From contig NC_134683.1 in the NCBI RefSeq assembly GCF_024713945.1, positions 1,974,501 to 2,038,500 on the forward strand: a stretch of 64,000 nucleotides of DNA, read 5' to 3'. The notes under the pieces were generated by a model. It worked only from the letters and a program-made list of their open reading frames with translations, was not told the origin of the DNA and did no database searches. Below, piece after piece: positions 1 to 64,000 of the stretch (position 1 is the first letter of the stretch; each line of letters opens with the position of its first letter). Both the position numbers and the translations under genes were made by a program. The stretch comes from Dermatophagoides farinae. Its lineage: Eukaryota; Arthropoda; Arachnida; Sarcoptiformes; Pyroglyphidae.

Positions 1-150
1 AATTAATCATCTCATGGAATAAAATTCAATAAACATTACATTGAATATGAACATGTTGGTAATGGCACCCATTGTTGAAACATTTGGTCCATATTTTCGT
101 CAATCCATTGATCCCAATTGAATGGTGGTTCTATTGATCATAATCATGAA
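1..150 (-). pseudogene. Relic of a chemoreceptor-like gene, 3' part
   Basis: Bases 1-140 are nearly identical to the end of exon 2 and start of intron 2 of the chemoreceptor gene at 2637-4294 (compare 2742-2960). About 80 bp of the coding part present in that gene is missing here, and similarity fades after about 150. The conserved exon-2 donor position falls at base 40. No long reading frame continues. I read it as a partial, internally deleted duplicate, cut by the window edge on its 3' side. Confidence 0.6.
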
Positions 151-401
151 ACAAAAGAAAAAAAAAGATTCATTTACCAATTCATTTTGAACAATTAATT
201 TTTTTCCACGAAATTCAAATCTAAAAGTAATCAAATAATTTATAGGATTGAATGAATGAATTCTCGTTTGTTTGTATGATGAATAGGAATCAGCTAAATC
301 TGAAATAAAAAGAGAATCTGTATTTTGATATTGATGAATTGCCACTTACCACTTTGATCATTTTTCAACAAATAGGTAATGTTAGTAGTCGAATTACTAA
401 T

Positions 402-2025
402 TCAAGTCTCTGTTATTGAGATTAGTGACTGAATATGAGAGGATACAAAAATAAATATGCCGATATAAGTGATAAAAAGCTATATTTGTATGGAAAAATA
501 AAATGATTAAGGTAATTATTAAAAAAATTTAGATTATAATTTACGTTAACTATAAACATGTTGGTCACCACACCGACTGTCGAAACATATGGACCGTATT
601 TTCGGCGATGTGTCAATCGATTGTAAAGATCTTCATATTTCAATTTTAATCGCAAAGTTTTCGTTGAGATACAATCGATAGCGATTAAAGGTCTGTGGAT
701 TATCACGATCGACTGTATGATTGGAACAAGATATAACTTTGCTTCATGCAGCAGCTTTGTTTGTCGCGAAAACTGCAACAACGACACAATTGTCATCGCA
801 GTATGAATAACAATGATCATGTACTGAATAATCATTTCAAACCAGGTCAATTTTTCGACCACTAAACCAGAGACAGCTATCACATTGAATGGTATACTCA
901 TGATTAAATAAGTAAAGAGGGCATTACTCCATAATTCTTGATAAGAATACAGTCTATCCATGCATGCATGAACATGTTGGCGATAAATCCAATCCAAAAA
1001 ATGTATTGTTCGATTCAACAAAGGTTTTTGTGGTTTTTTGGTCGAAATGGCTTGACTATTACGTATTCGACAACCAAAAGCCATACGATGTAGTTGGTCA
1101 TTCAGACGATTCAATCGACTTCTGAGAAATGTACCACTAGTAAGAGAAGATGATAGCAAAAACAATCCACATTGAACGATAACAAAAAGATCATATGCCA
1201 TCATAATAAAATCAATTGTTTGAACAACTTTGTAAATGAAATTTTTATTCTGAGTTATGACGGTTAAATAGAAATCATAAAATACAACTAAAACAATAGA
1301 AACTGGAAAGATATTAGAAATTAAAGAAATCACATTAATCACCATAAACACTTACGAAGTCCGAGATGTAATGTAATGATAATTGGATCAATAATCGTTA
1401 ATAATCTAATTATCTTAATACGATCATTAAACATAACACTTTGCTTCAATTTTAACGGTGTCATCTGCATCAATTCTACTGGATCGATTTGTATTGGATA
1501 TATGATGATATATGTTTGCCATAATGTCTGACATTGACAAAACAATCTAATGATAATGTTTGGAATGAAACGACTTGCCTTATTCATATTTTTGAGATTT
1601 TCATTAAAATTTTCTTTCATCATTTGCGCGACTTCTGATTTTCGTCTTTTACAATGTTGATATTGTTCCATATTATGTACAACTAATTCGTATGGTATTC
1701 GAAATGTTTCCGTATCCACTCGTGCAAAGAAGAATGTAAATTCACCTAAAATACCCAACAATGTCAATATGAATGCAAACATTAGATATTGTCGATATAA
1801 TTGTCGAAATGATGTTATTATATAGAAACAGAATGGATCAAAGGTCCAATATTGTATGAATGTTTCATCCATCATATAACTGATCATTGCCAACACGATC
1901 CGTATGGAAAAGATTGAAAGTAAAACAATTTCAAATGTATGCTTTGTTTGATACCATCGATTATATCGACATTCTACGATTTCTTTCAATTGACGATAAA
2001 AAAGTTGATGAATTTTCCAGAACAT
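402..2025 (-). CDS. Seven-transmembrane chemoreceptor-like protein, copy 1
   Basis: Three exons on the minus strand: 2025-1356, 1302-545 and 479-402, separated by introns of 53 and 65 bp with GT..AG ends and phases 1 and 0. The product is about 501 aa. It is rich in hydrophobic segments and shares the start MFWKIHQLFY with the next copy; an upstream in-frame ATG at 2094 would add 23 residues. The tiny last exon reads LFITYIGIFIFVSSHI, which resembles the TY-hydrophobic tail of arthropod gustatory receptors. Length, topology and intron pattern (last short exon carrying the final membrane segment) fit a gustatory-receptor-like ligand-gated channel in sensory neurons. The ligand cannot be inferred. 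An unrelated polytopic membrane family cannot be excluded. Confidence 0.75.
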
Positions 2026-2636
2026 ATTCACGATCAAGTTTTTTCTATGGCCGATTAAATCAAATATAATTTTGACTTTATAACTTTTGTTCAAAGCTTC
2101 AAAATAAACTTCATGACAATGAATTCAAGACACAGAAACATTATCCTTTAAAGGCTGGTTTCAAATGAATATTGATTGTGTTTAATGAAAATTATAAACG
2201 AACTAGTTTTCGAATTTCAAGACCTCTACCTGGAATAGGAATTTTTTCTATTTATTATTTAGAAAAATGGTGTTGAGTCCTAACCATTACACTTGGTTAA
2301 ATGATGATTCCAAAACAAAAATGACAAATTACAGCCAATTATCAACAATTGCATTTCGAAACCTCTTTATGTTTTCTTCATTTGAATAATTTTGAAATTG
2401 AAGTCTTAGCTGGTAAATGATAAATCGGTTAACAACTTATCCTGAATTTTTATTTTGCAAAAATCATCAAAAAAACCATTACTCGAGAAAAAAATCGAAA
2501 CCATTACAATTGTATGATGATTAGCTGTAAGTTTTCAATTTTTAATTTTATTTGAATGTATTCGATAATAAACTTTTTCCTCTCTCAAACAATAATATTA
2601 TCAGAGAATTAATTGAATGAAAAATTCTGTTTTTTT

Positions 2637-4294
2637 TCAAAATTCAAAATCAATATGAGACGATATGAAAATGAATACACCAACATAGGTGATGGCAAGC
2701 TGTGTTCATTAAGATAGAAAAAAACGATAAAATTAAGTGAATAATTAATCATCTCATAAAATAAAATTCAATAAACATTACATTGAATATGAACATGTTG
2801 GTAATGGCACCCATTGTTGAAACATTTGGTCCATATTTTCGTCCATTTGTCAATCTATTGAATAGATCATCATATTTTAACTTTAAACGTAAAGTAATTG
2901 AATGATTGTAATTAGATCGCAATAGAATGGTGGTTCTATCGATGAATACGATTGATTGTATGATAGGAACTAGGTAGAATTTCGGCTGATTTATCAATTT
3001 TGTTTCATTTGAAAATTGAAATAACGACAAAATTGTCATCAAAGCATGAATCATAATGATCATATATTGAATGATCATTTCTACCAAGGTCAATTGTTCT
3101 GTGGACAATGTGATGACAGCAATTACATTAAATGGTATGCTTATAAGCAGATATCCGAATAAAGCATTACTCCATATTTCTTGATAACAATAAAGTAAAT
3201 CATAACATGCATAACTATGCTGATGATAGATCCATTCTAGAAACATTATTGTTTGTTTCAATAATGGTTTCAATGTATATTTTTCATCCGAAATTGTTTG
3301 ACAATTACGTTTTCGACAATGAGATGCTATATGTTGTAGTTGGTAATTCAGTCGATTTGAATGGCTTTTTAAAAATATACCATAACACAATGCCATTATG
3401 ACAAAAATCAATCCACATTGAACAATAACGAATACGTTATGAATTATGAGAATCAAATCCAAAATTTTAACAATTTTACAAACAACATTATCGTAGTCAT
3501 TGTCAACAATTGTGTTATAATAATCATAGGATACAATTAAACATATGACAACTATATTAAAAGATAAACAAAACAAAAAATTCATTAGAATCATCAATCA
3601 TATTTTTTTTCGGTAAATACTTACAAAGACCAATATGTAATATAATGATAAATGGATCGATTAGGGTTAAAAACTTAATAATTTTAATACGATCATCGTG
3701 CAGAACATGTAATGGCGTTCGTAACGGTTTCATATGGATCCATTTTTTAGTATCGATCTGTATCGGATATATATCAACATATGTTTGCCATAATGTTTGA
3801 TATCGACAAAATAATCGAATGAAAATATTGGGAACCAAACGATATGATTTGAAAATATTTTGATAATTTATTCGAAAATATTCTTCCATGATCATGTTTA
3901 TTTCCGATTTTCGTCGTTTACAATGTTGATATTGTTCCATATTATGTACGACTAATTCGTATGGTGTACGAAATGTGGAAGTATCAACTCGTGCAAAGAA
4001 GAATATAAATTTACCTAAAATACCCAACAATGTTAATATGAATGCAAACATTAGATATTGTCGATATAATCGTCGAAATGCTTTTATTAAATAAAAACAA
4101 AATGGATCAATAGTCCAATATTGGATGAATGTTTCATCAATCATATAACTGATCATTGTCAACATGATCCGTATGGAAACGATTGAAAGTAAAACAATTT
4201 CGAATGTATACTTTATTCGATACCATCGATTATATCGACATTCTACGATTTCTTTCAATTGATGATAAAAAAGTTGATGAATTTTCCAGAACAT
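2637..4294 (-). CDS. Seven-transmembrane chemoreceptor-like protein, copy 2
   Basis: This tandem paralogue of the gene to its left has the same structure: exons 4294-3625, 3551-2782 and 2699-2637, introns of 73 and 82 bp, identical phases, and about 500 aa. Exon 1 shares MFWKIHQLFY and QLKEIVECRYNRWY. Exon 2 shares NMFIFN at its donor. The last exon reads LAITYVGVFIFISSHIDFEF and then stops. Reading straight through the exon-2 donor would give a false C terminus, so the 63-base last exon matters. The genes lie head to tail about 0.6 kb apart, consistent with unequal crossing-over. An alternative ATG at 4306 would add four residues. Confidence 0.77.
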
Positions 4295-4734
4295 TTTGTA
4301 TATCAATTTTTATATATTATTTTTTTGAATTTTTTTTTAAAAAAGATGAATAATTTTTTCGACTATTGAAATAAAAAAAAGGAATGGAACATTTCCTTTT
4401 ATAGCTTGTAATCAAAATGCTCAACATAATGATAATCAGAGAATTTATTTCATGGTTAACATACAATAATAATGAATATATGACGATTGTTCGAATGATG
4501 AACTGAATTATTTAGACAATTTCCAACCAAAAAAAAGATATAAGCAAAATTTTGCAATTTCTTTAATCATTTGTAGCACGAATGCCATCATTAAAGATCA
4601 TTATTATCATTATTATTAATGACATTGTCATTTACGAACAATTGCATTCCAGAAGAATGTTTGTAAGTCGATAACCAACTGTATAAATATTGGATGAATT
4701 TTAAATAATGAAAATGGTGTTCTGTGTGTATTTG

Positions 4735-4800
4735 TTGTGTTTGATTTTGAACATTCAACAATCTCTTTCAATTGATATAAATAAAATTGACAAAGAGTCT
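4735..4800 (-). pseudogene. Possible scrap of chemoreceptor exon 1
   Basis: On the minus strand this stretch reads YQLKEIVEC, matching the N-terminal RQLKEIVEC/HQLKEIVEC of the two chemoreceptor genes at both DNA and protein level over about 25 bases. Neighbouring sequence does not continue the match. It may be a relic of a fourth copy or chance similarity. Confidence 0.25.
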
Positions 4801-4943
4801 CACGGGTTATGAAACAAAAAAAAATCGAACCGAAAAATGATATGCTTCTATTTTCAATCAATCAGTGACAATATTTCGTTTTGGTTTGACTAGTTTAATC
4901 CAACCGAAAATATATGGTTGAAATAATTTTTTTTTTTGGAGCA

Positions 4944-6122
4944 TCATTTATTCTGATTTTGATTTTCGATTCTGATTAAATCGTCAAATTGTTGCTGTTG
5001 CTGTTGTTGTTGTTGATTTTCCATCTTATTATTGCCAACATTTTCAATAATTACAATTTGATTAAATTGTTTCCAACGTGATAATATTGAGAAATATAAT
5101 CGTAATTGAAATACAATGAATATTATGCCACAAATAAGACCAATGGTGATGACCTGTTGACACACAGAGACACAAAAATCAATCAAAACTTTAGATCCAT
5201 TTTTCGAACATTATAGAATAACTTACCACCATTTTGATCCAGAATTTCCAACCCAAACGATTAGATAGTTCCAATGATGCATGTTCTGCAATCACATATA
5301 TTGACCAAAATACACAGATCATTGATATTAGATTAAAGGTAATATGTAAAAAAAGTTTACGCCGTTCACCATTGGTCATATTCATACAATCCCACTTGGT
5401 GTTGAAACAAAAAAAAAACAAAACAAAAAAAATGAAAATAATATTATCAAATCAATTTATTAACAGAGTGGTGCGCCACCTACCTGAAATAATGGTTTAT
5501 TTTTGGTTTTAAGTTTAAAATTATATTTACAAAGTTCACAATATCGATGATTAGATGAACGAATCCATTGTTGTAAACAATTATGATGTACATATTGTAA
5601 TGTACCTGTACAATAACATGGTTGAATCAAATTAAATGGATCATCATCATCATCATCATCAACATCAACATTATTAAATCGATTTTTAATTTTATCACAA
5701 TTTAGATTCAATTTTAAATGTTTCATATTCGATGATGGTGATTTTAATGATATGGTTTCAGCTAAATCTTCATTCGAACAATGACAAATTCTACATATTG
5801 GTAAATTTATTTCCAATGATGAATTATTCATAATTGATATTTTGTTTGATTCTTTTCTTTCAATCAATAGTTGATTGGATGATTGAACGATTTTTTGATT
5901 CATATTAATATTATTATCATCATTATCCAAATTATCACAATCAATCGGTATTATGGTGGTTATTATCGAATTCTTATTCATTTTAGTGATGGTGGTCGTT
6001 TTTTCAATATTTTCAACATTCGTTTGTTGTTGTGGTGATGGTGATGGTGGTGGTGGTCGAACCACTGTAGCAATTTGTTCTTGAACAAAAACAATTTTTG
6101 ATCCATCTTTTTGTCGTCCCAT
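4944..6122 (-). CDS. MARCH1/8-type RING-CH membrane E3 ubiquitin ligase
   Basis: Exons are 6122-5484, 5394-5227 and 5153-4944, giving 338 aa. Residues about 110-199 form a C4HC3 RING-CH finger: CRICHC, then [18 protein letters not shown], then YCELCKYNF. Exon 2 opens with [13 protein letters not shown] after KPLFQ, matching the family pattern KPL..W....ERRK. Two membrane segments follow, one in exon 2 ([18 protein letters not shown]) and one in exon 3 ([17 protein letters not shown]). The tail is Gln-rich. Known MARCH1/8 proteins sit in endosomal and plasma membranes and ubiquitinate membrane-protein tails for lysosomal sorting. The second and third zinc-ligand groups are about 54 residues apart instead of roughly a dozen, because of an Asn/Asp-rich insertion ending in seven Asp. 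Family assignment is firm; the exact orthologue is not. Confidence 0.9.
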
Positions 6123-9009
6123 TTAGTTTTTTAATAATTAAGTCTGTTGAAGAAACGTACAATCATACAAAGTAACAGAATTTTCTGTTTATTTCAATGT
6201 TTAATTTCATATACTTTTCAAACGCATCATCTACATCCATATACAAACGAAAAAAAAAACAAGAAGAAGAATGAAGCTCAGCAATGTAAAAAAAACCGGA
6301 TATCGGCACAGTAAAAAAAACAAACTAAAATAAGAATGCAACAACGACAACAACAACAACAAAATGAAGAAGTGTTGAAAACAAAGGTATAGAACACGAT
6401 GAGATTTAGATGATAAAATTTTTTATTTTATTTCTTTGTTTTCTCTTTTTGTTGTTGTTGTTTTTTTTTTCATTGGATAGACAGCTATAGCTAGTGGTCA
6501 CATTCATCCACATATATTACACACATATAACGGGTTGGAACAGGATTTTGAAAACATTACTCAAACTACCCACCTATTATACTACATACGTATGCACAGG
6601 TGTATTTTATATTATTTTAATGCAGATGAAATTTTTTTTTTAATGAACGAGAAAACGAAAAAAAATGATGATGATGATGATGATGAAAGAATAAGGTCAC
6701 ACACATGTATATATATAAAAAAAAGATGATTCTCTCTCTCTTTATCTATCTATACCTTTAGATTATTCTTTTCAATACCGTTATCATTTTGAATGGTAAT
6801 CAAATGAAAGAACTACAATTTGCACTATCTATCAAAAAAGCAAACTATAACCATTATTGATAACAAAAAGAAAAATTTGGTAACCAGAAAAAAAAATTCA
6901 GGCCGTTTACCTCTCTTTCTCTCACACACACACACACACACAGACACAAAACTGTAAACTGTTTTTCAAGCTTGAAAACTAGCCTAGTGTTTATATCATC
7001 ATGTTGTATATCCAGTTTTGAATTTCATAACCAACAACAATCCTTGTTATTCTTGTTGTTGTTGTTGTTGTTGTTGTTGTTTTGCTTCCTTGTTCGTTTG
7101 TTCGCTAGTCAAAATTATTGTTCATTCCATTTATTCAGTATTTTTTTTATCACAAGAAAGATTTTGAAGGATTCACAATATGTTGTTCAGCAATAACATA
7201 TGATAATGGTATATATAATACTATACCATAAGGAAAAAAAATGACAAAAAAATCAACGATATATAAATGGAAGTAAAAAAAAAACGGGTGGCTTGTGATG
7301 GTGGCTGGCTGGTCATCAATTTGATGTAAAATGTTACATTATATTTTACTTTGAACTTAAGTGTTTTTTTTTCTTGATGTGTTTGATGATATTGTCTCTT
7401 TTGGATGTGATGATGGTTTTTTTTTGTGTTCATATCGATCAATCAACACATTGTGTGATTGGCATGAATCCATTTATGCAAAATACACACACACACACAC
7501 ACACACATCGTATTTTGCTATAGTTTTTTTTTCTAAAAATTTTTTTTCAAGTTTAAAGTTGAAAAACCTTGAATCACACACACACACCACACGCCCAAAC
7601 TATATTTGTTTTATGATCGTCAATCGATTTAAACATTTTTTTTTTCTTTTTTGAAAGGTTATTATACCGTTATTATGTTATTGATTCCAGGTTTTTGTTT
7701 TTCTCTCTCTCTCTCTCTCTTTCTCTCCAAATTGGTTATTTACAAATTGACATTGGAATTTTACCGTAAATTTATTGTTTGTTTGAAACTATGGCAACCT
7801 GTATTTTTTTTTAGTAAAATTCTTGCTTCACACATACCGTATACGGGTAATGGCCACAATGGTTATATTATATATGTATGTGTGTGTGTGATTGCAATGT
7901 GTTTGCGATATTCAATTCGTTTCGAGCATGTGTATTGTTTATGCATGTATATATATACATGTACAATTTTTGTAAACATACATGCATATATTTCATATAT
8001 ATATGAAAAATAATCTTTCATTGTTGATATTTGACGCTCATATAAATGATTTACAATTATACAATATAAATTGCAATTATGAATGATAAATAAAAAACAA
8101 GATTTCGATTTCTTTACTTTTTATTGTGCTCATACTACTGCCGCCTTTGATATTATTACTGGTTTGTTGTTGTTTTTTTTTTTTTGATTATTTACAGCAC
8201 ATTAATTCATATATGTATATATACAACAAACAATTACCGATTGTATCACATGTTTTGATTAAAAAAAACAACAAAAATCTACATTAAGGAAAAAAAACGA
8301 GAATATACCTAGATTCTTTCGTCATCATCATTATTATTTTTATTCTCATTCTAAAGAATTTTGTTTGTCATCATCATTGAATGAATTTTTTTTTTATAAT
8401 CATCGTCATCTTATCATCATTGTTTGTTAGTTTTGTTTTTTTTTAATGCAATGATGATTGTAATTTATTATTGATTATGACGACAACAACGACGATGATG
8501 ATGATCGATGTAACAGTGATTGCATTGATGATAAGAATACATCCACGAAAAAAAAATCCATACAACGCTTTACAGGAAAAAAAAATCTAATTGAATCCAC
8601 AAGTGTTTAATATTTTTGTTATCAAAATCGTACATGTGATATATATATTTTAAATTGAATTAATTGATGATTGTTAATTGATACACACATCGTCGTCATC
8701 ATATGAGTAATGGGTACACTAAAATTCGTTATACAATCATCATCATCGTGATTAAGCAGATAAACTTGTATTTTTTTTCCCCCCTAGATAAATATAAAAA
8801 TCATCATCGTGTATCGTATCATTTTAGTGCCATTCATTCATTGGATCGTTATACACATACACACACAAACAATCAACGTAATTTTAATTAAGAAACGAAA
8901 TTCAAATTCCTCTCATTTATAAAACGTACGTATATCTATCACTTTAACTTTGTTGTTGTTGTTGTTGTTAAATTTTTGATTATAATAAAGGATATAAAAA
9001 AAAACAATC
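6123..9009. other. Intergenic, low-complexity
   Basis: No gene is supported. The region holds many simple repeats: a GATGAT run near 6669-6684, CA runs near 6926-6942 and 7485-7505, a GTT run near 7047-7082, a CT run near 7702-7722, and AT-rich palindromes near 7950-8000. It probably contains the 5' regions of the MARCH gene (left) and the four-membrane-segment gene (right). Confidence 0.6.
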
Positions 9010-9584
9010 ATGTGGCTAGAAACATTGAAAGCTTATTTGGAACATTATTATTATTATTATTTCAATCAACAACCGAAACAAAAACAATCATTACTGGAAT
9101 CATTCGAGTAAGTCGATTATTTTTCATTTATTATGTTCATTTTTAATTGTTTTTTTTTGAAAAATTCATTCCTTTTTATAGAATGTTTTCAATGGCAAAT
9201 ACAACCGTACATTATTTATCATACATATTATTTGGTATAAGCATATTCATTATAAAAGGCTATATTTCTTTCTATATTCTTGCTTGTTGTCATGAAATAC
9301 TTGAAGATCATCGTGAAGGTACAATAAATGCACGTAGTAAAAGTGTTCATCTAATGATATCATTATTAATGTTAACATTAACATTTATCGGTCTTTATGG
9401 TGTTTATACATTTCATTTTGGTCTAATATTAACGTGGCTATTATTGAAACCATTCGTACGGATATTGGAATTAGAATCACCAACATGGACAACATTTGTT
9501 ATGATTATAGTGGCTATGGGTTCAACTATTTGTTATAATACATATGATAAATTTGATAATTATACATCATCTCCTCTATTTTGA
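9010..9584 (+). CDS. Unrecognised four-transmembrane small protein
   Basis: Two exons, 9010-9107 and 9182-9584, are joined by a 74-bp GT..AG intron in phase 2 and give 166 aa. Exon 1 reads MWLETLKAYLEHYYYYYFNQ, a Tyr-rich amphipathic start. Exon 2 has about four hydrophobic segments: YLSYILFGISIFIIKGY, LMISLLMLTLTFIGLY, LILTWLLLKPFVRIL and FVMIIVAMGSTICY, with a short charged loop HEILEDHREG after the first. The small size and four-helix layout recall tetraspan or LAPTM-like proteins, but I see no diagnostic motif and do not assign a family. The extension through a phase-consistent intron supports a real gene. The nearest neighbours on either side are on the opposite strand. Confidence 0.6.
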
Positions 9585-9943
9585 ACAATTTTTCATCTCA
9601 AGTCGAAAAAAAATGAATGTGATATAATACTTAATGTGTACACTGGACATATTGATGACCACACACACACACAAACATAATTTATTGTTGAAATGAATAA
9701 TTTTTTTGTTGTTACAATTTGTTACAAATTTCCTCAATCATCATCATCATCATACAAGTTGCCTGATTTGTTTGTTACAAAATAATTTCTAAAAAACGAA
9801 ATTTTGTTAAAATAAATTTTTTTTTCGATTTTTCGATCATCATTTAATTTATTTCTAATTAGATGAGAATGTTTTCAAATTAATTTTTTTTTTGTTTTTT
9901 GTTCTTTCCAATGATCAACAATCGAGGATCATATTTCATATAT

Positions 9944-9972
9944 ATTTTTGTTTTTGCCTAAAATCATATGAT
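9944..9972 (+). repeat. 29-bp direct repeat, left of array
   Basis: This 29-base segment, containing TTTTTGCCTAAAATCATATG, is repeated exactly at 29636-29664, just beyond the right end of the RCC1-BTB array. The two copies lie about 19.7 kb apart in the same orientation. Confidence 0.7.
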
Positions 9973-10022
9973 AAAATTATGATGATAATACACAAATTGT
10001 ATCGATGTTGATCCAATATCCA

Positions 10023-10222
10023 GCAGTTAAAGGTCTGAATTTTTATTGTCCAATAGAAAAGATATATTCTTCCAGTCTCCAAGTTCTAAATGTTTTACAT
10101 ATGTTTATATCGTATTTGGATGTAATAAGAATAAAGAAATTTTTAGCCGCGAATATAGGGATTGGGTCACATTTTTTTAACCCGCGAATAAAGGAAGCGC
10201 AAATAAGGAGCTTTTACTGTAC
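10023..10222. mobile_element. Candidate small DNA transposon (pogo/Tc1-like ends)
   Basis: The right end reads, on the minus strand, CAGTAAAAGCTCCTTATTTG. This is the type of terminus found in pogo/Tigger/Tc1-related elements, followed by GC-richer CGCG-containing sequence unlike its surroundings. The left side has CAGTTAAAGGTCTG at 10023, matching 11 of the first 13 bases. There is no transposase. It would be a nonautonomous element of about 200 bp. The left terminus is weak, so the extent is uncertain. Confidence 0.35.
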
Positions 10223-10636
10223 ATACTTTTGTCGTTGATTAAAATCTGATCAAGATTGAAATTGATTCAATAAGAAAAAAAATCACCAATAAGATCATTA
10301 TTGGCTGTTTTGAATCTCGAATTTGTGGTTTCGTTTTCGATTGTTTACAGAAATGTATCTGGTCAACTTTCAAGCTGATTAATGATAAATTTAATTATGA
10401 AAATTGATTGTTTTTTCATTGTTATCAATATGGATGGTTCTGGTAAAAAAAACAAAAAATAAGCTAAGCAATTCATTTGAATTAATAATTCGATTTATTG
10501 ACCAAAATTGAAAAGAAAAATGAGAAAGTAAAATTTTAATTTTTTTTAAACAATGGAATTATTATCGAATGAATGATTGTTGATGATAAAACTATAATCA
10601 TGAAAGTTTAAAAAAATTTTCTACGTTTTCCAGAGG

Positions 10637-13600
10637 TTATCGAAGATTTTGGTCAAGATGAGCAAGTTTGACACACAATTCCTTCATTTCGTATTTTTCA
10701 ATTAATGGAAGATATGTTGGCATAGTTTGTTCGTCCAAATCATTCCGTATGAATGTTTCACAATATTCCATCAACATTTCATCACTATAACAATTGGCCA
10801 AATCAACAAGTTCGGTTATGTTTTGATGATTAATATGAATTTTACCAGTATGTAACATATGTACATATGCATAGTATGTTTCATACGAATAATTCTGGAT
10901 GGGTACTTGATCCTTTTTAATCCAATTACCGGAAAACATTCGACGATAATATTCCGATACAGATTTGAGATAACATTTACATGCCTTGATACGTTTTTTA
11001 TCAATCAAAAATTCCACATCATAACTATCTTGATTATCGAATAATTGGATGATTGATTTGCATTGGTACGATATTGGATCATGTGATTTAAATTCATCGA
11101 TTGTTGATGTGAGACCAAATGTGAGTGGTGATGATAGAATCATTGTCGACGCAGAAGCAAATGATGAGTGCGAATTATCCAATTTTCTAGGTGATGACCA
11201 TTTGCCATATTTAGTGTTTCCCCATGCATAATACGATGATCCATCATATGCCAATGAAAAAAAATGGAATAATGAACATGCGATTTGTTGTACATTTTCA
11301 ATCGGTATTTTTGTCAAATTTGATAGTTTAATATCATCACCAAGACCAAGTTCACCATTTCTATTAGAACCAAATCCCCAAAGCTGGCCATTTTCGAATA
11401 AAACTAATGAATGTCGGTCGCCAGCCGCAATATCTTTGATTCGGATATTGATCAAATCATCATTTGGAAATGGAACAAGACATATGGTGTTTCTTTTTTT
11501 TTCATCACCAAGACCTAATCGACCATCATCATTACAGCCCCAGGTATAAATTTCACCATTATTAGTTATTGATACACTATGTCTCCTTCCACAAGCTATG
11601 AGCTTGACATTCTCTAGCTTATAGATGTGGATCATACTTTTGTATGATAATCTTTCAGTAGCCAGTATTTGATTATAACCATTATAGCCCATAGCGAAAA
11701 CATGACCATCTTGTCGTAGCAATACTAAATGGTAGTGTCCACAAGCAATCATCTTGAAACGATCATTATCGTTGGAAATCAATCGTAATTTTTTATTTGT
11801 ATTCCAATAAGTTTTAAGTTTGTGATTAACGCCATATTGGCGAATGTAATCCGTCTCCCATTCACTATCATCGCTTGCAAGATACACTCGTCCATCATAA
11901 GTTAGAAGGGCAACAAAATCATGGCCATAAACTGCTTGAACAATTTTATCACCATTTAAACGTGATATCCGTTCTGGTTTGTCCATATAATCCTCCAATA
12001 ACCATGAGCATATTCTTTTACCATATGCATATGTAGCTTCTTTGGTCATCAATAAAAATTGCATTTTGGCCTTATTATTTTTGAAAGTAAAAAAGCTAAA
12101 AATCGAAACGACAGATTGGAGAAATTCTTGATTGATGTTTTTGAAATCATTTTTAAAAAACTCAATATCGATATTTTCATTCAGTGATCTTTTCATATTT
12201 CTGAGTTTATTATGCAATACTTTCATTTCGTATTTGTTAATTAATGAAAGATATGTGGGAATAGTTTGTTCATTCCGATCATTCCATATGAATTTTTCAC
12301 AACATTTCATCAAAGTTTCATCATCATAACAATTGGCCAGATCAACAAGCTCGGTTATGTTTTGACGATTAATCTGAATTTCGCCAGTATGTAACATAAG
12401 CAAGTAGGCATAGTATGTTTCATACGAATAATCGTTGATGATTACTTGGTCGTTTTCACTCCAATTACCGGAAAACATTAAACGATAATATTCCGATACC
12501 GATTTGAGATAACATTTGCATGCCTTGATATGTTTTTTGTCAATTGAAAATTCCACATCATAACTATCTTGATTATCGAATAATTGATTGACTGATTTGC
12601 ATTGGTACGAGATTGAATCATGTGACCCGAATACATAGATTGTTGATTTGAGACCAAATGTTATTTTTGATGATAGAATCATTGCCGATGCAGCTACAAT
12701 TGATGTCGGATGACCATTCAATTTTTCAGGTGACGTTTTCAAATATAACTTTTCGGCACATTCGGCTCTGCCCCATGCATAGTACGATGATCCATCATGT
12801 GCAATTGAAAAGTTATGTTCTTTTGAACATACAATTTGTTTTACATTTTCAATAGGTATTTTTGTTAACTTTGATCGTTGATAATCATAATCGAAACCAA
12901 GTTCACCATTGTTATTAGAACCACAACCCCAAAGCTGACCATTTTCAAATAAAAATAGTGAAAATATTCGGCCAGCCACAATATCTTTGATTCGGATATT
13001 GATCAAATCATCATTTGAAAATGCAACAAGACATGGGGTGTCTCGGTCTTCGTTATCACCAAGACCTAATTGACCACAATGATTACTGCCCCAGGAATAA
13101 ATTTCTCCATTATTAGTTAATGAAAAATTATGACTCATTCCACAAACTATGAGCTTGACATTCTCTAGCTTATCAATGTGGACCATACTTTCATATGATG
13201 ATTTTTCATTACCAGTTATTTGACCACAACTATTACAACCCATAGCGAAAACATGACCATCTTTTCGTAGCATTAATACATGATACTGTCCACAAGCAAT
13301 CATCTTGAAACGATGATTATCGTTGGAAATCAATCGCAATGTTTTATTCGTCTTCCAATTAGAATCATCACTTGCAAGATACACTCGTCCATCATCAGTG
13401 AGAATGGCAACAAAATCACGGCCATAATCTACTTGAACAATTTTCATATCATCAAGACAAGATATCCGTTGTGGTTTGATCATATGATTTATCATCTCCC
13501 ATATACTATCAGCTTCCATATCATCTTCCAAAGATAACCATGAGCATATTTCTTTACCATAGGCATATGTAGCGTCTTTAGTCATCAATAAAAATTGAAT

Positions 13601-13726
13601 TTTATAGAATATTAAAGGAAAAAAGCTAAAAATCGAAATGACTGATTGGAGAAATTCTTGATCGATGTTTTTGAAATCATCTTGAAATAACTCAATATCG
13701 ATACTTTCAGTCGGTGATCTTGCCAT
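10637..13726 (-). CDS. RCC1-BTB copy A: two complete units fused in one frame
   Basis: One uninterrupted intronless frame of 1029 aa. Residues 1-510 (13726-12197) are a full RCC1-BTB protein and residues 511-1029 (12196-10637) are a second one. Each has an N-terminal helix (IDIELFQDDFKNI / IDIEFFKNDFKNI), RCC1-type blades rich in ACG.H, GEIYSWG and GQLGLGD motifs, and a BTB domain (YDVEFSIDKKHIKACKCYL / YDVEFLIDKKRIKACKCYL). At the junction, KYEMKVLHNKLRN passes straight into MKRSLNENIDIE, which aligns with the MARLPNENIDIE start of copy B. The spacer and stop that separate other copies are absent. RCC1-BTB proteins of the RCBTB1/2 type are thought to act as Cullin-3 adaptors with a beta-propeller binding partner. 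A single chain could carry two propellers and two BTB domains. Confidence 0.9.
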   Translation of the reverse strand: MARSPTESIDIELFQDDFKNIDQEFLQSVISIFSFFPLIFYKIQFLLMTKDATYAYGKEICSWLSLEDDMEADSIWEMINHMIKPQRISCLDDMKIVQVDYGRDFVAILTDDGRVYLASDDSNWKTNKTLRLISNDNHRFKMIACGQYHVLMLRKDGHVFAMGCNSCGQITGNEKSSYESMVHIDKLENVKLIVCGMSHNFSLTNNGEIYSWGSNHCGQLGLGDNEDRDTPCLVAFSNDDLINIRIKDIVAGRIFSLFLFENGQLWGCGSNNNGELGFDYDYQRSKLTKIPIENVKQIVCSKEHNFSIAHDGSSYYAWGRAECAEKLYLKTSPEKLNGHPTSIVAASAMILSSKITFGLKSTIYVFGSHDSISYQCKSVNQLFDNQDSYDVEFSIDKKHIKACKCYLKSVSEYYRLMFSGNWSENDQVIINDYSYETYYAYLLMLHTGEIQINRQNITELVDLANCYDDETLMKCCEKFIWNDRNEQTIPTYLSLINKYEMKVLHNKLRNMKRSLNENIDIEFFKNDFKNINQEFLQSVVSIFSFFTFKNNKAKMQFLLMTKEATYAYGKRICSWLLEDYMDKPERISRLNGDKIVQAVYGHDFVALLTYDGRVYLASDDSEWETDYIRQYGVNHKLKTYWNTNKKLRLISNDNDRFKMIACGHYHLVLLRQDGHVFAMGYNGYNQILATERLSYKSMIHIYKLENVKLIACGRRHSVSITNNGEIYTWGCNDDGRLGLGDEKKRNTICLVPFPNDDLINIRIKDIAAGDRHSLVLFENGQLWGFGSNRNGELGLGDDIKLSNLTKIPIENVQQIACSLFHFFSLAYDGSSYYAWGNTKYGKWSSPRKLDNSHSSFASASTMILSSPLTFGLTSTIDEFKSHDPISYQCKSIIQLFDNQDSYDVEFLIDKKRIKACKCYLKSVSEYYRRMFSGNWIKKDQVPIQNYSYETYYAYVHMLHTGKIHINHQNITELVDLANCYSDEMLMEYCETFIRNDLDEQTMPTYLPLIEKYEMKELCVKLAHLDQNLR

Positions 13727-14340
13727 TATCGATGATGAAAAACACTCAAATTATAGACACAATATTGACAAACGAAAATATGCGAGAATTAGTGACAGCA
13801 GAAAAGAAATGATCAACAATTGTGTGACGTGAGTATATGAATAGCGGACGAAGTTAACATACACACATGCGTATTCACACAACACAGATTTAAAAATATG
13901 AGAAAATTTAATATTGTAAAAATGATGAAAATACAGGTGTTGGAAAAATAAAAAACAAAATGTTTGTGGTGATAATGATGGTGGTAAATTAAAATGGCCA
14001 GCCAACAAAAATGATCCGAGGTGATGATTGCTTGTGTGGCATGTACTTTTATATGATTTTTCCAACCGTTTTTCGGACCGTCCAACTGCCAATCTGTTTG
14101 ACCACGCCACTTGTCACATAGACCATGTGTTTGGGTCATCTTTCGCTACTCATATTTACCACCGTCCTTGATCGAAAGTGGTGGACGAGTCCAAAGTTTT
14201 TCTCGGGCCCTGAAAATAAGTCCCTGACTCATGGCCACGTTTTTTCCATGCTGGTTTTTGCCAGTCCAATTCTTCGCTTCCCTGCCAATTCAAAAAGAAT
14301 AAAATCGATGTCCATTTTAGGACATCACATGTATATCGCA
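13727..14340. repeat. Array spacer block alpha, copy 1 (upstream of A)
   Basis: This roughly 610-bp spacer is highly similar to 18782-19390 and 28981-29600. It starts at the shared 5' leader TCATCATCGATA (minus strand), includes a TGACGT element, and ends in a GC-richer stretch with GGTGGACGAGTCCAAAG. It is evidence that genes were duplicated together with their upstream DNA. Open frames on both strands here show no conservation as protein. Confidence 0.75.
13825..13832. promoter_or_regulatory. CRE-like half element upstream of copy A
   Basis: TGACGTGA lies 99 bp upstream of the copy A start codon, at the position where copies C and G have a perfect TGACGTCA. TGACGTCA is the established binding palindrome of CREB/ATF bZIP factors. 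Function here is inferred. Confidence 0.4.
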
Positions 14341-14344
14341 TAGC

Positions 14345-14795
14345 TATTTCAGCCGATTTTTGTATACCTCTTCTCAGTTAGAAGTGACAATTTTCTGCCC
14401 TTTGACCTCTAGAGGCTGAAGGTATCAAATTCAAATGACATTATTGTATTTTGTGTTGATAGGAACAATTGCTCGAAATTTCACAAAAATATTTCGAATA
14501 GCGGCTGTTCAGGAGGCAATTTGAAGAAAAGCGGCGAATATATTTAGTTTATTATCATTATCGATGGCCAGTTGATGTGTGATGAATTTAATTATGAAAA
14601 TTGATTGTTTTTTCATTGTTATCAATATGGATGGTTCTGGTAAAAAAAAACAAAAAATAAGCTAAGCAAGTCATTTGAATTAATAATTCGATTTATTGAC
14701 CAAAATTGAAAAGAAAAATGAGAAAGTAAATTTTTGATTTTTTTAAAACATTATGGAATGAATGGTTGTTGATGGTGAAACTAGTCAAGAAAGAT
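14345..14795. repeat. Array spacer block beta (downstream of B)
   Basis: This 3'-flank block is closely similar to 21958-22410 (downstream of copy E) and in part to 10370-10636 (downstream of copy A). It begins TTTTTGTATACCTCTTCTC and runs into the region just after the stop codon. It probably includes the transcript 3' end. No gene is seen in it. Confidence 0.7.
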
Positions 14796-16310
14796 TTAAA
14801 AAAATTTTGTTCGTTTTGTTGAAGATTGTAGGTGATTTTGATCAAGATGAGCAAGTTTGTCATACAATTCCTTCATTTCGTATTTTTCAATTAATGGATG
14901 ATATATGCCTAACGTATGCTTATTTAGAACACTCCGAATGAATGTTTTACAATATTCCATCAACCTTTTATCACCATAACAGTTGGCTAGATCAACAAGC
15001 TCGGTTATGTTTTGACGAGTAATATGAATTTTACCATTATGTAACATACGTAGATATGCATAGTATGTTTCATATGAATAATCGTCAATGTTTACTTTAT
15101 CATTTTCAGTCCATTTTCCTGAAAACATTCGACAATAATATTCCGAAGCAGATTTGAGATAACATTTGCATGCTTTAATACGTTTTTTGTCAATTATAAA
15201 TTCCACATCATAATTATCTTGATTATCGAATAATCGGAGGATTGATTTGTATGATAATGAATCATGTGATCCGAATACATAAATTGTTGATGTTAAACCG
15301 ATTGTGTGTGATATATGACGTATCATTGCCGCTGCAGCAACAAATGACGTCGGATGATCATCCAATCTTTTAGGTGATGACCATTTGCCATATTTGGTTT
15401 TGCCCCATGCATAGTACGATGATCCATCATATGCCAATGAAAAGCTGTCGAATTTTGAACATTTAATTTGTTGTACATTTTCAATCGGTATTTTTGTCAA
15501 CTTTGATACAATACAATCATCAATACCAAGTTCACCATAGAAATTAGAACCACATCCCCAAAGTTGACCATTTTCGAATAAAAATAATGAATGTTGGTGG
15601 CCAGCAACAATATCTTTGATGCGGGTTGAATCATCATTTGGAAATAAAACAAGACATGGAGTGTTTCGGTTTTTTTTATCGACAAGACCTAATTGATACC
15701 AATTATTAAGGCCCCAGGAATAAATTTCTCCTTTATTAGTTATTGAAAAACTATGATCAACTCCGCAAGCAATAAGTTTAACATTATCAATACCAGTATT
15801 GATCATACTTTCATAGGATGATTTTTCATTATTTCCAGTTATTTGACCATAACAATTATTACCCATAGCGAAAACATGACCATCTTGTCGTAGCAATAAT
15901 AAATGCTCCCCTCCACAAGCAATCATCTTGAAACAATCATTACCGGTGTTGATTAATCGGAAAGTATTATTCGTCTTCCAACTAGAATCATTGCTTGCCA
16001 GATACACTCGACCATCATCAGTTAGAATGGCAACAAAACAATGGCTTGAATCTACACGAACAATTTTCATATCATCAAGACAAGATATCTGTTGTGGTTT
16101 GGTCCTATCATGTTTCAACGATAACCATGAGCATATTATTTCTCCATATGCATATGTAGATTCTTCGGTCATCAATAAAAATTCTTTTTGGTCAACGTAA
16201 GTAAAAAGACTGCAAATCGAAACAACTGATGGGAGAAATTCTTGATCAATGTATTTAAAATCATCTTGAAATAATTCAATATCGATATTTTCATTCGGTA
16301 ATCTTGCCAT
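14796..16310 (-). CDS. RCC1-BTB protein, array copy B
   Basis: Intronless, 504 aa. An N-terminal helix (NIDIELFQDDFKYIDQEFL) is followed by degenerate RCC1 blades from about residue 45 to 340, including HVFAMGNNCYGQITG, GEIYSWGLNNWYQLGL and GQLWGCGSNFYGELGI. The BTB fold starts at about residue 370 (YDVEFIIDKKRIKACKCYL) and includes RMFSGKW, a helical extension (ITELVDLANCYGD) and a basic C-terminal tail ending STKRTKFF. The tail matches those of copies E and F. The ATG is preceded by the shared leader. Residues after the BTB stop short of a full BACK domain. Expected role: cytoplasmic or nuclear substrate adaptor; the partner is unknown. Confidence 0.88.
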   Translation of the reverse strand: MARLPNENIDIELFQDDFKYIDQEFLPSVVSICSLFTYVDQKEFLLMTEESTYAYGEIICSWLSLKHDRTKPQQISCLDDMKIVRVDSSHCFVAILTDDGRVYLASNDSSWKTNNTFRLINTGNDCFKMIACGGEHLLLLRQDGHVFAMGNNCYGQITGNNEKSSYESMINTGIDNVKLIACGVDHSFSITNKGEIYSWGLNNWYQLGLVDKKNRNTPCLVLFPNDDSTRIKDIVAGHQHSLFLFENGQLWGCGSNFYGELGIDDCIVSKLTKIPIENVQQIKCSKFDSFSLAYDGSSYYAWGKTKYGKWSSPKRLDDHPTSFVAAAAMIRHISHTIGLTSTIYVFGSHDSLSYKSILRLFDNQDNYDVEFIIDKKRIKACKCYLKSASEYYCRMFSGKWTENDKVNIDDYSYETYYAYLRMLHNGKIHITRQNITELVDLANCYGDKRLMEYCKTFIRSVLNKHTLGIYHPLIEKYEMKELYDKLAHLDQNHLQSSTKRTKFF

Positions 16311-17281
16311 TATCGATGATAAAAAACACTCGAATCATAGACAAAATATATTGACAAACTATATGTGAGAATTAGTGACGATGGAAAAAAAATGATCAAC
16401 AAAAAAAAAAAAATGACAAAACTATGTGATACATTGACAATTTGTGAATATTACCTGATAGTTAGCAAAAATGATTTGACAAGGCGTGCATAACTTCATT
16501 CACTACAGATTGTTTTGCTTATTTCTCGAATAAATAAATCAACGGCCAATTTTAATACCTTTGAACAGTGCTTTTTGAGAATGCTTTTAGCGACATCTGG
16601 CGATAGCAGAAAAAATCAATTGTAGTGTTGAAATGAAATTAACCAAGGCGCTGTAAGCATCATTATACACATAAAATGAAGAAAAAATGGAAAAAAATTA
16701 TTGATGATCCAAGGAATCAGTGATGATAATAAAATACATTAGATTTAAGTTGACATTTACTCGCTTTAATACATTTTTTTTGTCAATTATAAATTCCACA
16801 TCACAATTTGATCATCTTGATTACCGAATAATTGGATCAGATCGATTGAGATTTGTACAATATTTGAATGCATGGATTATTGATGTGAGGTGTGATGATA
16901 ATACGATGACCAAGAGGTGTGATCATTACAATTGAGAATAAACAAAAGGAAAAATAACAAGAATTTCAACTTGGATTTTATTTAAATTTAACACCAGACG
17001 ACCAAAACAAGAAAACACAAAAAAAAAACAAAATAAATTTGAACATTTTTAAAAATTAATTTCAACCATTCAAGCCTATCGACTCAAGTTGAAACGTTGT
17101 TGTCTATTTAATTTATGACATTGTTGATTTATTCATCAAAGTAAATTTTTAATTTTAATTTTTTTTAAACAATGGAATTATTAACAAATCAATGATTGTT
17201 GGTGGTAAAACTAGTCAAGAAATTTTAAAAAAATTTTCATTGTTTTGTTGAAGATTGTCACCGATTTTGGGCAATATTTTT
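16311..17281. other. Spacer between B and C with a BTB relic
   Basis: AT-rich, with no intact gene. Apart from the relic at 16745-16925, the segment 17140-17281 matches the 3' flank of other copies. Confidence 0.6.
16745..16925 (-). pseudogene. Scrap of an RCC1-BTB gene (BTB start region)
   Basis: Read on the minus strand, this stretch matches the region around the RCC1-to-BTB junction of neighbouring copies (compare 17610-17765). Recognisable pieces encode the TSTIY.., NQD.., V.FIIDKK and A.KC..K segments. It is scrambled by small insertions and deletions and has no usable frame. It marks another lost array member. Confidence 0.65.
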
Positions 17282-18781
17282 TTAAATGCTAATATTAGCA
17301 AGTTTAGCATGCAATTCCTTCATTTCGTATTTGTTGATTAATGGAAGATATGTTGACATAGTTTGTTCATCCAAATCATTCCGTATGAATGTTTCACAAT
17401 ATTTCATCAACATTTTATCACAATAACAATTGGCCAGATCAAAAAGTTCGGCTATGTTTTGAAGATTAATATAAATTTTACCCGTATGTAACATGCAGAG
17501 AAATGCATAGTATGTTTCATACGAATAATCGTTGATGGTTACTTGATCATTTTCATTCCAATTACCGGAAAACATTCGTCGATAATATTCGGATACTGAT
17601 TTGAGATAACATTTACTCGCCTTAATACGTTTTTTATCAATTAAAAATTCCACATCATAACTATCTTGATTATCGAATAATTTGATGATTGATTTGCATT
17701 GGTACGATATCGAATCAAGTGATCCGAATACATAGATTGTTGATGTGAGACCAAATGTTAGAGGGGATGATAGAATCATTGTCGATGCAGAAGCAAATGA
17801 TGAATGGGAATCATCCAATTTTCTAGGTGATGACCATTTGCCATATTTGGTTTTTCCCCATGCATAATACGATGATCGATCATGTGCCAATGAAAAGCTG
17901 TCGAATTTCGAACATGCAATTTGTTGTACATTTTCAATCGGTATTTTTGTCGGTGTTAATCGTTTAAAATAATCACCAAGGCCAAGTTGACAATCATAAT
18001 CAGAACCACACCCCCAAAGCTGACCATTTTCGAATAAAAATAATGAATGTTGTTGGCCAGCCACAATATCTTTGATGCGGATATCGATTAAATCGTCATT
18101 TGGAAATGAAACAAGGCATGGGGTGCTTCGTTTGTTTTCATCACCAAGACCTAATTGCCCACAACTATTAAGGCCCCATGAATAAATTTCTCCTTTATTA
18201 GTTATTGACAAACTATGATCCCCTCCACAAGCTATGAGCTTAACATTTTTTAGATTATCAATTTGGATCATACTTTCATATGATAGTCTTTCATTACCAG
18301 TTATTTGACCAAAACAATTATTACCCATAGCGAATACATGACCATCTTGTCGTAGCAATAATAAATGCAAGCATCCACAAGCAATCATCTTGAAACGATC
18401 ATTATCGTTGGAAATCAATTGTAATGTTCGCTTTGTTTTCCATTTAGTTTTAGGAGCACTGGCTAGAAATACTTGTCCATCATCAGTTAGAATGGCAATA
18501 AAATTACGTCCATAATCTACTTGAACAATTTTGACATCATTTAAAAGTGATATCCGTTGTGGTTTGCTCATATCATGTTTTAACGAAAACGATGAGCATA
18601 TTTCTTCACCATAGGCATATGTAGCGTCTTTGGTCATCAATAAAAATTGTTTTCTAAAAGATTTTTTGAAATTGAAAAAGCTAAAAATTGAAACAACAGA
18701 TTGAAGAAATTGTTGATCGATGTTTTTGAAGTCATCTTGAAATAAATAAATATCGATATTATCAATCTGTGATTTCGCCAT
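17282..18781 (-). CDS. RCC1-BTB protein, array copy C
   Basis: Intronless, 499 aa, starting MAKSQIDNIDIYLFQDDF. The RCC1 part (about 45-335) has clear blades: GEIYSWGLNSCGQLGLGD, GQLWGCGSDYDCQLGLGD and SSYYAWGKTKYGKWSSP. The BTB part begins YDVEFLIDKKRIKASKCYL, with one Cys-to-Ser change relative to siblings (KACKC), and continues through RMFSGNWNENDQVTINDYSY. The tail is short (KELHAKLANISI), like copy G and unlike the basic tail of B, E and F. The upstream flank is the alpha spacer with a perfect CRE palindrome. Confidence 0.88.
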   Translation of the reverse strand: MAKSQIDNIDIYLFQDDFKNIDQQFLQSVVSIFSFFNFKKSFRKQFLLMTKDATYAYGEEICSSFSLKHDMSKPQRISLLNDVKIVQVDYGRNFIAILTDDGQVFLASAPKTKWKTKRTLQLISNDNDRFKMIACGCLHLLLLRQDGHVFAMGNNCFGQITGNERLSYESMIQIDNLKNVKLIACGGDHSLSITNKGEIYSWGLNSCGQLGLGDENKRSTPCLVSFPNDDLIDIRIKDIVAGQQHSLFLFENGQLWGCGSDYDCQLGLGDYFKRLTPTKIPIENVQQIACSKFDSFSLAHDRSSYYAWGKTKYGKWSSPRKLDDSHSSFASASTMILSSPLTFGLTSTIYVFGSLDSISYQCKSIIKLFDNQDSYDVEFLIDKKRIKASKCYLKSVSEYYRRMFSGNWNENDQVTINDYSYETYYAFLCMLHTGKIYINLQNIAELFDLANCYCDKMLMKYCETFIRNDLDEQTMSTYLPLINKYEMKELHAKLANISI

Positions 18782-19390
18782 TATCGGTGATGAAAAACAC
18801 TCAAATTATAGACAAAAAATATTGACCAACGAGAATATGCGAGAATTAATGACGGTGGAAAGGAATGATCAACAATTGCGTGACGTCATGTATTTTGTAT
18901 ATGTATGTCATGTATAGCGTTCATGGTGGACAAAGTTAACACATGCGTATTCACACAGCAAAGATTTAAAAATACAAGAAAATTTAATATTGTAAAAATG
19001 AAAATACAGGTGTTGGCAAAATAAAAAACAAAATGTTTGTGGTGATGATGATGGTGGTAAATTAAAATGGCAAGGCAGCAAAAATGACTCGAGGTGATGA
19101 TTGCTTGTATGGCATAGACTTTTATATGATTTTCCCAATTATCCCACTGCCAATCGATTTGACCACGCCACTTGTCACATAAACCATGTGTTCGAGTGAT
19201 CTTTCGCTACTCATATTTACCACCGTCCTTGATCGAAAGTGGTGGACGAGTCCAAAGTTTTTATCGGGCCCTGAAAATAAGTCTGTGACACATGGCCACG
19301 TTTTTTTCACGCTGGTTTTTGCCATTCCAATTCTTCGCTTCCTTGCCAATTCAAAAAGAATTCAAAATCGATGTTCATTTTAGGACATCA
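18782..19390. repeat. Array spacer block alpha, copy 2 (upstream of C)
   Basis: Highly similar to 13727-14340 and 28981-29600, and in the same relation to its gene. After 19390 the sequence becomes unrelated AT-rich DNA up to the 3' end of locus D at about 19737. Confidence 0.75.
18881..18888. promoter_or_regulatory. CRE palindrome upstream of copy C
   Basis: A perfect TGACGTCA lies 100 bp upstream of the copy C ATG, within a stretch (CAACAATTGCG then TGACGTCA) that is conserved upstream of copy G. Confidence 0.5.
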
Positions 19391-19736
19391 CATTGAATTG
19401 AGCCAAAAAAAAAAAAAATAAAATAAAATAAAAGATTACTAATGTTGGATGAGAAACATTATTAGTGCTATCTTTTGTTATATTTTTGAACTTCTGAGTA
19501 TTGTATGTTTATTCAAGTTTTTCTGAATTTGTCCCTTTGCTTTAACAACTAAATATATATGCGCAATAAAAAATATATGAAAAGCCATAACACAACACAT
19601 GTTATTTTACGAAAATCATAACAATACCTAAAATGAAAATTGAAATGATCAATTTAACATTCAATCATCAATGTTTGGCAATCAAAAATCATTTTTAAAC
19701 ATTTTTTTTATTATTAATTGATTTATTATTGGTCAA

Positions 19737-21249
19737 TCAAGAATAGAGTAAAAAAAAGTAAATTTTCATTTTTAGTTTCATGGAATCAAAAAACAATGAA
19801 TTATTTTGAATGAGTAGTTGAATGATTGTAAAACCAATTGAGAAATTCAATAGAATTTTCATTGTTTTGCCGAATATTGTCGGTAACACTTGTTCGATAG
19901 CAATATGACTTAGTTCATAGTACAATTCCTTCATTTTGTATTTGATAATTAATGGAAGATGTGTGGTCATAGTTTGTGCATTCAGATCACTCCGTATGAA
20001 TGTTTGACAATATTCCATCAACCTTTCATCACCATAACAATTGGCCAGATCGACAAGTTCGGTTATGTTTTGACGATTAATATGAATTTTTCCAGTATGT
20101 AACATGCGGATATATGCATAGTATGCTTCATACGAATAATCGTTGATGATCACTTGGTCATTTTCACTCCAATTTCCGGAAAACATTCGACGATAATATT
20201 TCGATACAGATTTTAGATAAAATTTGCATGACTTGATATCATTGTCAATTTTGAATTTCACATCATAATTATCTTGATTATCGAATAATCGGAGGATTGA
20301 TTTGTATGATAATGAATCATGTGATCCGAATTCATATATTGTTGATGTGAGGCCAAATGTGAGTGGTGAATCCAATACCTGAACTGATGCATAAGCAAAT
20401 GATGAATGCGAATCATTCAATTTTCTAGGTGACGACCAATTCGGGTCATGTTTGGTTTCGCCCCATGCATAATACGATGATCCATCGTACACCAATGAAA
20501 ATGAATTGAATATTGAACATGCGATTTGTTGCACATTTTCAATCGGTATTTTTGTCAAAATTGATCGATTATTTTCATCACCAAGACCAAGTTCACCACT
20601 ATAGTGGTGATGGAAAAATCATTGCCGATGCAGTTACAAATGACGTCGGATGATCATCAAATCTTTTAGGTGATGACCATTTTCTATATTTGGCTTTTCC
20701 CCATGCATAATACGATGACCCATCATTTGCCAATAAAAAGCTGTCGAATTTCGAACATGCAATCTGTTTTACATTTTCAATCGGTATTTTTGTCGGTGTT
20801 GATCGAATCTCTGTATCACCAAGACCAAGTACACCATTGTAATTAGAACCACATCCCCAAACCTGACCATTTTTGAATAAAAATAATGAATAATCTTCGC
20901 CAGCCACAATATTTTTGATTCTTGTTGAATCAGGATCAGAAAATGCAACAAGATAGGGTATGTCTCGGTCTTCTTCATCACCAAGACCTAGTTGACCAAA
21001 ATCATTAAAAAGTGATATTCGTTGTGGTTTGGTCATATCATGTTTCAACGATAGCCATGAGCATATTTCTTCACCATATGCATATGTAGCTTTTTCGGTC
21101 ATCATTAAAAATTCTTTTTTTAATTTACTTTTTTCGTAATTAAAAATAATGAAAATTGAAACAACTGATTGTAGAAATTTTTGATCGATGTTTTTGAAAT
21201 CATCTTGAAATAACTTAAAATCGATACTTTCAATCTGTGATCTTGCCAT
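19737..21249 (-). pseudogene. RCC1-BTB array locus D: rearranged pseudogene
   Basis: The start is intact (MARSQIESIDFKLFQDDF, ATG at 21249). The frame then jumps from KPQRISLFND directly to FGQLGLGDEEDRD, so about 110 residues (two to three blades) are deleted. It continues to SAMIFPSPL and stops near 20599. The sequence then re-enters an earlier part of the RCC1 region in another frame (TKIPIENVQQIACSIFNSF) and runs through a complete BTB (YDVKFKIDNDIKSCKFYL) to an extended tail at 19737. The blade segment before the BTB is therefore present twice, with different sequences on each side of the junction. This looks like unequal crossing-over between two paralogues. A truncated product from either part is possible, but a full protein is not. 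Confidence 0.8.
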
Positions 21250-22410
21250 TGTAGATGATGAAAAACATTTTAAGAAACAATTTAAAAACTGAAATTTAAG
21301 ACACAATATATTGATAAAATATGTAAAAGTAAGACGCAGCTCAGGCTGTGGATAACTTGGTCCAGAGACCACATTTATTGTTGTCTTTAAAATAGACAAT
21401 TACAAGTATAATTATACAAATAATAAAGATGGCTATGGCAGCCAAAATAACAATTATGATTGAATTCAAACAAAAGGCCTCGTTCAATCGCCAATCTACT
21501 GCTTATATTAGGCTTATCGGACTTGCCATCAATACTGGTTATTCAAATCCACCTCATTTCAAACTCATGACCAATTCATCAGCAGTGGCGCTGTTGTTAT
21601 TAGTTTATATTTCTACAAATATATATGCAAGAAATCAGTGACAACAGACAAAAAAAATGATTAGCAAAATTGAAAATAACAAATGACTGAAAATATAGCC
21701 AACCACATTGAATTTAGCAAAAAAAAAATGAAAGATTACTGTGCCATCACTGCAGATGCATAGTAACGGTCATTAGTTACATTCGACGATGAAGTAGTTT
21801 GACAATGAATATATTTAGTCGATTGATTTGGGTTGCGGGTTAAAATGTCCAAAATAAAAGCAGCCAAATCTGAAACTATGTCCATTTAGATTCCGTGATC
21901 TAAATGGACATAGTTTGTTCATTTAGATCACGGAATAGTTTTTTTTGGAAAAAAATGCCAATTTTTGTATACCTCTTCTCGGTTAGGAGTGACAACTTTT
22001 TGTCCTTTGACCTCTAGAGACTCGAGGTATCAAATTCAAATGACATTATTATTGTACCTTGTGGTGTGACGGATAATTGTTCGAAGTTTCACAAAAATAT
22101 TTCAAATGGCGGCTATTCAGGAGCGATTTGAAGAAAAGTGGCGTGTTAAGTTGATTATCATTATCGATGGCCAATTGATGATGAATTTAATTATGAAAAT
22201 TCATTGTTTTTTTCATTGTTATCCAAATGATGATGGTAATGGTAAAGCGAAAAGAAAATTAAGTCATTGGAATTGTTTTGATTATGAATTTGATTTATTT
22301 ATTGAACAAAATAGAAAAGAAAAATGATAAAGAAAATTTTTAATTTATTTTTTTTTAAACAATGGAATTATTATTGAATGAATGATTTTTTTATGGTAAA
22401 AGTAATGTGT
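21250..22410. other. Spacer between D and E
   Basis: No gene is supported. The right part (from about 21958) is spacer block beta. The part at 21873-21936 folds into two competing hairpins. A plus-strand open frame at 22106-22327 lies inside the repeated spacer and is not conserved as protein in the other beta copies. Confidence 0.6.
21873..21936. repeat. Two overlapping perfect inverted repeats
   Basis: Arms AAACTATGTCCATTTAGA (21873-21890) and TCTAAATGGACATAGTTT (21899-21916) are exact complements. The arm ATTCCGTGATCTAAATG (21890-21906) is the exact complement of CATTTAGATCACGGAAT (21920-21936). The two stems share bases, so only one can form at a time. Confidence 0.85.
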
Positions 22411-23928
22411 TTAAAAAAATTTCCTTTTTGTTGAAGATTGTCGGGTATTTTTGTACAGATGAGCAAGTTTTTCATACATTTCTATCATTTCGTATTTGTT
22501 AATTAATGGAAGATATTTGGGCATAGTTTGTTCATCCAAATCATTCCGTATGAATGTTGCACAATATTTCATCAAACTTTCATCACCATAACAATTGGCC
22601 AGATCAACAAGCTCGGTTATGTTTTGATGATTAATTTGAATTTTACCCGTATGTAACATCCGTATATAGGCATAATATGTTTCATACGAATAATCGGTGA
22701 TCACTTGGTCATTTTCACTCCAATTTCCGGAAAACATTCGACCATAATATTCCGAAGCAGATTTGAGATAACATTTGCATGCTTTAATATGTTTATTGTC
22801 AATTATGAATTTCACATCATAATTATCTTGATTATCGAATAATTTGACGATGGATTTGTATGATATTGAATCATGTGATCCAAATTCATATATTGTTGAT
22901 GTGAGGCCAAATGTGATTGGTGAATTCAATACCTGAACTGATGCAGATGCAAATGATGTAGGATGACCATCCAATTTCTTCGGTAATAACCATTTGTCAT
23001 ATTTGGTTTTGCCCCATGCATAATACGATGATCCATCATATGCCAATGAAACGTTGTGGATTTTTGAACATTTAATTTGTTGTAAATTTCCAATCGGTAT
23101 TTTCGCCAACTTTGATCGTCTATTACCAAGACCAAGTTCACCATTATAATTAAAACCACATCCCCAAAGCTGACCATTTTCGAATAAAAATAATGAATGT
23201 TGGTCACCAGCTACAATTTCTTTGATTCGGATATTGATTGAATCATCATTTGGAAATGAAACAAGACATGGGGTGTTTCGGTTTTTTCTATCACCAAGAC
23301 CTAGTTGACCAAAATCATTATGGCCCCAGGAATAAATGTCGCCTTTATTTGTTATTGAAAAATTATGATACTTTCCACATGCTATGAACTTGACATTTTC
23401 TAAGTTATCGATGTGGATCATACTTTCATATGGCAATTTTTCATTAATTGAAAAACAATAACTAATATTACCTATAGCGAAAACATGACCATCTTGTCGT
23501 AGCAATAATAAATGCGATCCTCCACAAGCAATCATCTTGAAACGATCATTATCGTTGGAAATCAATCGGAATGTTTTATCGGTCTTCCAATTAGAATTAT
23601 TACTTGCCAGATACACTCGACCATCATCAGTTAGAATGGCAACAAAATTACTTCCATAATCTACTTGAACAATTTTCATATGATCAAGACAAGATATCCG
23701 TTGTGGTTTGGATATATCATGTTCCAACGATAACGATGAGCATATTAATTCACCATATGCATATGTAGCATCTTTGGTCATCAATAAAAATTGTTTTTTC
23801 AGATTATAATTTTCGTAAATAAAAATTCTGATAATTGAAACAACTGATGTTAGAAATTTTTGATCGATTTTTTTGAAATCATCTTGAAATAAATTAATAT
23901 CGGTAATTTCAGTCGCTGATCTTGCCAT
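22411..23928 (-). CDS. RCC1-BTB protein, array copy E
   Basis: Intronless, 505 aa, starting MARSATEITDINLFQDDF. Blades include GDIYSWGHNDFGQLGLGD, GQLWGCGFNYNGELGLG and SSYYAWGKTKYDKWLLP. One blade is worn (AIGNISYCFSINEK in place of the usual AMGNN..GQITGNEK). BTB: YDVKFIIDNKHIKACKCYL, RMFSGNWSENDQVITDYSY. The C-terminal tail is basic (QSSTKRKFF). Its closest sibling is copy F next door, with which it shares SKLAKIPIGNLQQIK, YEMIELYEKLAHLYKN and the MARSATEI start. The two are probably the latest tandem duplication. Confidence 0.88.
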   Translation of the reverse strand: MARSATEITDINLFQDDFKKIDQKFLTSVVSIIRIFIYENYNLKKQFLLMTKDATYAYGELICSSLSLEHDISKPQRISCLDHMKIVQVDYGSNFVAILTDDGRVYLASNNSNWKTDKTFRLISNDNDRFKMIACGGSHLLLLRQDGHVFAIGNISYCFSINEKLPYESMIHIDNLENVKFIACGKYHNFSITNKGDIYSWGHNDFGQLGLGDRKNRNTPCLVSFPNDDSINIRIKEIVAGDQHSLFLFENGQLWGCGFNYNGELGLGNRRSKLAKIPIGNLQQIKCSKIHNVSLAYDGSSYYAWGKTKYDKWLLPKKLDGHPTSFASASVQVLNSPITFGLTSTIYEFGSHDSISYKSIVKLFDNQDNYDVKFIIDNKHIKACKCYLKSASEYYGRMFSGNWSENDQVITDYSYETYYAYIRMLHTGKIQINHQNITELVDLANCYGDESLMKYCATFIRNDLDEQTMPKYLPLINKYEMIEMYEKLAHLYKNTRQSSTKRKFF

Positions 23929-24664
23929 TATCGATGATGAAAAACACTCAAAAAATCAGAATATTGACAAAATGATTGACAAACTATTAGAATATTCGAG
24001 AATTAGTGATGAGCCAAAAATAAATGATTGTAACGTAAACTGTTGTTATGAATAAATAAATCACTTTTATTGAACTTGACGATCTAGCTTGTTCGAGTGT
24101 GTGTATCTGAATGCGGACTGGTAATTTTCGGTTGGAAACATGCTCGTTTCTCTCACCAACATTCTCGGTCGAAATAGGAAAAGGGTTACAATAGACAAAA
24201 GTATGCGCAGCCAGTTGACTGCTACATGATAAACACAATTGCGTATTAATCATATCTTCATATACTGTACTATAGTACAGCGTTTCCCAGAGATTTTTTG
24301 CGACCCGCCTTATGAGAAAAAAATTTTTTTAACATAACAAATTTTATTTTTTAATTTTTCTCCGACCCAGTGCCGGGTTGGCAAATTTGATTCTGAAAGA
24401 AGAAATTTTCCTATTGAATTTTTTTTCCACCACAGATTCTAGATTTTGGTTAAACGAAAAAAAATAAGCTAAGCAAGTCATTTGAATTGATTCGATTGAT
24501 TGATCAAAATTGTAAAGAAAAATGATAAAGTAAATTTTTATTTTTTTTAACAAAAAGGAATGAATAATGAAACAATGTGGAATGAATAATGAAACAATGT
24601 GGAATGAATAATGAAACAATGTGGAATGAATGATTGTTCAGGGTAAAAGTATAGAAAAGATAGT
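23929..24664. other. Spacer between E and F
   Basis: No gene. At 24548-24631 there are short tandem repeats of GGAATGAATAATGAAACAATGT (about 22 bp, roughly three and a half copies). At 24279-24310 there is a hAT-like terminus. The segment 24390-24545 resembles 27222-27385. Confidence 0.55.
24279..24375. mobile_element. Possible hAT-like transposon end
   Basis: CAGCGTTTCCCAGAGATTTT followed by TTGCGACCCGCC resembles hAT-family termini (CAG.G.TTC.CA... with a downstream CGACCC). A second GACCC motif lies at about 24363. There is no transposase and no clear opposite end. Tentative. Confidence 0.25.
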
Positions 24665-26200
24665 TTAAGAAAATTTTGTACGTTTGGAAGATGAAGAAGA
24701 TTGTTTGTTTTGATTTTTGTACAGATGAGCAAGTTTTTCATACAATTCTATCATTTCGTATTTGTTAATTAATGGAAGATATTTGGGCATAGTTTGTTCA
24801 TCCAAATCATTCCGTATGAATGTTGCACAATATTCCATCAAACTTTCATCACCATAACAATTGGCCAGATCAACAAGTTCGGTTATGTTTTGATGATTAA
24901 TTTGAATTTTTCCAGTATGTAACAAGCGGAGATATGTATAGTATGTTTCATACTGATAATTGTTGATGATCACTTGATCATTTTCATTCCAATTTTCGGA
25001 AAACATTCGACAATAATATTTCGATACAGATTTTAGATAACATTTGCATGCTTTGATATCTTTTTTGTCAATTATAAATTTCACATCATAATTATCTTGA
25101 TTATCAAATAATTTGACGATTGATTTGTATGATATTGAATCATGTGATCCAAATTCATAGATTGCTGATGTGAGGCCAAATGTGATTGGGGAATTCAATA
25201 CCTGAACTGATGCAGATGCAAATGATGTAGGATGACCATCCAATTTCTTCGGTAATAACCATTTGTCATATTTGGTTTTGCCCCATACATAGTACGATGA
25301 TCCATCATATGCGAATGAAAAGTTGTGGGTTTTTGAATATTTAATTTGTTGCAAATTTCCAATCGGTATTTTCGCCAACTTTGATCTTCGTCTATTACCA
25401 ATACCAAGTTCACCATTATAATTACAACCACACCCCCAAAGCTGACCATTTTCGAATAAAAATAATGAATGTTGGTCACCAGCCACAATCTCTTTGATTC
25501 GGATATTGATTGACTCATCATTTGGAAATGCAACAAGACATGGGGTTCTTGAAATTTCTTTATTACTAAGACCTAATTGACCATAACTATTAGGGCCCCA
25601 AGAATAAATTTCTTCTTTATTAGTTATTGAAAAACTATGATTCCCTCCACAAGCAATAAGTTTAACATTCGCAATACCAGTATTGATCATACTTTCATAT
25701 GACGATTTTTCATTACCAGTTATTTGACCAACTCTATTATCACCCATAGCGAAAACATGACCATCTTGTCGTAGCAATAATAAATGCTCCCCTCCACAAG
25801 CAATCATCTTGAAACGATCATTATCGTTGGAAATCAATCGGAATGTTTTATTCGTCTTCCAATTAGAATTATTGCTTGCAAGATACACTCGACCATCTTC
25901 AGTTAGAATGGTAACAAAATCATAGCCAGAATCCACCTGAACGATTTTCATATCATTTAAAAGTGATATCCGTTGTGGTTTGCTCATATCATGTTCCAAC
26001 GATAACCATAAGCATATTTGTTCACCATATGCAAATGTAGCTTCTTTGGTCATTAATAAAAATTGTTTTTTCGGTTTATAATTTTCGTAAATAAAAATAC
26101 TGATAATCGAAACGACTGATGGGAGAAATTTTTGATCCATGTTTTTGAAATCATCTTGAAATAAATTAATATCGATAATTTCAGTCGCTGATCTTGCCAT
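24665..26200 (-). CDS. RCC1-BTB protein, array copy F
   Basis: Intronless, 511 aa from the ATG shared with the other copies (MARSATEIIDINLFQDDF). An upstream in-frame ATG at 26242 would add 14 residues from the conserved leader and is less likely. RCC1 blades: HVFAMGDNRVGQITGN, EEIYSWGPNSYGQLGLS and GQLWGCGCNYNGELGIG. BTB: YDVKFIIDKKDIKACKCYL, RMFSENWNENDQVIINNYQY. The tail is Ser-rich and basic (QSSSSSKRTKFS). In the N-terminal third it is nearly identical to copy G (EATFAYGEQICLWLSLEHD), and elsewhere it is closest to copy E, which suggests exchange between copies. Confidence 0.88.
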   Translation of the reverse strand: MARSATEIIDINLFQDDFKNMDQKFLPSVVSIISIFIYENYKPKKQFLLMTKEATFAYGEQICLWLSLEHDMSKPQRISLLNDMKIVQVDSGYDFVTILTEDGRVYLASNNSNWKTNKTFRLISNDNDRFKMIACGGEHLLLLRQDGHVFAMGDNRVGQITGNEKSSYESMINTGIANVKLIACGGNHSFSITNKEEIYSWGPNSYGQLGLSNKEISRTPCLVAFPNDESINIRIKEIVAGDQHSLFLFENGQLWGCGCNYNGELGIGNRRRSKLAKIPIGNLQQIKYSKTHNFSFAYDGSSYYVWGKTKYDKWLLPKKLDGHPTSFASASVQVLNSPITFGLTSAIYEFGSHDSISYKSIVKLFDNQDNYDVKFIIDKKDIKACKCYLKSVSKYYCRMFSENWNENDQVIINNYQYETYYTYLRLLHTGKIQINHQNITELVDLANCYGDESLMEYCATFIRNDLDEQTMPKYLPLINKYEMIELYEKLAHLYKNQNKQSSSSSKRTKFS

Positions 26201-27495
26201 TATTGATGATGAAAAACACTCGAAAAATTTAAATATAGACAAAATATTGACAAACGAAAATTAGTAGTATTCGAGAATCAGTAGTATGTAGTGTACTCGT
26301 TAACTATTTATTTATTCAAATGAATTCAAAACACATTTTCACTAAACTCCTTTGCTCGAATTGGGGCTCATCATCAATGACGTTAACAAACCATCACATT
26401 TCTCTCCCCAACCCAAACCATCAAATTTACAATCATAAAAAAAATATAAATATAATTAAATTTAAACAATAACCAAAACAGAACAAAAGAAAAAAAATAC
26501 AATTCTTGAAAAATTAATAATTTCATGCAACAAATTTAAATCAACAACAAACTGATCTATAGATGATCAAGTTAAACGATGATATTTTCACACAAGAAAA
26601 TCACAAACTGGCAATGAACAAAAGTCTTAATGGTTGTTCAAATGAAATGACTTCACAACAAACTGGTCCATCCAAAGATTATGACGATTGGTTTTCAAAT
26701 GAATTATTTTTATCGAAAAAATAATACATCTGAGAAGATCAATACGATTCGGATTCGTATTCGGTTGTATGTTTGACGCCAATTTTTGAATCTAAAGATC
26801 ATGCTAATAATCAGATTTTTTTTTGTTTTCATTTTTTTCTTCATTCTAATCATAATAAGATGATTGTATTGTGTTCAATTCATACCATACACATTCCATA
26901 CTATCGTTTCAACTCACCATCATTCTCGGTCGAAATAGGAAATGGAAATTTTATCGCTTTTTCATTCGATAATTGCCCAAAACTTTTCCATCTATTCATA
27001 AATCAATAAAAAAAATGATAAAATGATCCTCAATTTGTAATTTTCATATTGCTGATTCTGTTTTTTTTTTTTTTTTGTTTTCAAAAAAGAATGAAATAAA
27101 ATTCACATTGAATAAAATGAATTGGAATGAAATATAATCATCATTATAACACATAATTCAATGGCAATCAAATATATCATTATTATGGTCTGCTAGTTCT
27201 TTAGTTAGTTGGTTAGCAAATATGATTCTGAAAGAAGAAATTTTCAATTGAATTTTTTTTTCCACCACAGATTCTAGGTTTTGGTAAAACGAAAAAAAAA
27301 TAATCAAAGCAAGTCATTTGAATTAATAATATTCGTTTTATTGATCAAAATTGAAAAGAAAAAAATGAAAAAGTAAATTTTTAATTTTTTTTTGAAACAA
27401 TGTAATTATTATCGAATAAATGATTGTTGATGGAAAGTTTAAAAAAAAATTTTTCTTTTTGTTGAAGATTGTCACCGATTTTGGGGCAATATTTT
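26201..27495. other. Spacer between F and G
   Basis: No RCC1-BTB remnant is seen. The plus strand carries a 53-codon frame at 26563-26724 that I cannot assign. The right part (27222-27385) repeats spacer sequence found at 24390-24545. Confidence 0.5.
26563..26724 (+). CDS. Unassigned 53-residue open frame
   Basis: The frame starts MIKLNDDIFTQENHKLAMNK and ends NELFLSKK. It is polar and Asn/Ser/Gln-rich, ATG to TAA, with no repeat-like composition, and lies in otherwise noncoding spacer. It could be a small exon, a decayed exon or chance. No family is recognised. Confidence 0.2.
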   Translation: MIKLNDDIFTQENHKLAMNKSLNGCSNEMTSQQTGPSKDYDDWFSNELFLSKK

Positions 27496-28980
27496 TTAAA
27501 TGCTAATATGAGCAAGTTTGGCATGCAATTCCTTCATTTCGTATTTGTTGATTAATGGAAGATATGTGGGCATAGTTTGTTCATCCAAATCATTCTGTAT
27601 GAATGTTTCACAATATTCTATCAACCTTTTATCACAATAACAATTGGCCAGATCAACAAGTTTGGCTATGTTTTGAAGATTGATATGAATTTTACCCGTA
27701 TGTAACATATGTACATATGCATAGTATGTTTCATACGAATAATCGTTGATGATCACTTGGTCATTTTCACTCCAATTTCCGGAAAACATTCGACCATAAT
27801 ATTCCGATACAGATTTTAGATAACATTTGCATGCCTTGATATCTTTTTTGTCAATTATAAATTTCACATCATAATTATCTTGATTATCGAATAATTTGAC
27901 GATTGATTTGTATGATATTGAATCATGTGATCCAAATTCATAGATTGTTGATGTGAGACCAAATGTCAGTGGTGATGATAGAATCATTGTCGAAGCAGAA
28001 GCAAATGATAAATGCGAATCATCCAATTTTCTAGGTGATGACCATTTGCCATATTTGGTTTTTCCCCATGCATAATACGATGATCCATCATATGCCAATG
28101 AAAAGCTGTCGAATTTTGAACATGCAATTTGTTGTACGTTTTCAATCGGTATTTTCGTTAACTTTGATCGTCTAATATCATCACCAAGACCAAGTTCACC
28201 ATTGAAATTAATACCACATCCCCAAACATGACCATTTTCGAATAAAAAAAAGGAAAATAATTGGCCAGCCACAATATCGTTGATTCGCATATCGATTAAA
28301 TCAACATTAGGAAATGCAACAAGACATGGGGTGTCTCGGACATCTTTACCACCAAAACCTAATTGACCACAACAATTAAAGCCCCAGGAATAAATTTCTC
28401 CTTTATTAGTTATTGAGAAACTATGACCAGCTCCACAAGCTATGAGCTTGACATTTTCTAGGTTATCAATGTGGATCATATTTTCATATGATGATTTTAT
28501 ATTACCAGTTATTTGACCCCAATAATTACCACCCATAGCGAAAACATGACCATCTTGTCGCATCATTAATAAATGCGACCATCCACAAGCAATCATCTTG
28601 AAACAAACTTTATCGCTGGAAATCAATTTTAATGTACTATTCGTCTTCCAATTAGAACCATTGCTTGCCAGATACACTCGACCATCATCACTTAGAATGG
28701 CAACAAAATCAAGGCCATAATCTACTTGAACAATTTTCACACCATTTAAAACTGATATCCGTTGTGGTTTGCTCATATCATGTTCCAACGATAACCATAA
28801 GCATATTTGTTCACCATATGCAAATGTAGCTTCTTTGGTCATTAATAAAAATTGTTTTTCGTGGCCTTTTTTTGCCAATCTGATAATCGAAACAACTGAT
28901 TGGAGAAATTTTTGATCGATGTTTCCGAAATCATATTGAAATAAATCAATATCGATACTTTCAGTCAGTGATCTTGCCAT
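27496..28980 (-). CDS. RCC1-BTB protein, array copy G
   Basis: Intronless, 494 aa, the rightmost copy and hence the first in the direction of transcription. N-terminal helix SIDIDLFQYDFGNIDQKFL; RCC1 blades about 50-335 (HVFAMGGNYWGQITGN, GEIYSWGFNCCGQLGFGG, HVWGCGINFNGELGLGD); BTB from about 363 (YDVKFIIDKKDIKACKCYL, RMFSGNWSENDQVIINDYSY); BTB-proximal helices ending KYEMKELHAKLAHISI. The N-terminal part matches copy F, the last blades and tail match copy C, and the BTB matches F again. It looks like a mosaic. The upstream alpha spacer has a perfect CRE palindrome. Confidence 0.88.
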   Translation of the reverse strand: MARSLTESIDIDLFQYDFGNIDQKFLQSVVSIIRLAKKGHEKQFLLMTKEATFAYGEQICLWLSLEHDMSKPQRISVLNGVKIVQVDYGLDFVAILSDDGRVYLASNGSNWKTNSTLKLISSDKVCFKMIACGWSHLLMMRQDGHVFAMGGNYWGQITGNIKSSYENMIHIDNLENVKLIACGAGHSFSITNKGEIYSWGFNCCGQLGFGGKDVRDTPCLVAFPNVDLIDMRINDIVAGQLFSFFLFENGHVWGCGINFNGELGLGDDIRRSKLTKIPIENVQQIACSKFDSFSLAYDGSSYYAWGKTKYGKWSSPRKLDDSHLSFASASTMILSSPLTFGLTSTIYEFGSHDSISYKSIVKLFDNQDNYDVKFIIDKKDIKACKCYLKSVSEYYGRMFSGNWSENDQVIINDYSYETYYAYVHMLHTGKIHINLQNIAKLVDLANCYCDKRLIEYCETFIQNDLDEQTMPTYLPLINKYEMKELHAKLAHISI

Positions 28981-29600
28981 TATCGATGATGAAAAAATTC
29001 GAAATATAGACTAAATATATAATATTGACAAACGAAAATATGAGAGAGTTAGCGACGGCAGAAAAGAAAGGATCAACAATTGCGTGACGTCATATAGCAT
29101 ATATGAATAGCGTTCTTGGTGGACGAAGTTAACACAGATTTTAAAATATGAGAAAATTTATTATTGTAAAAATGAAAATTGTTGGAAAAATTAAAAAAAA
29201 AAAAAATGTTTGTGGCTATGATGATGGTGGTAAATTAAAACGGCCAGCCAATAAAAATGATTCGAGGTGATGATTGCTTGTGTGGCATGGACTTTTGTAT
29301 GATTTTTACAACCGTCCAACTGCCAATCGGTTTGACCACGCCATTTGTCACATAGACCATGTGTTCGGGTGATTGTTTCACCATTCATATGTCAGTACCA
29401 GTGGGTGTATGGTAGTAAAAATCACTTTATCATCGTCCTTGATAGAAAGTGGTAGACGAGTCCAAAGTTTTTCTAGGGCCCTGAAAATAAGTCCATAACT
29501 TATGGCCACGTTTTTTCCACTCTGGTTTTTTGCCTGTTGTTGGATTTTCTCATCCTTGCCAAAGGAATTTGATTAAAACCTTTCTCGAACATCACATATT
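28981..29600. repeat. Array spacer block alpha, copy 3 (upstream of G)
   Basis: The third copy of the alpha spacer, at the right border of the array. Similarity to 13727-14340 and 18782-19390 fades after the GGTAGACGAGTCCAAAG segment at about 29450-29560. Confidence 0.7.
29085..29092. promoter_or_regulatory. CRE palindrome upstream of copy G
   Basis: TGACGTCA lies 105 bp upstream of the copy G ATG, in the same local context as the site upstream of copy C. Confidence 0.5.
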
Positions 29601-29635
29601 TATTTGATTGAAAATTTCAATGTCAATCTGAATTA

Positions 29636-30250
29636 ATTTTTGTTTTTGCCTAAAATCATATGATTGCACACATATATCGTCTGCACTATTTTTTTTTTTT
29701 TTTTTTTTTTTTTTTTGGTTTGTAAATAAAAAAAGCTGGATTTTTTTTTTTTTTTTTTTTTTTGTTTTTTTTTGGTTTGTAAATAAAAAAAGCAGTGGAA
29801 TGGAATTTTGAGTGGAATTCACATATTAACCAAACGTACTATATGAACAGGAAGATTGAAAATTTCGTTCTAATCTGATGATTTTTTTTGTTTGTCAATA
29901 CAATAGTTTTTTCCAAACCTTTTTTGGTTTGTAAATAATGTTTTTTTTTTTTTAAAGTCATATGATTGCACACATTTATCGTCTGCACCTTTTTTTTTTT
30001 TTTTTTTTTTATTTTGTTGGTTTGTAAATAAAAAAAGCAGGTAAATTTTTTGAGTTGTTTTTTAAAATTTATACATGACATACAAATACACGTATATGAA
30101 CAGGAAGAATTTTTTCTTTTCGTTCTAGTCTGATGTTTTTTTTGTGGTCCCCTTTTTTTATATTCAGTCTGTTTTTTATTGTTGTTTCGAGGTAAATTTT
30201 TTGTCTTGTTTTGTTAAAATTTATACATGACATACAAATACACACACGCA
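29636..30250. repeat. Poly-T-rich local repeats; right copy of the 29-bp repeat
   Basis: Bases 29636-29664 repeat 9944-9972 exactly. The following 600 bp contain internal direct repeats: CATATGATTGCACACAT..CGTCTGCAC at about 29658 and 29958; TATGAACAGGAAGA..TTTCGTTCTA.TCTGATG at about 29840 and 30092; TTTATACATGACATACAAA at about 30068 and 30221. They are separated by T runs of 15-25. No coding potential is seen. Confidence 0.75.
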
Positions 30251-30440
30251 CCTACTTCTGAATGTTCGAAAATTTATTTTTTCTTTAGAATTTTTTTTGT
30301 TTGTTTGTTTGCTTTCAATTTTGCAGCAAAATTTTTATTTATTTTCAATCAAATTATATTGAATTGAAATGAAATAATGAAAGAATAAAATTTACCACCC
30401 GGTTTAACGAACATTCAACAACAACAAAAAAAAAAAAACA

Positions 30441-31202
30441 ATGCACACCGATTTTAATCAAATCAAAATACTCAATAATAATGTATCATCATCAGAAAAT
30501 GAATCATTGGAACATTCATCGATTACACAACAGCAACAACAACAACAGCCAGAACAAGAAGAAGAAGAAATTGTTATGAAAAAATCCACATTAATCACTG
30601 ATGGCCAATATTATGATCTAGTAAATTATCACAACGATTATTATTGATAAATGATTTATATTTATTTATTTATTATTATATCAAAAAAAAGGATTCCATA
30701 TCAAACGATCTATTCGATAATATATTCGAACATTTATGTTTGGGCGTTTATTTTGATTTTTATAAATCACATAAATTAAATTCCATACGACTTAGAGAAT
30801 ATTCCAATCCAAATGATGATATGTGAGTAGTATACTGATGATGATGATTTTTCACTTTCATTACAATTTATTCATTCTTTAATTATTCTGATTCCAATTT
30901 CAAAGTGATTCAAAAGTTTATGGTAAGTACTGTACATCTATATGATTCAATTAAATTCCATTTTTATGATGATTCTTGTTAATTTCTCCATAGAAAACAC
31001 AAAATTGGACATATTTGGTCATTCAGTGAATGGTATTAAAAAACTTGAATGTGCTTGTCCAAATTGCTCACGAACATGTGCCGCATTTCGTTTGGCACCA
31101 CATCTGGAAAAATGTCTCGGCATGGGACGTAATAGTAGTAGATTAGCATCAAAAAGAATTGCATTGGTCATAAAAAATTCCAATGGAACGAATAGTGAAT
31201 GA
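30441..31202 (+). CDS. Sgf11: SAGA deubiquitinase-module subunit Sgf11/ATXN7L3
   Basis: Four exons, 30441-30620, 30692-30822, 30906-30922 (17 nt) and 30994-31202, give 178 aa. The N-terminal helix ([18 protein letters not shown]) matches the segment that packs in the deubiquitinase module. KLDIFGH precedes the zinc finger [21 protein letters not shown], followed by [15 protein letters not shown], the family signature. Sgf11 links the ubiquitin protease (Nonstop/USP22) to the complex and contacts the nucleosome H2A/H2B acidic patch for H2B deubiquitination in the nucleus. An acidic and Gln-rich N terminus (residues about 31-46) is local. The micro-exon is needed to keep the frame ([15 protein letters not shown]). 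The first acceptor, in an A run, is the least certain junction. Confidence 0.92.
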
Positions 31203-33630
31203 CAACAACAACTACACATTTTAGAGCTGGTTTTTTGTGTGTTTAGGTGTTGTAAATATGTCTAGACTCAAATTTTTTTTCTGATAATTCTGGTCGGTTA
31301 ATAATTATTTTTCATGGGAAATTTTTTCTTTGTAAAATTTTTTTTTATTTGTTACACACACACACACACCAATATAAACACAAATTGAAAATTTTTGCAT
31401 ATCTTATTTGCTACATTCGTTCACCAATACTACTACTACCACTACTTATAAATACATTATAATTGCATGAAAATTTTATGAAAACCAAAATTATTATATT
31501 ATTATTATTACCATTACTAGCTATGATTTATAAATATTTTTCAAATGATTGATTTGGAAACAAAACAAAATAAAACAGAAAAAATGATCATCAATTTTTC
31601 AATAATAAAACTTGTAATATTGAAAATTTACGACTAGAGATGTCGCCAGTTGTTTTATTTTATCCCTTTTTTTCGTTTTGGTTCGAAAAGTATTTTTAAA
31701 GAAAAAAAACAACCTCAAGACAATATATAAATCTGTATAAACTGTTGTTCAAAGAACAAAAAAAAGCCAAGAAACGCCCATCATGAAGTTCTTTGTGTCA
31801 ATTAGAAGAAAAGAAATTTAATTGCACTTTTTAAATGTAATAAATTGAATTTTATCTCTTACATATATAAAATTATTATTATTATAATATCCACAAACTA
31901 TCTACGGTTGGATTACAATGACAATGATGATGATGATGATGATGATGATTATGATGACGGTGGTGGATATCATCATCAATTTGGTACTTGAGATTTTCTT
32001 TTTTTTCCTTCTCATTTCAATTTAGATGAATTATTATTAGTAGATTTATATCTTAAAAACAATTAACCAGCCAATGAAATCATTGTTATCATTCTTACAA
32101 AAAAAGAGAGGATTTTTTTTTCACTGGTTGATAAATGATTATTTGTTTCGGTTTGGAAATTCAGAGATTTTTAATTTAAATTTTTTTTGTTTTGTTTTTT
32201 GTTTCTCTCATTTACATACTGATCGTTCAGGTTGATTTATTGATTATTGGCCAAACACAACTACAACAACAACAACAACAACAACGATAGCTAAATCCCA
32301 TTATTACAATTCTATGGAAAACGCAACACTTGTGATTTCATATATCGATTGGATCATTTTCAATTATGATTGACATGCTGCTGCTGCTGCTGTTGATGTT
32401 GATCTTGCTTTTTGTTTCCCGGTTATAATAGATCAAAATGACAATAAGCATGGATAAAATAATAATAATTTAACTCTAAATCGATGATGCTATTTATCCA
32501 ATAATAAAAAAATCTCAATCAACAAAAAAAAATTGTGACAGATGTCAAAAAGATAAAAATGTCAGAATGTAAAAATCTGATGGAAATTTATTTTTATTTT
32601 TTTTCATACAATTTAATTTGATTGAATTTGAATATTTACAACAACAACACCAACAAAAAAAAATTCTGATTTCGTATCCAGTGTATTCTGATTTTGTTCA
32701 TTATCATCACCATCATCGTAGAATCATTTTTTTATATGCAGATTTTTTTATTATTATTCATCTAAATGATAATTGTCTGGACTCTTTTGCTGATACAAAA
32801 TATCCACCGTCATCATCATCATCATCATTATTAAACATATCGTTGTTGGCGATCCAATTGAAAAATCATTCAACATGACATTGATCCGTTTTTATGTTTG
32901 CCGCTGCTAGTGGTAGTAGCGTACAAAATAACTACATATGTATGTATGTACCATATACATATATTTATGGCCAATAAATCCAATCATCATAAAATTAAAA
33001 AAAATGATCCAAAAATATGAAAAGAAAAGAAAAGAAAAGAAAATCTTCTAAAATACTGTCCTCCAAAACAAAAACCAGCTCATTATTATTATTATTATTT
33101 GATATATTGATGCTAGTTTTTTTTTGTCTACTTTTTTTTCCTTTTTTCACTCTATAGACATATATACACATTCCAGTAAAAAATGTCATTGACAACAGGT
33201 TGCTAATATACACGTTTTTCTTTACCATTTTATAATGATATATACACCATAAACCATTGATCATCATCATCATCATCATCATTATTACACACCGCTACCG
33301 TTAAATCATAATCTTTTGGAAACATCATTTTAATTGATGATCTAAAAAAAGTTTTTTTTCAATTTTGAAATAAGACATTTCATTGTCTGTGTGTGTGTAT
33401 GTGTGTGTGTGTATTGTAGTGTCTATCTGTAGCCCAAATCATTATCAATCGAATCGAATCAGAAAGAAAAAAAGAAAAAAAATTTTTTTTGACGATTTTC
33501 AAATACCAATAAATTCGATTACGTGATATATTTGTTTTTTTGTATGTTTTGAAGATAATTTATCTTACCACTGATCAACATTATCATCATAATCATCATC
33601 ATCACAAGAAAAAAAAATTTAGATAACAAA
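31203..33630. other. Intergenic, low-complexity
   Basis: No gene is supported. It contains ATG/GAT runs (31925-31950), ACA runs (32263-32284), a GCT run (32380-32393), an AAAAG run (33018-33040) and a GT run (33389-33414). Short open frames here are simple-sequence translations. Confidence 0.6.
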
Positions 33631-34878
33631 ATGGCTGAAAATGTTCAAATGAACGGTGATATTGTTGTCGTCGATGTTAATGCTAATAATAGTAGTGGTT
33701 GTAATGAACCCGAAACAGCAAAAGCATTTGCAAAACAATATATTGAAGAAAAATTTGTTCAACAAATTGCCGAAAAGATGAGCACATTCGATCAGGAAAC
33801 AATGGATATGAACATTCATCAATCTCCAGTAACTACTACTGTTGTGGTTGAAACAACAACAACAACAACGCCCACCGTCAATGGTAATGCTACAGCAATT
33901 CAAGATGCTGATAATGATGATCATCCATTGAATAATAATGTTCCAACTGTTACTGTGACTTTAGCTGAAGAAACGAAAAACCAATCAGAATCGGATGTTG
34001 AAAATGAACAAGCACAGTTTGTGGATGCAAGTGATTCGATTATAGAAACACCAGCTACTGATGTTACAATGGAAGAAACAGTCACAGAAGAACCAGTAAC
34101 AGGTGTCACGTTGGAGGAAACAGTCCAAGATGTACCAGCAAATGATGTTACGATTGAAGAAAAACTTCCGGAAGCAGTTGTTGCTGATGTGATTGTAGAG
34201 GAAACAATTAAAGAGTCGCCAGCAACCAACGTTACAACCGAGGAAATCGTACAACAATATCCCGTAACAGATGTTACAATGAAAGAATCGGTTCCAGAAG
34301 CTCCAGCTACAACAAATGTTACTGTTGAGGAAACAATTCCAGAATCACCAGCAACAAATCACCATGAGACTATGGAGGAATCGTCACCCGTAACATCAAT
34401 TACAACTTCGGAATGTGAAAAAGAATCATCATTGGAATCATCACCTGTAACTAATGTTGTAATGGAAATGACAAACGGCCACGAACATCCAATGCACGAC
34501 GAATATTCGGAAACATCGAAAATAAATGGTAACGCCCATCATTATGATGTTGTCGATGGTGCTAATCATTCCATTTTAGGAGCTGTTATGAAAGATGAAA
34601 CACCGAATGATTCATCATCCAACGTTATGGAACCTGGCCAAACAACTATGCATCGTGAACATGATGATGATGATGATGGTGACGAAATCGATAAGAATAT
34701 TCGAAAAATGGTGATCAACGAAAATTGGTGGAAAGAAAAACGAACAGCACTTGAAAAAGAGAAACAAGAATCAGAAACACCGGTAGATAAATTTCGTACA
34801 ATCAAACAGAATATTCGTCGCGGTAATACACGATCATTGAAAGAACGTTTTGAAAATTTGAGCAAATTAACTGAATAA
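33631..34878 (+). CDS. Acidic protein with 14-residue repeats, unknown function
   Basis: A single exon of 415 aa. Residues 1-130 are Thr/Val/Asn-rich. Residues about 138-250 hold about eight imperfect 14-residue repeats of the type PATDVTMEETVPE (EPVTGVTLEETVQD, VPANDVTIEEKLPE, SPATNVTTEEIVQQ, YPVTDVTMKESVPE). A conserved-looking C-terminal block then reads DEIDKNIRKMVINENWWKEK and GNTRSLKERFENLSKL. That last block, basic and helical, is the part most likely to be under strong selection. There is no signal peptide or membrane segment, so a cytoplasmic or nuclear location is likely. I do not recognise the family. Confidence 0.75.
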   Translation: MAENVQMNGDIVVVDVNANNSSGCNEPETAKAFAKQYIEEKFVQQIAEKMSTFDQETMDMNIHQSPVTTTVVVETTTTTTPTVNGNATAIQDADNDDHPLNNNVPTVTVTLAEETKNQSESDVENEQAQFVDASDSIIETPATDVTMEETVTEEPVTGVTLEETVQDVPANDVTIEEKLPEAVVADVIVEETIKESPATNVTTEEIVQQYPVTDVTMKESVPEAPATTNVTVEETIPESPATNHHETMEESSPVTSITTSECEKESSLESSPVTNVVMEMTNGHEHPMHDEYSETSKINGNAHHYDVVDGANHSILGAVMKDETPNDSSSNVMEPGQTTMHREHDDDDDGDEIDKNIRKMVINENWWKEKRTALEKEKQESETPVDKFRTIKQNIRRGNTRSLKERFENLSKLTE

Positions 34879-35356
34879 CTTTCATTATTATAAAACAAAA
34901 CAAAAAAAACATTCCTTTAATTGAACAGCAATATTATTAGTTATATTTATATTCATGAATCAAATTCAATTTATATACTATGATTTTTGTGATCAAAATG
35001 TAATAATCTCGTTTGTTTGTCTATTTTTTACTGTTTTATGATTGAAATGTATTGAAGAAAAAAAAATTACTGAGAAAGAAAAATTCTGATGCAAAAAAAA
35101 AAAACAGCAGCTAACCATAACCATATAACCATAATTTGGATGATAAATAAATATATTTTCCGTTTTTTTTATGTCATTTTTTTTCACTGTGTACCGTTTT
35201 CACTATCATCCAATTTATTCTAAAATTCAATCGATAAAATAAAAATTTTTTTTAATTCATTATCCCGTTGCATTTGAAAATAATTCATATGATAATAATA
35301 ATCAATAAAATTAAGTAATTGCAATTTGAATCATGATTGAATTTTTGTCATTAGAT
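34879..35356. other. Convergent intergenic gap
   Basis: AT-rich sequence between the 3' ends of two convergent genes. It probably holds both polyadenylation sites. Nothing else is seen. Confidence 0.6.
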
Positions 35357-38300
35357 CTAAAAATCTGTTCCATGAGCCGAACTAGCATATACGGTTGATT
35401 GTGTATGTTGTTGTTGTTGTTGTTGTTGAGGTTCTTGATTACGATAATGATTCATTAATAATTGTTGTTGTTGTTGTTGTTGATTTTGATTATAATTTCC
35501 AATCATTGGCATTGCCGATTCAGGCCTAGGTATCGTTGTTTGTTGATATTCATATTGCTCAAATTGTTGTGATGTTGATGGTGTTCGAAATGATTGTTGT
35601 GATGCTGGCCGATAAGAATCTGAACGTGGTGGTGGCGGTGGTGGTGGTTGACGACGTTGTTGTTGATGATGATGATGATTTGTACGTTGATCATTTTCCT
35701 GTTCCTGTACAAATTGATTCGGTACATCTTCACCGGTAATTAGCTGCAGAATTCGAAACGATCGTGATGGGATATTTGCACCTGTATATTTTAATGGAGC
35801 CGATTCATGTGGACGTTCAGATGGTGGAAGTTTTCGTAATTCCGACATTGATAATCGATGGCCAGAATTATTCATTTGTGCCATTTGTTTCCATGGATTT
35901 ATCGGTGGTGTTCCGACTGGTGATTCTGGCCCAATTTTATTGCCACTAATACCATTACCATTCGATAATGGTGGCAATGAAGATTGACGTGATTTAAATG
36001 TTGTAAATGTTTGTTGTTGTTGTTGATGATGTAGTGGTGGTGGTGGTAATTGTGAAAACATTCCAGCCTGTGAAAGATATTCACGATTTGCCTCTGTAAA
36101 TCAGATTTTTATGAATTTTAAATGACTTTCAGATTAAAATTCTTTTTTTAATTAACTCACCTGGATCAACATAGGTTTTAGCATGTTCCGATTCAAACAG
36201 TGGGTTGTTGTTGTTGCTGCTGCTGCCTTGAATTTAGTCCGAAAAACATTTTCGATTGTGTCGGTGAATCCATCTGTTTCGGTGGTAATTGTGAAAACAT
36301 TCCAGCTTGTTGAAGATATTCACGACCAGATTCTATTGTTAGATAAATTTTTAGATATAAATTTGTGAAAAAAATAGAATTTTAAAATACCTGGATTTTC
36401 ATATGATCGAGGCTGTGGAAATTCTTGACCCAATTTAATCTTTCTCGGCAACGATGCAGAATATCCATTGTCCATTCGAATCGGTATTGTTCGTTCGTTT
36501 GATGGCGATTGAAATGATTGTAGTGGCGACTGATTTGTGAACGTCGTTTCATTCATAGTTGATCTGCTGAATGGTCGTGGTTTCGAATTGCTGCAATTGT
36601 AACCTAAAATTTGAAATTTTTTTAACACTATTTCTATGGCTTTTCTTATCTAATATTATGAATTTCCCTAAAATGATTTCCCATTTTTGAAAATTACCAT
36701 TAGCGTTATTATTCTGTTGTGTTCGTTTCCAAATATCAACGGATGGTGAAATACATCGATAACTATTGATAAAATCCTTCTGTTGACCATTATTATTATT
36801 ATTATTATTATCATTATATGAAAATGGATTCGGCGGACAACTTGTGCGGCCATCCATCAAATTTTGCGGTTTTGGTGGGATCGGTGGTGGTGCTATTCCT
36901 CTATAATTCATTGGCCTGGAACAATAATTTGGAGCTTCCATCGATGGTGGTAGATTCGGTGATGTTGATCCCATTTTAGCACCCATTTCTTCAAATTTAT
37001 CAATTTCATCTATTATAAATGAGAAAAATGGCATTTTAGATCCATAGAATTTAGTGACAGAAATGCTTTACCTTGTAAACCGGAATCCAGAACGTGTTTA
37101 AGAACATCTGTATTGAAAGTTGTAGGCGTTTGTTGTTGCTGAAAATTTGCCACTTGAACTTGTGTAGACGGTTCAAATCGTAATTGATTTTGAAATGTTT
37201 CATTCAATTCATCCATTTGGTTGCCACCATATACAGAATTTAAATGTGGATGATTGTTGCTGTTCACATCATTCATATCTGCTATACCACGAGCTGTTCG
37301 AACGGCTTCAGCTGCATTCAAACAAAGTTGATTCATATCAGGTTCGAATTTCTTTTGCTCAGCTGTTTGAAAATTTGGCTGTTGTGATTGTCTATTATCA
37401 CCATCAGTATCATCATCAATAGGATTATTTGTTACTATTGTTGCACGTGATTCAACATCCTGTTTTCGTGCTGCCAATTTACTAATCAATTCATTATCAT
37501 CACAGGATAGCATTGGAATCGGTGACGGTGCAAAACGAACTTCTTTTTTATTGTTGTTATTTAAATTGTTCTGGCAACCTAAACCAGATGGACTAGATGG
37601 ACGAAGTTTTTGTGCTGCATCAGCCGGAATCGGTGGCAATACAAATGGACTTGCTGTATATTGATGAGCATTAGGTGATTTTGGTTGATTCTGTAAAGAA
37701 TCTGTTTTCGTTATTGGTTGATCTTCATTCTCTTCCTCTTCCCCGGCATGTAAATTGGCTAATAAACGTTTTTTCATACGTGGTGAACGAATTTCACTTA
37801 GATCGAGTACTCCTTTTTCACTGTTTTTGGTGATTAAGTAAATCAATAATCAAAAAAAAAGACGATAATTAATGAATTACCTTGACACACCACTTGGTGT
37901 ATATGTGAATGGTTTTTTATCCTTATTCATTGCATTCAATAATTTATCCGGTAAATGTGCGTATTGTTGTTTTTCAATCTCCTCTTTACTCGGTGGATGT
38001 TCACGTCTTATGGATGTTGGTGGTTGTGATGGATAAAGATCACGCCAATCAGGCATTGGTAATGCACCGGAAGTTCCAGGCATTGGTGGTGGTGGTGGTG
38101 GTGGCGGCGGCGGTGCAACTGCAATTGGTGATTGTGGTATTGTTGTTGCCATTTTTGTATTGAAAATTGCCAATGGTATTGATTGTACACTTGACCAATC
38201 GCTATCGGTTTCAAAATCGGCACTAAATCGATTTTGTCGTCGTCGTCGTTGTTGTTGTTGTTGCTGCTGCTGTTGTTGTTGATGCTGTAATCGATTACAA

Positions 38301-38862
38301 CAATAATTATCTTCACCAACAATCGGATAGTATTCAAATTCTGAATGCGCAATCGATGATGTTGATCGTTGATCACTGTCGTAACCGTAATTATATCGTT
38401 GATGTTCTACGAAAAAATTCTGTGGTTTATCTTGTTTCTGTAATGATGGATTATAATCTTCTTGTTGTTGTTGTATAGATTTTTCTATGATGGTCTGTGT
38501 AGCCGTATCAACCAGTTGTATTGGTCGGTAATTTATGTTTCGTAGTCGAATCTCTGTTTGTGAATTACTACATCTACGATTATTAATAAAGTTTTTATTG
38601 ATACTACAATTATTTAGTTTAACATTATTATCACCACCATCACCATCATAATCATCATCAGTAAAGGTTTTACCATTTTGAATGGTACCGATGATGATCG
38701 TTTTAGGTTGATGTTGTTGTTGTTGTTGTTGTTGTTTATGAACAGAATTCGGTAAAGAATCACCGTCATCATTATGCCTGGATAAAGATGATGACGGTGA
38801 AGGCAAAGCACAAAATTTTTGTGCCAACCATGCTATACAGGCAAGAATTAAGGCAAATATGC
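35357..38862 (-). CDS. Long low-complexity protein with SRSFRxLQ motif (Zasp/synaptopodin-like?), 5' end missing
   Basis: Exons 38862-37881, 37820-37072, 37009-36698, 36603-36391 and 36093-35357 join in frame (phases 2, 1, 1, 1) to give about 996 residues, incomplete at the start. The first exon must be entered by an acceptor at 38863/38864 in phase 1; I did not find the upstream exon. It opens with a hydrophobic segment (IFALILACIAWLAQKFC), then polyQ, a Pro run (PPPPPPPPPP), and KPFTYTPSGVSSEKGVLDL and SEIRSPRMKKRLLANLHAG. The last exon has PLKYTGANIPSRSFRILQ. Similar SRSFR.LQ tracts occur in PDZ-LIM/Zasp-type muscle proteins and YTP...SPRM tracts in synaptopodin-type proteins, from memory. 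This is weak, and the function is unassigned. Confidence 0.7.
36161..36332 (-). pseudogene. Duplicated exon that breaks the frame if included
   Basis: With good splice signals on both sides, this 172-base segment encodes ESGREYLQQAGMFSQLPP, a copy of the start of the last exon (EANREYLSQAGMFSQLPP). It ends with FESEHAKTYVDP, parallel to SYENP at the end of the previous exon. Its length is not a multiple of three, and the two halves are in different frames across a CAG/CAA run. Skipping it keeps the gene open, so it is a decayed exon or a poison-type alternative exon. Confidence 0.65.
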
Positions 38863-41800
38863 CTAGTTCAATGTTGAACGCAATTTTTGTTGATGATAAA
38901 TTTATATATTATATTAAAAGTACAAACAAACAAAAAAATATTTTTTGTTTGAAAAAATATAAATGGGAATGAGAGTGAGAGAGAAAGAGAAAAAAAAGAA
39001 AAATAAAAATTCGTGTGTCTGTGTGTGTGTGTGTATGCTACAATTTAAGAATTCGTGCAAGAATTCAAAATGAAATGAAAATATAAAAAAAACCAGATAC
39101 AATAAATGGTTCGTAGAATCGTTGAACAAGAAGAACCTTGAAGTCAATCGTCGGTTATCGTTTTGAAATTTATACAAACAATAATCAAATATAATTGTTG
39201 AATGTTTATCTTATGGGAAAAAATGGCAACGACCAACAACATCGACAACAAACAACGATCATCATCATCAACGTAGTTTGAGATTTTATTCAAATTTCAA
39301 ATTCCATATGAACAAACACATTCACACATATGTTGACTAGCAAAATCTAAAGCAAAATTTTTTTTTTTGCTGATGATTATAGAGTTTCATTCCGGTATAC
39401 ATATTCTATTCATCTACAGTGTATTTGTTGTATATACCGCTGCCGATTTCTCTTTTTGTTTTTTTTCCAACGACGAAATTAACAAACCTCCCATTCTTGT
39501 GGGATTAAGAATTTAATGATGATTAAAGCCGATTCTTGTATTTATCCCTCCGAAAGAATATGCATATATTTACATATATTCAAGGAAGATTAAGCTGAAC
39601 ATTGAATTTCTGTTGGCAAATGTAATTCGTTATTGTCGTCGTCGATGTGTTAACGATGATAAAATTAGAAATTCATCATCACCATCGAGGAATCGAGGTT
39701 TTTTTGGCAATAAAATTTGTCTCTGTCTTTGTCAATAATGTACAGTGGGAAAGAAAAGACCAATAATGGAATGAAATTTCATCGTAGTCAGCATTTCCAC
39801 AAAGAATTATGCAATACAATAATTACATTTTCTAAAATCAGTATCTTTTTTTCATACATATGTCTGTACGACATCGATTAATTTCCGGTAAACGCTTTTT
39901 TTCGAAGAAATCAATCGGTTTTTTTCTTTTCGTTGGATGTCATCCATTGTATTGTATTGTAAAATGAATGTATGAAATTCATTAAACAAGAGGCATTGAT
40001 TTGATTTCGGATTCTATAATTAGATCGACTATATAAATGAAAAAAAATTTTTTTTTCTGGTGACATGACCGAATTTTGTTCATTATATTTAGTTGAATTC
40101 ATTCTGTTCATAATCGAATGGTATTATGGTGAATGGGCAATAAAACTTAATGATGATGGTGATAGAATAATTTCATTTTTTTTTCTTGCATAACGACAAG
40201 AAATGAATGAATTTTTTTTAGTAAATAAACAAAAAAAAACTTACATCAATATTATATGACGAAACTGCTGCCACAGAGTGTTGACAATTGTTAAAAAAAA
40301 ATTGACAACTAAAAAATCTGATTAATTTTTAACAACAAATCGAATTACTCAAGATCATCAAAATCGATTTGAAATTTTCTTCAAAACATTTAAACTCTAT
40401 TAAAAAAACATGAAATGAAATGAATTGCCATCATCATCAATGCGATTCCATGTGTGTGTAAATCGATTTCAACAAAACAAAATGTTCCAAAATGGCAACA
40501 TAATAATATTTAGAGAGGAGGAGGGAAAGAAACGTAAAAATTAAAGGTAAATATAAATTTGTTTTTGTATATATGCATCAATCATGATGGAAATGATGAA
40601 ATTTTTTTTCTATTTTTTTTTTTTTTGAAGGCAGAATAAACAGAAAAAAAATCCTATATATTGGCTCTTGAACATGTCATTAATCATTTTTTTTCTGCTA
40701 AATGTAATTTTGAAAATCGAAAAAGAGTGAATGAAGAAGATCAATGAAATACGTCATACTGAAATTAACCACCACCATCATCATCATCATCATCATCATT
40801 ATCATTATTTTGCCAGTTTTGGAACAAATCTAAAACATAAGTGACATGACATGACATTTGGCCTTGTTCTATTTGAGAAAAAAAAATTTTTTATAGAAAA
40901 AAAGGTCAAGGTTGTTTCCGATGATGGTAGGTGTAAGGGTGTGTGTGTGTGTTGATTTGATTGATTTAATTACATTTTTTTTTCTGCATTTAACCTTTCG
41001 GTATATTTTACTGTTATATGTTGATATATATTATCATATGACGAATTCATCGTCATCATTCATGTTGATTGTTTTAATACGCCCGTGAATATATCCGTGA
41101 ATGAATATTTGATAATAGCAATTTTTCTGTTCTTTTTTCGAATTTGAATTTGAATTCACAGTTTTTTTGTTTGTTTTTCAATGCCACGATACATGAACAA
41201 ACAAGAGAGGAAAAAAAATAATTTTTACAAACGCCTACGAAATAGCATACATTTGTCAAAAAAAAAATGTGTATAATTAGTAAACCGGCAATAGACTAAA
41301 ACAAAAAAAAAGTTAGACAAGTGAAAAAAAAGTTATGTAAACTACGCATTAGGGAATCGTTTTTTATGTGGTTTTTGTTTTCAATTTGAATGAACCTGAA
41401 TAAAAAAAAAATGGAAACATGAAGAATTCAAATTTATAGAATCAGAAAATTTTGACAATCAATGAATGGATGAAGAATGTGACCATGGTTTGATGTCGAT
41501 CCGGAATTTGTTTAACCTAATTGTGGAATGAATTGAAACGATGGCCTGAATTTATCATCAACTCAACTCAACTCTTTGATGACACATAAATATTATATAT
41601 TGGTGACTTGATCAATTCATGGCTTGACAATTGGTTTCGATTTTCTAGATTTTTTTTTCTCTGTCCGTATAGCCAAAAACATACAAATGAATGACATTGT
41701 TTGAACTAAATTTAGTAACTATTTCTTACAATTGAATGCACCATGAAATATCAAACAAAATTCAAAAGTATGCAACACAAACAAAATTCTTGGCATCAAT

Positions 41801-42207
41801 TCTTTATTCTTTCAATTTATTACTACATGATGGCAGTTGATACGAAATGGATGAAAGTAAAATTTAAATAGAAATCGATGATCTGTATGAAAAATGAAAT
41901 TAAAAAGTGAAACAAAAAAAAAGTATTAAAAAACTAATCGAAATTGCTGGATTCAGTCCAATAAATCAATCGTATGGAAATGAATTGAATTTTTAAAATT
42001 TGATGAAATTTCAAGGTCTTTTTGATATGGGCGATGGCCGCTTATTATATTCATGTATTGATTTTGTATAAACAATCAAATCGGCGTCGAATCCGTGATG
42101 ATGATGAACCCTTTTCTAACCGATTTTGATTCTTTTCATCACATTCTCGGAGAAAACATTTCATTCATTCGATTCGATTCGATTCGTATCGAATCGATTG
42201 AACGAAA
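38863..42207. other. Divergent intergenic region
   Basis: This 3.3-kb AT-rich region lies between two divergently transcribed genes. It presumably contains the missing 5' exon(s) of the minus-strand gene. A strong donor-like GTAAGT on the minus strand lies at 40237-40242 but has no ATG-led exon before it. Simple repeats: GT near 39014-39033, ATC near 40776-40798. No coding segment is identified. Confidence 0.5.
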
Positions 42208-44446
42208 ATGGCAAATAAAACATTATTTCTTACGATTAATCGTCCATCACCAGCAACAGAATGGGGATTCGAATTTATTGAAACCGAACATAAACGTTTG
42301 GGTTCGATTTTGGTCGTACAAAATGTAAGTAGAAAAATTTTCATTTGAAATCTTAAATAAAAATTAAGTTGACCTAGACCGTTATGCTCTTAAATTTATA
42401 GATTAGAATTATTTTCACAAGTAGTTCAAGATCAGATAAATTCTCGACGTCAAAGGATTATCCTTCCTATTATTATTATCATCACTGTAGAAATGTCGAG
42501 AATCTTTTTTTTTTATTATTATTTTCAACAATTCTAACATTCATAATACAAGCATTTTTCAATGTCTTATTCTTTCTCTGTGTTTGCACTATTATTGTTT
42601 TTTGTGTGTGAATTGAAATTTTTGTGGTGACAATTTTTATGATGTCAATTCATATGATGATGATGATGATGATGATGTCTGTCCCATTGTCAAATACAAA
42701 TTTATATCGCAGCAGCAGCAGCAGCAGCAACAACAATAGTTGAATATGAAAGATTCGAAAGGATTCAAGGATACAAAACACATTCACATTATCATCACCA
42801 TCAGAGATACATTTACAATGTACATATGTACAAAAGGATTCTTTTTTATCTTATTGAATTCTTTGTCTATAAAGGGGGAAATAAGACCATAAACATGCAG
42901 CTATTCATTGTACAACTAAGTGTGGTGGTACGCTCGACTGCCAAGTGTGTACTGAATTATATTATATTATTATTATTGCCGATATATTACCATGTTCAAA
43001 AAATCTATTTCAAACTATATGAAAAAAAAGAGTATTTTTCAATCACAAGTCATTTGATTCATTTGATTGTCGAATTCTAGTCAGGCTTTGATCATCCATT
43101 GAATAAAGTTTGTTGGTGATTTATTTTCTTTGTCTGTTATTTTTATTTTTTTTTTTCATTTCGTATACATGGATTTATTCTCATTCATTTATTTATTCAT
43201 TTACTTAGGTTGCATCTTCAGGTCCTGCATACGAAGCTGGTATTTTACCGGGCGATATATTGATTGGTATTGATAATTCACCAATTACTGGCCGTCCATT
43301 AACATATTCAGTTGCGATTGAATTGTTATCGCAAAGAAAAAGAAATCGTATTGAATTACAAATTCTTCGTGATCCAAAGAATCGTGTCAGAAAATTGAGT
43401 AAGTTTTCTATATAATCAGAAACAAAAATTTATGATAATGTTTCAATTATGTTTGAATAAATAGAGACATATAAAATCACGAATAGTGAAGCATATCGTC
43501 CAATCATTATGAATCGTGGTGTCATTCCTAGTGTTGCCCAAATGGATAGCGGTATCCGTATGCCAGATAATAATATTGAACAATTTTTGAATGAAAAAGC
43601 ACGTGAACAATGGGCGATTACTAAACAGGTATTAACCAGTGAAAACAAAAAAAAAACAAAACAATTTCTATGTAGTCAATGAAAATTATTATCATCAAAT
43701 AATTTGACTTACCACCATTTTTAGACCTATCGTAGTATACCGATTATTGAACCTAAACCAAAAGTTCGACGAGATTGGCCAACGGGTTCGTATCTTAAAT
43801 ATATGGAAGGCCCTGGTTGGCATGATCCACCTAAACATATTATGGTTCAAGAAGGAAAATTTAAACTTCTTAATCAATTGGGATCGGTCTGTATTATTAT
43901 TATTATTATTATCTCATTGATTTAATATTTTTTCCAAAATTCAATTTTTCTTTTTGTTGTTGTTGTTGTTGTTGTTATTGTTGAAATAGACTGAAGGTTC
44001 ACCGGTTCATCGTCAATATAATTCACCAATCAATCTTTATAGTGAAAACAATTTACAAAATTCAATCAATCTGTAAGTTAAATCACAAAGAATTCAAAAA
44101 AAAAATAAATAAATATTGAAATCATTTTCATTTCAGTGGTTCAACTGGATCGAGCATTAGTCCACAACCGGTGTATAAAATGACGACAACAAAACCAGAA
44201 ACAATTGACATAACTAATTCACCGACCTATCAATTCTTGCAAGAGGAACGTATTCAACAACAATTTCGTATGTATATATATTCAAATTTAACTCAGTCAT
44301 ATCAATAAACAAATTTTCAAATTTAAACATATCATCACACCCCAGGTCCACCAACCTCATCATATTCGGCATTCAATCGTACATCACCAGATCCACAACA
44401 AACGCCGTATTTTAAAACATTAATGCATACATTAAACGTATCATAA
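42208..44446 (+). CDS. Zasp66: Zasp66-like PDZ and ZM-motif Z-disc protein
   Basis: Seven exons: 42208-42324, 43209-43398, 43465-43628, 43725-43886, 43990-44072, 44137-44267 and 44346-44446; 315 aa. Residues about 5-100 are a PDZ domain with carboxylate-binding loop WGFEF and the stretch SGPAYEAGILPGDILIGID. Residues about 216-232 are a ZM motif (VHRQYNSPINLYSENN), the hallmark of Zasp/ALP/Cypher proteins that bind alpha-actinin at the Z-disc. There are no LIM domains, as in insect Zasp66/Zasp67. The fourth donor would be GTCTGT, with adjacent GTATTA as an alternative if the acceptor shifts (GSVCSPVHR instead of GSTEGSPVHR). The first intron is long (884 bp) compared with the rest. Confidence 0.88.
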
Positions 44447-45242
44447 ACAACAACAGCAGCAGTAGTAGTAGTAGTAATAGCAAGTAATAATTAGCTAGTA
44501 ATTTGATGATAATTTATCTATCACTCTCATTCTTCTTCAAAATGATTCAATCAGAAAAAAAATGTTGTTATAACCCATTTTTCACATCTCAATATTACTA
44601 ATAATAATAAACAACCCTTTTCAGATAAGTATCAAATGTCAATCAATCATCAATCATCATTTTTATTCTAATTCTTTTGTTTTGCCCATAAATCGATAAA
44701 AATTGATTGATTGATTTGATTTGATTTGAATGTAATCATCACAGATAAATACTCTATTATTCATTGTATCATCATATTGTGAAAATTTAATTTTAAAATT
44801 TAAAATCAAAATTAAATTTAAAAAAAAGACAAGATAAAAAATTCATATTTAATGTGCGTCATCATTCATTCAATTATGAACGCTTTTGCGTTTAATAATA
44901 TTTTTTAAAAAATAAAAATGGAATGAAAAATGAATTAAAAAAAATGAAATGAAAATTTTACAAGACAGAAAAAAAAACATTGAAATTTATAATGATGATG
45001 ATGATGATGCGTCATCTTGTTTGAAATGAATGATGAATCGCTAAATTGATTGATTGATTGATGGAAGAATGAGTGAGAAAGGGGTGAATGAAAATCATCT
45101 AAATTCATGACATACATTAAATAAACATAATAAACAAATACAAATCTATTTTAACTGATGTTATTCATGTGTGTATGTTGGTTTCATTTACAAATTTAAA
45201 AAAAAACAGGACTTTTGTTAATAGCTGATAGTCCATTTATGA
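44447..45242. other. Convergent intergenic gap
   Basis: AT-rich 3' flanks of Zasp and the KAT6 gene. A CAG/TAG microsatellite (44454-44479) and a GAT run (44993-45008) are present. No gene is seen. Confidence 0.6.
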
Positions 45243-48200
45243 TCAGCAAACTCCATTTGAAAGATTTCGTGGTGAATGATGATGATTTCTTAGTGGAGAT
45301 GAATGTTGTTGTTTCATCGTTATCAATGTTGTTGATGATGTTCGATTTTCATTTTTACTATTAGAAACATTGGAATTTGAATCGGACGAAGATTCACCAT
45401 CTTGATGATGGTCTTCATTGTCATCGCCAACGTCATTGATTTCATCACCACATAGATTAGATAGATTTCTGACAGGTAATTTACCATTGATGGTTTTATG
45501 ATTTCCATTTGTTAATGGACTTGACATTTTAGCCATAGTTGGTGTTGATAATGACGATGTATCTAGTTTTAATCGTTTAAAAGGTGATCGCGATGTAGAT
45601 CGTTTACGACGACGAACTTTGAACAATGGTGATGAATTTGAATCTTCTGTAACAATAGCAGCAGCAGCAGCAGTAGCTGAACTATTTGTATTTCGAAGAT
45701 GATGATGATGACCATTAACTAAGGTCATTGGTTTATCACAGCTAGATTCATCATGATTGTTCACAGTTGATCTGGTCCGATGATGTGGCGACGATGTAGT
45801 TGTCGAATCGATATTACCATTCGTAACAATCTCAGAGTCATTTTTTATTGTTTCTTCTTCTTCTTCATCTTCATCATAATTTTCATCATCTACGTCATCC
45901 GAATCTTCATCATCCTCCGTATCATTTTCAAATGCCATTCGACTATCCTCATCATCATCGTCATCATCATCATCATCAACTTCTTCATCATCTTCGGAAA
46001 TCCTTTGATTACCAGATTCAGTAGGTTCTTCTCCATGTGTTGTTTTCTTTTTCCGGCGTTTTGGTGTTGGTGTATGATTATATGCTTTATTCCACCGACG
46101 ACGACGTTTCTTTTTCAATTTACCCGGTAACTGTATTCCATTTTTCATAGATTTATTTAAACTATTTTGATCTAATGCATCATCATAGAACAGGACATTA
46201 TATACTTCATCATTTTTTACTGAAATTTGAGGTTCTTTTGATATGAGCGGTTCCCATATTAGATTATCTTCATTTAATGAGATTCGTTGTTTCTGTAGAC
46301 AACGCTCGATTTCTTCTTGTTTGAATTCCAGTAACCATCTGGAAGGAAAAAATGAAAAAAATGTCAAAACGAAAAATTCATGACTAATATATACAAGATA
46401 CATACTCTTTATTCATTTTTTTGAATGCACCACACCATTGTAATGTGGACGATATATCATTGACATTTAGACCGGTTTTTTCAGATATAAGCTCGATCGA
46501 TATGGACAGCAAATCATCATCTTGTGAATCTTTCGTACATTCATTTTTTTGTCTAAATAATCGATCAACATATTCATAGATTCTAAAACGCCAATAAGAT
46601 AGATATGATAATTTTCCTAGTTCAGATAACGGTTTTTCTGGTGTACCAATCAATGCTTCACGCCGTGATAATAGATAAGAAAAATCGATTAAAAAACGAC
46701 CAAAACCACTGCGTTGATATTGTGGTAAGGTTACAATACATGATACATTAAAATGTTTAGTAGAAAATTTTTCTTTTGAAAAATATCCAACAACATGAGA
46801 TCCTAATCATATTAAAAAAAATCCAAAAGTTTTCATGAAAAAGGTAATTCTGAATTCCAATAACCAATTCATACATACCATAAATATCATCGATAGTAAG
46901 AATGTAAAAAAGGAAATGTTCCACGTCGAATAATAACGTTTTATGATCGATAAACAATTTACCTAAAAGACATAAATTCTGGCAATACCATTTTGTATTA
47001 GCACCATCCACTTCATATACTGATAAATAAATTGGTGTTTTTATATGAAAATTTGGTATTATCTGCCGTGAACGATAAATTTCATCACCCGGTGGTCTTT
47101 TCAGTAAACATTTTTTCTACAATAAAATCAAAAATGATGAAAATTTTCCATAATATAAACTTATAAGACTTACCATGTGTCTTTCCATCATATCCGAACT
47201 TTTCATATATTTCAAACAAAATTCACAGATAAACAATTTTTGTAGTCTTGCATATTCATGTGGATATAATGATGAATACCAGGTTTCGATTTCATAGTTA
47301 CCGAATTCAATTGCAGCCGGACAACGTAGCTGTGTATGTTCACCATCATTCTATTTTTGAAATGAATTAAGATTATTCATGAAAATAATTGGACATTTTA
47401 ATAAAATTTACTTTTGATCCTGGACTTTGTGTTTTCAACGGTGTTAATATGATCGATGAAAGACCATTTTCGGCAACATTTTGTACTTTTTTAAACAATT
47501 GTTCATCATCTCCAGTTATTTCCATTGTTGCATCCAAAGGTAGTGGAGGTGATAATGCACGATAATTTTTCTTATGACCATCTAAAAATGATGAATGTTG
47601 ACTATTTGGTGATGATATCTCAGATTGTCTTTTATCACTAGTACCACTATTATCCGTGATGACTATGGAACGATTTCGATTTTTTGATTTATTAGACTTT
47701 CCAATATTATTATCATCTTTAGATTTCTCCTCTTTATAACGGTCACGTTTTTTTGGTTTGGGTGTTGATGTTTTGAATTTCTCTGGTATCGGTTCATCAT
47801 TTTCTTCCAAAACACTATTGTCATCATCTTCGGCCATGATTATAGAAACATCGGTTTCAAGCTGTTTCTGTTGTTGATTCCTTCGCCTTCTAATTGGTGT
47901 AAATTTCCGACTTCGTTTTTTTGCCGACTTTTTTATCGTTGTTGTTTGTTTGGAACTAGATTTTTGTTTATTCGTTGTACGACCATGTTCACCATTATCA
48001 TTATCATCATCATCACAGCTACCATTACCATTTTCATCTGCTGATTGATTCTCATGAGCTTTGGTCGCAGACGAAGATGATGATGATGATGATGATGTGG
48101 ATGATTTTATCAAAAATTCTGTAATCAAAGTTTGTTTGCTTGACTACAACCAAAAAAAAAAAATTTCAGGAATAAATTCAAAATAAACATTTAAAAATTT

Positions 48201-51200
48201 TACCTTTCTCATTTTTGTTCGTTTCGTTTTATGATTCGATGATGTCGAAAGAATTTTCTCAACTTCTTCGTCGTCACCGTTATCTGATTCCGGTACGACC
48301 AGTACTGGATCACTGTTAAAATGATTTTGTAAATCAACACTAATACTGCTGCTACGAGAATTTAAATCTGTTTCTAATTTTGTTAAATTCTTTACATCTA
48401 CTGTTCGATTTAGATTCTGGTGTTTATTATGATATTTACGTCGTTTATTACGTTTACTGATTGAATTATTTTCACCACCATTATTCTCCTTATTGTAATA
48501 ATTATTATTGATGATATTATTGTCAACTATTTCAAGATCAGCTGATCCAACAACAGAATCCAAATTATCTAAAATTGCTGAACTATCAGGCAATAATGAT
48601 GAAGATTGTTCAGTTGTTGTTGTCGTGCATATGGATTCAATCTCCGGTCTAATCAGTTGATAATTCAATTGTGATAAGTTGGCTCGTTGTAGGGTCAGTG
48701 TACGATATGATACAAGATCACGTTTTAAATGGAATGAACCTTTACGTCGACCACGACGGCCAAGATATTTTCGACAAAATTCTAATAATTGTGTAGAATT
48801 TTCTTCAGATTTCGGTGTTAATGTTGATTGTTGTTTTAATTCAAATGAATTTGTTGTATCAGGACTATCGTAACGTCGTTTATGATTGGATTCAAATGAT
48901 TTTGGTCTTTGTTGTTGTTGTTTATGTTGTTTTCCAATTGATGGATGATGTCGAATTGCTGTGGCTAATTTTATTTCAGGTTGTTGTTGGATTATTCCAG
49001 ATGATGAATGACTATTGAATGAATTACGATTATTATTATTTTTGGCAGATGTAGTAGTTGTGGTGGCTGAAACTGTATCTTCTGCGTAAATTTTATCACA
49101 ATCATCACATGTATATTTGGAAAGGAACACTAGTAATAATCAAGAATGGGAAAAAAAATAATTAAAAAAAGAAAGAATAAATCAATAAGTTTAATTTGAA
49201 AATTGAAAAATTAAAAAAAAATCCCTAGACAAAAGCTAATGTATTACACAGTAAATTTTTATTACCTGACAATTGTCATATTTTGGTTATTATAAATTGC
49301 AAAATGAGAATTCAATGTAATGTAAGGCAGTATAAATTATTTTATCAATGGAATTTTCGAATGATTTAAATTCGGGAATATTTGCTTGTGTGTGTGTGTG
49401 TTTGTTTGCAATTTGATAATAAACAGTATGGGCAGTGTTATTTTGTGGATTATTTATTCATATATATATAATTCATTCATATTCATATTCATATATATAT
49501 AAATGTAGTCAATGATTTCACTACACAATATTATATATGATGATGATATAATGGGCAGCAATAATATTCGTGTTTTTTCTCATTAAATAAAACTTATTAT
49601 TCACTGTTGAAGATGATTATATCAATTTCAATCCGTTCAATCAATTCAAACCAAACACACAAAAATAACATAACAATATTCAACCAAAATTTAAAAAAAA
49701 AATAGTGAGCAAGTTGTTTTAAAGTTTCATGTCAAAATGGAAAAACAAAAAAAAAAGAAATTGGAATCAAAAAGAGTGAGAAAACATTTTTTTTTCAATG
49801 GGATTGTTGTTATTATTATTATTGTTTGTCCAAATAGTTTTCTGTTAGAATTACAATATTCTCTCTTTCTTATACAATTCAAAACATTCAATTCACTGTC
49901 GTCGTCATAGGCTTGTTTGTAAGATTTTTTTTTTTTTTTTTTTCATTAATGGGTAATCGCTCGCTCACAAAACACACACACACACATCAACATCAGCAAC
50001 AGACAATAAAAGAATGAGCGCGCCGTCATATTATTTCATTAATACGCATGCACTATTTTTTCTGCTTTAAAAAAAAAATTTTACATTTCATTTGCCCAGT
50101 TTATACGTTGCAAATTTCATTTTATCTTATTTTGAAACTAAAAAAAATGTTATTATTATAAAAAAGAAAAGAAAATACATACCCGAATTAGATGGATTCC
50201 AACGTAAACATGTACGATGAAAAGCACGATCACAAACAACACAAACGATATTTGTTTCATCATCATGTTGGCCACAACGTGGACATTTTTTACAATTTGG
50301 ACATTCCCAATTCGGTAATTGTCGAATACGGGCTAATAATGAAGGTGAACAACCTAAACAAGATGAATGACCAGACATTCCACAAACAGAACAAGTAATA
50401 AGCTCATCATTTTCATCATCTTTAGTACTATGGCCACACATTCCACATTTCCGGTGTAGATATGATCGATGATTATTATTTTCACTATCATTATCAATAC
50501 TTGTTGTTGTGGTTGATTGTTGTCTATTCAATGAATCTTTACAATATCTTCGTACAACTCTTTCGATTGATTCATCAATCGAATTCAATGTTGTTGTTGT
50601 TGTAGTCGTTGATGTTGATACGGATTTTGTTTTTGTAGATGAATCTATTCAAAAAAAGTAAAATTAGTTTATGAAACATACTTTCAATTCAATCAAACAT
50701 ACTTTTTGGAAACGTTGGCGATGTACTTTGACAGGTTTTAGCTGTCTGATTATTATTATCACTGCTTTTTGAGATATCATTAAGAAGATGTACACGAGAT
50801 TTTAATGGATTATTTATCGCTACAATTGGTATGGCTGAATTTAGTTCACGATAAGAAACAAAACCTTTATCAGCATTATTCACACGTGCCAATAAAGACC
50901 GCAGTATCATATCATCTAAATGACATTGAATTTTATTTTTTGTATCCCAATCAGAATGTTTTGATCGAGCCAAAAGATTATATAAACGATCTACTGATGG
51001 TCGTTGTTTTTGTCGTTTAATTTTTCCAATTGCCAAAAGAATTTCACGATCACGTTCAGTAATTGGTATATCTACAATATCTTCTTTTTTCACTGTAAAT
51101 TGTAAACAAAAAGAAAGAAATTAGAATTTTGAAAATAAAAATTGTCAAACAATATTGAATACCTCTGGTACGGAATTTTGGTTTTTTTGCTATATCATTT

Positions 51201-52091
51201 TCTACTACTAATGATAACTTTTGTGAAAAACCGGCTTGTTGTTGTTTCTGATTCTGTTGATTGTCGAATGTTGATCGTGATGGAATTGGCCGTGCATCTG
51301 GTGCCGGTACGGTAGCATGCAACCGATTCGGAAGCCCTTGTAATGATGATTTATTATTTTCAGTTAAACCGGACATGAATGATATTCGTGGCAAAGAATT
51401 AGGTGATTTACATAGACTAGTGAATAGATTGTCATTATCTTTTGATGGTGTAGCTGCTGTTGATGACGATGATGATGATGAACCAACAAAACGTTTTGAA
51501 TGATTACGATTTGCCATAATGATTACTTCATTTGAATATCGAAATTGATTTGATGATGATCGTGTACTACTTTTTGATGAATCCGATGAATAACCACTAC
51601 ATTCTTCATCATCATCATCATTGGAATCACTTGCAGCCATTTCCTCGCCATCTTCTTCTTCCTCTTCTTCTACGTTTTCATCATCATTTTCCATCATCAC
51701 TTGATGATGATGATGATGATGATGAAGGGGATGTTGATGATGATTCAGAGCCATCATCTGAATCAGAACCAGATTCATTTTCAGAACACGATGATGCACC
51801 TGATGATTCATGATGATCATCAGCTATTTTCACTGCTGCTTTTTCTGGAAGTGATGTTTGCTGTGAGCTATCATCATCGGATTCGGAAGAAGATGAAGAG
51901 CCAGATGATGACGATGAGGAAGATGAAGCGGAAGATTGTTTTGATGCAGATGAAGATGAATGTGATTTAGACGATGATGATGATGATGAATTTGATGATG
52001 AAGATGAAGTAGATGATTCGGAAGATGATGCCGATGATGATGATGACGATGATGAATGGCAACTATCGTTATCTGAATCATCCGCCGACAT
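45243..52091 (-). CDS. KAT6: KAT6/Enok-type MYST histone acetyltransferase
   Basis: Nine or ten exons. The firm ones are: ..51163, 51092-50703, 50644-50183, 49129-48204, 48143-47412, 47350-47174, 47116-46879, 46802-46406 and 46338-45243; about 1650 aa if translation starts at the ATG at 51697. Order: acidic Ser-rich N terminus; winged-helix ([19 protein letters not shown]); tandem PHD fingers ([38 protein letters not shown]); and the MYST domain with zinc finger [13 protein letters not shown], the catalytic segment NVSCIVTLP, acetyl-CoA loop [10 protein letters not shown] and catalytic Glu in SRRE. A long acidic and basic tail follows. KAT6 enzymes acetylate H3 (K23/K14/K9) in a BRPF-ING5-EAF6 complex. 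The 5' end is ambiguous: an ATG at 52091 opens a Ser/Asp-rich frame that can join through a 130-nt phase-1 intron (51670-51799). Confidence 0.93.
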
Positions 52092-54167
52092 GGCAAATGT
52101 AGGTGTGTGTGTGTGTGTGTGTATGAATGAAAAATTTAAATTTTTAAAATATTTTAAATCAAAAAAAAAGAAGAAAAGAAATAAAACGTAATTTTAATTA
52201 TGGCGACAGAAAAGTGTAAATTTTTTCACATAAATTTCCACTGATCATCATCATCATCATCAACACCATCATCATTATCATCATCATGTTGATAATAATA
52301 GCTGCATTGGTAATAATAATTTCAAATGTTTAGGACAAAATTTTGATGCGAAATCTTTTATCTTCATTAATATCGTCATGAATTTGAATAATAATAATGA
52401 CATCATTTTCATCGAAGATAGTTGAAGAATTTCGTAATCAAATTAATGATCCAGAATGAAAATTGAATATATTTATTATATTATATATTAGTATTTATTG
52501 ATTTAATCACATGGCTCAAACGATATTCATTTTTCTTATATTAGCAATTATGAGAAAAGAGAAAAACAGGATCCATTTACAAACAAATTTTGTAATGAAT
52601 ACACACTTGAAAAAAAAGAGTCATAATGTGAATTGAAATACAAAAAAAAACAACGATCAAACTTTTGAAATGTTAACGATCACGAGTGTTTTTGTGTGTG
52701 TGTGTGTGGTGTGTGTATGTTTCTTGATGAACTCTTTCATTTTTTTTTCTTTTCATTCATTCATTCAATACATTTCAGCATTTAAAACGTTTATAATACA
52801 CATTTAAAACAAACATGATTAAATATAAAAACGATGATGTTTGCCATGGCCATTCATTGATGACAATGAATTAACACAACACACACATACACACACACAG
52901 GTGTTGTGATAATTTCATCGTTGCATGAAAGACTGATGATAATTGAATTTTATAATGACGACAACGATGAAGACAACGACGACATTGGTGACAATGACAA
53001 CAAGATAAATAATATTCCAAAAAACAAAACTTGGTTTATCGATAATCAATTTTGTGAATTTCCGAAATATGTTGTCGTCGTCATTGTTGACGACGTCATT
53101 GATGAAAATATTTTTTGTTTGTATTCATTTGTCCAGAATATTCTTCAATTTGAACTTTATTATTGATGATGATGATTAAATGGTCGTATTTTTTTTTATT
53201 TATTATTGTTGATTATCATTCGATTCAATTGATTGGCATTGGATTTTATTAACTAATCATCAACAATAACAACGACAACATCATATCATACACACACATA
53301 TCCTCCTACTTCTCCTACTATCCTATCATCATCTTCATAATTCAACACAATCGATTTGTTGGTTTTGGTTTTTTTTTTCATGTTTACTAATATTAATTCG
53401 GGCCACTCACCATTTTCATCATCATCATCATCAAATATATACATCTAATGGTAATTCGGGTCTGGTTGAATTACCATTACCAGTAACTATTATAAATGCT
53501 ACTACTACTGGTTAACATTTTTTTTATTCAAACAAAGCATGCCGCATGTATACATTTCGCATGATTATGGCTTTGGCTACAATGCCACATACCAATAACA
53601 ATTGAAATATATGAATTACGTAATAATAATGGAAAATGAAAAAATTTACTATGATTGTTGTCATTGTGACTGTAACCAAAGCGGAAATACACACACACAC
53701 AAAGGGATATTGAATTACATGTTTGGATTCTACCACTACCACCAAATATTTCCACTAATACAGTTTTCACACGTTTAAATGTCACATGGTTAGATGTTCG
53801 GTGGACAGAGATCGATTTAACTTCAAAAGTATAAATGGATATTTCACTGTAACTCTCGAAGTAATCGATCAATCATCTGAATTTGAAATGAGAAAAAAAA
53901 ATTGATTGAAAATGCCAATGTATATATCCAAAAATTTTTAAACGATGAGATCATTAATCTATGCGGGTATAAATAGTCGGTTATAAGAATTCAAGTCATA
54001 ATATTTGTCCCATAAACAAGGCTATGATTTGATTTTTTTTTCATTGAATAACATTATTGGAATGATTAAATAATTCAATTACATTCTGGATTTAAATGTC
54101 GATTAATTCAATACGATCTGATTAATTTACTTTGAAACTTTAACTTTTTTGTCAAGTGAAAAAAAAT
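52092..54167. other. Intergenic, 5' flank of KAT6 and of the small charged gene
   Basis: No gene is supported. It holds GT (52101-52121, 52690-52708) and ATC runs. A minus-strand open frame at 53528-53872 shows no recognisable domain and no splice partners, and I do not call it. A TATA box lies near the right end. Confidence 0.55.
53968..53975 (+). promoter_or_regulatory. TATA box
   Basis: TATAAATA stands in a slightly GC-richer local context (ATGCGGG before it), about 195 bp upstream of the start codon at 54168. Its spacing suggests a 5' untranslated region of about 160-170 bp. This is inferred from sequence only. Confidence 0.45.
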
Positions 54168-54681
54168 ATGAATGGAGGTAATCAAAAAGAACAGCCACCA
54201 CCATCGCATCCGCCATCTTTTGGTGATGATACAAACCATAATGGTAAGTTTATCAAGTTTTTTTTTGATTTTTTTGTTTATATCATTAATTTTAGCGCCA
54301 AACGAAATGGCCGAAATTGTTGAGACACCACATACGAAGGTGAAAATTATATATAGACAACATAATAATCATGATGATGAATTGCCGGAAGTTGAGCTAA
54401 CAAATATTGAACGTAGACCATCAAAAAGTAAAAGTCAAAAAGAAATTGAATTAGTACAACAAATGATTGAAGAGAATGTCAAATTAAATGAATGTCGGCA
54501 ACAAAAATCAAAAATCAATAATAATAAACATGATGATCAGCAAAATAAGAACGAAGTAGTAGTTGTTGGAGATCGGCCTGAAACAACGACAACAGCCGAA
54601 GATGATGAAGAAACTTGTCATAAACAATTAAAAAAACAACAATTGCGACAAAAAAGAAATGACAACAAAAAATCAACATGA
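54168..54681 (+). CDS. Small highly charged protein, unknown
   Basis: Two exons, 54168-54243 and 54296-54681, with a 52-bp phase-1 intron, give 153 aa. The start is MNGGNQKEQPPPSHPPSFGD. The middle contains PHTKVKIIYRQHNNHDDELP and VELTNIERRPSKSKSQKEIE. The C terminus is Lys/Gln/Asn-rich (KQLKKQQLRQKRNDNKKST). There is no signal peptide or membrane segment. The segment EIELVQQMIEENVKLNECRQ is predicted by eye to be a helix or short coiled coil. No family is recognised. The intron, ATG and upstream TATA box support a gene. Confidence 0.6.
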
Positions 54682-54920
54682 CAAAAATCGCAATTCAAAG
54701 TAAAAGATGATCAAAGAAATTGAAATTCAAGAAAACTTTAAAAACAAATTTTACCTTGATATATATGGTGAACAGAAGAAAAAATAAAAATAAAATTCCT
54801 TAACAATGTATTTGTTGACAATGAATGTGGAAGAAAACAGTGAAAAAAACATCAAGTAAAAAGTTTAAAATCATCATCAGCATTTCCGGTCAGATTTTTT
54901 TTATTCAATGACTGAGCCTG

Positions 54921-54951
<31 letters not shown>

Positions 54952-55813
54952 TTGATAATCTTTGATCAATTGCACTCTCATTCAAATGTGATACATTTTT
55001 TTTTTCGTTTGTTCATTCAACACACACGATTCAATGTAATTGACTTTGAACACACACACACACACACACACACACTACTAGAATACAATCCAATGAAACC
55101 AACCGACAATCAAAATAAAGAGCCATATATCGCTCGCTCGTTTGATGATGTTGGTGGTGGTGGTGGTGGTGTGTCTATCATCAATTAATGGCACATCCGG
55201 TTAAGAGTATAGCCACTTGTACATAGATACACAACATTGAAATGATTGAAAATCGAGCCAGAAAAAAAATGATAGAAAGCCAAGTTTTAAACGCATACCA
55301 CCACAAAAAAGGCCACATATATTGATTGATTGATTCGATTTTGTTACACACACACACACACCAACCATCACAAAGAAAAAAAGTGTTGAAGGATTGTAAT
55401 TAGTTTTTTACTCGTTTTTGGTTACAAAAAAAAAAAAAAAATCAAGTAATTAAATTACATGATAAATCCATCTTTATTTCATCATTGATTGATTGATTGG
55501 TTTTTGTGTAGTTACACAATTACGAAACACACACACACACACACACATGATAACTAATACAACCTGCCAAATACAAGTGATATCAATTACAAATCTAGTG
55601 AAAAAAAACTTACGCCTTCAAGAAAAAAAAAAATAAATCCAAAAAGGATTGTTGTCGCATCAATTATTGTCGTCGTCGTCGTGTTCGTCATCGTTGTTTG
55701 TTTGTTTATTTACTTTTATATTTTAAGTTTTTTTTTAATTTCAACATTTTTTTTTCTCTCTCTCTCTCTAGTAATTTCTTCATAGGTGGTGTGTTGGGGG
55801 CATATGTTGTATA
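54682..55813. other. Intergenic / Rac 5' region
   Basis: No gene. Several CA/GT runs (54930-54952, 55051-55075, 55347-55362, 55527-55547), and a CT run just before the Rac leader (55757-55770). The Rac promoter and any 5' exon would lie here. Confidence 0.55.
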
Positions 55814-56636
55814 ATGCAAGCAATCAAATGTGTAGTCGTTGGTGATGGGTAAGTAGTAGTGTTTTTTTTCCCCATTTCAAAAATTAGTAATAATGATATT
55901 GTGTTGGGAATCATTTTGTGTTTTGGAACAATAAAGTGCTGTAGGTAAAACATGTTTACTCATCAGTTATACAACGAATGCATTTCCAGGTGAATACATT
56001 CCAACAGTGTATGTATTGGAAAAAAAATTTAGTAAATTCCTGTTCACTAACCCAATTTTTTTTTTGATTTATAAATTCAGGTTCGATAATTATTCAGCAA
56101 ACATATTGGTGGATGGAAAACCAATCAATCTAGGCCTATGGGATACAGCTGGCCAAGAAGATTATGATCGATTACGGCCATTATCATATCCACAAACGGT
56201 AAACACACATAACTTTTATTTTGTTTTTTTCTCTTCGTTTAATGTTGAAAAAAACAAAAATTTTTTTCATTTGTGTATCAAGGATGTATTTTTAATTTGT
56301 TTTTCATTGGTAAATACGGCTTCATTTGAAAATGTACGTGCAAAATGGTATCCAGAAATAAGTCATCATTGTCCTAATACACCAATAATATTGGTTGGTA
56401 CGAAATACGATCTACGTGAAGATCCAGTACAGATTGAAAAACTTAAAGAACGTAAACAGGCACCAATTTCTTATGCACAAGGTTTAGCATTAGCTAAAGA
56501 AATTGGTGCCATAAAATATCAAGAATGTTCAGCATTAACACAACGTGGATTGAAATCGGTGTTTGATGAAGCAATTCGTGCTGTACTTTGTCCACGGCCA
56601 AAACAAAAATCCCGAAAAGCATGTACAATTCTATAG
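55814..56636 (+). CDS. Rac1: Rac small GTPase
   Basis: Four exons, 55814-55848, 55937-56008, 56081-56198 and 56283-56636, give exactly 192 aa, the length of Rac1. P-loop GDGAVGKT (10-17), effector loop EYIPTVFDNYSAN, switch [16 protein letters not shown], base-binding TKYDL (usually TKLDL) and CSAL are all present. The C terminus is [11 protein letters not shown]: a CAAX box ending in Leu (geranylgeranylation expected) and a moderate polybasic stretch. Rac cycles at the plasma membrane and drives actin remodelling through WAVE and PAK effectors. The first intron splits Gly12 from Ala13. Assignment to Rac rather than Cdc42 rests on the effector-loop context, the [10 protein letters not shown] segment and length. 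Confidence 0.96.
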
Positions 56637-57544
56637 AGAGAGAGAGAGAGAGTGCAAAAAAACCCTGCTAATATACAACATTTGATATATCGATAAAAAA
56701 AACCAACCAACGGAAGAAAGAATCTGAATCATTATTCTCCTAATAGAAACAAGAACACCTTGAATATATTATATTATTATCATTATTTATCAGCATGTGA
56801 AAATAACAAAATAAAATCTTCATCCATGCAGAGAGAGGTCTATGTATTTTGTATTCAAATATATATCGTGATTTATGATTTCAATGTGTGTGTGTACAAT
56901 GATGATAAAATTAATGAAAAAAAATCAAAATATTCACAAAATAATGTTCACATGTGTGGATGTATTTGGTCGATGAATCATTTTTGTTTTGAAATTGTTT
57001 TTTTTTGTCATAAAAAAAATGAAAATGAAAATTCCAATGTAATATAAATGGATGAATAAATCAGCGGCAAATATGTCTATGATTTTCGAGTAGTTTTTCC
57101 TTCACCAATTATCATTATAATTTGTTATTCAATCTTTCATTTATTTTTATTGGTCATTTTTTTTTTTTTTTGGCAGGATGACAGGTATTTAACATTCTGT
57201 GACCGGATATTGAATCTATTATTTCTATGTTTGTATGTAACCAGAAAAAAAATCGGAAATAGAATTTTATTTGACAACGGTCATAATAATAAGAATTGTG
57301 ATGAAAATAATGATGAAACTTTTCTGAGAAATTGTTCATTATTTATGAACAATGAAAACTTTTTTTTCCATCCTACTTCCAAATTGATTTATAAACGGAG
57401 GAAAAAATTCAATCAATGAAAACAACAGACAGAAAAAAAAGTCGCATGACAATAACCGATTCTGACCAGTGCCACTGAGATATTTCGGTTAATTTTCTTT
57501 CATTGAAAGCAATTTTTTATTTTATTCACTTAATGATAGTTTAG
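56637..57544. other. Intergenic
   Basis: Rac 3' region with a GA run at 56637-56651. From about 57382 the sequence is a copy of the 59402-59580 segment, the left border of the chemoreceptor duplication. No gene is supported. Confidence 0.6.
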
Positions 57545-58849
57545 TTAGTTTTTTTCCCATTTAGAAATTTTTTTATAAAATTTTAAGATTAATACAAAAT
57601 TCATAATGAATATTTGAATATAACGAAATTTTGTAATGAAAAACACCTGACCACAGGTGAATCCAAATCGATTATTAGTCATTGTCTGAACGAAAAGCGA
57701 TGATTTAATCAAATATCTGTAGCTATGATGTATCGATGTTTTTGTATCGACAACCATTGAACATTGTGTTCGGGCCATATTTTGTAATATAAATTTTGCA
57801 CATCGTTGATTACCTGATGGTAGATGAGCAATTCTTGAATAAAGTCCATTAGTTAAACAAAATATAGAAACGAGTGATAACAATATGAATATAGTGAAAA
57901 TACTATAAAAAGACTGTCTACTATAGAATATACAAGCCGAAACGATTGATGTTTTTGAAATTACTTCCAAACACAAAAGAACCACTCTAGCAGTTCGATT
58001 CAATTGTGCAATTTCAGTATATAAATCTACATATTCATATTGAAATTGATTCCAATCATTTTGCCGGATCTGTTGATCAAATGATCTCCGTTGATCAGTG
58101 AATCTTTCATATAATTGTTCAATACAAACTTTCAAGTATTCAATTAAAAATACCAAAAAATTGAGTGACATGAATAATTGTCCCATCATTTGGATTGCAT
58201 GCATCATCCATAGAATGAACAACGAAACACTGATGAACGATTGAATAATATTGATATGGAATGATTGATAAAGACCATAATTAAAGTAGGCATAAATAAT
58301 GATCACTATTAATAATTCAATCTTTATGATTATATATGAAATCGTGACAATCACATCTGTAACGATGTACATATGGTAAAGATATTGAAGATTTTTTGGT
58401 TTAAATTGTTTTTCTTGATCAATAATTGATTTTTTCAGAAGAAAATCCATGAATGGTAAACGATATTTAAGTAAACTACGTAATATTTTTACCCATAACC
58501 ATTCTAGCATGATAAATACTAAGATTAACTGAATAGAAAAAATATCCATACGTTCTGTATTCATCATTTGTTCAAAATCCAAACGGCTTATCATTAAAGG
58601 ATTATTTGGATAAAAAACCATAATTGAAAGATAAAGAATTGCTGACCATGCATAGACAGACATCCAAATGGAACGTTTGAATGTATGATATGAGTAAGAG
58701 ATTTCATGATTACGATAATCATGTAGTGAAAATTCCCAACGAAATGAATATCGTTTCCAATGTTCGAAACCTTGATCAAATATTTTCTGCATACATATTT
58801 GTTTATATAAATGGAATCTTTGTCCGAAACGTGCCAAATTTATCTTCAT
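57545..58849 (-). CDS. Intronless chemoreceptor-like protein, family 2 copy 1
   Basis: A single exon of 434 aa from the ATG at 58849 (MKINLARFGQRFHLYKQICM), a start shared with copy 2. An upstream in-frame ATG at 58900 is not conserved. About seven hydrophobic segments are visible, including SIWMSVYAWSAILYLSIMVF, SIQLILVFIMLEWLWV, VIVTISYIIIKIELLIVIII and FISVSLFILWMMHAI. The C-terminal block FGFTCGQVFFITKFRYIQIF then NFVLILKFYKK is strongly conserved in all three family members here. This layout suits a gustatory-type receptor channel. It is unrelated in sequence to the three-exon family at the left end of the window. Ligand and tissue are unknown. Confidence 0.72.
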   Translation of the reverse strand: MKINLARFGQRFHLYKQICMQKIFDQGFEHWKRYSFRWEFSLHDYRNHEISYSYHTFKRSIWMSVYAWSAILYLSIMVFYPNNPLMISRLDFEQMMNTERMDIFSIQLILVFIMLEWLWVKILRSLLKYRLPFMDFLLKKSIIDQEKQFKPKNLQYLYHMYIVTDVIVTISYIIIKIELLIVIIIYAYFNYGLYQSFHINIIQSFISVSLFILWMMHAIQMMGQLFMSLNFLVFLIEYLKVCIEQLYERFTDQRRSFDQQIRQNDWNQFQYEYVDLYTEIAQLNRTARVVLLCLEVISKTSIVSACIFYSRQSFYSIFTIFILLSLVSIFCLTNGLYSRIAHLPSGNQRCAKFILQNMARTQCSMVVDTKTSIHHSYRYLIKSSLFVQTMTNNRFGFTCGQVFFITKFRYIQIFIMNFVLILKFYKKISKWEKN

Positions 58850-58899
58850 AATAATTGTTGAACATTTATTCTGCACCGAAATAAAAGAAACATATGACA

Positions 58900-59580
58900 T
58901 TTGAATGAATGATATGGTAGTGAAAAGAAGAATGAAAAAAAATCTCGAAAATAAAAAAGTATGAAAAAATTTCCGGCCTAACCTTTTTGATATTTATCAA
59001 TGAATACACCATTCGAGCTTGACAATCAATATGACGGAGGAAAAACTAACTTTTTTTCTACAAATTTTCTCATCTTTGAAACAAAACGAATAAATTTCTT
59101 TAGAATTCTTCTTCTTATAGAATTTGAAATTTAGTTACTTTGGTTTGATGGTAATTAACGTTAATTATAATTGCAAGTGGTTTATCGCATGAAAATTTGC
59201 TAAAACGTCAACATTTCCTGTCAGAACCACGCCCTCGAATGACATTTTAATCATATGAAAATCTCGGTTTAAATCAACCAATACGAAATTTCATCGAAAG
59301 ACGCATTCCATTTAAAGCAAACAGAGTACAATTTATAAATAATTTTGATGGAAATTTCAATGTTAAGAAACTTTTTTTCACCCAACTTTCATATACGTGA
59401 TTGATTTACAAACGGTGGAAAAAATTCAATCAATGAAAACAACAGACAGAAAAAAAGTCGCATGACAATAACAGATTCTGACCAGTGCCACTGAGATATT
59501 TTAGTCAATTTTTTTTTGTTTCTTATTTTCTTTCATTGAAAACAATTTTTTTATTTTTATTTTCACTAAATAATGATAGT
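58900..59580. other. Spacer between duplicated chemoreceptor copies
   Basis: The part 58900-59080 matches 60900-61095 and the part 59402-59580 matches 57382-57544, so spacer and gene were duplicated together. No gene is seen. Confidence 0.65.
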
Positions 59581-60887
59581 TTAGCTAGTTTTTTCCAATT
59601 TAGAAATTTTTTTATAAAATTTCAGGATCAATATAAAATTCATAATGAATATTTGAATATAACGAAATTTTGTAATGAAAAACACCTGACCACAGGTGAA
59701 TCCAAGTCGATTATTAGTCATTGTCTGAACAAAAAGTGATGATTTAATCAAATATCGGTAGCTGTGATGTGTCGGTGTTTTTGTATCGTCAACCAATTGT
59801 GGGCATTGTGTTTGGGCCATACGTTGTAATATAAATTTTGCACATCGTTGATTACCTGATGGTAGATGAGCAATTCTAGAATAAAGTCCATTAGTTAAAC
59901 AAAATATCGAAACAAGTGATAACAATATGAGAGTAGTGAATATACTAAAAAAGACTGTCTACTATAGAATATACAAGCCGAAATAATTGATGATTTTGAA
60001 ATGGCTTCCAAACACAAAAGAACAACTCTAGCAGTTCGATTCAATTGTGCAATTTCAGCGAATAAGTCTACATATTCATATTGAAATTGATTCCAATCAT
60101 TTTGCCGGATCTGTCGATCAAATGAACTCCGCTGATCGAATCTTTCATATAATTGATCAATACGAATTTTCAAGTATTCAATTAAAAATACCACAAAATT
60201 GAGTGACATGAATAATTGTCCCATCATTTGGATTGCATGCATCATCCATAGAATGAACAACGAAACACTGATGAACGATTGAATAATATTGATATGGAAT
60301 GATTGATAAAGACCATAATTAAAGTAGGCATAAATAATGATCACTATTAATAATTGAATCTTTATGATTATATATGAAATCGTGACAATCACATCTGTAA
60401 CGATGTACATATGGTAAAGATATTGAAGATTTTTTGGTTTAAATTGTTTTTCTTGATCAATAATTGATTTTTTCAGAAGAAAATCCATAAATGGTAAACG
60501 ATATTGAAGTAAACTACGTAATATTTTTATCCATAACCATTCTAGCATGATAAATACTAAGATTAACTGAATAGAAAAAATATCCATACGTTCTGTATTC
60601 ATCATTTGTTCAAAATCCAAACGGCTTATCATTATAGAATTATTTGGATAAAAAACCATAATTGAAAGATAAAGAATTGCTGACCATGCATAAACAGACA
60701 TCCAAATGGAACGTTTGAATGTATGATATGTGTACGAGATTTTATGATTACGATAATCATCAAGTGAAAATTCCCAACGAAATGAATATTGTTTCCAATG
60801 TTCGAAACCTTGATCAAATATTTTCTGCATACATATTTGTTTATATAAATGGAATCGTTGTCCAAAACGTGCCAAATTTATCTTCAT
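59581..60887 (-). pseudogene. Intronless chemoreceptor-like gene, copy 2, one-base frameshift
   Basis: Nearly identical to the copy at 57545-58849 and with the same start MKINLARFGQRFHLYKQICM. The frame is open from 60887 to about 59953. There the other copy has ACTATAAAAAG (plus strand) and this one has ACTAAAAAAG, one base fewer, which throws the frame and ends it shortly after. The remaining C-terminal part is open again in the shifted frame to 59581 and keeps FGFTCGQVFFITKFRYIQIF. The length difference between copies is fully explained by two one-codon insertions, one one-codon loss and this single base. It is a very young pseudogene or a sequencing error in an A run. Confidence 0.8.
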
Positions 60888-60923
60888 GATAACATTTATT
60901 CTGCACCGAAATAAAAGAAACAT

Positions 60924-61351
60924 ATGACATTAGAATGAATGATATGGTAGTGAAAAGAAGAATGAAAAAAATCTCGAAAATAAAAAAGTATGAAAAAATT
61001 TCCGGCCTAACCTTTTTGATATTTATCAATGAATACACCATTTGGGCTTGACAATCAATATAAAGGAGGAAAAACTATTTTTTTTCTACAAATTTTCGCA
61101 TTTTTAGATCAATAAATTTATTTAGAATTCATCTTCTTCTGGAATTTAAAATCTTTTCTTAAAACCTTGATTACTTTGGTTTGACGGTAATTATTAATTA
61201 ACGTTATTTATAATTGCATGTGGTTTAAAAACTTTCATAAATATTATGACAATTGGCATGTTTCATAAAGTCATTTTCTTAAAATTTTTATTTTATAAAA
61301 ATCAAACATTTGAGAATAGAAATCAATTTTTTTTTTCAAATCTGGTTGGTT
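60924..61351. other. Spacer between chemoreceptor copies 2 and 3
   Basis: The left part repeats the 5' flank of copy 1 (58900-59080). The right part is AT-rich without a gene. Confidence 0.6.
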
Positions 61352-62668
61352 TCATAAACAAGTTTTTTTATAAAATTTTAAGATTAATATGAAATTCATG
61401 ATGAATAATTGAATATAACGAAATTTTGTAATGAAAAACATCTGACCACAATGGAAACCAAATTGGTTGACAGACATTGTTTGTATGAAATGATTTCTAT
61501 GCATTGAATGACGATGATTTTGTGAACAATTTTGTCTATTGATTATTGATTCATTTATCAATGATGTTTTTGATCGAGATCTATTCAGCCATTGTGTTCT
61601 TGCAATTGATTTATGTAATAATTTTATACAATGTTGATTATATGATGGTATTATGGAAACACGTGAATAAAGACAAGTAGTATAACCAAATGCTGATATT
61701 AATGCTAAAATTACTGTCATATTCATTATATTCATTTGTGTTTGTCTACTATAAAATACACAAGCAATCATGATGGATGATTTGGATATCATTTCTAAAC
61801 TAAATAACGCAATACGAATAGTATTATTTAATCTTGATGTTTCATAATATAATTTCACATAAACATTACAAAATCGTTGCCATAAAAATTGACCAAAACG
61901 TATTGATCTTTGAATATTCGATATAATCAACGATGATTCATATAATTGTTTCATTCGTATTCTGAAATATTCTATTAAAAGTAGTAAAAAATTGATTGAA
62001 AGAAATATTTGTCCCAACATACATGATACATATGCAATTACCATTAAAGTTAATGGTATGCTTAAAATTAATTGAAAAATATTGATATGATCATCAATAA
62101 ATAGTTGACATGAAGAAATAGTATAGATTATAAACACATAAATCATGCCCATTATAACAATGAAATAAAAATAATTGGCCAATGAATTTGTAATGGCATA
62201 TAGATTGATTAGATAACGACGATTTTCTGATCGTAATTGTCCACTAATATTATTATCATTACTTTTAATAAGAAAATCTATCAATGAACAATGATAATGT
62301 AATACATCATTGAACATGTGAAACCACATCCATTCAACAAATGCACATCCAATCAATATATCCATGGTCATTAGATTTGATCCTTCAAATTTGATCATTT
62401 GTTCAATATGTTTAAGACTAATCAATAGACTGCAATCAGGGAAAATGGTCAATACTGTTAAATATATGATGCTAATCCATGCATTCACAGTGATCAATAA
62501 TGGACGTCTAAATGTTTTATATGTATGTGGTATATGATTATTAACATAATCAATCAATGTGAATTCCATACGAAAACTAAAATATTTCCAATATCGAAAT
62601 CCATGTTCAAATATTTCTTCCAAACGATTGTATTGAAATTTTTTGGGCAATAATTTCTTTGGATACAT
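61352..62668 (-). CDS. Intronless chemoreceptor-like protein, family 2 copy 3
   Basis: A single exon of 438 aa, starting MYPKKLLPKKFQYNRLEEIF. It is clearly related to the two copies on its left but much more diverged. Shared landmarks are FEHGFRYWKYFSFRMEFTL, the central ISKSSIMIACVFYSRQ, and the C-terminal GFHCGQMFFITKFRYIQLFI then NFILILKFYKK. About seven membrane segments are visible. There is a basic, Ser/Asn-rich intracellular-type loop (NRSRSKTSLINES) before the last segments. Copy 3 is probably the older locus from which the 57.5-60.9 kb pair arose. Confidence 0.72.
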   Translation of the reverse strand: MYPKKLLPKKFQYNRLEEIFEHGFRYWKYFSFRMEFTLIDYVNNHIPHTYKTFRRPLLITVNAWISIIYLTVLTIFPDCSLLISLKHIEQMIKFEGSNLMTMDILIGCAFVEWMWFHMFNDVLHYHCSLIDFLIKSNDNNISGQLRSENRRYLINLYAITNSLANYFYFIVIMGMIYVFIIYTISSCQLFIDDHINIFQLILSIPLTLMVIAYVSCMLGQIFLSINFLLLLIEYFRIRMKQLYESSLIISNIQRSIRFGQFLWQRFCNVYVKLYYETSRLNNTIRIALFSLEMISKSSIMIACVFYSRQTQMNIMNMTVILALISAFGYTTCLYSRVSIIPSYNQHCIKLLHKSIARTQWLNRSRSKTSLINESIINRQNCSQNHRHSMHRNHFIQTMSVNQFGFHCGQMFFITKFRYIQLFIMNFILILKFYKKTCL

Positions 62669-64000
62669 TATGTTTTTTGATTAATTTTGACTTATAGAAC
62701 TTGAATGTTGAATTTATCCAATGATTTGTGGTGGCAATGAATGGAACAAAAAAAAAGTTAAATTTTAGATTAAAAAAATACAAAAAAAAAATTCTCTTAC
62801 CAATGAGAAAAAAAATTCTGTATATGGACCATCAACACACAGAACTTAATGTCTGAACTTGAATAAAATTATAAAATTCTTTTCAAAAAAAAAAAAATTC
62901 TATTGTCATTTAAAAGAATTTTGGTTGATAAAAAATGATTTTTTTCGTTTTTTTTTCATAATTATTCGCAGTAATCAATATTTTAGATAAAAGAAAAATT
63001 TTCTTTTTTCCAAGAACAACAAAGTCATTAAAAATCATCAATCAATCAATCAATATGGTTATTCCAATTTTAGTGCAAATATTATTATTGTCATAAAAAA
63101 ATATGGATTTTAATCTCATGATCAATAATGATGATGATGATAATGATAATGAATGTGGCAAAAAATCAAATTAAAACTTTTTTTCCATTTTTAGCTTCTA
63201 TGTATGTGTATTTGTTTCAATGGAAAAAAAAGCAAGAATTGATCGAGTAAATATTCTTTTTTTTTTTTTTGGTAGAGATTTTTTTTGTTGTAAAAAAATG
63301 TTACCATTTTTCGGAATTTTGACTATGAAATGAAACATTTTATTGTTTCTATAATTAATGAATAATTAAGAATGATAAGAATATTATATGTTGATTAAAA
63401 GGTTTAGGAATTGATCTGATTGTTTTATTTTTCAGAGGATGAAACCAAAAAGCAAAAGAAAAAAAATCGATATACAGTATCTAGGCACTTGAAGTATTTA
63501 TTAATTGACAGTAGTTGTATATGATAAAACTTTACTGATATTTTTATCACCATTTTTTTATAAGTTACCAATGAGCAAGGGGAAAAAAAGTTTTTTCAAA
63601 TTTTTCTTTAAAACTTCTTTCTTTAACTTTTTATTTTTATTGATCTTTGATTCGAATGAAAAATATAAATTTATCACCATCGATGAAAGATTTGGAGAAT
63701 TGGAAATTTTTTTTTCATTCTTTTTTTTTGACTACCATAATATTATGTGTTGTCATTTGTTTGTTTGTTTGTTGGTTTTTTTTGTCGAAGAATAAATAAT
63801 TTTTCATGATAAAAATGAAATGTTTCAAGCTGCAATATAAATTTTTTCAATCATATCGAAATATACATGAAAGACCTGGCGGAAGTTATTCCTTACCAGA
63901 CTTTTTAACAGCTAGATCGAGGGTTGAGAATTGATAATACTCACTATTTCGGCCACTAGAGTCGCGTTTTATTCCAAAATCTAAATAACCAACGGTGATC
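62669..64000. other. AT-rich right flank
   Basis: No gene is supported. The last 130 bases (from about 63870) are less AT-rich and look like the edge of a different sequence type, possibly an exon or repeat that continues beyond the window. A GAT run lies at 63129-63140. Confidence 0.5.

Follow-up and report, generated by a model that had tools for sequence, protein, structure and literature searches.

A probably genus-specific family of RCC1-BTB genes has expanded in the house dust mite Dermatophagoides farinae. It probably encodes substrate receptors of Cullin-3 RING ligases, with one face of the RCC1 propeller diversifying against what are most likely foreign or selfish proteins. The analysis shows how many copies there are and how they are arranged, that they are mosaic and in places fused in one reading frame, that dN/dS differs between the propeller faces, and that the Cullin-3-type motif is conserved.

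The RCC1-BTB cluster

The window, a stretch of 64,000 nucleotides, contains seven minus-strand loci at 10637-28980 that encode an RCC1 propeller and a BTB domain. All reading frames are uninterrupted apart from one broken locus (Table 1). The loci amount to seven near-full units and one relic. The seven loci and eight units of the first-pass annotation are therefore correct if the relic counts as one unit, and all loci share one strand at the place it gave. The relic consists of two overlapping fragments and may derive from two copies. Pfam identified RCC1/RCC1_2 and BTB in all six intact window ORFs submitted, and found BTB twice in the 1029-aa ORF, which holds two units. These matches and the genome-wide paralogues exclude chance ORFs.

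Table 1. Coordinates of RCC1-BTB features in the window
Feature	Position	Strand	Length	Remarks
Two-unit in-frame fusion ORF	10637-13726	-	1029 aa	
RCC1-BTB unit 1 of fusion	12197..13726	-	510 aa	no stop before unit 2
RCC1-BTB unit 2 of fusion	10637..12196	-	519 aa plus stop codon	W-x-E motif has K for E
Fusion junction ...KLRN/MKRS...	12194..12199	-		junction type as in other in-frame fusions of the genome
RCC1-BTB gene	14796..16310	-	504 aa	single ORF
RCC1-BTB gene	17282..18781	-	499 aa	single ORF
Broken locus (relic)	19737-21249	-		two overlapping fragments, A and B
Relic fragment B, last blades and BTB	19737..20618	-		about reference residues 258-494
Relic fragment A, N-terminus and late blades	20599..21249	-		about reference residues 1-338, internal deletion; stop before BTB
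RCC1-BTB gene	22411..23928	-	505 aa	single ORF
RCC1-BTB gene	24665..26200	-	511 aa	single ORF
RCC1-BTB gene, reference unit for residue numbers	27496..28980	-	494 aa	single ORF
Propeller part of reference unit, residues 47-325	28006..28842	-		
BTB domain of reference unit, residues 346-462	27595..27945	-		
W-x-E motif of reference unit, residues 403-405	27766..27774	-		aligned with KLHL3 M-S-E
Example hypervariable G-xx-H loop pair, reference residues 134-135	28576..28581	-		aligned with W-R of a UVR8 GWRHT

The family has the RCBTB-type layout of RCC1 repeats followed by BTB in one chain, as in RCBTB1 and RCBTB2. The D. farinae gene of canonical-like type lies at a locus of its own, C7:1053758-1055545 (evidence includes 120 of 778 matches listed), and an array unit is about 25% identical to it. 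Array units are not orthologous to canonical RCBTB1/2 but distantly paralogous.

A lineage-specific expansion

We delimited 52 near-full units in the host genome, which protein matches identify as that of D. farinae, in line with the mite host of the first-pass annotation. All but one are on C7, the window's own contig, where 40 of the 51 form one 140-kb array and seven are in the window. The remaining, more distant unit is on C4 (C4:133632). The window cluster is an outlier of this larger family. Neither the main array nor the in-frame multi-unit fusions, the mosaic copies and an RCC1-RING sister cluster had been noticed in the first-pass annotation; in the sister cluster this propeller family carries a RING finger in place of BTB. 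The genome also has several broken copies. Copy content differs between D. farinae assemblies.

The radiation in D. pteronyssinus is largely separate from that in D. farinae (42 and 52 rows, respectively). The whole-genome search covered the window's own genome, and other mites were judged from protein databases. Among the 120 of 143 matches listed there, none that bears a name belongs to another mite, and none outside Dermatophagoides shows the cluster; canonical RCBTB-type proteins were found in Sarcoptes and Oppia. The lineage burst proposed earlier is accordingly upheld as a tandem expansion, within this coverage of other mites. Among the open-licence papers listed, no title or abstract opening reports a Dermatophagoides RCC1 or mite RCBTB family, and neither RCC1 nor BTB appears as a word in the main text of two articles on D. 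pteronyssinus (PMC12105342, PMC6493757).

Origin and fusion of the copies

The first-pass annotation explained the lack of introns by retroposition followed by tandem duplication. Retrocopies would lack upstream homology, but 37 of the 41 upstream regions tested (400-bp stretches) match paralogous upstream DNA, and in 33 the match is longer than 350 bp. Retroposition as the engine of the burst is therefore unsupported. The canonical RCBTB-like gene is also a single uninterrupted ORF, which suggests that introns were absent before the burst. A Cloeon RCC1-BTB protein has its best match in the D. farinae genome in a propeller gene that lies within the main array. The surrounding stretch yielded no BTB exon, so this gene is no obvious parent. 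Many copies are mosaic: in 36 of 50 units the propeller and the BTB domain point to different closest relatives.

In-frame fusions join two, three or four units, the longest spanning 1997 codons. Multi-unit proteins are annotated in two D. farinae records, one of 1947 aa (contig of 4936791 bases) and one of 2551 aa (contig of 4592003 bases), which rules out an assembly artefact. The former record is close to this assembly, with 13 of 21 compared proteins 100% identical to a unit here; the latter differs from it. The fused chains are predicted to be translated into protein. Not counted as fusions are unit five of the 2551-aa protein and the multi-unit proteins P0123 and P0125 of D. pteronyssinus, whose linkers resemble untranslated DNA that a gene model has read through.

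Probable selection on one propeller face

A fold search returned RCC1-type propellers, with the inhibitor BLIP-II last, among the best 50 of 1711 matches listed, and no BTB structure among these 50. UVR8 is the closest solved propeller by sequence and, among these 50, by fold. It differs from the mite units in being a seven-bladed plant photoreceptor without BTB. The GWRHT motifs of UVR8 align with the hypervariable G-xx-H loops of the mite units. In UVR8, W233, W285 and W337 are reported to form a triad that packs on the partner monomer, while the dimer is held by R286 and R338 (PMC4501546).

We assigned blade strands and faces by hand from the secondary structure of the structure model. In every blade, the loops joining strands 1-2 and strands 3-4 belong to the X face, and Y is the opposite face. 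Alignments and dN/dS used 50 of the 52 units; C4:133632 and C7:4179991 were left out, C7:666384 was cut to 491 aa, and three fused units were cut about 13 codons early and so carry the end of the preceding unit. In view of the 36 mosaic units, selection was not tested on a single tree. Instead, dN/dS was calculated from 22 non-overlapping closest pairs (44 of the 50 aligned units). Mosaicism blurs such pair-based values.

The whole propeller gave a dN/dS of 0.69 and the BTB domain 0.43, so the BTB domain is the more conserved part, as the first-pass annotation expected. The variable blade loops that it described are real. The X-face loops reached 1.19 (1.01-1.41), compared to 0.58 for the Y-face loops and 0.42 for the strands. 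With mutation-aware opportunities the values were 1.36 (1.17-1.62) for X, 0.69 for Y, 0.53 for strands and 0.60 for BTB, and X rose to 1.56 (1.26-2.04) in the 13 closer pairs. X loops exceeded strands in nonsynonymous change in 21 of 22 pairs, and 23 of the 30 sites richest in such changes are on the X face. Positive selection is thus found in the putative substrate-reading domain, although X-face columns with at most one gap gave only 1.04 uncorrected (loops 1-2: 1.22).

A set of 25 propeller positions was chosen solely by D. pteronyssinus entropy, computed from 33 of 42 rows after nine divergent rows were left out by our choice. Twenty of them are on the X face. Their dN/dS in D. farinae is 1.99 (1.56-2.74), or 2.21 mutation-aware (bootstrap interval 1.78-2.99); X-face positions outside this set gave 1.10 (0.94-1.30). 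Eleven BTB positions chosen in the same species gave 1.86 (mutation-aware 1.94) with only 14.8 synonymous changes, so some of the change lies outside the propeller. In 13 canonical RCBTB-type proteins the X face does not stand out as variable; entropy there was 1.26 and 1.00 bits in X-face loops, 1.63 in Y loops, 1.13 in strands and 1.29 in BTB.

Between assemblies, three D. farinae sets showed no clear X-face excess; X and BTB differences were 0.3% and 2.0%, 3.5% and 4.1%, and 6.0% and 9.4%, from orthologues that are not clean. Another protein set gave 8.6% for X, 2.8% for Y, 2.9% for strands and 7.4% for BTB. C7:666384 was left here at 855 aa, parts of two units. This comparison settles nothing because fragments and gene models are not clean orthologues.

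The BTB domain and a putative Cullin-3 motif

The closest BTB domains of known structure are those of KLHL22 (1.7e-10), KLHL3 and KLHL11. In these proteins a Kelch propeller follows BTB, whereas in the mite units the RCC1 propeller precedes it. In Cullin-3 substrate adaptors a hydrophobic-x-E motif sits in the loop that contacts Cullin-3. The mite W-x-E aligns with M-S-E of KLHL3, which we take to be a Cullin-3 contact. Of 50 D. farinae units, 47 retain it (W403 in 50, E405 in 47), as do 35 of 42 D. pteronyssinus rows, so the putative contact residues, whose loss the first-pass annotation had named as evidence against its proposal, are largely retained. However, the glutamate is missing in three of the 50 units, seven of the 42 rows and eight of the 13 canonical RCBTB-type proteins, and the motif is therefore weak proof of Cullin-3 binding. 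The reference-unit model predicts helices at 451-464, 470-479 and 483-493 after BTB, where a 3-box or BACK-like segment might lie. The tails of some units finish with a few basic residues, for example SSTKRTKFF. Human RCBTB1 is described as co-precipitating with CUL3 in human cells (PMC10216830). For the mite proteins, Cullin-3 binding, ubiquitination and the nature of the targets are predictions from sequence.

Discussion

We propose that BTB, together with the helices that follow, would provide Cullin-3 docking and dimerisation, and that the RCC1 propeller would bind a target by one face, through the strand 1-2 and 3-4 loops of each blade. Copies would come from segmental and tandem duplications in which the upstream DNA travels along, and recombination or gene conversion would swap propeller and BTB halves. 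Loss of stop codon and spacer in places would place two to four receptors in one chain. Diversifying selection on one face would keep the repertoire changing, with targets that are most likely foreign or selfish proteins. Tentatively, we extend this proposal to a germline-diversified repertoire for intracellular recognition of such proteins, which may combine selected ligand faces, exchanged modules, D. farinae chains of up to four receptors as multivalent ligase arms, and a Cullin-3-independent RING side branch.

The likeness to the nematode MATH-BTB expansions suggested earlier holds. In nematodes, MATH-BTB and F-box genes are reported as ubiquitin-ligase adaptors that expanded in one lineage and are under positive selection in the domain that binds substrates (PMC4334554). 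The mite family shares the burst and the selection, and probably the adaptor role. Unlike them, the mite reader is an RCC1 propeller selected on one face, copies are fused in frame, and dN/dS is above 1 at a few BTB positions as well.

Many BTB proteins do not bind Cullin-3. The mite BTB domain may then only dimerise, and the proteins would be self-associating binders such as decoys, scaffolds or chromatin proteins; the missing motif glutamates and the basic tails would fit such a role. We consider this unlikely, as the nearest BTBs of known structure are those of three KLHL proteins, W-x-E is kept in 47 of 50 units, and the propeller family is also joined to RING. Drift offers a different account, in which tandem duplication, gene conversion and relaxed loop constraint act without an adaptive role. 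The broken and mosaic copies, the differing copy content of assemblies and the near-gap-free X-face dN/dS close to 1 are consistent with it, but relaxation does not readily explain why two faces of one propeller differ (1.36 and 0.69), why the D. pteronyssinus-chosen positions reach 2.21 with an interval above 1, why X loops exceed strands in nearly every pair, or why the X face is not variable in canonical-type proteins. We regard drift as improbable.

The proteins may also be receptors as proposed that diversify in reproductive or germline conflict, with drive, sperm or egg factors as targets, rather than in pathogen defence. In other animals such conflicts involve clustered, fast-turnover adaptor families, and nothing in this analysis favours pathogens over a role of this kind. 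This reading is rather unlikely, though slightly less so than a BTB domain that only dimerises.

Dermatophagoides mites are a major source of allergens, and little is known about how they defend themselves. Our analysis names residues to mutate and a route to the targets of the proposed receptors. Fast-evolving ubiquitin-adaptor families are known in plants. If our reading is true, a burst of RCC1 propellers with one face selected at positions that align with the dimer-forming motifs of UVR8 would be the same evolutionary solution reached via another fold, and largely separately in D. farinae and D. pteronyssinus.

Extent and organization of the family

The window corresponds to C7:1974501-2038500 in a genome of 62.4 Mb and 22 contigs. 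An ORF check found the seven RCC1-BTB loci of the first-pass annotation in place. All six intact ORFs contain RCC1 and BTB domains, and one contains BTB twice. The relic, a broken locus at 19737-21249, consists of two overlapping fragments. By its protein matches, the genome belongs to D. farinae. Compared by eye, the D. farinae protein P0001 extends over both the 17282-18781 gene and the relic.

With the protein of window gene 27496-28980 (-) as query, a six-frame search gave at least 93 genome matches. From most of the DNA matched, 52 near-full-length units were delimited, those on C7 named here by coordinate. The main array is on the (+) strand at 531-556 kb, (-) at 578-654 kb and (+) at 663-673 kb, and broken copies are also found within it. 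Three close gene pairs, 585152/624799, 589234/628941 and 591340/630989, are about 39.6-39.7 kb apart and differ by 1.3-5.9% in nucleotides. These pairs point to a recent segmental duplication relating C7:585152-592929 to C7:624799-632578.

Other genes were noted by eye. A CD36-type-receptor-like gene with introns adjoins the BTB-less propeller gene in the main array. The window contains chemoreceptor-like ORFs, and a RING-CH-like ORF that may encode a further ubiquitin ligase close to the RCC1-BTB loci.

Features of the RCC1-BTB family and neighboring genes (C7, contig carrying the window; residues numbered as in the 494-aa protein of window gene 27496-28980)
Feature	Position	Strand	Details
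Main array	C7:531-674 kb		40 near-full-length units
Window units	window		7 near-full-length units
Further units	C7, 2.23 Mb		3 near-full-length units
Further unit	C7, 4.18 Mb		1 near-full-length unit
Distant unit	C4		1 near-full-length unit
G-xx-H variable residues	90-91, 134-135, 184-185, 240-241, 291-292
WGxNxxG variable residues	57-58, 107-110, 151-154, 201-204, 257-260
Four-unit ORF	C7:647738-653731		1997 codons
Three-unit ORF			1489 codons
Two-unit ORFs	window 10637-13726 included		five; second unit cut by a stop in that at 666 kb
K-bearing units (W-x-E motif)	C7:552302, C7:652220, window 10640-12196
Canonical-like gene	C7:1053758-1055545
Propeller-RING genes (L025)	C7:3766152-3770989	+	three tandem uninterrupted ORFs, C-terminal C3HC4 RING, no BTB
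Propeller gene without BTB	C7:657497-658954 (L022:1497-2954)	-	more canonical; between two main-array blocks
Chemoreceptor-like ORFs	window 57545-62680 and 422-4309	-	two tandem groups of membrane-protein ORFs, seven-transmembrane-like by eye; two ORFs at 57545-60929 similar over long stretches
Rac-like small GTPase	window 55935-56636	+	frame apparently runs through introns (by eye)
RING-CH-like ORF	window 5460-6122	-	cysteine/histidine pattern

Variation and selection on the propeller faces

Variation is highest at short loops, one set per blade, in the G-xx-H and WGxNxxG motifs. In an AlphaFold model (mean pLDDT 85.1, pTM 0.71), these loops fall between strands 1-2 and strands 3-4. A topology argument for an up-and-down blade, with strands set by hand, predicts that both kinds share one face, termed X, and that the remaining two kinds of loop sit opposite, on face Y.

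Selection was analyzed in 44 of 50 units, taken as 22 non-overlapping closest pairs. By the Nei-Gojobori method, dN/dS is 1.19 for X (bootstrap over pairs 1.01-1.41), 0.58 for Y, 0.42 for strands and 0.43 for the BTB. Weighting the mutational opportunities by base composition and transition bias from fourfold sites gives 1.36 (1.17-1.62), 0.69, 0.53 and 0.60, respectively. The X loops exceed the strands in nonsynonymous change in 21 of the 22 pairs. The 25 most variable D. pteronyssinus propeller positions (20 on the X face), picked independently of D. farinae data, give a D. farinae dN/dS of 1.99 (1.56-2.74), or 2.21 (1.78-2.99) corrected. However, three results count against the X-face excess. 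In columns with at most one gap, the uncorrected X value drops to 1.04, with loops 1-2 at 1.22. The X-face remainder outside the picked positions gives 1.10 (0.94-1.30), and 11 BTB positions picked likewise reach about 1.9, a value based on 14.8 synonymous changes.

The array family has the RCC1-BTB architecture, yet it is not an RCBTB1/2 orthologue. Mean entropies in the array (17 of 50 units) are 1.89 bits for X loops 1-2, 1.22 for X loops 3-4, 0.95 for Y and 0.67 for strands. The equivalent values in 13 canonical-type proteins (the D. farinae gene, Sarcoptes, Oppia, Apis and nine others) are 1.26, 1.00, 1.63 and 1.13. Judged by these entropies, the most variable face of the array is not the variable face of canonical-type proteins. 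Single X positions 90 and 240 vary in the latter too.

Probable separate radiations and turnover

A tree was built from 52 D. farinae, 42 D. pteronyssinus and one Cloeon rows by a quick method, with many weak forks and a long outgroup branch. The D. pteronyssinus rows group together, and the main D. farinae radiation, with 42 rows, stands apart from them. D. farinae 541529, 4179991 and the three units at 2.23 Mb join the D. pteronyssinus side at a weak fork, and a few further D. farinae rows are at the base. Since the rows of each species mostly form separate radiations, two bursts out of a few ancestral genes are likely. Among the best 120 of 143 matches to an array protein are D. farinae, D. 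pteronyssinus and metagenome or read-archive proteins, followed by far RCC1 proteins. Some metagenome or read-archive matches, 45-54% identical to D. farinae units, could come from other mites. A control search with the canonical-like gene gave Sarcoptes (57%) and Oppia (39%) among the matches listed, so the database covers at least these two mites.

Of 21 proteins compared from one NCBI D. farinae record, 13 are 100% identical to C7 units, and the canonical-like gene is 100% identical in another. The latter and other records also contain array copies, such as P0008, P0014 and P0015, that are only about 78-84% identical to any full-length unit of the present genome. This suggests array turnover within D. 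farinae, though the records have uneven gene models. A mosaic structure is seen in 36 of 50 units, whose nearest relative by propeller differs from that by BTB; for example, C7:641784 and C7:643962 differ by 26.5% in the propeller and 2.3% in the BTB.

The first-pass annotation had proposed retroposition as the origin, noting that neighbors have introns. By eye, at least one neighbor, the Rac-like GTPase, seems to have them. However, the upstream 400 bp contain a paralogous match in 37 of 41 first units tested (longer than 350 bp in 33), indicating that duplication took upstream DNA along, and retroposition is unneeded for the burst. Uninterrupted frames are also found in the canonical-like and propeller-RING genes.

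In-frame fusions

Seven ORFs encompass two or more whole or partial units. None of their ten internal junctions has a stop. At nine of them K(L/I/F)(R/K)N, optionally with KI, directly abuts the following unit. In the tenth, displayed with an offset of a few codons, the join is the same, IRN-M. At two junctions ATA or TTA stands in place of the next unit's ATG, which apparently leaves that unit readable only within the chain. Two different D. farinae records carry annotated multi-unit proteins, of 1947 aa in one and 2551 aa in the other; the fifth and last unit of the longer protein is probably a gene-model join. The D. pteronyssinus multi-unit annotations P0123 and P0125 are probably gene-model fusions as well, since their linkers resemble untranslated DNA.

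Putative function

The best solved relative of the propeller is UVR8, followed by HERC1, HERC2, RPGR and RCC1. The W-R pairs of two UVR8 GWRHT motifs are matched in the alignment by hypervariable residues 134-135 and 184-185; the second motif reads A-R in chain 4dnu, titled as a W285A mutant. The UVR8 triad W233/W285/W337, which belongs to these motifs, packs against the partner monomer, and the dimer is held by R286 and R338 (PMC4501546). Thus, in this fold, the face that varies is already known to serve in binding.

Alignments match the BTB to KLHL22 (E 1.7e-10), KLHL3 and KLHL11. W403-x-E405 aligns with M-S-E of KLHL3, in a loop that contacts Cullin-3. The W is conserved in 50 of 50 array units and the E in 47 of 50, whereas the E is found in only 5 of 13 canonical-type proteins. 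K replaces E in only three D. farinae units, all within multi-unit fused ORFs; perhaps one BTB per chain is free to lose the putative contact. CUL3 co-precipitates with RCBTB1 in human cells (PMC10216830). The propeller-RING genes, whose propellers are 35-39% identical to that of the array, provide a second route tying the propeller to ubiquitin ligation.

We found no report of a Dermatophagoides RCC1-BTB family in the open-licence papers searched. We infer from sequence that the array proteins are putative Cullin-3 receptors with diversifying target faces. The closest families in idea are the nematode F-box and MATH-BTB families, whose substrate-binding domain is under positive selection (PMC4334554), and the array would act alike with another reader fold. 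Candidate targets are pathogens, selfish elements or mates.
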